Shown one piece after another: positions 1-43,716 of a DNA stretch of 43,716 nt (its first letter is position 1; each line of letters opens with the position of its first letter). A program made the position numbers and the translations under genes. This stretch comes from a virus. The stretch is from IMG/VR virus record IMGVR_UViG_3300008625_001685, positions 1 through 43,716 of that record. One strand, given 5' to 3'. The notes below the pieces were generated by a model. The model was given only the letters and a program-made list of their open reading frames with translations, ran no database searches and was not told where the DNA came from.

Positions 1-510
1 TTGACCGAATTTGTTAATTGGACCTATCCTGATCTTGAAGAAGAGTGGGGCGAAGTAATAGGTGACGATCCTACCCTTCGTGATAGGTATAGGCCACATT
101 TTCCTAATAAGAAAACATGGCTTTCTAAGGCCAAGCGGGGAAGTGTCCAACAAGTTACACCTGAAATGAACATACAAAATACAGATGCATTTGAAGGAAC
201 TCCGTTTGATAAATTTGATCAAGATAAAATTGAAAGAGTTAAACAAATTTTTAATAGCGATAAAGTAGTACCATTGCCTATTGTATTACATGATGAAAAA
301 GGATATATTCTTATAGGCGGAAATACCAGACTTTCTATGACCGTTGCCGCAGGAGAACAACCCATGGCTTGGGTAATTAATGAATCAGCGGTAGGCAAAA
401 TTGTTCAAGGTGTAAATACTACAATAGATGTTAAAGTAGGTCAAGATAAAATAGAACAAAAAAAGTTTTTTAACCCTAAATTTTTTAAGGATAACGATGC
501 GGTTTCGTGA
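1..510 (+). CDS. ParB/sulfiredoxin-like fold protein, possibly 5'-truncated
   Basis: The reading frame is open from the first base, where a TTG could act as start, so the gene may extend upstream of the window. Residues about 88-127 contain a hydrophobic strand, an IGGNTRL motif (residues 105-111) and a following hydrophobic strand. This is the arrangement of the ParB/sulfiredoxin-like nucleotide-binding fold, where the G-N/H-x-R segment binds phosphate. The 40 residues before it look like the segment that positions a target residue range. It overlaps the next gene by 14 bp, so it is probably co-transcribed with the block of capsid-targeted proteins. Its own N-terminus is uncertain, so a capsid-targeting peptide cannot be judged. 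The fold call is by motif only, and the function is unknown. Confidence 0.6.
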   Translation: MTEFVNWTYPDLEEEWGEVIGDDPTLRDRYRPHFPNKKTWLSKAKRGSVQQVTPEMNIQNTDAFEGTPFDKFDQDKIERVKQIFNSDKVVPLPIVLHDEKGYILIGGNTRLSMTVAAGEQPMAWVINESAVGKIVQGVNTTIDVKVGQDKIEQKKFFNPKFFKDNDAVS

Positions 511-1456
511 AGTAATAAAAGAAGCACCTATTAGTGATATTCAAACTATGGGTGATCCAGATCCAGAAATAGATTATGATCACACAGGCACCGATGGGTT
601 TGGACCTGGCGAAGACGGCCTACCTACTGCATGGACAGAACCAGAAAAACGTAACTGGCTGTCAGACGAACCTAAAGCAAAAAAGTGGCGAGATAGAGTT
701 GTTAAGTCATGGTCAAAAACAAAAAACAATTATCTAATTATACCTGTATTTGGCGAAGATGCTTACAATTATGAAATTTTAGAAAGAGGTGCTACGACTG
801 CATTAGAAATTGAAATGGATTTTCCCGAAGGATATAAGTTCCTTCATGAAATAGAAGTGTTAAAAAATGGTCGTAGAACCGCAAAACACAAAGACAAAAC
901 AGTAGTATTCTTTTTAGGCAATGCGGCAGATCAATGGGTAAGATCATCAGGATGGATGTTGTTGCATAGATTAGGACATGCGGCTAGAACAGATCACAAC
1001 GAAGTCAATCCTGCATACTCACATGCCTTAAGTTTAATGTTTGAACAATTACAAGACACATTTGCAAACTTTGGTATAGATTTTCATTTAAAGAAAGACG
1101 GACCTCGAGGAGCCAGAGAACCTTGGCATCCTAGAGGACAAGTATGGGCAGACTATGCTCTACAAAAAGTAATGACAATGCGATCCGCTCGTAAAATGCA
1201 GTTACGTGATAGGTTTGAAGCACTATATGAAATGTGGGCACAATACTTAAACACAGGTAAAGTTACACTTAAAGTACCTGATAGGTTTGATTTTAATGGT
1301 CAAAACCCTGAGCCAAAAGTAGAATACGAAAATGAATTATATCCAGGCGATAAACAAATGCTGGCTGATGATATACAACAATTCGAGGACATAATGAACG
1401 AGGAAGCATTTCCCCCATTGGAGGAATCCATTGCGGGCGAAATACTATTAATGTAA
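497..1456 (+). CDS. Unknown protein with predicted T4-type capsid-targeting N-terminus
   Basis: This 319-residue protein starts MRFREVIKEAP. In T4 the internal proteins and Alt begin with a similar short peptide that directs them into the prohead and is cut by the gp21 protease after (L/I)-x-E. Here I-K-E followed by Ala (residues 7-10) fits that consensus. The rest is soluble and acidic at both ends, with a conserved-looking core around residues 138-170 that includes WMLLHRLGHA. The HRLGH is not an HExxH zinc-peptidase motif. I recognise no enzyme family. The start at 497 overlaps the upstream stop and the end forms a TAATG junction with the next gene. The likely role is an internal head protein injected with the DNA (inferred). 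Confidence 0.7.
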   Translation: MRFREVIKEAPISDIQTMGDPDPEIDYDHTGTDGFGPGEDGLPTAWTEPEKRNWLSDEPKAKKWRDRVVKSWSKTKNNYLIIPVFGEDAYNYEILERGATTALEIEMDFPEGYKFLHEIEVLKNGRRTAKHKDKTVVFFLGNAADQWVRSSGWMLLHRLGHAARTDHNEVNPAYSHALSLMFEQLQDTFANFGIDFHLKKDGPRGAREPWHPRGQVWADYALQKVMTMRSARKMQLRDRFEALYEMWAQYLNTGKVTLKVPDRFDFNGQNPEPKVEYENELYPGDKQMLADDIQQFEDIMNEEAFPPLEESIAGEILLM

Positions 1457-3168
1457 TGCGATATAGAGAATTTTTATTAGAATACAGTAGAGAAAAAACG
1501 TTAAACAATGCCAACCTTATGGACAAGGTTATGGCGGCCGTTAATCGTAAGGATCCTGGTGTAATTGGGTATGCCGTAGGTAGTGATCGGGAAATTATGG
1601 AATACATATTAGATAAGTTTGAACTTATAGATCCTACACCTAATAAACAATACATTCAACCTTTGATGAATTGGTATGTTAAAGATAAGTTTAGAGGCTT
1701 TGAAGATCAAATTAGATTAAAAGATGCACTAACATTATTTTCTAGATTTAAACAAAGACTTGAAAAACGTGATATAAACCAGTATGCTAACATAAATGAA
1801 TTAGAAGATGCGGTAGAACCATGGGAATTAGAATTAACCAAAAAAGAAAAACGCCAGCAAGGCGAGTATCACATTGACGAAAGCAGTTACGAATTATGGA
1901 AAGAAAATGCTTCATATGTTATTATAATTCCTAAAAATCAAAAAGCCGCTTGTGCTTTTGGATCAGGAACTAAATGGTGTACTGCATCTACACAAGCAGA
2001 CGACAGTTATTTTAAACATTACGATGACGAAGGAACAATATTCATTATTCGAACTAAAGATCCTAACTATGATAAAGATAGTATTATCGCAACAACTAAC
2101 CCTATAATGCAATGGCATTTTGAATCAGGGCAGTTCATGGATGTAAGAGACAGTCCAATTGAATTAGACGGTCGAGGTTCAAAAGGTAGAATGTATGTTC
2201 CAGAAGCATTATATCAATTGTTTAGAGAACGATTTATAAATCAAGTTTACGAATGGGTATTTCATTTCTTTACTGAAAAAAGTAGAGCATACGGTAACCT
2301 AGATTTTGAAGAAGAATTTCCTTTGTGGAGCATGTTAAAATTAATGAAGATCCATAAAGATGAAAAAGGATTAGAACAAGCAGTTTCTAAAGTTTTTGAA
2401 GGCTTTGACTTTGATAATTTTTATAACACATTTGATGCATTTAAAGAAGTAGATATGTTTGAATTTACTCGTGAACTATCAAAAATGTTTATAAATGCAG
2501 TAAGTAAGATTCCAAAAAATGAACACGGATATAAAGGTGTATATGCATATCTACAATTAAGTAGTGCAGATAGACATACATGGTGGCAAAGTTTAACATC
2601 GGATATGAGATCAAAAAGTTCTGTAGGTGAATACTATAAACTTTTATCGCATAGCAAATATGATTGGGATGTAGGAACTGACGCAAAAGAAAAAGGTATA
2701 CAAATAGATGACGAAGACCTGTATCGTAGAAGACGACAATTTATTGCAAAAGAATTAGAGTTGTTTAATGTAATATTAACCTATGCTCCAGGATTAGCAA
2801 AGAAAAAATATCCAACACTTACTATACCAAGGTCTGGTTATCCAGAATTTAAACATAGTCCAGCAGAAGTTTTTCAAAAAGAATACAAAAGAACACAACT
2901 TTGGTTACAATCACACCCAAAAACTTGGATGGAAAATTATGTTATACCAATGATGTTAATAAAGGATGGTAAGTCAGAAGAGCAAATAAAACATTGGGTA
3001 GAGGAAGGATACGAATTAGGCGGTGATCCACCTATGTATTTTGATAAAGAAAACAATCGAAGACAAAGATATAGTACAGGAAATGTACGTTATTTAGATC
3101 CAAGAGTTAGAAATGATACACTAGCAACAAATACAGAATGGGGACAAGCCATGATGAGGTTGGTATAA
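1456..3168 (+). CDS. Large unknown protein with capsid-targeting N-terminus and GTKWCTAS motif
   Basis: This 570-residue protein starts MRYREFLLEY. The L-L-E in residues 7-9 fits the T4 gp21 prohead-protease cleavage rule, so it is a second candidate internal head protein. Residues about 153-200 contain a beta-rich segment with GTKWCTAS (171-178), then F-K-H-Y and a G-T-I-F-I-I strand. I recall G-T-x-W-C-T segments recurring in uncharacterised phage proteins but know no activity for them. The C-terminal 350 residues are mostly charged helices with no recognised motif. Translation is coupled by TAATG on both sides. The alternative is a large structural or toxin-like protein carried in the head. 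The function is unknown. Confidence 0.7.
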   Translation: MRYREFLLEYSREKTLNNANLMDKVMAAVNRKDPGVIGYAVGSDREIMEYILDKFELIDPTPNKQYIQPLMNWYVKDKFRGFEDQIRLKDALTLFSRFKQRLEKRDINQYANINELEDAVEPWELELTKKEKRQQGEYHIDESSYELWKENASYVIIIPKNQKAACAFGSGTKWCTASTQADDSYFKHYDDEGTIFIIRTKDPNYDKDSIIATTNPIMQWHFESGQFMDVRDSPIELDGRGSKGRMYVPEALYQLFRERFINQVYEWVFHFFTEKSRAYGNLDFEEEFPLWSMLKLMKIHKDEKGLEQAVSKVFEGFDFDNFYNTFDAFKEVDMFEFTRELSKMFINAVSKIPKNEHGYKGVYAYLQLSSADRHTWWQSLTSDMRSKSSVGEYYKLLSHSKYDWDVGTDAKEKGIQIDDEDLYRRRRQFIAKELELFNVILTYAPGLAKKKYPTLTIPRSGYPEFKHSPAEVFQKEYKRTQLWLQSHPKTWMENYVIPMMLIKDGKSEEQIKHWVEEGYELGGDPPMYFDKENNRRQRYSTGNVRYLDPRVRNDTLATNTEWGQAMMRLV

Positions 3169-3311
3169 TGAATTTTGAAAAAATAACAAGTTGGAATAAA
3201 ACTTTATGGATTGTAGTAGTTATCATATGGTCTATAGTAGGTGTACAATGGGTTGCCGAAAACATCGATCCAGAAACAGGACATAAGACAGGTCAAACAA
3301 ATGAGATTTGA
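3168..3311 (+). CDS. Small single-pass membrane peptide (47 aa)
   Basis: A 47-codon frame starts at the TAATG junction with the upstream gene and runs past the start of the next gene. It encodes MNFEKITSWNK, then a hydrophobic helix (residues about 13-32, rich in Trp, Ile and Val), then an acidic/polar tail. The topology looks like a short inner-membrane protein with the N-terminus inside. The exact stop/start overlap upstream and the lack of any other gene in this gap support it as real. Small membrane peptides of phages can act in lysis control, superinfection exclusion or membrane remodelling, but nothing here picks one. Confidence 0.6.
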   Translation: MNFEKITSWNKTLWIVVVIIWSIVGVQWVAENIDPETGHKTGQTNEI

Positions 3312-4227
3312 ACAACTATTAGAAGCAAAAGAAATATATGATCACCGTCATGAAGACATGAGTGCCGAAATAAAGCCTTGGGCCGGCGGTGAAAAGTATA
3401 TAGATCCACGGGATGGTTTTTATTGGTTGTTTCATGAAGGTATATTAATGCTATATTCTACTGAGAATGAATATTATAGTTTTGTTGTATCTATGTTTCA
3501 AACAGCAAGCGAGGAAGAACAAGCAGTAGCAAAACGAAATATGCAAGATTTTCATAAATTGCCTCGCATTAAAGATGCACATAGTAAGATATCTAGTATG
3601 TGGAATCAATTAAGTGGTCTTGTTAACTTTCAAACTATGACACTTACAATATCCAAAGAATCTGTCGGCAATGCAATGCGACAAAGATACATAGCAGATA
3701 TAGCAACATTTAAACAAGCATTAAGCAGTTTGAAAAAATTTGGACTTACAGATGATTTTATTATAAAAGGGGCACCAACAGAAATACCTAAAACAGTAGG
3801 ACAAGCATTACAAATGCGAGATTATGTACAAAAAACTTTTAAAGATAAAGATTTAGTTATGTGGCACGGCACAAGTGAAGCACGATGGGAAATTATACAA
3901 AATAAAGGACTTCGACCAGGACATACAGGCGAAGCATATGTTGATTTAGTTCCAGATTATTCTGAACATAATGTATATCTTGCACATACACCCAAAGGAG
4001 CTCAATTTTATGCAAAACGACAAGCAAAAAAAGATAATTCAAAAGGTGTTGTTTTAAAAGTACAAGTACCAGACCCAAGTAAAATAGTAGCAGATGATAG
4101 ATATGCCCGTGGTTGGGAGGGCAAAATAATAGGATTTGATCCTAAACAAATTAAATCTAGTGTCAAAGAATTAGGAGAAGTAGGCTACAATGGCCGAATT
4201 CCGCCTAAATTTATAAGGAAAAAATAA
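3301..4227 (+). CDS. ADP-ribosyltransferase-like protein with capsid-targeting N-terminus
   Basis: I chose the ATG at 3301 over the in-frame GTG at 3241 because it gives MRFEQLLEAK, again a T4-like capsid-targeting peptide with L-L-E followed by Ala (residues 6-9). The C-terminal half resembles NAD-using ADP-ribosyltransferases of the PARP/KptA-like fold: W-H-G-T-S (188-192), a helix, G-L-R-P-G, then V-Y-L-A (225-228) followed by a helix carrying A-x-x-Y-A, a V-L-K-V strand, and a terminal G-Y-N-G-R-I-P-P segment (295-302). The first 185 residues are helical and unassigned. T4 packages the ADP-ribosyltransferase Alt in the head and injects it to modify host RNA polymerase. An analogous injected role is inferred, and the third catalytic residue cannot be assigned with certainty. 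Confidence 0.72.
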   Translation: MRFEQLLEAKEIYDHRHEDMSAEIKPWAGGEKYIDPRDGFYWLFHEGILMLYSTENEYYSFVVSMFQTASEEEQAVAKRNMQDFHKLPRIKDAHSKISSMWNQLSGLVNFQTMTLTISKESVGNAMRQRYIADIATFKQALSSLKKFGLTDDFIIKGAPTEIPKTVGQALQMRDYVQKTFKDKDLVMWHGTSEARWEIIQNKGLRPGHTGEAYVDLVPDYSEHNVYLAHTPKGAQFYAKRQAKKDNSKGVVLKVQVPDPSKIVADDRYARGWEGKIIGFDPKQIKSSVKELGEVGYNGRIPPKFIRKK

Positions 4228-4313
4228 TGACAGAAGAAAAATGTTGCGAATGTAATAATTGCACTTGTGATCCATGCGAGTGTACACCGGAAGATCTTTG
4301 CGGGTGTGAATGA
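4227..4313 (+). CDS. Metallothionein-like Cys-rich peptide (28 aa)
   Basis: A 28-codon frame is joined to both neighbours by translational overlaps: TAATG at 4225-4229 and ATGA at 4310-4313. It encodes a peptide with nine cysteines at positions 6, 7, 9, 12, 14, 17, 19, 25 and 27, arranged as CC, C-x-C and C-x-x-C motifs, with the rest mostly Glu, Asp, Asn and Thr. This density and spacing match metallothionein-type metal-thiolate peptides rather than a zinc ribbon. A role in binding Zn, Cu or Cd, or in iron-sulfur or metal trafficking for the many metalloenzymes in this window, is inference. It has no aromatic residues and no membrane segment. Confidence 0.65.
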   Translation: MTEEKCCECNNCTCDPCECTPEDLCGCE

Positions 4314-4657
4314 ACCTTCAACTACAAATAGTAGAAGATTTAAAGTTACATGATGACGAAAATGTTAAACTAACACCGCATGATCTATTTTCTAATTATA
4401 GAAGCGGAAAAGGTCTTAGACTTTCAAAAGGTGGTTGCCGATTAATGCAAGACCTTTACGATAGTTATGAAATAAAAATAAAAAGTAAGAAACCAATTAG
4501 AACAAAAGATGTTGTTCTATTAGAAAAACATTTAACTTATCCATATTTTATAACAGAAAAAAAACTTATTTTATTCAGTGAAAAAGATACTGTAGATTTT
4601 AAATTATACGATGGCGATTTTCTCGCTTGGTGTAAATCTAAAAGGTACTATGAATGA
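4310..4657 (+). CDS. Conserved-looking phage hypothetical protein
   Basis: This 115-residue protein starts at an ATGA overlap with the metallothionein-like peptide and ends in an ATGA overlap with the next gene. It is basic in the middle, with a Y-R-S-G-K-G-L-R-L segment around residues 30-38 and paired beta strands near the C-terminus. No catalytic motif, membrane helix or metal site is visible. I do not recognise the family. Its place in a translationally coupled run suggests co-expression with the zinc-ribbon protein that follows. Confidence 0.6.
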   Translation: MNLQLQIVEDLKLHDDENVKLTPHDLFSNYRSGKGLRLSKGGCRLMQDLYDSYEIKIKSKKPIRTKDVVLLEKHLTYPYFITEKKLILFSEKDTVDFKLYDGDFLAWCKSKRYYE

Positions 4658-5331
4658 CAAACTTTTTACATTTATATAGATTTGGCGAATGGTTAAGTAA
4701 ACAAGGCTTTAATGTCATTCATCCTATTAAACAAGCAGATGCATCTTGGATGCAAATGTTAGGTATCGCATCCTCAAAAGAACTTAATATAATGATGGAA
4801 CATTATTATCATTTTCAAGCACCAATTAAAGCATATTCTCCACGAGATGTTATAAAAAAATTACAAGATGGTATATCTGCATATGGATTACGAATAAACA
4901 GTAAATTAGATGTCAATAGTAAACGAACAGCAGAAAGCGAAAAAACAATTGATATTTCATGGTATGATATGTATAGACATAAACATCTATGGTATAAAAA
5001 TGTTTTAGATATAGGACCTGAATTAGAAGATGATATATTAAGTGAAGTTAGGTTTGCTACAAATTATTTTAACCAAACAGAACATTATTGTCCTGAGTGT
5101 GGTTGTATATGTTTAGACAGGGCAATGAAATCTAGAGTTAAGCCAAAATATCCTGATAAGCCACCACTTCCACCTCCGCCAAAACCTCCTCCTCCTTTGG
5201 ATGTACCTAAACGGCCGCCACGTACAGTTTATTATATAATTAATAATTTTGTATGTGAAAATTGTACATACAGTCGAGTTAGGAAACGTGAAAAGGATAA
5301 AGAAGAAATAATAGTTGAAGAAAAATTTTAA
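4654..5331 (+). CDS. Zinc-ribbon protein with polyproline insert
   Basis: This 225-residue protein has a helical N-terminal region and a C-terminal zinc ribbon whose two knuckles are C-P-E-C-G-C (146-151) and C-E-N-C (201-204). Between the knuckles lies a proline-rich stretch at residues about 164-189, with runs of four prolines. Such a spacer would form a stiff polyproline helix protruding from the zinc module. The last 20 residues are highly charged. A nucleic-acid-binding or protein-bridging role is plausible but not demonstrated. The gene ends just before a strong promoter, so it is probably the last of the left-hand transcription unit. Confidence 0.65.
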   Translation: MTNFLHLYRFGEWLSKQGFNVIHPIKQADASWMQMLGIASSKELNIMMEHYYHFQAPIKAYSPRDVIKKLQDGISAYGLRINSKLDVNSKRTAESEKTIDISWYDMYRHKHLWYKNVLDIGPELEDDILSEVRFATNYFNQTEHYCPECGCICLDRAMKSRVKPKYPDKPPLPPPPKPPPPLDVPKRPPRTVYYIINNFVCENCTYSRVRKREKDKEEIIVEEKF

Positions 5332-5333
5332 GG

Positions 5334-5362
5334 TTGACTTCGAGTCGCCTAGGTTGTATAAT
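5334..5362 (+). promoter_or_regulatory. Sigma70-type promoter P1
   Basis: TTGACT (5334-5339) and TATAAT (5357-5362) are separated by exactly 17 bp and lie 38 bp before the ATG at 5401. The spacer ends in TAGGTTG directly before the -10 box, and GG precedes the -35. It shares both features with the promoters at 6349 and 8511. Confidence 0.85.
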
Positions 5363-5400
5363 ATTTGTATAACAGTTAAATACATTCCAAAAAAATCAAG

Positions 5401-5916
5401 ATGGCTGGATACGTAGAAATTACATTAAAAGATTTTAAAAAAGAAATTGAAGACGGAATGGGCTTCACTTGCATTAATGCCAACAAAGGTTCTCTTAATG
5501 ATAGAGGTGGCATTGCCAATGAATATATTTTTGAACGTGTAGTAAAACACGAAACACCGGAAGATATGATGCAAGCCCTTAAAGGTGACGGGTTTAGATA
5601 TGCAGTTCGTATATATTCTTCCATAGATAGAAATACAAATACTACTCGTGACATGGGCCAAGATGCAATTCGTGTTATATTATATGATTTGAAAAAAGAA
5701 CGGCCTGTTAAGGTAGAAAAACGTGTTAATCGCACCCAAAATGCTTTGTCTAATATGCGGGTACGAGCTAGAGAGATGTGGCAGTATGTTACAAGCGATA
5801 AAAATGTTTGTCCTACTTGCAAGAGCTTATTAGTTAAACGAACAGCCAAACGTACAAAAAAGAATTTTTTAGGTTGTTCGAGCTATCCTGAATGTAAACA
5901 TACACAAAACATATAA
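5401..5916 (+). CDS. Protein with C-terminal topoisomerase-type zinc finger
   Basis: This 171-residue protein is the first gene after promoter P1. The C-terminus carries C-P-T-C (137-140), then basic residues, then L-G-C-S-x-Y-P-E-C (158-165). This is the four-cysteine finger found at the C-terminus of bacterial type IA topoisomerases and used there to bind single-stranded DNA. No topoisomerase core is present. The N-terminal 100 residues are mixed alpha/beta without a known motif, and residues 100-130 are basic. It is probably a DNA- or RNA-binding accessory protein. The N-terminal function is unknown. Confidence 0.7.
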   Translation: MAGYVEITLKDFKKEIEDGMGFTCINANKGSLNDRGGIANEYIFERVVKHETPEDMMQALKGDGFRYAVRIYSSIDRNTNTTRDMGQDAIRVILYDLKKERPVKVEKRVNRTQNALSNMRVRAREMWQYVTSDKNVCPTCKSLLVKRTAKRTKKNFLGCSSYPECKHTQNI

Positions 5917-5917
5917 T

Positions 5918-6133
5918 ATGCCAGCGAAATCAATTATACGAAACGAAATCAAAGGATTCAAAGCACCTAAGCCGTGCAACCATTGTGGAAGTAGTAAATT
6001 GCTTTATACAGGGAGACTAACACAATCTTATCTTGGTGCTAATTGTTCCGGAAGGCATTTTTGGGGCAAACCATATTTGCCTACTGTAAATTGTACTGAC
6101 TGTGGCCATGGTTATCAATTTAAAGGAATATGA
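5918..6133 (+). CDS. Small zinc-ribbon protein (71 aa)
   Basis: This begins 1 bp after the preceding stop and overlaps the next gene by 4 bp. C-N-H-C-G (20-24) and C-T-D-C-G (59-63) form a classic two-knuckle zinc ribbon, with an additional Cys-43 and several Gly and aromatic residues between. It consists of little more than the metal module, as in many phage transcription or replication accessory proteins. No partner can be named. Confidence 0.6.
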   Translation: MPAKSIIRNEIKGFKAPKPCNHCGSSKLLYTGRLTQSYLGANCSGRHFWGKPYLPTVNCTDCGHGYQFKGI

Positions 6134-6339
6134 TCTGCACACATTGTTGGGCGACGTCAATTAAACCATACAAAGATGTTAGCAAACATTGGAACAATCC
6201 AGAAGATTCAGTTTATGTATGTTCAGAAGAATGTTATAAAGAATTAATGCAATCATTAAAAGATGGCACATGGATGCAATGGAATTCTAAACAAAAAGCA
6301 AATGTGCCTAAAAAATCTGCATTAGATAAAAAAAAGTAG
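6130..6339 (+). CDS. Small treble-clef/zinc-binding protein (69 aa)
   Basis: This 69-residue protein starts in an ATGA overlap. C-T-H-C (3-6) and C-S-E-E-C (31-35) give a four-cysteine site, with C-x-x-x-C in the second half as in MYM/TRASH-type fingers. The C-terminal 20 residues are lysine-rich and could contact nucleic acid or an acidic partner. It is the last of three consecutive zinc-finger genes driven by P1. The function is unknown. Confidence 0.58.
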   Translation: MICTHCWATSIKPYKDVSKHWNNPEDSVYVCSEECYKELMQSLKDGTWMQWNSKQKANVPKKSALDKKK

Positions 6340-6348
6340 AAAAAAAGG

Positions 6349-6377
6349 TTGACTTTTATGTTGGTAGGTAGTATAAT
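6349..6377 (+). promoter_or_regulatory. Sigma70-type promoter P2
   Basis: TTGACT (6349-6354), a 17-bp spacer and TATAAT (6372-6377). The spacer ends in TAGGTAG. A ribosome binding site (GAGAGGC, about 6411-6417) precedes the MoxR ATPase start at 6423. Confidence 0.87.
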
Positions 6378-6422
6378 TATTATATTAAATAAAACATTGT
6401 TAACTCAAACGAGAGGCGTCAA

Positions 6423-7523
6423 ATGGCAATGCAAGTAACAGAGACAAGGACAGTAAACATAAACGAAGCAAATCGTTTAGTCCGCAGGGCAATTAAGCGT
6501 AAACGCCCGGTAATGATTTGGGGAGCACCAGGCATTGGCAAGAGTGACTTAGTTGCTCAACTTGCCAAAGCATTAAACAGAGTGCTAATTGATATTAGAC
6601 TTCCACTATGGGAACCCACTGACATTAAGGGTATGCCCTACTACAATGCCAAAAGTGGCAAAATGGAATGGTCAGTTCCAGCAGAATTTCCTACCGATCC
6701 AGACTCCACTGCAATTATATTTTTAGACGAAATTAACGGAGCGGCTCCTAGTGTACAGGCGGCGGCTTATCAGTTGATCCTTAACAGGCGTGTAGGACAA
6801 TATGTTCTTCCAGAAGGTGTTGTTATTATAGCGGCAGGGAACAGGGAAACTGATAAAGGAGTAACTTATAGAATGCCTAAGCCGTTGGCTAACAGGTTCG
6901 TTCACATGGAACTCCGTGTTGATTTTACTTGCTGGCAGAACTGGGCAATCCAAAATAAAATCCATCCAGACGTAGTAGGTTACTTGAACTTCAGTAAGAA
7001 GGACTTGTACGATTTTGATGCTACTAGCGATAGTAAGGCATTTGCAACTCCTAGAAGCTGGCAGTTTGTTAGCGAACTTGTTGAAGACCAGGAAGATGAT
7101 GTTGATTTGGGCGAAACGCTCGAAACTGACATGGTTGCTGGTTGTGTTGGAGAAGGCATTGCAATTAAGTTTAAAACACACCGCGACATGCGTGGTAAAC
7201 TTCCTAATCCAAGCGATATACTTTCCGGTAAGGTAACTAGCCTACCAGAATGCGAAGTATCCGCTCAGTATTCACTGACAACTTCAATGTGTTACGAACT
7301 CAAAGAAGCCGCAGATCGTTTTGAGAAGCATAACCAAATGGACAAGTTCCATAGCATGGCGGAAAACTTCCTAGGGTTTATGATGGATAATTTTAACACT
7401 GAAATGGTAATTTATGGTGCAAGGTTGGCACTTAAAAATTACGAATTACCGTTCGATCACAAAAAACTTAAGAACTTTGGTAAGTTCTTTGAAAGGTTTG
7501 GTAAGTTGATTATTGACGCCTAA
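6423..7523 (+). CDS. MoxR-family AAA+ ATPase
   Basis: This 366-residue ATPase has Walker A GAPGIGKS (34-41), Walker B I-I-F-L-D-E (98-103), and a sensor-1 region I-I-A-A-G-N-R followed by an Arg-finger-like segment N-R-F. The helix insertion and general order fit the MoxR branch of AAA+ proteins. These usually work as chaperone-like remodelers together with a VWA-domain protein, inserting metals or activating enzymes. The likely partner is encoded at 8571. The gene has its own strong promoter (P2) and is followed at once by an intrinsic terminator, so it is a monocistronic unit. The substrate is unknown. Confidence 0.88.
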   Translation: MAMQVTETRTVNINEANRLVRRAIKRKRPVMIWGAPGIGKSDLVAQLAKALNRVLIDIRLPLWEPTDIKGMPYYNAKSGKMEWSVPAEFPTDPDSTAIIFLDEINGAAPSVQAAAYQLILNRRVGQYVLPEGVVIIAAGNRETDKGVTYRMPKPLANRFVHMELRVDFTCWQNWAIQNKIHPDVVGYLNFSKKDLYDFDATSDSKAFATPRSWQFVSELVEDQEDDVDLGETLETDMVAGCVGEGIAIKFKTHRDMRGKLPNPSDILSGKVTSLPECEVSAQYSLTTSMCYELKEAADRFEKHNQMDKFHSMAENFLGFMMDNFNTEMVIYGARLALKNYELPFDHKKLKNFGKFFERFGKLIIDA

Positions 7524-7534
7524 TCAACTTGCAT

Positions 7535-7575
7535 AAGGTGCCGGTGTACCTAACTTGGAGCCGGCACCTTTTTTT
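7535..7575 (+). terminator. Rho-independent terminator after the MoxR ATPase
   Basis: AAGGTGCCGG (7535-7544) pairs perfectly with CCGGCACCTT (7561-7570) across a 16-nt loop, and the descending arm runs into seven T residues (7569-7575). It begins 12 bp after the ATPase stop. It is the only clear hairpin-plus-T-tract terminator I found in the window. Confidence 0.9.
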
Positions 7576-7588
7576 ATCAGGAAAATTT

Positions 7589-8179
7589 ATGGATATAATG
7601 AGACCGTTCGGTCCTACTATTACAAGAACATATTTAGATGATGATATTTACGATAAATTTATAGACCTTACTGATAATATTTTATTAGATATTAATAGAG
7701 AAAATGTAGGACATAAACTAGCAGGAAAAATAAAAGAACAAATAGATATACCACTTTATACATTAGTAGAATACGGATTAAAAGAATTTTTATTAGACTC
7801 AGTTAATTTTTATTTAAATACAGTATTTCAAAGTTTAGCAAATGATCCTCCAAAACGAAACTTAGAATTAATAACATGTTGGTTTAATAGTATGTTCAAA
7901 AATGAATGGAATCCTATTCATGTGCATAGTACAGATGTTTCGGCTGTAATAGTATTAAAGGTGCCTAAGGAATTAAAAGAAGACGAAGGTACTTTATCTT
8001 TTACTAACGGGTCTTATAGAATAGTACCGGAATTAGAACATAGTACACAAATATTTTTACCACGTGAAAAACATTTTTATTTGTTTCCGGCACGATTACA
8101 TCATGCAGTAAATCCGTTTACTTGCGAAGGTGAACGTAGAACAGTTTCTTTTAATACAAATTGTAATTATAGTATGTAA
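7589..8179 (+). CDS. 2OG-Fe(II) oxygenase-like protein (phage TIGR02466-like)
   Basis: An open frame reaches back to a TTG at 7529, but that start would sit inside the terminator, so I use the ATG at 7589 preceded by CAGGA. The 196-residue product has N-P-I-H-V-H (108-113), then L-F-P-A-R-L-H-H (165-172) and E-R-R-T-V-S-F-N (182-189). This resembles the H-x-H ... FPs-x-x-x-H ... R-x-S-x-x-F-N pattern of the uncharacterised phage 2OG-Fe(II) oxygenase family known as TIGR02466. The target is unknown. It forms a TAATG junction with the next gene. Confidence 0.68.
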   Translation: MDIMRPFGPTITRTYLDDDIYDKFIDLTDNILLDINRENVGHKLAGKIKEQIDIPLYTLVEYGLKEFLLDSVNFYLNTVFQSLANDPPKRNLELITCWFNSMFKNEWNPIHVHSTDVSAVIVLKVPKELKEDEGTLSFTNGSYRIVPELEHSTQIFLPREKHFYLFPARLHHAVNPFTCEGERRTVSFNTNCNYSM

Positions 8180-8514
8180 TGAATGATGATGTTAAAAAAG
8201 ATAATTGGGGGAGATCTAAACGAACTATTTGGCGGCTCTATGGTAAAGAACGATGTATTAAAGAATGGGGAAATACATTACCTAGCCCGGCTGATATACA
8301 AGAATATAAAGAAAATTGGTCTAAGAAGGCATTAGAGAAAAAACAATATTTTAAATGTACTCCAAAAGCAAACTCAACAAAGGTATCTAAATGGTTAAAA
8401 AATTATGGGGTAAATAAATTAGACTACAATAATGTGTATAAAGACACAATTATCGTACGAGATCAGCAGGTATTTGTCATATTAAAATTGCATTTTTTTG
8501 AAGGAAATGGTTGA
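8179..8514 (+). CDS. Basic hypothetical protein (111 aa)
   Basis: A Lys/Trp/Tyr-rich protein, translationally coupled to the oxygenase upstream. It contains a C-x-x-x-W segment and many lysines over residues 10-65, and ends in a beta strand. No family or active site is recognised. Its stop codon lies inside the -35 box of the next promoter. Confidence 0.5.
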   Translation: MNDDVKKDNWGRSKRTIWRLYGKERCIKEWGNTLPSPADIQEYKENWSKKALEKKQYFKCTPKANSTKVSKWLKNYGVNKLDYNNVYKDTIIVRDQQVFVILKLHFFEGNG

Positions 8515-8539
8515 CCTTTTGGTATGTAGGTAGTATAAT
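8511..8539 (+). promoter_or_regulatory. Sigma70-type promoter P3
   Basis: TTGACC (8511-8516), a 17-bp spacer and TATAAT (8534-8539), with TAGGTAG directly before the -10 box as in P2. A TGGAG ribosome binding site (8561-8565) precedes the ATG at 8571. The -35 box overlaps the stop codon of the upstream gene. Confidence 0.87.
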
Positions 8540-8570
8540 AGTTGTATGATGAATAAGAAATGGAGCCAAA

Positions 8571-9938
8571 ATGATTAGAAAAAATACATTTTTTTATCAG
8601 CCAGGACCAACCGGTGGTACATGGAACCAAGGTGGTAAAGGTACAGTTCCTAGTCCACAATTAGATTTATCAGAATTAGACAAAGAAGAAGGAAAAGTTC
8701 AAGCAGAAAGGCTTATGATGGGGCGAGTAAGACTGCTCCTTAATAAACCTTTTTTTGGTAACTTAGCAACTAGATTAGTTCCAGTTCCTACCTACAAAGT
8801 TCCTACCGCAGGTACAGACGGTAGACGATTTTTTTACAATCCAGCATTTTTAAAGCATTTGACAGACAACGAAATACTTTTCCTTTGTGGGCACGAAGTA
8901 CTTCATTGTGTGTTTGATCACTTTGGAAGAAGAGAAGGACGTAATCCTGCATTATACAATATGGCAGGCGATTATGTAATTAATATTATATTAGCCGACG
9001 AACAAGTAGGTGATGTAATTACAACGGTTCCAATTTTACTTGATTACAAATACAGAGGCTGGACTAGCGAAGAAGTATATGATGACTTAGAAAAAAATTG
9101 TCCTAATCCAAAGCAAACTTTAGATTTCCATTTTGATATGGATGGAAAAGGTGAAGGAGATGCAACACAAGGTCAGGGACAAGGCCAAGGTGAAGACGAA
9201 GACGAAGGTGGTAATATACAAGCCGATCTCCAAGATGAATTTGGTGGAGGAGAATTAACAGATGAAGAAAAGAAAGCCCTTAAAGACGAGCTCAAAGAAG
9301 CAGTTATAGAAGCCGCACAACAAGCAGGAGCAGGAAATGTTCCAGGCGGTATTGAGCGATTGATTAAAGAATGGACCGAACCTAAGATGGATTGGCGTTC
9401 AGTTATTAGGGCACAGGTTGAATCAAGTTTAAAAGACGATTATACATTTATGAGGCCTTCACGTAAATCACATTCAACTAATTGCATACTTCCAGGAATG
9501 GATAGAGCAGAAAAAATTGAAGTTGCATGTGGAATTGATTTAAGTGGATCAATAGGCCAACAACAGGCAAATGATTTTTTAAGTGAAGTAAGAGGAATTT
9601 TAGATCAGTATGAAGACTTCAAATTGGATGTTTGGTGCTTTGATACAGAGATTTATAATCATAAAGTTTTTACTCCGGACAATGCAGATGACATTGACAA
9701 ATATGAATTAATGGGCGGAGGCGGAACATCCTTTGAAGTAAATTGGACTTACATGAAGGAGAATGAAATTGAGCCAAAACAGTTCATTATGTTTACTGAC
9801 GGCTTCCCTTGCGGTGGTTGGGGTGACAACGAATATTGCGATACTGTTTTCCTTATACATGGCAATCAAACTACTACAGCACCTTTTGGTATAACAGTAC
9901 ACTACGAAGAACCAAAGGTCATAAAAGAAGCGGCGTGA
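8571..9938 (+). CDS. VWA-domain protein with HExxH metallopeptidase-like region (DUF2201-like)
   Basis: In this 455-residue protein, residues 108-112 read H-E-V-L-H, a zinc-protease HExxH motif, followed by D116 and a conserved helix. A Gly/Gln/Asp/Glu-rich linker (about 190-225) leads to a C-terminal von Willebrand A domain with a complete MIDAS: D-L-S-G-S (323-327), T386 in GGGTSF and D410 in F-T-D-G. This matches the DUF2201 metallopeptidase plus VWA architecture usually paired with MoxR ATPases. Its own promoter P3 shares its architecture with that of the MoxR gene at 6423, so the two are probably co-regulated though not adjacent. It may act as the substrate-recognition or protease half of a remodelling complex. 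The actual proteolytic activity is unproven. Confidence 0.85.
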   Translation: MIRKNTFFYQPGPTGGTWNQGGKGTVPSPQLDLSELDKEEGKVQAERLMMGRVRLLLNKPFFGNLATRLVPVPTYKVPTAGTDGRRFFYNPAFLKHLTDNEILFLCGHEVLHCVFDHFGRREGRNPALYNMAGDYVINIILADEQVGDVITTVPILLDYKYRGWTSEEVYDDLEKNCPNPKQTLDFHFDMDGKGEGDATQGQGQGQGEDEDEGGNIQADLQDEFGGGELTDEEKKALKDELKEAVIEAAQQAGAGNVPGGIERLIKEWTEPKMDWRSVIRAQVESSLKDDYTFMRPSRKSHSTNCILPGMDRAEKIEVACGIDLSGSIGQQQANDFLSEVRGILDQYEDFKLDVWCFDTEIYNHKVFTPDNADDIDKYELMGGGGTSFEVNWTYMKENEIEPKQFIMFTDGFPCGGWGDNEYCDTVFLIHGNQTTTAPFGITVHYEEPKVIKEAA

Positions 9939-10276
9939 GTTTGAATAATGCATTTTTAAAAAGGATGTTAGACGGATTGCAAGTTCAATATAACCCAACA
10001 CTGACAAGGGCAGATTTAGAATTATTAGACAAGAAAATCCTATTACAAATGATGCGTAATAGGATTGTTCTTGCCTTCAATAAACCACCTATGTGGAATA
10101 GATTTGGTTTGGATAAAATCCAAGGAATGTATTATGTAGATAGACTTGATAAAGATAGTACACATGGATGGTCAACTGGCGAAAGTGATAAAATTTATCA
10201 CTTTTGGTTTGAGTTGCCTAGGGATAGAGATCATTTTTTACAAAATATAGCAGAATTAAAACTAACACACTCATAA
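9935..10276 (+). CDS. Hypothetical protein (113 aa), GTG start
   Basis: The frame is open well upstream inside the VWA gene, but a GTG at 9935 forming a GTGA overlap with the VWA stop is the most economical start. The product has a helical N-terminal half (with M-L-D-G-L-Q) and a C-terminal half rich in aromatic residues, including Y-H-F-W-F-E. I recognise no family. Co-translation with the VWA protein hints at a linked role but is not evidence of function. Confidence 0.55.
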   Translation: MSLNNAFLKRMLDGLQVQYNPTLTRADLELLDKKILLQMMRNRIVLAFNKPPMWNRFGLDKIQGMYYVDRLDKDSTHGWSTGESDKIYHFWFELPRDRDHFLQNIAELKLTHS

Positions 10277-10279
10277 GGT

Positions 10280-10313
10280 GATAAATAAATTAAAGCATAC
10301 TTTAATAAAGGAG
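10280..10313 (+). promoter_or_regulatory. Possible T4-late-like -10 element and strong ribosome binding site
   Basis: One of the few real gaps in the window (10277-10317) holds GATAAATA (10280-10287), one base from the T4 late -10 consensus TATAAATA, and AAAGGAG (10307-10313) four bases before the ATG at 10318. The ribosome binding site is clear. The late promoter is only suggestive because the DNA is AT-rich. Confidence 0.4.
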
Positions 10314-10317
10314 TACA

Positions 10318-10620
10318 ATGGCAGAACAACCAGACACGCCTCAGGCAACAGAAGAGGCGGGTAATCTTACTATTGCAGATCTACAAACAATTTCAAATAT
10401 TATAGATATTGCAATGACACGAGGAGCATTTCGTGCAAACGAAGCAAAAACAGTAGGTGAATCGTATGAAAAAATTAATGCATTCTTGCAAACGGTTCAG
10501 CAGACTGCCGCAGAGCAGGCTCAACAACCACAACAAGCTCAGCAAGTAGCACCTACCGATTTACCCCCCGGTGATGCAGGCAATACAGCCGCAGACGCCA
10601 TAGCAGAAAAAAATAGTTAA
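10318..10620 (+). CDS. Conserved phage hypothetical with Gln/Ala-rich tail (100 aa)
   Basis: It starts behind a strong AAAGGAG site. Residues about 15-62 form a compact predicted helical domain. The rest is a low-complexity Gln/Ala/Pro tail. The N-terminal domain looks like a family I have met in marine T4-like phages next to structural or recombination genes, but I cannot name its role. The strong ribosome binding site, unusual here, suggests abundant expression. Confidence 0.6.
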   Translation: MAEQPDTPQATEEAGNLTIADLQTISNIIDIAMTRGAFRANEAKTVGESYEKINAFLQTVQQTAAEQAQQPQQAQQVAPTDLPPGDAGNTAADAIAEKNS

Positions 10621-10630
10621 TAGGAGGAAA

Positions 10631-11248
10631 ATGCCTTTTACAAAACATGTTGGGAGAATAGTATCTACCCAACAGAGAGTTGTTGTTGTGTTTAGACAAA
10701 TACCTGAAGAACCAGATAATTGTCTTTTAGTCGATGTCGAAGGATTAGATAACGACATGCATAACGATTTAATGAACGAAGTTGAATCAATACAGGCACA
10801 AGAACAAGACGATTTTGCAAATCATGCTCACACTCATTTTTTTAGAGATGGGCGAAAAATGTTAGAAACACTTCATAACGAAAATAAGTTTATTAAATTA
10901 GAAACTAATAAAGTTATGATGACACCAGATGCTAATACAAACATTAGATTAGATGAACTTAATAAACAGTTAGAGGCTATAAAAGCAAATCCTAATATGA
11001 CTGAAGATCAATTTAATCAAATAACTAATATTAACACTGATGAAGTAACAGTTGGGGACGAATTAAAACCGGCAACGGTTACAACAAAAGAAGATGGTGT
11101 TTTAGATGATTTTTCACTCGCCAAAGGATACGTAACTCAAGCAGAAGGAATGGAAGCTGAAGCAAAAAGGCTCAGAGAGCAAGCATATGATTTAGTTCCT
11201 AGAAGAAAGTTCAATGATATGCGAAAAAAAGAAAATGCCGTTAGTTGA
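10631..11248 (+). CDS. Probable virion-associated or conserved T4-like phage protein (205 aa)
   Basis: An almost perfect Shine-Dalgarno (AGGAGG, 10622-10627) precedes the ATG at 10631. The N-terminal 55 residues form beta strands with a R-V-V-V-V-F-R core, followed by long helical, acidic segments and a C-terminal coiled-coil-like region (about 165-200). There is no catalytic motif. The arrangement and strong translation signal fit an abundant structural or assembly protein of T4-like marine phages. This is inference from memory of similar genes, not a domain match. Confidence 0.6.
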   Translation: MPFTKHVGRIVSTQQRVVVVFRQIPEEPDNCLLVDVEGLDNDMHNDLMNEVESIQAQEQDDFANHAHTHFFRDGRKMLETLHNENKFIKLETNKVMMTPDANTNIRLDELNKQLEAIKANPNMTEDQFNQITNINTDEVTVGDELKPATVTTKEDGVLDDFSLAKGYVTQAEGMEAEAKRLREQAYDLVPRRKFNDMRKKENAVS

Positions 11249-11579
11249 CGTGGCTATAAAATTACCAAAAAATCATACTGACAAAACATTTGAAAAAATT
11301 TTAGATGATGTAGAAATAGGTGCAATACCTACTAAATTTATTTTAGAACTACACATAAAATTGAATAATGGCCAGACAATAAAAGTTGGTCAAGAATTTT
11401 TAAAAAGAGTTAAAACAACCGAAAGTATTTTCGAGGATACCGAGTTGCAACAATTTGAAGACCAAGTTGTTGATATAGACATTTATATGAATATAGATCT
11501 ACTTAAAGGTACTGTATATAAAAATGTTGGACGAATACTAGCCAAATATTTCAACGATGAAGATACGAAATCTTCTTAA
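11235..11579 (+). CDS. Hypothetical protein (114 aa)
   Basis: I take the ATG at 11235 (MPLVDVAIKL), which overlaps the upstream stop by 14 bp, rather than the ATG at 11214 deeper in that gene. The product is a small alpha/beta protein with an acidic C-terminus and no Cys or membrane helix. No family is recognised. Its overlaps on both sides place it in the same transcript as its neighbours. Confidence 0.55.
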   Translation: MPLVDVAIKLPKNHTDKTFEKILDDVEIGAIPTKFILELHIKLNNGQTIKVGQEFLKRVKTTESIFEDTELQQFEDQVVDIDIYMNIDLLKGTVYKNVGRILAKYFNDEDTKSS

Positions 11580-12477
11580 AAAACAATACGATGAATCTAA
11601 ACCTTTAGAAAAACAAGAACAAGAAAAAGATTTACTTCGACAACAAAGTTCACATTGGTTTCCTAAAGATCCTCACTTACCCATTGCCTTGCCTCTTGGC
11701 GTAAACTTCGAAACAGAATGTTCAGTTGATCCGTTGCCAGGTGCCCCACCTAATATGCAACGATATGGATTAATGTATAATGAACAAAATCAAAACATTG
11801 AGCCAACCGATGACTTAACTTATGATTTAAATAATCACGGATTTCGTTGCCGACCATTCGAAGATATAGATCATAGAAAACAACAAATATTAGCAATAGG
11901 ATGTTCATTTACATTTGGTATTGGCCTAAAGCAAGAGCATTTATGGCACGATCATTTACGGTTAGCATTTTCCGACGAAACAACCCAGATATGGAATATA
12001 GGAGTTCCAGGATATTCAAATGATGCTATTACTAGATTAATATGGCGATTTTTAGAATATATAAGACCTACTATTATATTTGTACAATGGACACATTTTC
12101 ATAGACGAGAATATGTTCGTGATGATAATTCCATATGGAGAATTTTAACAAATAATCCTAGGTATTGGAATGATGGTTCTGATGCATATAAAGCATTTTT
12201 TATGATGCATAATGATTTTTATGATCAGTATAATTTTGAGAAGAACTTATCATTAATATCAAATATTGCGAAGGCATATCGTATTATATTTGAATATGAT
12301 ACTATAAACAATTTTCCGACTATAGATTATGCCAGAGATAATGAACATCCTGGCCCTGATTCACATAAATTATTTGCCGTTCAAATGTATAACCAATATT
12401 TAAATCAAGTAATTTATGATGATGAAGAAAAAAACAAATTTTTAGAAGATTTCTTAAACAAAATAGATGAAAAATGA
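11557..12477 (+). CDS. SGNH/GDSL-type hydrolase-like protein
   Basis: Residues 112-119 read L-A-I-G-C-S-F-T, the block-I nucleophile segment (Ser-117) of SGNH hydrolases, preceded by an N-H-G-F-R motif (93-97). N-I-G-V-P-G-Y-S-N-D supplies the block-II Gly and Asn, and D-N-E-H-P-G-P-D-S-H near the C-terminus gives the catalytic Asp-x-x-His equivalent. These enzymes deacylate esters such as acetylated sugars. It has the same N-x-x/H-G-[FY]-R plus G-C-S layout as the proteins at 24260 and 36989, so they are likely paralogs. It overlaps thyX by 4 bp. The substrate is unknown; a glycan O-acyl group is a guess. Confidence 0.75.
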   Translation: MKIRNLLKKQYDESKPLEKQEQEKDLLRQQSSHWFPKDPHLPIALPLGVNFETECSVDPLPGAPPNMQRYGLMYNEQNQNIEPTDDLTYDLNNHGFRCRPFEDIDHRKQQILAIGCSFTFGIGLKQEHLWHDHLRLAFSDETTQIWNIGVPGYSNDAITRLIWRFLEYIRPTIIFVQWTHFHRREYVRDDNSIWRILTNNPRYWNDGSDAYKAFFMMHNDFYDQYNFEKNLSLISNIAKAYRIIFEYDTINNFPTIDYARDNEHPGPDSHKLFAVQMYNQYLNQVIYDDEEKNKFLEDFLNKIDEK

Positions 12478-13379
12478 CAACATTAAAAGAAATAGACATT
12501 GAAGATGAACGATATGTGCAAGTCTTAGATAAAGGATTTGTTGGTCTCATTGATTATATGGGCTCCGATGATGCAGTAGTACAAGCCGCTCGTGTATCAT
12601 ATGGTACAGGTACTAAAAAAGTACAAGAAGACCGTGGATTAATACGTTACTTAATGCGACATGAACATACCACGCCATTTGAAATGTGCGAAGTAAAGTT
12701 TCATATTCGTTTACCTATCTTTGTAATGCGACAACTTATACGTCATAGAACAGCCCAAGTAAACGAATATAGTGGTCGTTATTCAGTTATGTCAGATGAT
12801 TTTTATATTCCAGAATTAGATAATATAAAGAAACAAAGTAAAACAAATAAACAAGGTAGAGACGAAGACTTTTCTGATGAGGATAAAGCCAGAACACAAA
12901 TATGGATGGAAAATGTTCATAATCGTGCCGACTATGTTTATCATAAATTTATTGAAGATGACATGGCTCGCGAAACTGCAAGAGCTATTCTGCCTGTGTC
13001 TAATTACACAGAGGCATATTGGAAATGCAACATTAAAAACTTCTTGCACATGGCTTGGTTACGTATGGATGCCCATGCACAATGGGAGATACAGGAGTTT
13101 GCTCGAGCTATGTATGGCCTTGTACAACCTTTATTTCCGGCTGTATGCGAAGCATTTGAAGACTACAAGTTAAATGCAGTACGATTAAGTAGAATGGAAG
13201 CCGAACTTACTAAAGTAATCTTTGGCGATTACATGGAGAACTGGGACGACTATATAACTGATTGGTATGAATTGCCTGATATGTCTCCTGAGAGTATAAA
13301 TACAGCTGAAGGAAAGATATGTAAAGATTTTGGCTTATCTAAACGTGAGCTAGATGAATTTAAAAGAAAGTGGTTATGA
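12474..13379 (+). CDS. thyX: Flavin-dependent thymidylate synthase ThyX
   Basis: The ThyX signature RHRx7S is present as R90-H91-R92 with S100, in the context RHRTAQVNEYS. Further family features include the substrate-binding Y-S-G-R-Y-S segment and a later R-M-D-A-H-A-Q-W-E-I-Q stretch. ThyX makes dTMP from dUMP using FAD, NADPH and methylene-tetrahydrofolate, and is common in marine phages as a nucleotide-supply enzyme. At 301 residues it is longer than many bacterial ThyX proteins, with an insertion between about residues 110 and 155. The start at 12474 is an ATGA overlap with the SGNH gene. Confidence 0.95.
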   Translation: MTTLKEIDIEDERYVQVLDKGFVGLIDYMGSDDAVVQAARVSYGTGTKKVQEDRGLIRYLMRHEHTTPFEMCEVKFHIRLPIFVMRQLIRHRTAQVNEYSGRYSVMSDDFYIPELDNIKKQSKTNKQGRDEDFSDEDKARTQIWMENVHNRADYVYHKFIEDDMARETARAILPVSNYTEAYWKCNIKNFLHMAWLRMDAHAQWEIQEFARAMYGLVQPLFPAVCEAFEDYKLNAVRLSRMEAELTKVIFGDYMENWDDYITDWYELPDMSPESINTAEGKICKDFGLSKRELDEFKRKWL

Positions 13380-14033
13380 ATGATAACATTTATTCTAGGC
13401 TTTTTATGGTGTCAAATTATATCTCATTTTGGTGCGTCTATTCTTCTTCACAGATATTATTGCCATAAACAAATAAAAAGAGTTCCTGTATGGTTTGAAG
13501 TTGTCGGACTATTTGGTTTAATGATAGCATATATTAGAACGCCGATTGGTTGGATAGCTTCTCATAGGATGCATCATGCAGATTCTGATGGTCTTACAGA
13601 TCCACATTCTCCCGTACAAAAAGGTTTTTGGAAAGTTCTTTTTACAATATGGCATGTTCCGACAATTCCGTCTAAATATGCTAGAGATTTATATCAAAAT
13701 CCAATACTTGTATTTTATCATAAACATTGGTTTAAGATAATTATAGCAGTATGGATTATTTCTTTACTAATTAGTATAGAATTTTTTATTGCATTTGCAT
13801 TAATGCCTTTTATATTTTCTAAGATGGGGTTTGGTTTATTAAATACTGTCGGTCATGGTGTATCTGCACCCAATGACCAATCTAATGGTCCTCAAAATAA
13901 ACCTTGGCTTAATTTCTTTATTGCTGGCGAAGGCTGGCATAAAACCCATCATGAAAAGCCTTGGCAACTACGATTACACAAATATGACACAAGCGGATTC
14001 ATTGCGGAAAAGCTCTTTGCTAGAGCGATCTAA
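13380..14033 (+). CDS. Membrane fatty-acid (acyl) desaturase
   Basis: Three histidine boxes of the integral-membrane diiron desaturases are visible: HRYYCH (24-29), HRMHH (62-66) and HKTHH (187-191), plus N-T-V-G-H (155-159). Hydrophobic helices flank them (about 1-22, 38-58, 118-145). The order fits the delta-9 acyl-CoA/acyl-lipid desaturase family, which needs O2 and an electron donor. At 217 residues it is shorter than typical bacterial members (about 270-370), having almost no N- or C-terminal extension. It starts one base after the thyX stop. A role in altering host membrane fluidity during infection is inferred. Confidence 0.9.
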   Translation: MITFILGFLWCQIISHFGASILLHRYYCHKQIKRVPVWFEVVGLFGLMIAYIRTPIGWIASHRMHHADSDGLTDPHSPVQKGFWKVLFTIWHVPTIPSKYARDLYQNPILVFYHKHWFKIIIAVWIISLLISIEFFIAFALMPFIFSKMGFGLLNTVGHGVSAPNDQSNGPQNKPWLNFFIAGEGWHKTHHEKPWQLRLHKYDTSGFIAEKLFARAI

Positions 14034-14790
14034 AGCGGTTAGAACATTTCCATTATTTCCTTTACCTGAAATAGAGTTAGATTTAACAGAAGTAAAGCAT
14101 TATAATTGGAATAGTACAAATATAAAAGAATGGTTAAGTCCAATTATAGACTTATCGGGGTTTGGATATGTTTATCCAATAAATGGTATCACAGAAGGAT
14201 TAAATTATTGGATGTGGCAAGAAGATAGAATATGGATGCACAATGGAGATTATCAATGGATAACACCTTCTGTACCACATCAAAATATGGGCATAACATA
14301 TTTGACAACACCATCATCTATAGATGGAAACTTTAAAGAAGTACCTAATGTATATAATTATGTTCTTGATATAGCATATGTAGGATCAACTAAAATTGAA
14401 AAAATTAATATACATAACAATGTACAAAAAGTATTTTTCTCATTGTCAAAATGTTTTGGTTTACGTAATATAAGAACAGGATGGTATTTTAGTAAAACAC
14501 CTGATAAAAAATTAGAACTACTAATAGGATCTGCAAAATATTATAATTATTATGCACAAGCAGTAGCCGAATATTTTATCAATAAATATGATATAGATAT
14601 TGTGTATAAAACTCTTAGGCCTATACAAGAAGAGGTATGCCAGCAATTAGATTTAATACCGTCTGATGTTGTATGGCTAGCAACAACCAATGACCCTGCA
14701 TTTGAAAAATTTAGAAGAGGAGATGTTTGTCGTGTCTGCATTGCGGAAGAAATATCAGCTGCCTACCATAGCAGAATTACCACAAATTAA
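13984..14790 (+). CDS. PLP-dependent aminotransferase-like protein, short
   Basis: I choose the ATG at 13984 (MTQADSLRKS). This gives 268 residues and a 50-bp overlap with the desaturase. The alternative is a downstream TTG. The fold-type-I PLP features are L-D-I-A-Y (the Asp that contacts the PLP ring nitrogen) and S-L-S-K-C-F-G-L-R-N-I-R-T-G, in which Lys-156 would form the Schiff base and the following Arg bind phosphate. It is about 100 residues shorter than ordinary aminotransferases (350-400) and lacks a clear N-terminal substrate domain, so it may be a minimal or inactive version. The same S-L-S-K motif occurs in the C-terminal domain of the fusion protein at 27941. Confidence 0.68.
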   Translation: MTQADSLRKSSLLERSKAVRTFPLFPLPEIELDLTEVKHYNWNSTNIKEWLSPIIDLSGFGYVYPINGITEGLNYWMWQEDRIWMHNGDYQWITPSVPHQNMGITYLTTPSSIDGNFKEVPNVYNYVLDIAYVGSTKIEKINIHNNVQKVFFSLSKCFGLRNIRTGWYFSKTPDKKLELLIGSAKYYNYYAQAVAEYFINKYDIDIVYKTLRPIQEEVCQQLDLIPSDVVWLATTNDPAFEKFRRGDVCRVCIAEEISAAYHSRITTN

Positions 14791-15364
14791 AATAAATTTA
14801 TCAAAATTAAAAGCAGAATATCTTAAATTCTGTTGGAAATTTGTAGATGTAAAAACTGCAAATCCTCACCTATGTATGAATCATAAAAAACTTGTCAGCG
14901 AAGTTTACGATAATTTTGAACAAATAAATCTTACAGAATTAAATGGCAAGCCTATGCCATATACTGATAACATAAAAGAAAGAATAAAACGTAGAGAAGA
15001 AACATTATACAATAAAAAGACACAAGATTATATTGGTAGTTATTTTGAAAATATAGTAGAACAATTTATATCGCCGGCTATGCGAATACGAATTACAAAA
15101 CTTGCACCTAAAAAAGAAATAACATGGCACATAGATTATGATCCAACATATGCCACAAGAATTATTATACCAATATATTCTAATAAAAAAGTCAAAAATT
15201 TATTTAAAGTTAGAAAAAATATTGAAGAATATGTTTTGGAAGAAGGTAAAGCATATTTTCTAAATGGAGGATTTGCCCATTCAGTTAAAAATGATAGCAA
15301 CGATTCAAGAATAGCATTAATGTTTAGTTTAGACGGGCAAGATGATTTAATAAATGTACCATGA
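14732..15364 (+). CDS. 2OG/Fe oxygenase of the aspartyl/asparaginyl hydroxylase type
   Basis: The GTG at 14732 has AGAGGAG about 10 bases upstream; ATGs at 14690 and 14723 are alternatives. From that GTG, H133-x-D135 (W-H-I-D-Y-D), H183 (F-A-H-S-V) and an Arg near 193 give the iron triad and 2-oxoglutarate-binding Arg of double-stranded beta-helix hydroxylases. The spacing resembles the AspH-like group. The N-terminal 100 residues are helical and unassigned. The substrate is unknown. It overlaps the aminotransferase-like gene and is 4 bp coupled to the TauD-like gene. Confidence 0.72.
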   Translation: MSALRKKYQLPTIAELPQIKINLSKLKAEYLKFCWKFVDVKTANPHLCMNHKKLVSEVYDNFEQINLTELNGKPMPYTDNIKERIKRREETLYNKKTQDYIGSYFENIVEQFISPAMRIRITKLAPKKEITWHIDYDPTYATRIIIPIYSNKKVKNLFKVRKNIEEYVLEEGKAYFLNGGFAHSVKNDSNDSRIALMFSLDGQDDLINVP

Positions 15365-16146
15365 TACCTTACATTTTTGATAATCTACAAGATAAAAATT
15401 TAATTAAAAATTTGCAAGAAACAGGTGTTGCAGTTTCGTATGAGCAAGAATTATCTGATAGTGCATTGGTTTCTTTTTGCAAAAATATTGGTAATTGCGA
15501 AACACCCGAAGCATTTATGAATTTAACCGAACACCCTGAAATATTTAAAGTAACAGGAAAACGCAACAACGACGGATCTAAAATAGGAATGTTTGGCGAT
15601 ACTGAATTAGGATGGCATAGTAATGGTAATAGTAGACGCAACATAGACAAAATTTGTGTCGCATTATATTGTAAAATAAGCGACGAAAATACTACTACTA
15701 GTTTTTGTAACACAAGCGATCCGTTTTACGATTTATCAGACGAATTACAAGAGTATTATAAAAGTATAAAAATAAGATTGGCGTTTGTAAATAATACCAT
15801 TTACCAATTAGATGAGGACGATCCTGAGTATCAATTAATGAGCAGATATCCTGGGAGCATAAGACCTTTAGTTGATATACACCCTCATACTGGTAAGTAT
15901 TATTTTTATTTTCCTTATCATTTTATAATAAAAGCATGGCATAATAGTAAAAAAATAAATCATAAAAAAATGATAGAAGATTTAAAACCTATCATTTTTA
16001 AATCCAAATATCAATATCATCATATTTTTAAACAAGGCGATTTAGTATTAAGCGATCAACTTTGTACACTACACCGACGAACGCCAGTGCATGATGTGAA
16101 TAGATTACTATACAGATTAGCACATGATTATGATAGATGTACCTAA
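15361..16146 (+). CDS. TauD/TfdA-like dioxygenase with H-x-N instead of H-x-D
   Basis: In this 261-residue protein the C-terminal motif T-L-H-R-R-T-P-V-H-D-V-N-R-L-L-Y-R (236-252) is the distal His plus Arg signature of TauD/TfdA 2-oxoglutarate dioxygenases. The proximal motif, normally W-H-x-D, reads L-G-W-H-S-N (83-88), so the acidic iron ligand is replaced by Asn-88. That change could alter reactivity or inactivate the enzyme; halogenases of the wider family replace the same residue by Ala or Gly. The substrate is unknown. It is translationally coupled on both sides. Confidence 0.75.
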   Translation: MIPYIFDNLQDKNLIKNLQETGVAVSYEQELSDSALVSFCKNIGNCETPEAFMNLTEHPEIFKVTGKRNNDGSKIGMFGDTELGWHSNGNSRRNIDKICVALYCKISDENTTTSFCNTSDPFYDLSDELQEYYKSIKIRLAFVNNTIYQLDEDDPEYQLMSRYPGSIRPLVDIHPHTGKYYFYFPYHFIIKAWHNSKKINHKKMIEDLKPIIFKSKYQYHHIFKQGDLVLSDQLCTLHRRTPVHDVNRLLYRLAHDYDRCT

Positions 16147-16765
16147 ACCATCTTATAAAAATTTTCCTATTCATAATAAAAAATTAGAAGTTCCGTTGTG
16201 TACAGAGTATACAATGGAAGACATGGCCTATCTAGATACTCCTCAGGCTAAACCTATTTTTGAAAAACAAGCAGACATAATTATAGAAAAACAATCAAAA
16301 GGTATTGTAGATGTAGGTTGCCGGCATGGACCTGTAAACAGTATATTACATGAAAAAGGATACACAGATTATTTGTATATGGGATTTGATACGTCAGTAG
16401 AGCCTATAGAAATGGCAAAAAGCCAATGGTATAATTTTTCTAATATCGAATATAGACATGCAAATTGGAATAACATAAAAGACATAACTGTAAATTTTAA
16501 TGTAGACCAAGTTATATGGAGTGGTGTTCTTTTATATAATCCTGATAGTCATAAAGAATTATTTGATAAATTAACTGTAGAACTATATAATAGTAACAAT
16601 GCAATTATACAAGAACCTTGTCATAATCAAATACATTGGGATGATAATTTAATATTAAAAACTATAGATTTATCATCATATAAAATGTATAGTAAATATA
16701 AAGAATATATTATAAAATGCAACATATTTGCTGGCAATAGAATAATAATAGATGTAGAAATATGA
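16124..16765 (+). CDS. Class I SAM-dependent methyltransferase
   Basis: Residues 60-70 read G-I-V-D-V-G-C-R-H-G-P, the glycine-rich SAM-binding motif I. It is followed by Y-M-G-F-D-T-S (motif II acidic strand end) and a later Q-V-I-W-S-G-V-L-L-Y strand. The 213-residue length is that of a minimal Rossmann methyltransferase. The C-terminal 70 residues have many Tyr and Asn. The acceptor is unknown. Its place inside a run of oxygenases suggests tailoring of the same product, by inference. Confidence 0.72.
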   Translation: MIMIDVPKPSYKNFPIHNKKLEVPLCTEYTMEDMAYLDTPQAKPIFEKQADIIIEKQSKGIVDVGCRHGPVNSILHEKGYTDYLYMGFDTSVEPIEMAKSQWYNFSNIEYRHANWNNIKDITVNFNVDQVIWSGVLLYNPDSHKELFDKLTVELYNSNNAIIQEPCHNQIHWDDNLILKTIDLSSYKMYSKYKEYIIKCNIFAGNRIIIDVEI

Positions 16766-17340
16766 ATAAAAAATTAAAAGATTATATTCAATTAACACAA
16801 TTTATATCTCATACGGAAGCCGATGAAGTTGTTACTACATTAAATGAAGAAACTATATGGAAACCTTATCCGTATGAAAAAGAAAGTTATAATATATGTG
16901 TTCAAGAATATCCTAAAATACCATACTTGACAACATCATTAAATTTAGACCATACAGTTAGTAAATTTCTTGGGTCTAAAATTGACGTAATAATTAATAA
17001 TTATATTAATAGTTTTTTACATGATGTTTTTTGGTTTAAAAAATGGAGTGATAAATCTCATTTTCATTATATAAAATATCCAAAAAATACAGGAATGGAA
17101 ACACATTGTGATCATGTTCGGCATACGTTTGATGGTAATCGACGGGGAATTCCTATTCTTTCTATTGTAGGTACATTTAATGACGAGTACGAAGGTGGTG
17201 AATTATTATTTTTACCAGATACAAAAATTAGATTAAATAAAGGAGAAGTTATTATTTTCCCTTCGAATTTTTTATACCCTCATAAAGTATTACAAATAAC
17301 AAAAGGTATTAGATATTCATTTATAGTGTGGGTTTGGTAA
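16762..17340 (+). CDS. Prolyl-4-hydroxylase-like 2OG-Fe(II) oxygenase
   Basis: This 192-residue protein has H115-x-D117 (M-E-T-H-C-D), then Y-E-G-G-E-L-L-F (143-150), G-E-V-I-I-F-P-S (161-168), H174 and R184. This is the full H-x-D...H...R set with the E-G-G-E-L segment typical of prolyl-4-hydroxylase-type (P4Hc) domains. The length equals one catalytic domain. It is 4 bp coupled to the methyltransferase gene. The peptide or small-molecule substrate is not predictable. Confidence 0.82.
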   Translation: MNKKLKDYIQLTQFISHTEADEVVTTLNEETIWKPYPYEKESYNICVQEYPKIPYLTTSLNLDHTVSKFLGSKIDVIINNYINSFLHDVFWFKKWSDKSHFHYIKYPKNTGMETHCDHVRHTFDGNRRGIPILSIVGTFNDEYEGGELLFLPDTKIRLNKGEVIIFPSNFLYPHKVLQITKGIRYSFIVWVW

Positions 17341-17354
17341 AAATAAATAGTTGT

Positions 17355-18122
17355 ATGAAATATAAAATTGTAAAAACAAAATTAATATATAAAAATAATA
17401 TTCCTATTAGGAATTATCAAAATTTAGATCCGCCCGGAGACAGAGATACATATGATAAATTACAAATTAATGACAAATATTTAGGTTATAAACAAATTAT
17501 TTATACTCCTATAGATATGCCATTAATTAATGTAGATTTAAAACATATCGAATCATTAAGAAATGACCCTAAAATGGAATGGTCTACATTTGGTTGCGAT
17601 CACGGTTCGGGGAAAGTATTACTCCTCATGGAAAATAATTTTTTGCATCCTTATGCAAATTCTAATTGGTTTGATTGGGTAGACACGGAAATACCGCATA
17701 TAAAAAAATTTATCCAACAATTACCATTTAAAACTATTCGACAATGTTCTTTTGTTTCTCCTCCAGGTAAATCTAATCCTCATTATGACGAACCTTCAAA
17801 TATGGTCGAGATACTCCGTAAACAATCTCCATCTCAATATAGAATACGATGGAGCAATATTACTGATCCAAAAAATGAAGTGTTTTATTTGACAAAAGAT
17901 AGTGGCGAAACTAAAATTTATCCTGAATTGCCAACCGATACTAATACTTTTGTATATGATGGTAGTGTATATGAGCATGGTGCTGATAAAGGATTTCAAA
18001 TGAGAAATAGATCCCAACTTGTTATTTCAGGATGCTTAGATATTAAAAAGCATCATGTTTTACTAGATAAAAGCATTGAAAAATATAAAGAATATTATTT
18101 AATAAATAAATATTTTGAATAA
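17355..18122 (+). CDS. 2OG/Fe oxygenase-like (AspH/cupin type)
   Basis: The ATG at 17355 is preferred; the frame is open back to a GTG at 17328 that would overlap the upstream gene. The 255-residue product has F-V-S-P-P-G-K-S-N-P-H-Y-D (133-145), giving H143-x-D145, then Y-E-H-G-A-D (206-211) with H208 and Arg residues near 217-219. This fits an AspH-like hydroxylase fold. The N-terminal 100 residues are unassigned. It ends inside the -35 region of a promoter for the next gene. Confidence 0.65.
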   Translation: MKYKIVKTKLIYKNNIPIRNYQNLDPPGDRDTYDKLQINDKYLGYKQIIYTPIDMPLINVDLKHIESLRNDPKMEWSTFGCDHGSGKVLLLMENNFLHPYANSNWFDWVDTEIPHIKKFIQQLPFKTIRQCSFVSPPGKSNPHYDEPSNMVEILRKQSPSQYRIRWSNITDPKNEVFYLTKDSGETKIYPELPTDTNTFVYDGSVYEHGADKGFQMRNRSQLVISGCLDIKKHHVLLDKSIEKYKEYYLINKYFE

Positions 18123-18144
18123 ATTGCTTAAATACGTATATAAT
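18115..18144 (+). promoter_or_regulatory. Probable sigma70-type promoter P4
   Basis: TTGAAT (18115-18120), an 18-bp spacer and a perfect TATAAT (18139-18144), followed by AGGA 7 bases before the ATG at 18161. The -35 is 4/6 of consensus. Unlike P1-P3 it lacks the TAGGTWG spacer box. Confidence 0.5.
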
Positions 18145-18160
18145 ATATTTAGGAAAACAA

Positions 18161-18829
18161 ATGTCAACAGAAAACCCAATAGCAAATGAATACATAATTG
18201 AACTTCCGCAATTAATTGATTTATTGCCAACAAAAAATGAATTATTAACAATAAGTGAAACAAAAATAACGAGTAAAAATATTATTCCGGAATATCAGAC
18301 AGGAGTGATTGCAAAGGATACAAGTGAAAATAAAGACCATGTTGGGTGGGATGCAACGACATGGTATTCTATAAATGATAATTCTAAAATCAATGATACT
18401 ATTTCTAAATTTACTACCACTAATCGTGTAACAAATGTAGATACGAACTCGTGGTTATGTACAAAAAAAGATGGCTTCTGGATTCGACCACACGTACATG
18501 TTCGGCCCGATGATAAAATTGCCGTTTTAATATATTCAATTTCTCAAGAAAGTTTTGATATAACTTATACAGATCAATGGATCGGTTCTTCGCTTGGAGA
18601 TCCGATAGATTCGGATCTCTGGGAAAGCGATCCTTCCGATGATTCCGGACCATATAATGAGATTTTTTCAAATAGTTGCTCTTGCCCTGTATTGATTAAT
18701 GGCCAAATTCCGCATTGTTTTAAAGAAACTAGTGCAAGAACAACTTTATTCATATCTATGCATTTTGAAAATACAAACTGGGATTGGTTATTAGAAAAAC
18801 ATACAGCCGGCAACTTACTAACTATATGA
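18161..18829 (+). CDS. Iron-oxygenase-like beta-helix protein with H-x-H motif
   Basis: This 222-residue protein has R-P-H-V-H-V-R around H111-x-H113, then a Ser/Asp-rich insertion (about 138-165), then I-P-H-C-F-K-E with H185, and Arg-193 in S-A-R-T-T-L-F-I. The spacing equals that of the following gene, where the first motif is H-x-D. This suggests a divergent 2OG-type fold in which the acidic ligand is His. It may therefore be cupin-like or catalytically different. It follows promoter P4 and is coupled by ATGA to its paralog. Confidence 0.6.
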   Translation: MSTENPIANEYIIELPQLIDLLPTKNELLTISETKITSKNIIPEYQTGVIAKDTSENKDHVGWDATTWYSINDNSKINDTISKFTTTNRVTNVDTNSWLCTKKDGFWIRPHVHVRPDDKIAVLIYSISQESFDITYTDQWIGSSLGDPIDSDLWESDPSDDSGPYNEIFSNSCSCPVLINGQIPHCFKETSARTTLFISMHFENTNWDWLLEKHTAGNLLTI

Positions 18830-19449
18830 TAAATGATTATGTTATAGAATTTCCTAAATTTAATAATTTATTTGATGAGGACCAATTATTAAACTCGTGC
18901 CGATTAAATAAAACATTTGCCGAATGGAAAAAAGATCTATCTAGCAACGAAATTGACATAGCATCAAACATGGAGCACTTTCTTTCAGAAGACCCAGATG
19001 CTCATGCGGTTAAAAATTATGGAGTAACTTCATATGAAGTACCCGAAACACAACCAGAAGTAAAACATATATTTGAGGCCATTAATCAAGAATTAATGTG
19101 GAAAAAACCTATCGGATGGCTTAATTGCAATAATGGCGATCAATGGACTAAACCACATATAGATGCAGTTCGTAATGCAGTATTTCAATTTCCAATTTAT
19201 CCTAAGAATTATACATTAGTTTATTTGGATAAAAATAATTGGAATAGGAATTCTTATCCCCAACCTAATCACATATGGGAACACAAAGTTTCTTGTCCGT
19301 TAATTGAAAATGTTTCCATTCCTCATTGTGTATACGATAAAGGTATTAAAAGAATTCATTTTCAAATATCTTTATATTTTAAAGATTATAGTTGGGAGAA
19401 AATAAAAGAATATGTAAAAAATGGAGAACTTTTTAGTAAAAAAATATAG
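18826..19449 (+). CDS. 2OG/Fe oxygenase-like paralog with H-x-D motif
   Basis: It starts at the ATGA overlap at 18826 and encodes 207 residues. T-K-P-H-I-D-A (108-114) supplies H111 and D113, S-I-P-H-C-V-Y supplies H167, and K-R-I-H-F-Q supplies Arg-176. It shares the N-terminal (Y-[IV]-I-E-[LF]-P) and S-C-P-x-x-x-x-x-x-I-P-H-C segments with the preceding protein, so the two are tandem duplicates. This copy retains the canonical iron triad. The substrate is unknown. Confidence 0.65.
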   Translation: MINDYVIEFPKFNNLFDEDQLLNSCRLNKTFAEWKKDLSSNEIDIASNMEHFLSEDPDAHAVKNYGVTSYEVPETQPEVKHIFEAINQELMWKKPIGWLNCNNGDQWTKPHIDAVRNAVFQFPIYPKNYTLVYLDKNNWNRNSYPQPNHIWEHKVSCPLIENVSIPHCVYDKGIKRIHFQISLYFKDYSWEKIKEYVKNGELFSKKI

Positions 19450-20014
19450 CGATAATCCTGAACAATATCGTTCTATTATAGAAATATTTAGAAAAAAAAC
19501 ATTTCAAGAAGGCAACGAAAGTCTAAGTTACAAAAAATATAATCCTGATAATCCTGATATAGAGACATGGATGGTGTTTAATGAAACCCAAGATCTTATA
19601 TCTATATCTGCAGGCGAAAAATCTCATTACACAAATGATCCAGACATTGCTTTAAGAATTTGCAGATACCATATATTAAAACCATTTCGCAGAACACATT
19701 GTGGTTTAATGATGGCTGAATATCAAATACAATGGGCTAGAGAACATAATTATCAAATTTTATATGTTACTCATGATATTAAAAATAGAGCGTTGAATGA
19801 TTTATATCAACGAAAACGTAAAATGCCATTACCATCATTTAAAAAATGGACAGAAGGTGAGTGGTATAAAAAATTACAACTAGAAAAAAATTTTTTATTT
19901 AAAACAGGAAATATGTTACAATATGTTTATACTATTAGATTGTTTGATCCTAACTTTATATGGAATCCAAAATCAGATTACATAGTAGAAAAAAAACATA
20001 ACGGAGATATTTAA
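19421..20014 (+). CDS. GNAT-like acetyltransferase
   Basis: This 197-residue protein has a central Y-H-I-L-K-P-F-R-R segment with basic residues where GNAT enzymes bind the acetyl-CoA pyrophosphate. It is followed by a helix and Y-Q-I-L-Y-V-T-H-D-I-K-N-R-A-L-N-D-L-Y-Q-R, which resembles GNAT strand beta5 and helix alpha4 (x-N-x-x-x-x-x-L-Y-x-K). It starts 29 bp inside the oxygenase gene. Its stop overlaps by 4 bp the stop of the convergent minus-strand gene. The acceptor is unknown. Confidence 0.6.
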   Translation: MENFLVKKYSDNPEQYRSIIEIFRKKTFQEGNESLSYKKYNPDNPDIETWMVFNETQDLISISAGEKSHYTNDPDIALRICRYHILKPFRRTHCGLMMAEYQIQWAREHNYQILYVTHDIKNRALNDLYQRKRKMPLPSFKKWTEGEWYKKLQLEKNFLFKTGNMLQYVYTIRLFDPNFIWNPKSDYIVEKKHNGDI

Positions 20015-20937
20015 TTAATTGTTTCTTTTCTCATTTGCATGTCTGTAAGACAAATACAAGCATGTTTGTTACATATAATAGGATCATTAGGAAGATTAAT
20101 TATTCGTTTTTTAATATTTCCTAATACCCACTCGCTATCCAGACCGCAAGCAGATCGTGTTATGGAATTATCTTCTCTAATACGGCACCCGTCTATTCCT
20201 GCATAACATTTCCAACCAAAAAAATTATCTTTTCCGGTTAATTTAGCTTCTGCTGGATCATAATACTCATTATTTAAGTATAACAAATTAGTAATTAAAG
20301 ACCAATCTACATTTGTTTTCTTATTAAATAGCTTATTCCATTTTTTATGAGATAGAAATTGTTTTTGTTCATCAGTATAAGGTACATAGGCACCACCCTT
20401 ATCTTCAACTAAAACTCTCATCACATACGAATTTGGATAATTTTTTAATTTGTCGTGTATGTAATAACAATTATCTAAAGACTGTTCCCAATGTGTTGGG
20501 TCTAATAAAACAGATATTACAATGGGTTTATGTTGATCGAAGATTTTACATATATTCACTATATGATCAGATTTAGCGAATTTTGTATGCACAGAAAGTA
20601 TTAAGCCTGACAAATATTTTTGATTTTCTTTCCACCAACGTAAAGTTCTAGAACCATTTGTTATAAAATGAGTATAAACATTTCTATTATATAATTCTTT
20701 CAATAAATTGGATATTTTGGGATTTAATGTAGGTTCTCCGCCAGTAAACCTAGCAGTAAGTTGCTTATATGGATACTTTTTTTTAATTTCATCAATACAC
20801 CATAAAATATCATTATTATCTAATCTAGTATTTCCTGCCCATACTAACGGTGAACAATAAGAACACCGATAATTACAAATTGTGTTTAATACTATGTCAG
20901 TTATAAAAATATTATTATTTTCAAGAGTTAATTTCAT
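20011..20937 (-). CDS. Radical SAM protein with C-terminal Cys-rich auxiliary domain
   Basis: The ATG at 20937 is chosen; the frame is open to 20982 but that part lies inside the upstream gene. C21-x3-C25-x2-C28 (C-N-Y-R-C-S-Y-C) binds the 4Fe-4S cluster and T-G-G-E-P-T (65-70) is the SAM-contacting motif. The last 80 residues hold G-W-K-C-Y-A-G, a further C-G-L, and C-N-K-H-A-C-I-C, a twitch/SPASM-like auxiliary cluster. It lies directly downstream of a QueC-like PP-loop gene with a 17-bp overlap, so a QueE-like or linked nucleobase role is possible, but the auxiliary cysteines are not typical of QueE. It is the last gene of the minus-strand unit. Confidence 0.78.
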   Translation of the reverse strand: MKLTLENNNIFITDIVLNTICNYRCSYCSPLVWAGNTRLDNNDILWCIDEIKKKYPYKQLTARFTGGEPTLNPKISNLLKELYNRNVYTHFITNGSRTLRWWKENQKYLSGLILSVHTKFAKSDHIVNICKIFDQHKPIVISVLLDPTHWEQSLDNCYYIHDKLKNYPNSYVMRVLVEDKGGAYVPYTDEQKQFLSHKKWNKLFNKKTNVDWSLITNLLYLNNEYYDPAEAKLTGKDNFFGWKCYAGIDGCRIREDNSITRSACGLDSEWVLGNIKKRIINLPNDPIICNKHACICLTDMQMRKETIN

Positions 20938-21580
20938 CTGAAAAACCCCATATTCGTTCCTGACACCACCAACATATACCACAATGTCCTAATCCCGGAT
21001 CTTTATTACTTTGTTTTTCCCATTCACATGATCTAGTATGTACAAATAATTTATCTATTAAATTATACTCTCTATATATTTGAGCTATTTTCTTTTTATC
21101 TATATTACACCATGGCGTATAAATTGTATTATCATATAATAGAACTTTGCGTTCGACTGTAGGATCTCTGTTTACTTCTGAAGTTTTTTCTATAAATGTA
21201 TCAGTTATATATTTTGGCGGATTTGCAGTAATGCCTGTATATATAACATTTACTAATTTATTTTTTATATAATAATTTGTTTTATCAAATATATTACTTA
21301 ATGTTTGGTGATCACAAAATGTACTATGATGTTCTATATTTATATTTCCTGTTAACTCAATACATTTTTGAATAACATTATTAGTAATTGTTATATTTTT
21401 AAATTGTCTTGCTTTATTTCCTGACGAAAAAATATAAATCTTGTTTTTAGAATATTTCATTAAAAAATATAAAAGCAAAGAACTATCTGCCCCGCCGCTA
21501 CAACTTATACCGATAGGGCCTTCATATATTTTTAAATTGACCCCAGATAAATCTAATTCTTTAAGTTCGACTAAATTCAT
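20921..21580 (-). CDS. QueC-like PP-loop ATPase with Cys4 zinc site
   Basis: S-C-S-G-G-A-D-S-S-L (26-35) is the PP-loop (S-G-G-x-D-S) of N-type ATP pyrophosphatases. The C-terminus has C185, C200, C203 and C206 in C-G-I-C-W-W-C-Q-E-R, the Cys4 zinc arrangement of QueC (7-cyano-7-deazaguanine synthase). The 219-residue length also fits. QueC converts CDG to preQ0 with ammonia and ATP. QueD and FolE are not in the window. Since general PP-loop enzymes adenylate other carboxylates or amides, the substrate remains open. It is coupled to a radical-SAM gene downstream and a hydroxylase-like gene upstream. Confidence 0.72.
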   Translation of the reverse strand: MNLVELKELDLSGVNLKIYEGPIGISCSGGADSSLLLYFLMKYSKNKIYIFSSGNKARQFKNITITNNVIQKCIELTGNINIEHHSTFCDHQTLSNIFDKTNYYIKNKLVNVIYTGITANPPKYITDTFIEKTSEVNRDPTVERKVLLYDNTIYTPWCNIDKKKIAQIYREYNLIDKLFVHTRSCEWEKQSNKDPGLGHCGICWWCQERIWGFSDEINS

Positions 21581-22209
21581 GGCTCTAATAGATTTGTTAC
21601 TGTTGATACAGATTCTTCGGTTAATTTAACATTCATTATTAATACAATATGATCTTGGTCGTCATTGGCATTAAATACGGTATGTCGTTTGCAAGTATTT
21701 AAAAAATATAAATGACCGTAATTCCAAACAAGTATTTTATTTTGTTCATATATAAAAAATCCCCCATCTAACGGGTTACATACCTGTAAAGGAACAAGTA
21801 GTCTAAAACTATCTATTGTAGATCCAATATTATCAATATGAGTAGGAAAAAATCCCCCAGGAGACAACTTTAATATATGTGATCTAACCAACCATTCTTT
21901 AAAAGGATCACAATAAAACTTTACTACATCATAAACAGGTGTCGGTATAATGAAATCAGATTCAGATATATTTGTATTATTTTCTTTATTATATTCATAC
22001 AAACTATCTAAGTCAGGACCAGGGCCTAAAATACCATCTAAATTAGTTATACTTAATCCCCAACGATTTATATTTTTTCTAGGATTATATTTCGCCCAAT
22101 TATTATTAAATTGTTTTAAATTATTTAATATTAAATCAGGGTGGGTATTTATAGTTAATTCAATTTGATCTCCATAGGCAGTTATGGTGTTAAATAATTC
22201 AAAACTCAT
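21577..22209 (-). CDS. Aspartyl/asparaginyl hydroxylase-like protein
   Basis: This 210-residue protein has G-G-F-F-P-T-H-I-D-N (118-127), giving H124 and D126, and K-R-H-T-V-F-N-A with H176, the two iron-ligand regions of AspH-type hydroxylases. The usual C-terminal Arg that holds 2-oxoglutarate is not obvious, because D-Q-D-H-I-V-L-I is found in its place. Cosubstrate binding may therefore differ. It overlaps the upstream radical-SAM gene by 11 bp and the downstream PP-loop gene by 4 bp. Confidence 0.65.
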   Translation of the reverse strand: MSFELFNTITAYGDQIELTINTHPDLILNNLKQFNNNWAKYNPRKNINRWGLSITNLDGILGPGPDLDSLYEYNKENNTNISESDFIIPTPVYDVVKFYCDPFKEWLVRSHILKLSPGGFFPTHIDNIGSTIDSFRLLVPLQVCNPLDGGFFIYEQNKILVWNYGHLYFLNTCKRHTVFNANDDQDHIVLIMNVKLTEESVSTVTNLLEP

Positions 22210-23353
22210 ATGTTTTATCTCCTGGCCACAACGGCATTTTAGTTCCCTGTTTACGTTTGGGTATTTTGCTATCCGCTGAACTTACACAACTATTACTAAT
22301 ACAAACTTTTGGGCCATCAAATAATTTAAAATCATTATAAATGTAACCTAATGGTTTATCGTCACAACTATAACTTCGTTTTATACTACCGTCTGGTTCT
22401 CGTATTATAATGCTTCTATGCCCACTACTACATTCCCACCCTTTAAAGTTATTAAATTCAAAAGCATTAAACCGTTCTGCTTGGTCCATAAACCAATATT
22501 TTTTATTTTTATCTCTAAATTCTACTTGAAAATGTTGCGGTACATTATTATTTTCTTCCCAGTAAATTGGGTCGGGGCGTTTGACAAATGTTGGTTTAGG
22601 TCGTGTAACATGTTTATTTTTTGCTTCAGTAAATCCACGCTGAGGCATTCCATTGTGTAACTGTTCAAGCATCTTATCATCATATCCTTTAACTACAAAA
22701 TTGGCGTGAGGATCACTTTGTGGCTTTAATGTAACATTAATACCACGTTCGTGAAAATACATTACTTCATCCATTATTTTCCAAAACCATTCAGGAACCA
22801 TTACACAATTAATTGTTATCTGTACATCATGTTCTTGGCATAATTCTAATTTATCTGCTAATAGTTTACGCCGCTTTATTTCACTATTATACTCACGATG
22901 GTAACTGCATGTAATACTTGCTCGATGAAATGGTGCCGCGGCTTTCACATACTTTTCAAACCAACGTATGCCGGGTGAACAGTTGCTCGTCATATGTACA
23001 GATGTATAATTTGTATTTTTAATATCATCACCTAGATACTTGAGTATTTCAAGATAACCAGGATGCAAAGTAGGTTCGCCGCCAGACAAACTAAAATGAA
23101 AACTATTAAATCCTCGCTCCCTAGCTTGTTTTTTAATTTTATCAATTGTTTCAAGACATAATTCTGTAGGTCTATGGTCCTTATCATCGCTCCTCCCGTG
23201 TTCCCAACAATAACTGCAATGGTAATTACAAAAGCGGCCAAGCAACCAAGAGACTGTAAATAAATCTCTGTAGAGCATATTACGTTGGCCTACTCTTACA
23301 AGTTTATCAAATGGAATTTTAGTAAAATCGTATGTACTTGTTATTTTATTCAT
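22199..23353 (-). CDS. Radical SAM protein with SPASM-like C-terminus
   Basis: This 384-residue protein has C42-x3-C46-x2-C49 (C-N-Y-H-C-S-Y-C) and S-G-G-E-P-T (90-95) in the core. Beyond residue about 300, G-W-E-C-S-S-G, S-Y-S-C-D-D and V-C-I-S-N-S-C supply further cysteines for an auxiliary cluster. A long insert (about 230-290) is basic and aromatic. The N-terminal 35 residues precede the core without Cys. It looks like a SPASM/twitch-type tailoring enzyme. The substrate is unknown. It overlaps neighbours by 8-11 bp. Confidence 0.82.
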   Translation of the reverse strand: MNKITSTYDFTKIPFDKLVRVGQRNMLYRDLFTVSWLLGRFCNYHCSYCWEHGRSDDKDHRPTELCLETIDKIKKQARERGFNSFHFSLSGGEPTLHPGYLEILKYLGDDIKNTNYTSVHMTSNCSPGIRWFEKYVKAAAPFHRASITCSYHREYNSEIKRRKLLADKLELCQEHDVQITINCVMVPEWFWKIMDEVMYFHERGINVTLKPQSDPHANFVVKGYDDKMLEQLHNGMPQRGFTEAKNKHVTRPKPTFVKRPDPIYWEENNNVPQHFQVEFRDKNKKYWFMDQAERFNAFEFNNFKGWECSSGHRSIIIREPDGSIKRSYSCDDKPLGYIYNDFKLFDGPKVCISNSCVSSADSKIPKRKQGTKMPLWPGDKTYEF

Positions 23354-24245
23354 AATGAATGTATTTTGTTATTGCAAAATCTATATCAGAAACATCATTA
23401 AATAATTGAATATTTCTTTCTACCCATTTTTTATATTCTTCAAACAAGCCATCCTTAAATATATCTAATTGGTTAGGAGTAATAAAAGAAATATTAGGTT
23501 TAGTTTCTTTTATTTTATTTAATATTTTTAAATATTCATTAAACATATCATTCTTTTCAAACTCATTAAAACAAGCATCCGGATTTTTTGATGATGACAT
23601 TAATTGAAGCATTTTATATACCGTACTCTCTTCTGGTAGACCATATGGTAGTTTTTGTTTTCTATTTTTTTTTACTTTTTTAATTAATACATCGTATGGT
23701 TCAGCTTGATCACCAACTTCTCTCGTCCTGTTCCTTTCTGTTACCTCTAATGTTGGCTCGTTTTGTTCTTTCCAATCATTATATCGGCAAAGAAATTCAA
23801 ATTCATTTTTTACTCGTAAAATATGAACCCATAATATTCTTAAAGCAAAACTATTTGATACAAAAAAAATACATTTGGTATTTGGTAATATACTAGTTAA
23901 GTTATAATCATGATGGGCTAGCCAAAAAGTTCTTTCATATGATTTACCCCAATTATTAATATAATATATATATTCTTCAGATTCGAGATCAATTATATCT
24001 AGATATTCTTGTTTTGTTTTAAAATATGTATCAAATGAGTATATATATTTCAATAGGTGTGTTTCTGGTTCGTCGGTTGCTTCTTTAAACCTATGCCCAC
24101 TTACTTCTGGCCAACCTGGAATTGTGGTTTGGCTATGATATCTATTCCACGGTTTAGTTGAATACATTATATCAGGCAAAATATAACTACCTATAAATTC
24201 GCCGCCGGCTCCTGGCGGATATACCAATACAGTTTGTTCAGTCAT
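23346..24245 (-). CDS. P-loop, sulfotransferase-like protein
   Basis: This 299-residue protein has an N-terminal strand-loop V-L-V-Y-P-P-G-A-G-G-E-F-I-G (6-19), which resembles the PAPS 5'-phosphosulfate-binding loop of sulfotransferases more than a Walker A motif, since it lacks the GK-S/T. A second strand, C-I-F-F-V-S-N-S (about 126-133), could be the 3'-phosphate site. The C-terminal 100 residues are helical and charged. It is an assignment by topology only; kinase-like or structural P-loop proteins remain possible. Start and end are tightly packed with radical-SAM and SGNH genes. Confidence 0.5.
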   Translation of the reverse strand: MTEQTVLVYPPGAGGEFIGSYILPDIMYSTKPWNRYHSQTTIPGWPEVSGHRFKEATDEPETHLLKYIYSFDTYFKTKQEYLDIIDLESEEYIYYINNWGKSYERTFWLAHHDYNLTSILPNTKCIFFVSNSFALRILWVHILRVKNEFEFLCRYNDWKEQNEPTLEVTERNRTREVGDQAEPYDVLIKKVKKNRKQKLPYGLPEESTVYKMLQLMSSSKNPDACFNEFEKNDMFNEYLKILNKIKETKPNISFITPNQLDIFKDGLFEEYKKWVERNIQLFNDVSDIDFAITKYIHYE

Positions 24246-24259
24246 TAAGAATTGTTTTT

Positions 24260-25285
24260 TTATTCTCTCTCATTTATTTTTTCTAAAAAATATTTTGCTA
24301 TCCAATTATGTGATAAATGGCCAGGATGTCCTAGTTCTCGTCCAACATCATTAGAATCCATAGTATCAAAATTGCCTTCGTCAAACCATTTATTAAAAGG
24401 TATTTCTTTACTATCTGAATATAGATATACAAACTTCGTTACTCCATTTTTATTACATAGATATCGAATTGCATCAATATTTTTCTTAGCATTAGTTTTT
24501 GATTGATATGCATTTGAAAGTTCGTATATTAGATAATATTTAAAATATTCACGTATTTCTCTTGTCTGACCATGACTAACAGTACCAAGGTTTACAAAAG
24601 AAAACATTCTTGATTTATTTGCACAACTACTTGTGTCTAATCCTAACTTTTGTTGTTCAAAGTAATTATTAACTTTATGATCTATATCTACAAACGAACG
24701 TCTACCTACGTTTGGTCCTAGCATACATACATATTTGGGTTTTAAAATAGGTAACCAATATGATGCATATGTATAACATGCATCGTGTCCGGCACCTGGT
24801 AATCCAAAATTCCAACAATTTAAGTCTAATTCTTTACTTATTTTAACCGGCCATATATCATTATAATGCATTCCAGTTCCATATGTTAAACTGCATCCTA
24901 AGAACATAATACCGTCACCTTCGTATGGATCCGATGTTCGAAATCCGTGGTTATTATAATAATAAGTTAATGCTTCGGGTGGTACAACTTCAGAACTATT
25001 AACCCATACCTCATTTTTATTCTCTTTGTCATATTTTGGGTCAATGTCTTTTATAAAATCATAATTAGATAGCCATCCGGCGTTTTCTAGTATAGATTTT
25101 GCTTTTGCATTTTTTAAGTGATCGTTCCAAGTATCTCTGTTATCGCCACAGTCCCACAAATAAGTTCTATTTGTTTTCCAACTATATTCATGAAAGTATG
25201 GTATTTCTTCATTGTAATTAAATGCTCCGTCTTTCCACCAGTCAACTACTTTATCAAAATCTACTTTATTGGCGTTCATTGTCAT
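24260..25285 (-). CDS. SGNH hydrolase-like protein
   Basis: In this 341-residue protein, N-H-G-F-R (112-116) is followed by F-L-G-C-S-L-T-Y-G-T-G (128-138) with the nucleophile Ser, then N-F-G-L-P-G-A-G-H-D (block II). The C-terminal G-H-P-G-H-L-S-H-N-W has the H-P-G-x-x-S/G-H form of the catalytic Asp/His block, with the acid not obvious. It belongs to the same subfamily as the proteins at 11557 and 36989. The N-terminal 110 residues are rich in Trp and Asp. It is coupled by ATGA to the upstream radical-SAM gene. Ester hydrolysis or acyl transfer on a carbohydrate is a guess. Confidence 0.72.
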   Translation of the reverse strand: MTMNANKVDFDKVVDWWKDGAFNYNEEIPYFHEYSWKTNRTYLWDCGDNRDTWNDHLKNAKAKSILENAGWLSNYDFIKDIDPKYDKENKNEVWVNSSEVVPPEALTYYYNNHGFRTSDPYEGDGIMFLGCSLTYGTGMHYNDIWPVKISKELDLNCWNFGLPGAGHDACYTYASYWLPILKPKYVCMLGPNVGRRSFVDIDHKVNNYFEQQKLGLDTSSCANKSRMFSFVNLGTVSHGQTREIREYFKYYLIYELSNAYQSKTNAKKNIDAIRYLCNKNGVTKFVYLYSDSKEIPFNKWFDEGNFDTMDSNDVGRELGHPGHLSHNWIAKYFLEKINERE

Positions 25286-26571
25286 ATATACCTTTCAATT
25301 CGAGGATGAAGATAATCTAAAACATTTGTATTTCTAATTTTATCTTGCATAATTGTGTGTTTTTTAAAATGAAAGCGTAACTCATCAATACTATTAGGTT
25401 TAATAGTAGGATATGATTCTTCAGGAAATATTTCCCATATTGGTTCAGTTAAACAAGTCTGTACAGGCATTAATGTTTTTTCGATAAAATATTCATCCTT
25501 TATGTTACATTCTTTTATTAGATCATTAATTTCTTTTACTATGAACTTTTTATCATCGTCAAATAAAATAGCAGGATGGAAATGAGGTGGTTCTTCACAT
25601 GCTTGAATATAAGGGGGTGCAATATTATCACCTTGTTTATATAAATTATAAAAGAATTTACCCCAGGTTTTAACATCAAAAATATTATACATTTGCAATA
25701 CTAAATTTATAGATAAATGTACAAGATTTTCCATTTCACGTAATGAATATACATTATTAATAACTTGATCCCATTTTGCATTTGTTCGTATATAATCATA
25801 TGTTTTTCCGGTTCCGTCTAAACTTGCACAAACATTCAACTTTTTAAATTGTTTAAATAATTGCCAATGTTTATTAAAATTTGTACAATTAGACGTAATA
25901 TTTAAATTTAAATCAGTATTACCTTCCTCTATTAATTTTTCCAAAAATGATATTGTATCGGGATCAACTGTAGGCTCGCCTCCTAAAATATTCAACCTTT
26001 TAATAAGTTTAAAATCAATAGTAGAAATAAATTTAATTATATCCATATTAGATGTTTCCTTACGCCATCGATCGCCTCGATAATATTGATGAATTTCTGG
26101 ATTGGCTGTTACTTCTTTTAATATTTCTGTACTATTTCCTGGATCACACATACGACATTTTAAGTTACAAACATTACCTGGTCTAATATCTAAGGCCAAT
26201 GGTTGTTTAAATTCGTTACCATAATTTATATCATCTGTTACAGTACCTCCATCACGTTCTATATATTCTAATCTGTCACTGCTCCATCCTTTTCGTTCTC
26301 TATCTCCACATACATGACATTCGATAGGTTCTTCGCCTTTTAATAATTTTTTCCGTATTTCTAAAAGTTGTTTATCTTTATAAAAAAATTCTTTAAGACG
26401 ATTACTAGCCGGTATGCCAGATACTTTTTCACTGAATGCTGATCGTGTTTTTCGACCCTCACAACACATTTTTATAGAATCCTTGCCAGCATTAATATAG
26501 ATATGCATAAATGGTGCCGGGCAATAAAAATCTTTACGTATTTTTATTTTTTCATGTAACTCTGATCTCAT
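25282..26571 (-). CDS. N-terminal-twitch radical SAM protein
   Basis: In this 429-residue protein the auxiliary-cluster cysteines lie before the core: Y-C-P-A-P-F (C17), M-C-C (C36-C37) and C-H-V-C (C85, C88). The radical-SAM core follows with C135-x3-C139-x2-C142 (C-N-L-K-C-R-M-C) and L-G-G-E-P-T. Near the C-terminus D-K-I-R-N-T-N-V-L-D-Y-L-H-P matches the other modules of this subfamily. The same architecture is annotated elsewhere as 'twitch domain-containing radical SAM protein'; no substrate is established to my knowledge. It is an ATGA-linked tandem paralog of the next upstream gene. Confidence 0.88.
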   Translation of the reverse strand: MRSELHEKIKIRKDFYCPAPFMHIYINAGKDSIKMCCEGRKTRSAFSEKVSGIPASNRLKEFFYKDKQLLEIRKKLLKGEEPIECHVCGDRERKGWSSDRLEYIERDGGTVTDDINYGNEFKQPLALDIRPGNVCNLKCRMCDPGNSTEILKEVTANPEIHQYYRGDRWRKETSNMDIIKFISTIDFKLIKRLNILGGEPTVDPDTISFLEKLIEEGNTDLNLNITSNCTNFNKHWQLFKQFKKLNVCASLDGTGKTYDYIRTNAKWDQVINNVYSLREMENLVHLSINLVLQMYNIFDVKTWGKFFYNLYKQGDNIAPPYIQACEEPPHFHPAILFDDDKKFIVKEINDLIKECNIKDEYFIEKTLMPVQTCLTEPIWEIFPEESYPTIKPNSIDELRFHFKKHTIMQDKIRNTNVLDYLHPRIERYI

Positions 26572-27944
26572 TCTAAATATCTTTTTAATTGTGGCGTAAT
26601 CTCTAAAACATTTGTTTTTCGTATTTTGTCTGCTACTAATGTGTGACGAACAAATTGTTCTTTATTATATTGAATATTAGGTATCATCCAACGATCTGCT
26701 CTTTTTTCTATATTTTCTGGTATGTTATCTGTAAATTTAGATTCTTTTCTATAATGACTTACATCTTTATTAAGATCTGAATATACTTGTTGAAAACATT
26801 CTTGTTCTTTATCATTTATGTTATAGTCATATATTACTCTATCTATTTCGCTTCTAATAAAATCTTTATGATCTTCATCTAGCCAATGTACATTTAAATG
26901 CATTGGTTCAACTATCGGATGTAGTGCTGGTGGATCTATAAATTCAAACCGTCGACTTTGTTCTATCATCCATGCAACATGATAATAGATATGAAATACG
27001 TTATATACATTTATAACACTATTGAATCCTATACTATAAATATTAGGTAACTCACATGCTTTTAAAAAGTTTGCGTGAACTTTTTTCCATTCACACCCTG
27101 TTCTACAATATTCAAATACTTTTCCTATTCCGTCAACACTAAATCTTAATTGTAATCTTTTAAATTGAGAAAGTAATTCAACTGCTTGTTTAGGCCAAAC
27201 TGTGCCATTAGTAATTATGTGTAATTTTATATTTTTAGCATCGCCATGGTCTACTAATTGCTTCCATATTTTAAAACAATTAGGATCTATTAACGTTTCG
27301 CCTCCAGACATTTTCAACCATCGAACATCTGTTAAATCATAATTTTCATATAACCTAGAATTATCTTGGTCCCAGTCAATAGATTCTGCCATTCTCATTT
27401 GCCATTTATTATCAGTATACATATCCCAATATGTGCCTTCTAATAAATCATGATTATCTAGTACTTCTTTTTCTATTTTACTACTCCAGATGCTACAACA
27501 AGATCGACATTTAGCATTACATAGTTTACCAGGACGTAAGTCTAAATCAATTGGATGGCCATATTTATTACCTGTTTTAATATTAAGCCCCATATCTTCT
27601 ACTGTTAAATCTGCATCAGAATACTTCTCTATAAATTCTACTCTTGTACTTTCTCTATCAACTCCGATTTCTTCATAGTGTTTACAATAATCGCACGGAC
27701 GAGATCCATTTTCGAGAACCGGCCATTCGTTATTTAAAAATGATTTTCGTATGCTTTTAATTTTATCACCAGTCCATAATCGATGTTGTTGGGCCGCAAC
27801 TGAATCGCCTTTTTTAATTGCAGGAGTATCTATTCTATCTATAATATCACTCATACAACATAATTTAAATGCACTATTCCCCATACTTGTGTACGTATGT
27901 AAAAACGGAGCAGGACAAAATACTTTTTTTAACTGTTCTCTCAT
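26568..27944 (-). CDS. N-terminal-twitch radical SAM protein (paralog)
   Basis: In this 458-residue protein the N-terminal cysteines are F-C-P-A-P-F (C10), L-C-C (C29-C30) and C-D-Y-C (C84, C87). The core has C142-x3-C146-x2-C149 (C-N-A-K-C-R-S-C) and S-G-G-E-T-L, where the usual Pro of GGEP is Thr. The C-terminal tail D-K-I-R-K-T-N-V-L-E-I-T-P is shared with the protein at 25282, and these two are the closest pair. It overlaps both neighbours by 4 bp. The substrate is unknown. Confidence 0.88.
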   Translation of the reverse strand: MREQLKKVFCPAPFLHTYTSMGNSAFKLCCMSDIIDRIDTPAIKKGDSVAAQQHRLWTGDKIKSIRKSFLNNEWPVLENGSRPCDYCKHYEEIGVDRESTRVEFIEKYSDADLTVEDMGLNIKTGNKYGHPIDLDLRPGKLCNAKCRSCCSIWSSKIEKEVLDNHDLLEGTYWDMYTDNKWQMRMAESIDWDQDNSRLYENYDLTDVRWLKMSGGETLIDPNCFKIWKQLVDHGDAKNIKLHIITNGTVWPKQAVELLSQFKRLQLRFSVDGIGKVFEYCRTGCEWKKVHANFLKACELPNIYSIGFNSVINVYNVFHIYYHVAWMIEQSRRFEFIDPPALHPIVEPMHLNVHWLDEDHKDFIRSEIDRVIYDYNINDKEQECFQQVYSDLNKDVSHYRKESKFTDNIPENIEKRADRWMIPNIQYNKEQFVRHTLVADKIRKTNVLEITPQLKRYLE

Positions 27945-30382
27945 AATTCAGCTTTTCGTTTTGCTTTCAATGCCTCACGAATTCCTATTTTAATATATTT
28001 TTCATCATCTTTAAAATGTAAACCGGAAGGTTGCCACCATTTATCTTTATCATGAACCCATGGAAATTTTTTAGGTGCTAATGCCACATGCATACATTTT
28101 GTTTCGAATAAATCATATTCTTCACATAATTCTTGATGCCACTTCAAATATTTATTTGGAATATAATCACAACTAAAATTTTTCATTTGATTAATTCCAA
28201 GAAAAGCCATTGAAAGAGTTAAATGATTATAATCATTTGTAATAGCAATAGATCCATCTGTAAAATTACTATATCTTATTCCTATTCTTGAATGACCGAG
28301 TCCTAAACTTTTACTAAGACTAAAACAAACTTGAGTAATTGCAGGATGATTAAAATCAAAATCAATATCATAACAAGTACCAAACCATGCACAATCAATT
28401 AACACTGGTATATTTTTTTCATGACAAGTATCTAATGTTTGTTTATAAAAAGGTACTTTATTACCATTTCCACAAAAAGGCATGCTAATAATCACCCAAT
28501 CATTTTCATCAAGTGGTTCTTCGTAACCATCATAAATGTTGTCTATAAATTTCCAATTATCAACAATTCTTCTATGATAGTGATATTCACCTCTATAAAA
28601 TCTTAGACGTCTATCTTTATATCTATAGTATGCTTCATCAAAACTTTGAGTAGTACCAATTGTAATATCTCGCTCACTAAATCTATCTAAACCTCTTACA
28701 GTATTTAATTTAGTTGCACATATCCATTCATGGATAGTATCTAAAAATTCTTGCTTGCATTCCCAAAAACCAGGAGCTTCAAATTCTTTTCTCCATTCCA
28801 TATCTCTTAGAGAATATTGAAACTTGGGGTCAAATACAGCATGATGTTTATCTTGAAAGTAATTGCCTTTACCCATCATAGAAATTATTTTATTAGTTTT
28901 GAAATAATTTTTTGAGTCTAAATGTTTAATTATAGGTTCTGCAATTTCTGGTAATATTTCTTCAAATTTTTGATCTCTATGTTTATCAAGAGCAATTGTT
29001 CTATCCATAAATTCCTCAATATATTTTGATTCGTCTTTAGCCCACATATAACTAGTAATTGAATTTAAACATTTTTGGGTAACATCAATAACATATTCCG
29101 GTCCTTTAATAGCTTCATAGTGTCTCCATACTTTCTTTTTATGTACTAAATTAGGAAATATGTTTTTTAAAAAGTTATCATATTTTTGTTGTACTAACTC
29201 TTTTGCCTCTAAAGGTAATGCTCTGATATTATAATATACGGGATTGTGTAAATGATGCATACTAAAAAATATATGTTTACCATTTATATTGAATCTCTTA
29301 AAATTTTGAGCTATTTCCCATTCAATTAATTCTGGAATATATAATACATTAAAAACTTGTACGGTTGTAGTAAACCATCCATTTATATTATCAGAGTTAT
29401 CTATTTTTCTTAATGCTTGCTCAATTTTTTGAAAATTGCTAGGATATCTTATATACTCATTTATATGTTTTATACCATCCACACTTCCGCCAATCTCGAC
29501 TAACCTAAAGTGTTTCCATAAGTCAAAACATTTATCAGGTATATTAACTAGGTTTGAATTATAATCAAGAGAAATATGCTTGGCTCTATCAGTTTCAATT
29601 AACTTTTCAAGTAAATCATATTGAGCTTTAGCTAATGTTGGTTCACCACCACTTATATGAATCATTTCAATATTGGGTGCATTTTCAACCAATTCATTAA
29701 AGATATCAGTTCTTTCATGCCAACTGTATGGATCAAATCCATCAATAACTACATTATTTTTATTATCAAGTTTTAAATTAACATATTTGTCATTAGCACC
29801 ATCATATCTAAACTTTTTCCGTCCAAAAGCATGATACCAATCCTCCTTCCATGGACTACTTTCTGTTGGTCCACACATTCTACATTTTAAATTACATAAA
29901 TTTCCTAATCTTACATCTGTATGTAAAATAGGTGAATTAGGTTTTAAAGAACCATCAATATCAGTAAATTTATATGCATCTTTAATAGTAAAAGATTTTA
30001 GAATTTGTTTTTCAACTAATGGTGCTTCCCAAGAAGGACATTTTAAATTACCAGTATTTTTATTACGCTCAGCTCTCATTTCATAACGACGTCTATCAAC
30101 TACCCTTCTACTATTTTGACCTGCATCTTCTTCTTCGTTACATCGCTGACACACAGGATGTCTTTCTCCCTTTAACATAGATAATCTAACATCTTTTAAA
30201 AGAGAACAATTCATTGCTTCACTAATAGATGCATTATCAGCAGTCATTATTTCATTATTATTTTTTCTGCATACACCTCTTGTTTCTCTATGGGTATTTG
30301 CCTGAACACACATACGATATTGACCATTATTATTAATACTGAAACTAGTCCATGGTACAGGACAATAACTTTTATTTTCCAT
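27941..30382 (-). CDS. Fusion: N-twitch radical SAM module plus PLP aminotransferase-like domain
   Basis: This 813-residue protein has two parts. Residues 1-500 form a radical-SAM module: Y-C-P-V-P-W (C7), M-C-V (C25), C-Q-R-C (C78, C81), core C163-x3-C167-x2-C170, S-G-G-E-P-T (244-249), ending in D-K-H-R-D-Q-K-F-E-E-I-L-P-E. Residues about 510-813 form a fold-type-I PLP domain with I-D-C-A-W-F-G (Asp to PLP nitrogen) and F-S-L-S-K-S-L-G-L-G-H-S-R-I-G (Schiff-base Lys-691, phosphate Arg). M-C-V replaces the M-C-C of its relatives. The fusion implies both activities act on one intermediate. The standalone aminotransferase-like protein at 13984 carries the same motif. Confidence 0.85.
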   Translation of the reverse strand: MENKSYCPVPWTSFSINNNGQYRMCVQANTHRETRGVCRKNNNEIMTADNASISEAMNCSLLKDVRLSMLKGERHPVCQRCNEEEDAGQNSRRVVDRRRYEMRAERNKNTGNLKCPSWEAPLVEKQILKSFTIKDAYKFTDIDGSLKPNSPILHTDVRLGNLCNLKCRMCGPTESSPWKEDWYHAFGRKKFRYDGANDKYVNLKLDNKNNVVIDGFDPYSWHERTDIFNELVENAPNIEMIHISGGEPTLAKAQYDLLEKLIETDRAKHISLDYNSNLVNIPDKCFDLWKHFRLVEIGGSVDGIKHINEYIRYPSNFQKIEQALRKIDNSDNINGWFTTTVQVFNVLYIPELIEWEIAQNFKRFNINGKHIFFSMHHLHNPVYYNIRALPLEAKELVQQKYDNFLKNIFPNLVHKKKVWRHYEAIKGPEYVIDVTQKCLNSITSYMWAKDESKYIEEFMDRTIALDKHRDQKFEEILPEIAEPIIKHLDSKNYFKTNKIISMMGKGNYFQDKHHAVFDPKFQYSLRDMEWRKEFEAPGFWECKQEFLDTIHEWICATKLNTVRGLDRFSERDITIGTTQSFDEAYYRYKDRRLRFYRGEYHYHRRIVDNWKFIDNIYDGYEEPLDENDWVIISMPFCGNGNKVPFYKQTLDTCHEKNIPVLIDCAWFGTCYDIDFDFNHPAITQVCFSLSKSLGLGHSRIGIRYSNFTDGSIAITNDYNHLTLSMAFLGINQMKNFSCDYIPNKYLKWHQELCEEYDLFETKCMHVALAPKKFPWVHDKDKWWQPSGLHFKDDEKYIKIGIREALKAKRKAEL

Positions 30383-33300
30383 AGTTATATAACTCTTCTA
30401 GCTCAGGAAATATTTCACAAAAATTTAATTTGCGAACTACTTCTAACTTTCTAATATATTCGTTTGTTAATGGCAATAAATGCGATAGGTCTTCTGACCA
30501 CATAAAATCTATTAATGATTGAAGTTTTCTTATACCAGTTGGTTTTTCTAATGCGTCAGTATAATGCTCGAAATTTTGTTCTAACCATTTATACAAATCA
30601 GTATACTCGTCGGATGCTTTTTCTTTTAATTCTTTTGGCAAACATTTTACACTTAAAAATTTAGGATTGTATAAAAAATGAATTCCTATCATGCCACCAT
30701 GAACAGGCCACTTGTTTATTTCTATTAATTCGGGTTGAGATAGTTTCCATTTTATTAACTCTGGTATATGAATAATATTGAAAATACTAGCGGTAGTATC
30801 TATATTTAATCTGACATTTGGATTCTCTTTTGAAAAATTATTATATTTTTTTAAGTTTTCAAGCGTTAAATCAAATTCACTCGGATATCGTAACCATTTA
30901 TGTTTTAGATTTATTCCGTCAATACTTGCGGCAACTTCGACAAAATTTAATCTTTTAAGAAGATCCAATAACTCATTATCGCATACCTGAATATTAGTAT
31001 TAAATCTTAAATTCATTTTTGGAGATGCATATTCGATAAATTCTCTAAATTCATTAATTATAGTTGGTTCGCCCCCTAATATATAAGCATCATTCATAAA
31101 CTTCTGAGTGGCTAACTCGTCCCATGTTACTTTGTTTTTATACCAATCATATCCACCTCTTTGCTCCTTACCTTTAGACCATTCCATTTGTTTGTATAAT
31201 TTATGGCTTATATTGTCAGAATTTATAATTGTTTTCCAATCTTTAACCCAATAACTACTGTCATCGGGGTTACATGTTGCACATGCTAAATTACATTTAT
31301 TCCCTAACTTTAAATCAACATAATGTATATTTGCAGGAGCAGATCCATCAGGTGTTGTATTCCAAACAATAGAATCATAATTTAATTTTGAAAACCATTT
31401 TTTATTTTCCCAATTTCTTTTACTATTATATCCAACTTCTTCTTCTTTATAACATTTTTGGCATTCTCGAGGTTTCTCACCTTTTAACATTGCCAATCTA
31501 ACATCTCGCATATATTTGGTATTCCACTGTTCCTTCCAATTATCGTGTTTTAAATTAACCAATTCGCCGTTGTCTTTTCTGTTACAACCAACCATAGGAT
31601 GATCTTCATCGCTTCCACTATTAGCAGTACAACATAATTGCATATTGCCTGTTGTTCGTGTACTAAGATGAATCCATGGAAGTATGCAAAATCCGTTGTT
31701 TTCTTTTTCCCAAGGTGCTACCGGAGCATTATCTAGATATGCAATCATTTCTGGATCTAAATGATTGTGGTAGTCTTGTTTTCTATTTTTGTCAAAAAAT
31801 TCTGTAAATTTTTTGAGTTCTTTATGTTTCAGATCTCTAATCGGTAAATTACTATCAACGTTTTCTACAAAATTATTGAAGTATTCTATTCTTGGTTCTA
31901 TTCCCGGAATACCTTTAACATCTTTTACAAATTTTTTATATGCTTTTTTTAGCATAGATTTAGGTAAGAATAATGGATTTAGTTCGCTTTGTTCAGGAAT
32001 CATTTGAAAATCAATACATATATCTATTAATTCAGGATTAATAAAACCACAATATTTTTCATAAAAATTACTTGCCCATCGATAAATTTCTCCTAAATTA
32101 AAAATATTATATGGCTGAGCAACAATTGAAAAACCTATAAGTGCTTTTGGAAGGATCTCATTTTCTTGGGCCAAGAAAAAAAGATTATTATTTTGACAAA
32201 ATTCAAAAAGGTTTGTAATACTTTTATTCAATAAATTCCATGAAAAAGGATATCGTATATATTCATACACATCTTTTGTTCCGTCGACTGAAATTCGTAA
32301 TCTTAATTGTTTAAATTGAGATATTTTTTCTAAAACCTCATTAGTAAATTTTGTTCCGTTAGTTGTTAAATCTAATTCGATATTTTTTGCGTAATCATGT
32401 TCTATTGCATAATCAACTGCATTTAAAAATTTTTTATTTATTGTAGGTTCGCCGCCTGTTGCTTTTAATACCTCCAATTCAGGTATTGCATTAATTACAT
32501 CTTGTTCTAAAAATGGTTTTTCATTGGATTTATTTAATCGTTTAACATATTGTCGCTTATATGTATCTTTGTTTAATAATTCTGGTGTAGCATAACTAAA
32601 ATGATCTGGTATTTGTTGTCCGTCTTCTACATAACTTAATATTTCCTTTTGATGTTGATCACTACTTCCTGTGCTACACATTCTACATGCTAAATTACAA
32701 GTCGAGTCATATTTTATATCTAAGTATTTTAATTTTGGTTTAGTAACATCTATTTTATCTATCAAATCTTTAAACCTAGAATTCATAGCAACTCTTAAAC
32801 TAGATATACCAGAATCTTCTTTTTTCCAACATGCTGAACAAATTTTTGGTCGCTCATTATTTAAAAATTGTGATCGTATTTTATTCATATCTGGACCATA
32901 AAAGGTATCTTCAATACCAATAACCGATGTATGAAGAATATCTTTTGGATCATTTGCCATAGAATAATCTTTTATATTTTTATTACTATCACAACATGGT
33001 CGATACCATCCCGCAACACTAGATGTTAAATGTATCCATGGAAGAACACACCAATTCGGAGTCGGAATGGTTTCGTTTTCGTCTATAAACAATCTTCGTT
33101 CTGTTTTGTTTTTTTGCTTATTTTCTTTTTCTCCCAAGTAAATTCGTCTTTTATAACTGTTAATTAATTCTATGTTTTTAGAATTATCGACATCAATTAA
33201 ACCTAAGTCGGGAAGAAAGCCATAAACAAATACATTTGAGTTAAGATTTTTTAGTAAATTTTGTAATTTTATTGCGATATTATTATAATTTTGTTGGGCC

Positions 33301-34625
33301 CAAAGAACAAACTCATTACCATAAATATTACTTACGAAAAAAAATGTTTTGCCAGGTAATTTATTAATGTATTCTGTTTGCCAACTATCATAATTATTGA
33401 CAGCATCCCAATGCCAGTATGATACGTTGTGTAAATTATTTTTAAAGATATCCCAATGATTATAAAAATTATCCTTTCCTCCCCAACGTTCTAATTCTTC
33501 CTCCCAACGTTCATCTATTTCTTCTAATCTATCTGCAAAATTAAATACTTCATAATTGTTTTGATGTAGCATATGATGACTGAAAATACTTGAAAGACTG
33601 CTGTTTTTTGGATTCCAATCAACATGTAATTTGTATTTTAAACCTATAGAAGGTCCACTAATATCATAAAATATAACTCTTTCTTTACCTGAATAATTAA
33701 ATGTATTCAAAAAATGATTTCCTAAAAATCCCGAACTTAAAAATACATAATTATCGAATTGTTTTGGAGCATCAGCTTTCTCTAATAATGGATAGAAATT
33801 TTCAAATTCTTCGGGATATGGTTCGGTATTAAATAAATAAATTTTACTTGAATAATGGGATGTTTTGGCAAATTCTAATTTTTTAATTTCTTGTTCTACC
33901 TCTTGTATTTGTTTTTGATTATGTTGAAGTTCTTCTAAATAATAAAATTGTTTAAGTTTTCGTATTTTTTGAGTAAATGATGTAACATTATATCCATGCT
34001 TAAAAATACAATTTAAAATATTCCAGCCCCATGACATATTAGTTTCGGGTAAATATTCTTTTGTTTTATTATTAGAATTTAACCAAGTTGGTGTATAATC
34101 ATCATGTAGATTTATTTTACTCCTATTTGCATCATATATAATTTGGTCATGTAAAATATTACCAGTATGAAGTGGACTACCTATTTTTTTCCATAATTGT
34201 AAATTAATAAAAAGTAATTGCGGATGAATTCCATACCAATGCCTTTTATGATTTAATCTTGATGGAGCGTCATTGTCTACTAAATGGGCAAGAAGTACTG
34301 AATTAGGATTTTCTTCTGCTAATTTTACTAATTCAAAAGATAGATCTAACCGAAAAATGTTTGCTGGTTTAATAACTAATGCATATTTACGATGACTTGC
34401 TAATGCATCTTTTAAGCATTCATAAAGACTATTGCTTTCGGTATAAAAAACATTGCGATGCTGAATAGCCAATTCACCTTCTAATCCAGATCTAGTTAAT
34501 TTGTCTGCCAATTCAAACATATAATCATTTGTAACTTCATCAATACAATGAGAATTATCTGTCCAATAACAATAATATATTTCTTCTTCTGCTATAGAAT
34601 TTAATTCTTTAGTTTCGTTCAACAT
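30372..34625 (-). CDS. Giant protein with two tandem N-twitch radical SAM modules
   Basis: In this 1,417-residue protein, residues 1-240 look like a GT-A-type glycosyltransferase-like region (H-P-Q-L-L-F-I-N-L-Q-L-W-K, 134-146), but no clear DxD motif is seen. A coiled-coil-like segment covers 215-255. Residues 290-500 form a Rossmann-like region (F-L-S-S-G-F; V-I-F-Y-D-I-S). Module one has C526, C544-C545, C596/C599, core C643-x3-C647-x2-C650 and GGEPT (724-728). Module two has C980, C998-C999, C1055/C1058, core C1111-x3-C1115-x2-C1118 and GGEPT (1184-1188). Both modules keep every cluster cysteine. Module two is closest to the protein at 34619. The frame is uninterrupted, so this is a genuine multidomain protein. 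Confidence 0.85.
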   Translation of the reverse strand: MLNETKELNSIAEEEIYYCYWTDNSHCIDEVTNDYMFELADKLTRSGLEGELAIQHRNVFYTESNSLYECLKDALASHRKYALVIKPANIFRLDLSFELVKLAEENPNSVLLAHLVDNDAPSRLNHKRHWYGIHPQLLFINLQLWKKIGSPLHTGNILHDQIIYDANRSKINLHDDYTPTWLNSNNKTKEYLPETNMSWGWNILNCIFKHGYNVTSFTQKIRKLKQFYYLEELQHNQKQIQEVEQEIKKLEFAKTSHYSSKIYLFNTEPYPEEFENFYPLLEKADAPKQFDNYVFLSSGFLGNHFLNTFNYSGKERVIFYDISGPSIGLKYKLHVDWNPKNSSLSSIFSHHMLHQNNYEVFNFADRLEEIDERWEEELERWGGKDNFYNHWDIFKNNLHNVSYWHWDAVNNYDSWQTEYINKLPGKTFFFVSNIYGNEFVLWAQQNYNNIAIKLQNLLKNLNSNVFVYGFLPDLGLIDVDNSKNIELINSYKRRIYLGEKENKQKNKTERRLFIDENETIPTPNWCVLPWIHLTSSVAGWYRPCCDSNKNIKDYSMANDPKDILHTSVIGIEDTFYGPDMNKIRSQFLNNERPKICSACWKKEDSGISSLRVAMNSRFKDLIDKIDVTKPKLKYLDIKYDSTCNLACRMCSTGSSDQHQKEILSYVEDGQQIPDHFSYATPELLNKDTYKRQYVKRLNKSNEKPFLEQDVINAIPELEVLKATGGEPTINKKFLNAVDYAIEHDYAKNIELDLTTNGTKFTNEVLEKISQFKQLRLRISVDGTKDVYEYIRYPFSWNLLNKSITNLFEFCQNNNLFFLAQENEILPKALIGFSIVAQPYNIFNLGEIYRWASNFYEKYCGFINPELIDICIDFQMIPEQSELNPLFLPKSMLKKAYKKFVKDVKGIPGIEPRIEYFNNFVENVDSNLPIRDLKHKELKKFTEFFDKNRKQDYHNHLDPEMIAYLDNAPVAPWEKENNGFCILPWIHLSTRTTGNMQLCCTANSGSDEDHPMVGCNRKDNGELVNLKHDNWKEQWNTKYMRDVRLAMLKGEKPRECQKCYKEEEVGYNSKRNWENKKWFSKLNYDSIVWNTTPDGSAPANIHYVDLKLGNKCNLACATCNPDDSSYWVKDWKTIINSDNISHKLYKQMEWSKGKEQRGGYDWYKNKVTWDELATQKFMNDAYILGGEPTIINEFREFIEYASPKMNLRFNTNIQVCDNELLDLLKRLNFVEVAASIDGINLKHKWLRYPSEFDLTLENLKKYNNFSKENPNVRLNIDTTASIFNIIHIPELIKWKLSQPELIEINKWPVHGGMIGIHFLYNPKFLSVKCLPKELKEKASDEYTDLYKWLEQNFEHYTDALEKPTGIRKLQSLIDFMWSEDLSHLLPLTNEYIRKLEVVRKLNFCEIFPELEELYNYGK

Positions 34626-36019
34626 TGCATTAATTCTTCCATTTCATAAAATGTTTTCTTAAAATTTGTACCACGTACCTTATCATTGAGAGTAAGGTAT
34701 TCTTGAAACTCTGGCATACGCCTTGACCAATCTTCTTGAAACATAAAATTGATCATACCCTGTAATCGTTTAATGCCATAACTTGCTTCTCGCCATTTAT
34801 CGTATGTTATTTTTCCTTTGTGCCAAGACGGAATACCTTTCTCCCAATTTTCTTCCCACCACGGATAAAAGTCTTCGTATTTTTGCTTAATTTTTTCTTT
34901 GAACCAGAGAGGAAATATCTTAACATTAAGATGAGGAGGCCAATATACAAAATGGTAGTTAATGCCGCCTGCTCCAAACGGCCACATATTGATTTTTTTA
35001 AATCCTTGATCAAGTTTCCACCTTATTAAATCTGGTATATAGTACATATTTAATGCCTGTACTGCACAGGCAATTGTTACTTCTACATTATCATTTGTAT
35101 TATCTAACATATGAAATTGCTTAACCTGATGCTTCCATTTACTTGGAAAACGAATATAATCATTCATTTTTCCTATTGAATCTATACTATAATGAAATCG
35201 CACACGTTTAAACTTATCCCATAATTTAAATAACCTATTAGGCATTTCGACGCCATTACTGTTATATCTTAATTCGATTTTAGAAGCATAACCCATTTCG
35301 ATTATCTTTTCAAGAAGAGTATAATGCTCCTCTATAATTGTACTTTCTCCGCCGGCAAAATACAATTGATAAATGTTTGGTATTTGGTTATACAAGTCTT
35401 CCCAAAACTTAGGATTTTTCTTGTACCAATTATACGTTGCACCCCATTCATCGGCGCCACCTCCATGCCATTGACATGTATCTTTAAGTGTTTCATTTCG
35501 TATTTGCGGATAAAATGCTTTCCAATCTTTAACCCAATCACTAGAATCATGAGGACTACACATAATACATCTTAAATTACATTTAGAACCTAAACGCAAA
35601 TCAATATATCTTATTTTAGGAGGTATTTCACCATCTTCGTTTGTTTCTCCGATCATATCATCTAAACTAAATCGTTCCATCCAATATGCTGTTTCCCATT
35701 GTCGTTTAGATAAATGCCCTGCATCTTCTTCTTTAAAACACTTCATACAACTAGGAGGCTTTTCTCCTGCGAGCATTTGTAATCGTATATTCTTCATGTA
35801 GGAATTATTCCAAGATTCGTTTAATCCTGCCACATTTAAATTGGCTGGGTTTCCATCTTCGGTGCGTAACTCGCCTACTTTTGCCCCTAATGCTTTAACA
35901 TTAGTAGGTCCTACGCCAGAAGCATTAGCCGTACAGCATACTCGCATCGCACCATCAGGTCGTGTGCTAAGATGCATCCAAGGTAATGCACAAAATGTTT
36001 CAGAAGGTAGTTTCTGCAT
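34619..36019 (-). CDS. N-terminal-twitch radical SAM protein
   Basis: This 466-residue protein has F-C-A-L-P-W (C10), V-C-C (C28-C29), C-M-K-C (C91, C94), core C147-x3-C151-x2-C154 (C-N-L-R-C-I-M-C) and A-G-G-E-S-T in place of GGEPT. The C-terminal D-K-V-R-G-T-N-F closes the module. It aligns along its full length with the second module of the giant protein at 30372, including the W-V-K-D-W-K segment after the core, so one arose from the other by duplication. It overlaps the giant gene by 7 bp and the upstream hydroxylase gene by 20 bp. Confidence 0.88.
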   Translation of the reverse strand: MQKLPSETFCALPWMHLSTRPDGAMRVCCTANASGVGPTNVKALGAKVGELRTEDGNPANLNVAGLNESWNNSYMKNIRLQMLAGEKPPSCMKCFKEEDAGHLSKRQWETAYWMERFSLDDMIGETNEDGEIPPKIRYIDLRLGSKCNLRCIMCSPHDSSDWVKDWKAFYPQIRNETLKDTCQWHGGGADEWGATYNWYKKNPKFWEDLYNQIPNIYQLYFAGGESTIIEEHYTLLEKIIEMGYASKIELRYNSNGVEMPNRLFKLWDKFKRVRFHYSIDSIGKMNDYIRFPSKWKHQVKQFHMLDNTNDNVEVTIACAVQALNMYYIPDLIRWKLDQGFKKINMWPFGAGGINYHFVYWPPHLNVKIFPLWFKEKIKQKYEDFYPWWEENWEKGIPSWHKGKITYDKWREASYGIKRLQGMINFMFQEDWSRRMPEFQEYLTLNDKVRGTNFKKTFYEMEELMQC

Positions 36020-36656
36020 ATGACTTTTTAAATTTTTCCCAACTTCTAATTAGTATAGGGGACCAAAATTTCCAATCTAACCTTGCACCATTACATATTA
36101 TATGATATCTAGGTTTATCTCCATTGTTTGTAACTGTATGATCCCATACATTAGAAAAAAACCAAGTAGATCCGTTTTTAATAGGAATATTACCCCAATG
36201 AGGCATAGTAAAATCACACCCTTCGGGATGTTGTATAGAAAAATGCAATACTCCTAACTGCTTCATTTGTTGTTCTAATGGAATTACAGGGTCATCTCTA
36301 TCATTATGTAAGAAAATAGATCCACCAGGATCTATTTTCATAAATCTAGTTCTTCGTTGACTTTTTATTCCGGCATTATTTTGTAAGAAGTTTTTTGTTA
36401 CTGGACATTTATCTGCTATACTTGTCCAATCATATTTAACATCGTTATCAGTATGATATACATTTGTATGATCGCCATCAATTCCATACAATGCTAAACT
36501 AGACCAACCAATTCCGTCGCTTTTTCTATAAGGCACCCATTCAGTCATCTGTTCAACTTCAGGAAGAATGCTTTCCCACGGACATTTAAAATCTAACATT
36601 AACCAAGGCAATCCAGTTTGGGTTCGAATCCAGTCAATGTAATTATTTTGATTCAT
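36000..36656 (-). CDS. Aspartyl/asparaginyl hydroxylase-like 2OG oxygenase
   Basis: In this 218-residue protein, D-P-G-G-S-I-F-L-H-N-D (109-119) gives H117-x-D119. S-N-V-W-D-H-T-V-T-N gives H173, and D-K-P-R-Y-H gives the 2-oxoglutarate-binding Arg-183. These are the complete AspH-type ligands. The start at 36656 forms a TAATG overlap with the SPASM-only gene upstream. It could hydroxylate a peptide, or a small molecule made by the surrounding radical-SAM enzymes. That link rests on gene order alone. Confidence 0.75.
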   Translation of the reverse strand: MNQNNYIDWIRTQTGLPWLMLDFKCPWESILPEVEQMTEWVPYRKSDGIGWSSLALYGIDGDHTNVYHTDNDVKYDWTSIADKCPVTKNFLQNNAGIKSQRRTRFMKIDPGGSIFLHNDRDDPVIPLEQQMKQLGVLHFSIQHPEGCDFTMPHWGNIPIKNGSTWFFSNVWDHTVTNNGDKPRYHIICNGARLDWKFWSPILIRSWEKFKKSYAETTF

Positions 36657-36967
36657 TATTTTTTATTAATGCTATCAATAAAAACATCTCTGTCTTTAAT
36701 TTCACATGTTTTTTTACATTTCTCAACAGGATTATTGGTATTCCAAGAATTTATAATACCATTAAACAACGAACCATCTAATACTTCTTGTATAGTATTA
36801 TTATACAAACTATTATCATACTTGGCATTAAGTTCACCAAATAAAGTTTTCGGTTGATTTCCTGCTAACATATTTAACGATTCTGAATTCACATAACAGC
36901 AAGGTATTAATTCGCCTAAATGATTTATGAATAGTCGTTTTTGATTTCCGTATTTACATTCTATCAT
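36656..36967 (-). CDS. Stand-alone SPASM/auxiliary-cluster domain (detached from its radical SAM core)
   Basis: This 103-residue protein has C4 in I-E-C-K-Y-G, then R-L-F-I-N-H-L-G-E-L-I-P-C-C (C23-C24), and a C-terminal K-C-K-K-T-C (C84, C88). The pattern and the I-x-x-S-W segment match the C-terminal SPASM region of the intact radical-SAM protein at 38363 (I-S-C-K..., E-G-H-V-F-P-C-C, E-D-S-W, C-A-N-K-C). No radical-SAM core is present here. The missing core is probably the truncated protein at 37767, with an SGNH gene between. Start MIECKYG at 36967 follows a 21-bp gap. Confidence 0.72.
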   Translation of the reverse strand: MIECKYGNQKRLFINHLGELIPCCYVNSESLNMLAGNQPKTLFGELNAKYDNSLYNNTIQEVLDGSLFNGIINSWNTNNPVEKCKKTCEIKDRDVFIDSINKK

Positions 36968-36988
36968 TACAGTTTTTTATCATACATA

Positions 36989-37774
36989 TCAAAAAATATC
37001 TTCACCATTTTCAAGGTCTTTTTCCTTTATCTTATTGAAAGCATATTCTCCTAATACTTTATTTTCATTCACACCCAAATGAAATAAGTCTCTAGCATAT
37101 GTAGTTTCTAATGGTTTAATATCTTTAATCTTATAAGGACTACCTTCAGGTAAATGTATTATTTTACAATCATATTCTTGACATATTTGGTTTAATAAAT
37201 TTGTATATATAAACCTTCTCCATTCTTGATTCTTTTCATTAACAAATAAATCTAAATATTCCCTTTTATACTTACTATCAGAAGGTAAACCATTACCACA
37301 ATTACCAGCAAAAAATTCATCATCGCCATGATCTTCATTCACCCACCAATTTAATCTAGATATTGGTGGATGTTTAAATACATAAATTTTAGGTTTTAAT
37401 ATAGGTATCCAATATAGTGCTCTTTGGGTCGCATGTGACCAATCAGACCCACCAATGGCAATATTATGATGGAAAACTTCATAATGATCAGCTGTGATTT
37501 TACTCCACATCATATCTAATGGCATTCCTGTTCCAACTGTTTGTGAACAACCATTAAATAATATTGTACAATTTTTCAAAAATGAATCAGAACGATAACC
37601 ATGTTCATTAAATGTATATTTTATATCAAAATCAATCCAACCTTGCTTTTCAAGTTCATCATAATTATGTTTGAGATTATAATCATATATTTCTTTAGTA
37701 TCAGCATATAACCATGAAATGCTTTGATTACTATATTTAAAATATTTTGAAACACCATGTTTCCATTTATCCAT
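36989..37774 (-). CDS. SGNH hydrolase-like protein inserted between split radical SAM halves
   Basis: I use the ATG at 37774 (MDKWKHG), which overlaps the upstream stop by 8 bp, instead of a start at 37840. The 261-residue product has E-H-G-Y-R (57-61) followed by L-F-N-G-C-S-Q-T-V-G-T-G (72-83) with the nucleophile Ser-77, and I-A-I-G-G-S-D as block II. F-H-L-G near the C-terminus is a degenerate block V. It belongs to the subfamily of 11557 and 24260. Its position between a radical-SAM core and a separate SPASM gene suggests it entered an originally continuous gene. Confidence 0.7.
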   Translation of the reverse strand: MDKWKHGVSKYFKYSNQSISWLYADTKEIYDYNLKHNYDELEKQGWIDFDIKYTFNEHGYRSDSFLKNCTILFNGCSQTVGTGMPLDMMWSKITADHYEVFHHNIAIGGSDWSHATQRALYWIPILKPKIYVFKHPPISRLNWWVNEDHGDDEFFAGNCGNGLPSDSKYKREYLDLFVNEKNQEWRRFIYTNLLNQICQEYDCKIIHLPEGSPYKIKDIKPLETTYARDLFHLGVNENKVLGEYAFNKIKEKDLENGEDIF

Positions 37775-38363
37775 ATTTAACTTCTCCACTATTAGTTCTA
37801 TGAGACCATATAGTTCTAAACTTTTTGAAACCTTCATCAATTGACATCTGCTTGGCTTTTTCCATCAGATGATGATTATGATCAAAAACAATGAATTGCC
37901 AGGTTGCTTTTCCACCTGCGTTTATAAATGTTCTCCAATTTTCTTGTACTTTTTTAAAATTTGACCCTACTCTGTACTGTTCTAATGATTGTTGATCGAT
38001 TCCATCAATACCAAAAAATACCGAAACTTTTCTTTCTCCTAACTCCTTCCAAAAATTAACAGTCCTTGTTGATCCATTAGTAGCAATATTTACACCAGTA
38101 AAGGATAAAAAATAATCTACAATATCAATAAACTGAGGATGAGTAGTTGGTTCATCAACAGAACCACAAAAGTTTATAACTTGTAAGTTAGGTAAGTAAC
38201 CAGGAGGAATCCATTTTTTTAAATCATTTAATTTTATGTAAGACTTATTAAGTATATGTCCTACTTCATTATTCATTTCTTGACGCAAACATCCGGGACA
38301 ATGAATATTGCAATAACTAGTAAGCTCTATATCTATCCATTCAACTGTATCTTTATGCCACAT
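37767..38363 (-). CDS. Radical SAM core protein lacking its SPASM domain
   Basis: In this 198-residue protein, C18-x3-C22-x2-C25 (C-N-I-H-C-P-G-C) binds the cluster and F-C-G-S-V-D-E-P-T stands where GGEP is usual. The chain stops just after F-I-V-F-D-H-N-H-H and G-F-K-K-F-R. In the paralog at 38363 this is the point where the linker to the SPASM domain begins. A detached SPASM gene lies two genes downstream. The two products may assemble into a two-subunit enzyme, or the pair may be decaying. There is no frameshift inside the core. Confidence 0.78.
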   Translation of the reverse strand: MWHKDTVEWIDIELTSYCNIHCPGCLRQEMNNEVGHILNKSYIKLNDLKKWIPPGYLPNLQVINFCGSVDEPTTHPQFIDIVDYFLSFTGVNIATNGSTRTVNFWKELGERKVSVFFGIDGIDQQSLEQYRVGSNFKKVQENWRTFINAGGKATWQFIVFDHNHHLMEKAKQMSIDEGFKKFRTIWSHRTNSGEVKYG

Positions 38364-39424
38364 TATATAAATTGCTCCTTAAATGCGTCAAACCCTATGC
38401 CACATTTATTTGCACAAACTTTAAGTTTACCATCGTTAACACTAGAACATGACCATGAATCTTCTATTGCTTTAAAAAATGGACCTTCTACAATTTCCTT
38501 TAATGTATGCTTTCTTAAACTAATATTATCTGGGTCTCCAATTAATTTCCAAATTGGTGCTTCGCGAGGTCCCCAATACCATTTATATTGTTGTCCTGCT
38601 GTCCAACAACAAGGAAAAACATGTCCTTCTGCTGTAACAAATATTTCTGACTTTTCTATTGCTTTACAACTTATAGGTGTCTTATCATAATATGCATCCA
38701 TACTACCATGTTCGGTTACTAAATCTTTTTCTTTTTTAAGAGCAGAATTAACATATTTGTCTTTTGGCTTTTCTAACTTTTGTGTTTCTTCACCTTTTCT
38801 ATTTGTTGCTTGATGTGACTCTTTACCTTTATGTTGAACTGTGGAAAAGAATCTCCCTGTCTTTTTAACTTGAAATTTTTCAAAGCCCATATCTTTTGAG
38901 AGTTGTTTTGCTTCGTCTACTTGATGCTCATTATGTTTAAACACTATAAAATCCCATTTAGCACGGCCGCCTCTTTTAATAAATGCTTTTGCATTTTCCA
39001 TTACTCGTTCCCATTTAACTTTTTGTCTATATAAATGATTGGTATCTTCTAAACCATCTATGCTAAATGTTATAACTACATCAAGATCTGCTAAATCTTC
39101 CCAAAAGTAATCTAATCTAGCACCTCCGTTAGTATTCATACCTAACCACATTTTCGGATTAGCATGTCTAAAATATCTAAATCCTTCACCTGCATAACTG
39201 CTTACACATGGATCACCTAAGTTACCACACATATACATAGAATCTAATTGCTCTACAAAACTGCAAGGAAACATTTCATAATAATCTGCAGAACTTAACA
39301 TTGCATTATGAAGATATGGATTATCTTTACCACCATTTATATTGCGGTCGCATTGCGGACAGGCGGCATTACATCCTTGGGTTGGCTCTATATGAACACT
39401 TTTTATATCTTCATATCTATACAT
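38363..39424 (-). CDS. Radical SAM/SPASM protein (intact)
   Basis: In this 353-residue protein, C18-x3-C22-x2-C25 (C-N-A-A-C-P-Q-C), Y-M-C-G-N-L-G-D-P-C (GNxGDP in place of GGEP) and N-T-N-G-G form the core. A charged linker (about 200-235) leads to a SPASM-like domain with I-S-C-K, F-P-C-C, W-S-C and C-A-N-K-C-G. The SPASM family includes enzymes that modify peptides and other substrates; the GNxGDP variant forms a separate branch here with 37767. It starts directly after the stop of the small basic protein at 39425. Confidence 0.85.
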   Translation of the reverse strand: MYRYEDIKSVHIEPTQGCNAACPQCDRNINGGKDNPYLHNAMLSSADYYEMFPCSFVEQLDSMYMCGNLGDPCVSSYAGEGFRYFRHANPKMWLGMNTNGGARLDYFWEDLADLDVVITFSIDGLEDTNHLYRQKVKWERVMENAKAFIKRGGRAKWDFIVFKHNEHQVDEAKQLSKDMGFEKFQVKKTGRFFSTVQHKGKESHQATNRKGEETQKLEKPKDKYVNSALKKEKDLVTEHGSMDAYYDKTPISCKAIEKSEIFVTAEGHVFPCCWTAGQQYKWYWGPREAPIWKLIGDPDNISLRKHTLKEIVEGPFFKAIEDSWSCSSVNDGKLKVCANKCGIGFDAFKEQFI

Positions 39425-39517
39425 TTAATCATATATGGGTCGAGGAGTTGAATCTTTTTTTCTTAATAGCTTTCGGCGTTTATACCAATTTTTAATTTTT
39501 TTAATTATCGAGCACAT
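39425..39517 (-). CDS. Tiny basic protein (30 aa) ending P-I-Y-D
   Basis: A 30-codon minus-strand frame fills the only gap between two longer genes: it overlaps the upstream stop by 17 bp and ends directly against the next ATG. The peptide is MCSIIKKIKNWYKRRKLLRK followed by K-D-S-T-P-R-P-I-Y-D. The Trp-Tyr, basic and terminal I-Y-D pattern resembles the 46-residue protein at 41951. Such short basic peptides with a P-x-I-Y ending recur, as I recall, in marine T4-like phages. A membrane- or nucleic-acid-contact role is possible; the function is unknown. Confidence 0.6.
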   Translation of the reverse strand: MCSIIKKIKNWYKRRKLLRKKDSTPRPIYD

Positions 39518-40535
39518 TTCGTATCCCCTCATCTTGCAATAAGTATTCTACAATTAAATCACAGCCAGCTTCGTTTGGATGACAAGAAGGCAAATAATAA
39601 TTTTGCATCCAATTTTGCCATATATCATCTATCCCCTTTTCATTTTTTTCACCATAATCTAACATAGATTTAATTCGAAAAGGAAATTCATTCTCTTCTA
39701 ATAAAATATATGAAATGGGGTGTTCTTTGTACATATCTTGATCTATATTAAATAAATCTCTAAATTTTAGTAAAACATTGCCTTGTTTTTTACCTAGTTC
39801 ATATGTGCTTTTTGGTAATAACTTTATAAGTTCTTCTTTTTCCCACATAGGCAAAAGCCATCTAGGTTCAACCCAATCGTATAACCAAATACCTAATTCA
39901 AAATGTTTAGACCAAAAATGTTTTAAACTCCAAATAAAATTAATAAACTGTTCTATATAATATTGACTATGGAAATAATTTGCATAATTTTCAATACAGC
40001 AGTTATTTAATACAGGTTCAAAATATTCTTCGTCTGTTCGTTTGTTGTATTTTTCTTTTATACTATTTTTACATTGTTCAGGATACCATGTTTCAGTATC
40101 ATTGTTATCTAAGTATTCATCTGTTACTGTTAAGTAATTAGCCCGCAAAGAAGGCCGTGCATATTTTTCCGGTGAATCAAAATATTCTATATTGTGATAA
40201 AAAACATTATCTCGTTGAATATAATTTTTTCCTTCTATTATTTCTGATTTATTTACAATGCCGTTGTTTAATTTATGAGTTACAGATGCTAAGTATCTAA
40301 AATCTGCTAACTCTAATATTATTTTTTTGCAATAGTTTTCCTTTGCTAAAAAATATAACATTTGTTGAGCATATTCCCAACTTGTTGCACCAACAGCAAA
40401 ACTATGAAATTCATAATTTGGATATAATTTTCCTAGCTTGTTAATAAAAAATTTAGAAAATCTTTCTTCAAAAGTACCAAAATCGTCTTGAGGTACACTA
40501 TAACTAGTTCCTATTATTGCTACTTTTTCTTTCAT
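39501..40535 (-). CDS. Divergent SGNH hydrolase-like protein
   Basis: In this 344-residue protein, the N-terminal strand V-A-I-I-G-T-S-Y-S (5-13) carries the block-I Ser, with Thr for the usual Asp/Cys. A-V-G-A-T-S-W supplies block II and C-H-P-N-E-A-G near the C-terminus is the H-P-N/G block with the catalytic His. Unlike the other three SGNH proteins here it lacks the N-H-G-F-R segment and begins directly with the nucleophile strand. The centre is rich in Tyr, Asn and Glu. It overlaps the upstream gene by 4 bp. Confidence 0.65.
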   Translation of the reverse strand: MKEKVAIIGTSYSVPQDDFGTFEERFSKFFINKLGKLYPNYEFHSFAVGATSWEYAQQMLYFLAKENYCKKIILELADFRYLASVTHKLNNGIVNKSEIIEGKNYIQRDNVFYHNIEYFDSPEKYARPSLRANYLTVTDEYLDNNDTETWYPEQCKNSIKEKYNKRTDEEYFEPVLNNCCIENYANYFHSQYYIEQFINFIWSLKHFWSKHFELGIWLYDWVEPRWLLPMWEKEELIKLLPKSTYELGKKQGNVLLKFRDLFNIDQDMYKEHPISYILLEENEFPFRIKSMLDYGEKNEKGIDDIWQNWMQNYYLPSCHPNEAGCDLIVEYLLQDEGIRNVLDN

Positions 40536-41293
40536 TTATATCCTATTAACATAAATCTTGTATATTTTTCTAATTCAAGTTCACCTTCATATATAATATT
40601 ACTTAACGGTGCTTGCTGTTTAAATTCATTAATATCTTTAACACAATTGACATGTTCTGGTAATTCAAAATAGTTATTTGTTTGGAGTGCAACTAACTTA
40701 TTCCTTGGTATTGCATTAAACCATTCTGTAAATTTTTCAATATGCTCACAACTTGTGTTAATAATTGTATCTGGTATCTCATGGCATAATCTTGGTTCGC
40801 CGTTTACATTTGTAGTATAATAATGATATTCTCCATTTGTATTCGATTTTTCTTTTAACATATATGTAAAAAAAGAAACAATATCTAATGTTGTTGCTTT
40901 AAATGTCCAATTGTCTGCTTTCCATGGTTCATTTAAATCTTCTGCTATTTTCCAACAACTATCATCTATATCAAAACTCCTTATTTTATCTACATAAATA
41001 TTCTCATCTTCAAACATCATAGTCGCAAGGGTGCCATACCATCCGGCACATATAAAAACTATACCTAAATCAATACCTTTAAGTTTTTTTAATAGCCATT
41101 GTTTAGATTTTATTTGTCCTTGTGATAATGCATCTCCTATTTTATCATTATGTTTTTTTAATCCATGAATTAATTGTGATGGTATTTCTTCTTGCAATTT
41201 ATCCCAATATTTGTCACCAGATAAGTAGATTTTTTTTGACATTTTTTTAGGCCAAAGAAGTTGTACTCTATTATGTATTTCTTCTAAATTCAT
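40532..41293 (-). CDS. Methyltransferase-like Rossmann protein
   Basis: In this 253-residue protein, L-G-I-V-F-I-C-A-G-W-Y-G-T (75-87) followed by a helix and I-R-S-F-D-I-D (about 103-109) resembles the SAM-binding motif I and acidic motif II of class I methyltransferases. I-I-N-T-S-C-E-H-I is a plausible motif IV. The N-terminal 65 residues are helical and basic. It might instead be a nucleotide-sugar or nicotianamine-type Rossmann enzyme. It lies between glycosyltransferase-like and SGNH genes and overlaps the former by 23 bp. Confidence 0.55.
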   Translation of the reverse strand: MNLEEIHNRVQLLWPKKMSKKIYLSGDKYWDKLQEEIPSQLIHGLKKHNDKIGDALSQGQIKSKQWLLKKLKGIDLGIVFICAGWYGTLATMMFEDENIYVDKIRSFDIDDSCWKIAEDLNEPWKADNWTFKATTLDIVSFFTYMLKEKSNTNGEYHYYTTNVNGEPRLCHEIPDTIINTSCEHIEKFTEWFNAIPRNKLVALQTNNYFELPEHVNCVKDINEFKQQAPLSNIIYEGELELEKYTRFMLIGYK

Positions 41294-41951
41294 TTTCTAA
41301 CCATTCAAAATCGTTTACTTTATCTAACATTTCAGGATTATCTCTATATTTTAACCCCCATTCTTTACCATCTTTTGCTCCTCGCATTCCGTCCTTACCA
41401 TATGGTTTATCGGCACCTACTGTACACCAAATATGTAATCGTGTTTCTGTTTCTTCGTCTTTTTGGTTATGTATTATTTTGCTGGCGAGTTTAGTACATT
41501 CTCTAAATGCAGATTTATATGTGCTAAACGGACTGTAATTAAATCCATTAGTATTTGATACTTGTGGCATAGGTTTAAATTTGCCAGCAACCGATGTAGT
41601 AAAATCTATAAGCCAGTTATCTGCTTCACGTATAACTTTTGTAGGAAATAACTTTACACCACCATTACCGTAAATTAATCCATTGATAGGATTCTTTGCA
41701 CGCCAAACAAATATATGATCTTGTTGATGCCATTCTGGTTCAAAACTAAAATCAAAGTCAGGTTCAAGAATTGCATCAGCGTCTATAACATAAAAGTTTT
41801 TTGTCATAGCTTGTCTAGCACATTCTTTGTGGCCGTTAAAAATACCTTTAATTCCGTGAACACGTTTTGCATGAGGAGCGACTAACTGAAGCAACTCGTA
41901 ATGTTCATCGGCAAATGGTTCGTCGTAACTTAGAAAAAATACATCAAGCAT
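41271..41951 (-). CDS. Glycosyltransferase-like protein (GT-A fold, DxD)
   Basis: In this 226-residue protein, an N-terminal strand F-F-L-S-Y-D-E-P is followed by Y-V-I-D-A-D-A-I (54-61) with the metal-binding D57-x-D59 of GT-A glycosyltransferases. I-Y-G-N-G-G-V-K-L and the F-V-W-R-A strand match sugar-nucleotide-binding regions. The donor and acceptor are unknown. The start at 41951 overlaps the stop of the small basic protein (TGATG). Modification of phage DNA bases or of a surface glycan are both possible. Confidence 0.65.
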   Translation of the reverse strand: MLDVFFLSYDEPFADEHYELLQLVAPHAKRVHGIKGIFNGHKECARQAMTKNFYVIDADAILEPDFDFSFEPEWHQQDHIFVWRAKNPINGLIYGNGGVKLFPTKVIREADNWLIDFTTSVAGKFKPMPQVSNTNGFNYSPFSTYKSAFRECTKLASKIIHNQKDEETETRLHIWCTVGADKPYGKDGMRGAKDGKEWGLKYRDNPEMLDKVNDFEWLENEFRRNT

Positions 41952-42091
41952 CAGTCATATATAAATGGATCTTCTTCACGAAGTTTTTTTAATTTTTTTC
42001 GATATTTTATTTCTAATACAATCCAATCATATGGCCATCGAACATAATACCATATTCTTCTTAAGACATTTTTAATTTTTCTTTTTTCCAT
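41951..42091 (-). CDS. Small basic protein (46 aa) ending D-P-F-I-Y-D
   Basis: This 46-codon minus-strand frame starts inside the nucleotidyltransferase gene (31-bp overlap) and ends in a TGATG junction with the glycosyltransferase-like gene. It has a basic N-terminus, an aromatic middle W-Y-Y-V-R-W-P-Y-D-W (residues 14-23), a basic helix Y-R-K-K-L-K-K-L-R-E-E and the terminus D-P-F-I-Y-D. The amphipathic aromatic/basic layout suggests membrane-surface or protein binding. Its last ten residues resemble those of the protein at 39425. I recall similar proteins as unannotated genes in marine T4-like phages. Confidence 0.65.
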   Translation of the reverse strand: MEKRKIKNVLRRIWYYVRWPYDWIVLEIKYRKKLKKLREEDPFIYD

Positions 42092-42438
42092 AATTCCCTT
42101 ATTGCTGTTGCAGAAATATTTTCTATTTCATCTGGCAGTCTTTCCAAAGTAATAGAATAACCTACATCACGACCATACGTAATGTCTACAATATTAGGTA
42201 CTTGCATTATAACATAATCTTTATCAATTGTAAAGTTATGTTTAGTTAAATCTTCTGTAATTATTTCTTTTACTTCTTCAAACTTTAACGGGTTATTATT
42301 ATTTACTGGCATGTTTCTAACAAATATAGCAACTTGGCCTGTTCTTTTCATTGCTTGTTTGAATAGCTCTCGATGCCCGCCATGCCATGGTTGATACCTA
42401 CCCATCATTTGAACTGTAGGTTTTGTGCTATCTATCAT
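42061..42438 (-). CDS. Cytidylyltransferase-like nucleotidyltransferase
   Basis: This 125-residue protein has G-R-Y-Q-P-W-H-G-G-H (13-22), containing the H-x-G-H nucleotidyltransferase signature. The C-terminal I-S-A-T-A-I-R (about 111-117) corresponds to the I-S-S-T-x-x-R motif. This is the minimal core of the NMN adenylyltransferase/CTP:phosphoglycerol cytidylyltransferase superfamily. It could activate a sugar, polyol or choline-like phosphate or make NAD. It is shorter than NadR/NadM enzymes (160-180 residues). It is ATGA-coupled to the upstream oxygenase gene. Confidence 0.75.
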   Translation of the reverse strand: MIDSTKPTVQMMGRYQPWHGGHRELFKQAMKRTGQVAIFVRNMPVNNNNPLKFEEVKEIITEDLTKHNFTIDKDYVIMQVPNIVDITYGRDVGYSITLERLPDEIENISATAIRELWKKEKLKMS

Positions 42439-43082
42439 ATGTTAATATCCTTAGTTTGATTTAATAATAATTGTTTCGTTACATCAGTAATAGTACCTGT
42501 AACTTGAATAAGACTTCTAGGTTCCCAGCCTGCATTAGCACTTGCATGAGGTATATTTGGCCAGTCAAACCAAACAAGATCTCCCTTTTGCCATTTAAGA
42601 AAACTAGTACCCATTTGAAAAAAATGTCCTGGTTTCCAATCTTCTAAAAATATAAAAAATCTAGCAACTTGACTTGTATCTTTGTTCATTTCGTGTTGTT
42701 TGTCTATGTGTAAGTTTAACATTTCTCCAGGGTATTGTATATGAAATGCTTGTTTGGTGTTTTCTAATCCCAAACTATCTAACATGCTTTTAAACACACC
42801 TTGAAATTCAAAATGTTTTCGAAATATAACTGTATCTTCGTCCATACCTGCTCTACGCAAATCTTCTAATTCTGATTCTAATTGTGCATGGTCTGGATGA
42901 TACTTTTTGCCTCTAGTTGCCCAAGTCTTGTGTTTTGCTTGTTTAACAACATCAGCAAGTTCACGAGACCAATCACCTTTAAATCTTGCTAGCCAACGAT
43001 AGTCGTAACCAGCAAGAGGTTTACTGTTCCAGTTAAAATGATAATTGCTTTGTTGTTTGCCTGCTTCCCAATTACTATTCAT
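42435..43082 (-). CDS. 2OG-Fe(II) oxygenase-like protein
   Basis: The frame is open to a GTG at 43097, but the ATG at 43082 overlaps the upstream stop in the manner typical here, giving 215 residues. M-L-N-L-H-I-D (121-127) supplies H125 and D127, N-I-P-H-A-S supplies H179, and W-E-P-R-S-L-I supplies Arg-189. W-F-D-W just before is typical of AspH-like hydroxylases. The N-terminal 110 residues are helical and unassigned. It is coupled to the nucleotidyltransferase. Confidence 0.72.
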   Translation of the reverse strand: MNSNWEAGKQQSNYHFNWNSKPLAGYDYRWLARFKGDWSRELADVVKQAKHKTWATRGKKYHPDHAQLESELEDLRRAGMDEDTVIFRKHFEFQGVFKSMLDSLGLENTKQAFHIQYPGEMLNLHIDKQHEMNKDTSQVARFFIFLEDWKPGHFFQMGTSFLKWQKGDLVWFDWPNIPHASANAGWEPRSLIQVTGTITDVTKQLLLNQTKDINI

Positions 43083-43716
43083 AAACTGATGCTTCACATG
43101 CTTTTTTAACTTCTTTGTCTAACCAATGATCCTCAATATCATGTATATATTTTGCATTAGCATTTTCATTTATTATTTCGTCTACCTTGGGATTTGTCCA
43201 ATCTATAGGAAATTTTAAAATTTCAATAAGTGATTCTAAATAACGATGCTTCCACATAATTAGACTTTCATAACTTAAAAAATTAATAAAATGCTCTTCG
43301 CTTATTTCTTCTATTGCTCGATTAGCATCATTAAATGTGACCTTTCCCCGAACTCGTTCTTGTTGAAATTCTACAATAGATTTTTCACGAGATATAACTG
43401 CTATAATAGGTGATACTTTTTGTTTTTCAACTTCTTGGCAAAATTCTAATACAGGCGGAACTCTATTCCCGCCTTTATATACATAAGGTATAGAACAAGA
43501 TGTAACAAAATGAGAATAATCTTTGGATAACTCTAAAAGCGTAGGATCTGCCCATGCATTAGCAAAAGGTTCTAAATGATGGCCTTCCCAATATTGTTCC
43601 TGTAACTTTTGCCATCCGTATACACTTTTATGTAAGCCAAATATTTTAGCCCACATATGATTGCCGGACCCTTGAGGTCCGACAACTATTAGCATTTTTC
43701 TATCAAATGCAGTCAT
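43075..43716 (-). CDS. P-loop, sulfotransferase/kinase-like protein (at window edge)
   Basis: The ATG is at the very last bases of the window; the protein could be complete at 213 residues or begin further upstream. M-L-I-V-V-G-P-Q-G-S-G-N-H-M-W (8-22) is a P-loop-type strand-loop-helix. It lacks the canonical GKS/T, which favours a sulfotransferase-like over a kinase fold. I-S-R-E-K-S-I-V-E-F (about 108-117) resembles the 3'-phosphate-binding segment R-x-x-x-x-x-x-S. The substrate is unknown. It is the first visible gene of the minus-strand transcription unit. Confidence 0.5.
   Translation of the reverse strand: MTAFDRKMLIVVGPQGSGNHMWAKIFGLHKSVYGWQKLQEQYWEGHHLEPFANAWADPTLLELSKDYSHFVTSCSIPYVYKGGNRVPPVLEFCQEVEKQKVSPIIAVISREKSIVEFQQERVRGKVTFNDANRAIEEISEEHFINFLSYESLIMWKHRYLESLIEILKFPIDWTNPKVDEIINENANAKYIHDIEDHWLDKEVKKACEASVYE

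Follow-up and report, generated by a model that had tools for sequence, protein, structure and literature searches.

A jumbo-type phage with a radical-SAM island of 47 kb or more and a five-gene core common to Bdellovibrionota

INTRODUCTION

What would a phage make with ten radical-SAM cores packed into one run of genes? The question is raised by the window, by which we mean the whole stretch analysed here (43,716 nt, IMG/VR record IMGVR_UViG_3300008625_001685), for which a preliminary description had proposed a 23.7-kb transcription unit forming a dedicated pathway. The source is a large aquatic phage of jumbo type whose radical-SAM island spans 47 kb or more. The window covers the left part of this island, and the island's recurrent core leads to Bdellovibrionota chromosomes.

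RESULTS

Extent and gene content of the island

Motif and PF04055 matches agree with the earlier count of ten CxxxCxxC cores across nine minus-strand proteins, whose ORFs end at 20011, 22199, 25282, 26568, 27941, 30372 (two cores), 34619, 37767 and 38363 (genes are named here by their lower coordinate; Table 1). All ten cores match PF04055 (E 9.9e-6 to 2.4e-15), seven of them over the Pfam cut-off; the three below it (34619, 26568 and the second core of 30372) all exceed the curated cut-off of 170 bits for NF033640 (N_Twi_rSAM, N-terminal twitch domain), to which six of the ten cores belong, the remaining four scoring 24-32 bits as non-members. The NCBIfam entry for NF033640 (twitch domain-containing radical SAM protein) defines a subfamily, and its description assigns no reaction. 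The putative twitch cysteines C10, C28, C91 and C94 are invariant in all ten rows of alignment A1.

The single-strand, nearly gapless layout also stands: the 22 genes share one strand, overlaps occur at 17 of 21 junctions when mechanical first starts of the ORFs are used, and the two widest intergenic gaps in the window's island measure 76 and 109 bp. In shuffled sequence, promoter- and terminator-like sites are just as common as they are here. The 23.7-kb size of the putative transcription unit does not hold, as the island runs past the window edge. The window equals bases 31777-75492 of a 99-kb companion contig (G106), on which every one of the 26 ORF calls between base 75000 and the end of the contig is on the minus strand, the first overlapping the window's last gene. 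Seven further PF04055 matches lie beyond the window, and the island on this contig holds 17 radical-SAM matches within 47 kb.

Table 1. Features of the window, with the evidence for each
Coordinates	Strand	Feature	Evidence
13380..20014	+	Block: desaturase-like, PLP-like, Asp/Arg hydroxylase, TauD, methyltransferase-like, 2OG, GNAT-like	desaturase- and GNAT-like by eye
20011..20982	-	Radical SAM, weakly viperin/QueE-like	PF04055 over cut-off
20921..21580	-	PP-loop ATPase with QueC-like zinc C-terminus	PF06508 26.6 bits (cut-off 22)
21577..22209	-	Probable 2OG oxygenase, Asp/Arg-hydroxylase-like	PF05118 20.4 bits (under cut-off 22.6)
22199..23353	-	Core radical SAM 3	PF04055 E 6.2e-13
23346..24245	-	P-loop-like start (by eye)	no family better than E 0.08
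24260..25285	-	SGNH-like hydrolase by motif	weak DUF6473, E 3.4e-4, below cut-off
25282..26571	-	N_Twi radical SAM	NF033640 257.5 bits
26568..27944	-	N_Twi radical SAM	NF033640 250.3 bits
27944..28927	-	PLP aminotransferase-like half of fused protein 27941-30382	PF00155 17.6 bits (below cut-off 19.7)
28928..30382	-	N_Twi radical-SAM half of fused protein 27941-30382	NF033640 320.6 bits
30375..31730	-	Second N_Twi radical SAM of protein 30372-34625	NF033640 323.5 bits (companion contig)
31731..33050	-	First N_Twi radical SAM of protein 30372-34625	NF033640 256.8 bits (companion contig)
33051..34625	-	N-terminal 525 residues of protein 30372-34625	glycosyltransferase-like by eye
34619..36019	-	Core radical SAM 1, N_Twi_rSAM, predicted N-terminal twitch cluster	NF033640 420.9 bits; CxxxCxxC at residue 147
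36000..36656	-	2OG oxygenase, Asp/Arg-hydroxylase family	PF05118 E 5e-12
36656..36967	-	Stand-alone SPASM domain	PF13186 22 bits (cut-off 21.5); dN/dS 0.14
36989..37840	-	SGNH-like hydrolase by motif	no Pfam match
37767..38363	-	Radical SAM without SPASM domain	PF04055 over cut-off; phrog_21308 E 8.9e-31
38363..39424	-	Core radical SAM 2, C-terminal SPASM	PF04055 and PF13186 over cut-off
39501..40535	-	SGNH-like hydrolase by motif	no Pfam match
40532..41293	-	Core protein, predicted class I SAM-methyltransferase fold	model pLDDT 91.7
41271..41951	-	Core protein, predicted GT-A fold, probable glycosyltransferase	DxD
42061..42438	-	Cytidylyltransferase-like nucleotidyltransferase	PF01467 26.3 bits (cut-off 21)
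42435..43097	-	2OG-oxygenase-like, motif only	no Pfam match
43075..43716	-	P-loop protein by eye	no Pfam match

Among the other enzymes named in the preliminary description, the nucleotidyltransferase (42061) and the PP-loop ATPase (20921) both pass Pfam cut-offs; PF06508 (QueC domain) aligns only to the C-terminal part of 20921, a protein whose SGGxDS and four Cys are invariant across 19 rows. One of the three 2OG-type oxygenases passes PF05118 (36000), another falls just below it (21577), and 42435 has no match. The three SGNH hydrolases are assigned by motif, with the weak DUF6473 match for 24260 as the sole family support and none for 36989 and 39501. The sulfotransferase-like proteins matched no family, and a PDB search with 43075 found no sulfotransferase. 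The N-terminal part of protein 30372-34625 matched no Pfam family at E 0.01. Viperin (NF038283) was rejected as an identity for 20011 and 22199 (50.6 and 42.7 bits, cut-off 180), and QueE for 20011 (34.8 bits, cut-off 260.1).

Two further domains had been overlooked. One is the C-terminal PLP-aminotransferase-like domain of 27941, with Asp178, Lys206 and Arg214 invariant in 10 rows; in two other loci (L168 and L093) it is a separate gene overlapping a radical-SAM gene. The other is the lone SPASM domain 36656, the likely partner of radical-SAM gene 37767. Between these two sits 36989, whose place is taken by a different SGNH-like gene in L194.

The adjoining plus-strand block has PF05118, PF02668 and PF13640 matches over cut-off. 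Seven of its genes have relatives on the radical-SAM strand in L051, L052, L056 and L057, a kinship to radical-SAM neighbours that had gone unremarked, and in two bacterial loci, L091 and L107, distant relatives of block genes adjoin the core. The block possibly belongs to the island system.

Recurrence and the five-gene core

The window block is found at 99-100% identity in two other IMG/VR records, and most of its gene order is kept at 59-88% identity in a related lineage; neither a chimeric assembly nor independent scattering of the genes, the two outcomes that would have spoken against the island, is borne out. Fourteen genes have a nearest relative that is at least 61% identical, and their dN/dS is 0.07-0.30 (34619, 0.09; 38363, 0.07; 37767, 0.10); the picture of a dense, recurrent, phage-borne island under purifying selection is supported. 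Each of seven other records of 232-257 kb has 7-23 radical-SAM matches, and all 58 related viral loci of at least 18 kb have 6-12 cores.

Five genes form a recurrent core in phages and on Bdellovibrionota chromosomes, namely radical-SAM genes 34619, 38363 and 22199, the GT-A-fold gene 41271 and the methyltransferase-fold gene 40532; the genes outside it, a shifting array of additional radical-SAM, oxygenase, PLP, PP-loop, hydrolase and transferase genes, are interchangeable among loci. The first is present in 58/58 viral loci of at least 18 kb, loci which were themselves found with it. Relatives of 38363 at 42% identity or more occur in 53 of these and in 10 of 13 Bdellovibrionota loci, and relatives of 22199 at 50% or more in 35 and 11, respectively. 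The AlphaFold2 model of 41271 (pLDDT 91.8) gives Z 11.2 to B4GALNT1 by structure comparison (VIA), with IspD tied at Z 11.0, and Z 9.6-9.9 (rmsd 4.6-4.8, over most of the model) to hyaluronan and cellulose synthases; across 24 rows of its putative DxD, D59 is invariant and D57 nearly so. The methyltransferase fold of 40532, not noticed earlier, is predicted from a model with VIA Z 16.6 to the N-methyltransferase NodS.

The three core radical-SAM enzymes are 44-65% identical to their Bdellovibrionota relatives. Their trees split phage from Bdellovibrionota, with one exception (L111, out of place in one tree), and fit one passage between the two groups.

A candidate product and its alternatives

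Recurrence of the core in phages and bacterial chromosomes makes a dedicated pathway plausible. Glycan, peptide, lipid and nucleobase, offered earlier as equal options for its product, are not equally likely, because sister genomes favour a sugar-containing product. The island of one (G111), which follows virion and tail-fibre-like genes, encodes UDP-glucose dehydrogenase, a protein of the NAD-epimerase/GDP-mannose-dehydratase family, a DegT aminotransferase and a StrB-like amidinotransferase (PDB 1bwd, E 1.2e-96). Its UDP-glucose dehydrogenase has relatives in 6 of 80 viral loci and its DegT and epimerase proteins have none in the 80, these loci being at most 21 kb and shorter than whole islands. 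Carbamoyltransferase is found in 17 of the 80, CTP_transf_3 among 58 scanned neighbour representatives, and GT2 in 6 of 72 scanned neighbours of bacterial loci and in three proteins of the Bdellovibrionota genome G005. Islands also contain SSF and TctA solute transporter families.

The reading we favour, at a probability of roughly 0.4, is that the island synthesizes and tailors a glycoconjugate on the infected cell's surface. The core would make one sugar-containing scaffold: 41271 would transfer or polymerise a sugar, the SPASM/twitch radical enzymes would act on C-H bonds of the sugar or a linked amino-acid residue (by epimerisation, dehydrogenation or C-C bond formation), and 40532 would cap the scaffold. 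Accessory enzymes might add amino groups (PLP enzymes), amide or guanidino groups (PP-loop and amidinotransferase), carbamoyl groups and hydroxyl groups (2OG enzymes), while the SGNH hydrolases would remove esters. The product would go to the infected cell's envelope, where it would probably alter phage receptors and exclude rival phages; this would account both for the exchange of accessory genes and for the site beside tail-fibre genes. Several observations count against a glycoconjugate: the window lacks a clear gene for nucleotide-sugar synthesis; neither the window nor the best 25 of 78 neighbour families showed a recognisable flippase or polymerase; the UDP-glucose dehydrogenase, DegT and epimerase proteins of G111 have few or no relatives in the viral loci; within the window's own lineage, over 10 kb separate 22199 from the rest of the core; and the GT-A fold also covers nucleotidyltransferases, as the IspD score illustrates. 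The class-I-type PLP domain and Asp/Arg hydroxylases, for their part, suggest amino-acid substrates as much as sugars.

It is also possible, though we think it rather unlikely, that the island's product is small and diffusible, a natural product such as a guanidinylated, carbamoylated amino-acid or aminocyclitol, directed against competitors or used to steer the host. The amidinotransferase of G111 is of the StrB/HsvA/SxtG type, and the carbamoyltransferase, the PLP-radical-SAM fusion, the numerous tailoring enzymes, and AMP-binding and nitroreductase families among neighbour representatives (some off the island strand) would suit such a compound. However, the scan of proteins revealed no assembly-line synthase, no exporter and no self-resistance gene, amidinotransferase relatives occur in few loci (6/80 viral, none in the window), and a GT-A-fold protein sits within the core.

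We consider it unlikely that the enzymes modify the phage itself, altering either its DNA bases (to 7-deazaguanine-like forms, by way of QueC/QueE-like proteins) or the proteins of its tail fibres and virion. The QueC-like 20921, the weak QueE similarity of 20011, QueE- and FolE-like genes seen by eye on the companion contig and the tail-fibre neighbours in G111 point that way, but 20011 is far under the QueE cut-off, the PP-loop family has three copies within one island (L084), radical enzymes far exceed the apparent need of base modification, and the core is also on bacterial chromosomes. Improbable as well is support of host metabolism during infection, by cofactor or redox chemistry at low oxygen. 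Radical-SAM enzymes are oxygen-sensitive, which would fit, as would the SSF and TctA transporters, yet the same unit encodes oxygen-using 2OG enzymes (one clear, two probable), and those equivalog models of known cofactor enzymes that matched were all far below their cut-offs. A metabolic role of this kind was proposed in 2010 for Campylobacter phages (PMC2853527). RiPP-type maturation of a ribosomal precursor peptide is very unlikely: SPASM/twitch domains are typical of peptide maturases, and SkfB (E 3.4e-11) heads the PDB matches of the N_Twi profile, but the overlapping junctions and gaps of at most 109 bp in the window's island leave scant room for a precursor gene, and RiPP maturase models were nowhere near their cut-offs.

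The surface glycoconjugate reading has a bolder extension, which we hold only tentatively and think doubtful, that the five genes form an undescribed pathway making a new class of radically edited glycoconjugate on the surface of Bdellovibrionota, and that jumbo phages took this pathway over once and then used it as a scaffold for exchanging tailoring enzymes. Some island-bearing phages may, as part of this, infect Bdellovibrionota; if so, large phages of predatory bacteria would be carrying their host's surface chemistry.

Small clusters such as L104 make the question tractable, namely what three co-occurring radical enzymes produce together with a GT-A protein and a methyltransferase. The answer would give NF033640 members a reaction, shed light on the radical-SAM islands recorded in phages since 2010, and could tie phage infection to the surface chemistry of a predatory lineage.

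Comparison with known systems

Bdellovibrionota clusters resemble the island in their relatives of 34619 (up to 65% identity), 22199 (up to 65%) and 38363 (up to 51%), and in more distant relatives of 41271 and 40532. They differ in that a single genome has several clusters and a larger number of paralogs (12-33 NF033640 matches in each of genomes G001-G006, not all over cut-off), with housekeeping genes close by; the smallest consist of four genes, in L104.

That phages normally carry at most a few radical-SAM enzymes, as the preliminary description assumed, was already untrue: the 2010 account of Campylobacter phages gives 11 such proteins for CP220 and 12 for CPt10, and describes their radical-SAM/amidinotransferase cluster as an interchangeable module (PMC2853527; record NC_027997). 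That cluster has five radical-SAM genes and an amidinotransferase, with two nucleotide-diphospho-sugar-transferase-like genes as well in CP220. The window likewise has at least five radical-SAM genes in one cluster but lacks the amidinotransferase (tblastn with the CP220 and G111 proteins), relatives of the CP220 enzyme being found in 6/80 viral and 5/82 bacterial loci. Related records have up to 23 PF04055 matches, against 11-12 proteins per Campylobacter phage genome. The best similarity of 38363 to CP220/CPt10 is 21.6% identity (E 1e-7), and no Campylobacter phage was matched in searches with 34619 and 25282. Three of six CP220 radical-SAM proteins match 42, 58 and 56 of 81 sequences (the 80 viral loci and the window) and the other three 2, 0 and 0, for which generic radical-SAM similarity could suffice.

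In pelagimyophages (2020), radical-SAM cassettes come and go in a host-recognition cluster, located between VrlC and gp14, with glycosyltransferase and tail-fibre genes, a setting that we count as an analogy for the surface-glycoconjugate reading; the passages concerned mention the cassettes, without a core, family or function (PMC7029224). Of 50,697 phage records, 34619 matched three in all, and only Vibrio phages K566 and K567 (OZ196521, OZ196593) over more than 80% of its length. These too have several radical-SAM genes near one another, but at 22.8% identity to 34619 and in a small cluster. Some contigs related to the window reach 19-23 radical-SAM domain matches, in a system of a core plus swappable parts. 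Phage radical-SAM clusters are thus already known from CP220/CPt10 and the pelagimyophages; what is new here is the larger size of the island and a core held in common with Bdellovibrionota.

Radical-SAM content and extent of the island

The window, an IMG/VR virus record, spans 43,716 bases, and between 20011 and its right end the minus strand encodes 22 genes (genes are named here by their lower coordinate). The ten CxxxCxxC radical-SAM cores in nine proteins counted there by the preliminary description are present, and all ten match the radical-SAM profile PF04055, seven above the Pfam cut-off. Six cores (34619, both cores of 30372, 27941, 26568 and 25282) exceed the curated cut-off of NF033640, the N_Twi_rSAM family with an N-terminal twitch domain, whose four twitch cysteines are invariant across ten aligned rows. 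Among the matches listed, 20011, 22199, 37767 and 38363 reach no curated NCBIfam cut-off; identification of 20011 and 22199 as viperin or QueE was rejected, with scores far under cut-off. A SPASM domain is present in 38363, 36656 is a SPASM domain alone, and a SPASM search of 37767 gave no match.

A radical-SAM gene separate from a SPASM-only gene was seen in the window and at three other loci (Table); in the window and L194 the two are separated by an SGNH-like gene, and in L177 and L181 they are adjacent. For both halves of the window pair dN/dS (0.10 and 0.14) indicates purifying selection, so they may work as two proteins.

The island continues past the right edge of the window on G106, the 99-kb companion contig that contains it: all 26 ORF calls from base 75000 to the contig end are on the minus strand, and seven further PF04055 matches bring the total to 17, spread over 52.4-98.3 kb. 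Seven other viral records (232-257 kb) gave 23, 17, 19, 7, 19, 8 and 19 PF04055 matches at E 0.001.

Further readings were rejected. The motif TATAAATA, which we take to be that of T4-type late promoters, occurs 5 times in the window against 14.5 expected, leaving such promoters unsupported. A selenocysteine reading was dropped since NF033640 matches with one TGA in contigs G108 and G111 extend beyond an apparent ordinary stop. A sulfotransferase label for 43075 found no support among Pfam families or in a PDB search. The labels SGNH, QueE-, FolE-, GNAT- and desaturase-like denote motifs recognised by eye.

Features located in the window and in related loci
Sequence	Position	Strand	Feature
Window	3241-4227		ADP-ribosyltransferase-like sequence (by eye)
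Window	6423-7523		AAA ATPase
Window	13380-20014	+	Adjoining block: desaturase-like, PLP-like, Asp/Arg hydroxylase, TauD, methyltransferase-like, 2OG genes
Window	36656-38363		Separate radical-SAM and SPASM-only genes
L194	11062-13327		Same
L177	3493-4417		Same
L181	1510-2510		Same
G106	31777-75492		Window
L174 (G106, left of window)	2753-3592		QueE-like gene (by eye)
L174	2-421		FolE-like gene (by eye)
L171	490-1965		Solute transporter gene (SSF)
L178	7614-8903		Solute transporter gene (TctA)
L084	8976-11754		Three 20921-type PP-loop genes in tandem
G001:C1	745-774 kb		Run of >12 N_Twi radical-SAM genes (L164, L165)
L167	9924-11286		Small membrane-type protein pair (HTTM-like by eye)
L167	10405-11286		No Pfam match
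L169	9818-11145		Small membrane-type protein pair (HTTM-like by eye)

Phage origin and a related lineage

Chimeric assembly, named earlier as a finding that would undo the description, is not borne out: the same genes are present at 99-100% in two further IMG/VR records, each drawn from a metagenome of its own (L009, 99 kb; L010, 37 kb). A phage DNA polymerase (phrog_262) is encoded in the left part of the G106/window sequence, and the AAA ATPase there is 50% identical to its counterpart in Pseudomonas jumbo phages of 284-288 kb. By these signs the window is phage DNA, with no sign of chimera. The ADP-ribosyltransferase-like sequence also lies in this phage left part. The QueE-like and FolE-like genes of the same phage stand apart from the island, and 7-deazaguanine DNA modification is a possible role for them.

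A related lineage keeps most of the gene order. L194 retains the run 38363-37767-SGNH-36656-36000-30372-27941-26568 and L185, from a different contig of the lineage, retains 30372-27941-26568-[new gene]-25282-22199-21577-20921, with protein identities to the window of 59-88% (SGNH gene excepted, 28%). The 34619 relative (61%) precedes 38363, whereas in the window it follows 36000; a 40532-like gene (29%) is on the opposite strand, no 41271 relative was found in the L194/L185 lineage, and no 20011 relative follows 20921. Measured against the nearest relative with <97% identity, the 14 genes that have a relative of at least 61% give dN/dS values of 0.07-0.30; these are approximate, dS being about 1 or above for most. 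The ratios for 24260 (0.47) and 20011 (0.74) are uninformative, as their relatives reach no more than 31-32% identity, and six island genes had no relative in the comparison pool.

A core with interchangeable genes

Island DNA has no similarity in 50,697 phage records, and at the protein level 34619 and 38363 match three of these records each, 25282 two, and 22199, 41271 and 20011 none. A search with 34619 gave 120 viral matches, from which 80 loci were kept, 58 of them at least 18 kb; these loci are partly non-independent (115 tree rows represent 95 different sequences). Every one of the 58 has 6-12 radical-SAM cores (motif plus profile match). Of these loci, 53 contain a relative of 38363, 48 one of 41271, 37 one of 40532 and 35 one of 22199, and this recurrence runs against the independent scattering of genes that had been named as the other possible refutation. 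By contrast, 25282, 26568 and the radical-SAM half of 27941 each have close relatives (at least 45%) in two of the 58. Judged by gene content, the island is a core (radical-SAM 34619, 38363 and 22199, GT-A-fold 41271 and methyltransferase-fold 40532) plus swappable parts.

Genes 41271 and 40532 overlap or touch in 31 of the 36 viral loci holding both. Seeding on 38363 returned 45 loci, 42 of them new and many short, with a 34619 relative in 30/42 and a 41271 relative in 28/42. Seeding on 22199 returned ten; within 10 kb, none of them has an above-threshold relative of 34619 or 38363, and 22199 itself is 11 and 15 kb from other core genes in the window. Several 22199-seeded contigs (the same as those of L189, L194-L196 and L203) have 34619/38363 farther away, so in the window's lineage 22199 is separated from the rest of the core.

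The AlphaFold2 model of 41271 (pLDDT 91.8) gave a VIA Z of 11.2 to B4GALNT1 (rmsd 2.5, 132 aligned), tied with IspD cytidylyltransferases (Z 10.5-11.0); with hyaluronan and cellulose synthases the alignment spans most of the model (Z 9.6-9.9, rmsd 4.6-4.8). For 40532 (pLDDT 91.7) the N-methyltransferase NodS scored Z 16.6, with many other methyltransferases tied or just under. PDB sequence searches with both proteins were empty at E 1.

Relatives in Bdellovibrionota

An N_Twi alignment scan of 84,980 species genomes, using one peptide pattern, yielded 119 relatives, of which the best 80 make up 75 loci. Among these best 80, 56 of the 75 loci have Bdellovibrionota-type titles (Bdellovibrio-, Bacteriovorax-, Halobacteriovorax- or Oligoflexia-type) and identity to 34619 reaches 65%. 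The core lies near housekeeping genes on bacterial contigs of 200-936 kb, such as protease S49 and DUF58 (L095) or HPPD (L104), and the 72 neighbours scanned at bacterial loci include tRNA-synthetase, UvrD, YceG and tRNA-methyltransferase families. Thirteen Bdellovibrionota loci were hand-picked (at least 14 kb, 34619 relative of at least 50%), omitting L094 as a near-copy of L095 and excluding L089, L092, L102, L103, L108 and L109 as phage contigs that were probably mis-binned. The title of L091 says just "bacterium", and its genome, G006, was returned within the phylum of G001. Relatives of 22199 occur in 11 of the 13, of 38363 in 10, and of 41271 and 40532 in seven each.

Six of the genomes behind these bacterial loci, G001-G006, have 12-33 NF033640 matches each at E 0.001, which are not proven member counts because 14/14 control genomes also match at that threshold (0/14 over cut-off). 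The core is patchy in Bdellovibrionota, since 34619 matches at E <= 1e-90 in only 4 of 97 phylum genomes, including G001, the search centre, and the pre-selected G006. The radical-SAM run on the G001 chromosome also holds amidinotransferase-, PLP- and SGNH-like genes, and that genome has 33 NF033640 matches; small membrane-type protein pairs recur in Bdellovibrionota radical-SAM clusters.

The 38363 tree groups all 13 Bdellovibrionota rows in a single clade (100/100). The 22199 tree, without outgroup, unites the phage rows in one clade (100/99) that also contains two MAG rows with foreign labels. In the 34619 tree, built by a quick method with long-branch outgroups, the phage rows belong to one set of 88 rows (support 99) nested among Bdellovibrionota; the set also takes in six MAG rows with foreign labels as well as L111, a Bdellovibrionales row, and six long-branch viral rows outside it are probably paralogs. 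L111 is weakly placed in the phage set for 34619 and groups with Bdellovibrionota for 22199. The groups L093/L098, L094/L095, L104/L105 and L096/L097/L101 recur across the three trees. Phage-type genes are carried by the six excluded loci, contigs assigned to MAGs of Planctomycetota, Neisseriaceae, Rickettsiales, Gammaproteobacteria, Chloroflexi and Acidimicrobiaceae; every tree that includes them places them with the phage rows, and they are probably mis-binned phage DNA.

The trees fit vertical descent in Bdellovibrionota plus one passage to or from phages; with outgroups very long or absent, they allow either direction. The kinship with Bdellovibrionota genes may point to a gene donor and not to the phage host.

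Neighbouring genes and likely product

Family scans covered representatives of the neighbour genes. The G111 island, which comes after virion and tail-fibre-like genes, includes NAD epimerase/GDP-mannose dehydratase, UDP-glucose dehydrogenase, DegT aminotransferase and TctA families, and an amidinotransferase with best PDB match 1bwd, inosamine-phosphate amidinotransferase (E 1.2e-96), then HsvA and SxtG. DegT and epimerase were rejected as common island genes, with relatives in 0/80 viral loci. A carbamoyltransferase occurs in 17/80 viral loci, and GT2 is the commonest family at bacterial loci (6/72 neighbours). The radical-SAM/PLP pair fused in 27941 exists unfused in L168 and L093, as a pair of genes that overlap, and the PLP half of 27941 retains the Asp, Lys and Arg expected in a working PLP fold. 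Taken together, the G111 families, carbamoyltransferase, GT2 and the radical-SAM/PLP pair point by inference to a product that would contain sugar, bear amino groups and be located in or on the envelope.

The plus-strand block adjoining the island may belong to the same system, since seven of its genes have relatives on the radical-SAM strand in L051/L052/L056/L057 (near-copies of one phage, with identical 34619) and distant relatives lie beside the core, four in L091 and three in L107. Phage islands also contain solute transporter genes and, in one case, tandem PP-loop genes (Table).

Relation to known phage radical-SAM systems

In the parts of the open-licence literature consulted we found no description of the five-gene core or an N_Twi island in phages, nor of the core's sharing with Bdellovibrionota chromosomes, the N_Twi dominance or the scale. 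Radical-SAM-rich phage islands are not new in kind. Campylobacter phages CP220 and CPt10 have 11 and 12 radical-SAM genes, and an interchangeable module that includes an amidinotransferase accounts for five of these (PMC2853527). Such genes are also reported for phage vB_CcoM-IBB_35 (PMC3322345), and pelagimyophages have radical-SAM cassettes within a host-recognition cluster (PMC7029224). The CP220 amidinotransferase has relatives in 6/80 viral and 5/82 bacterial loci here, two of the five bacterial ones being the same Bdellovibrionota place and one a probable phage contig.
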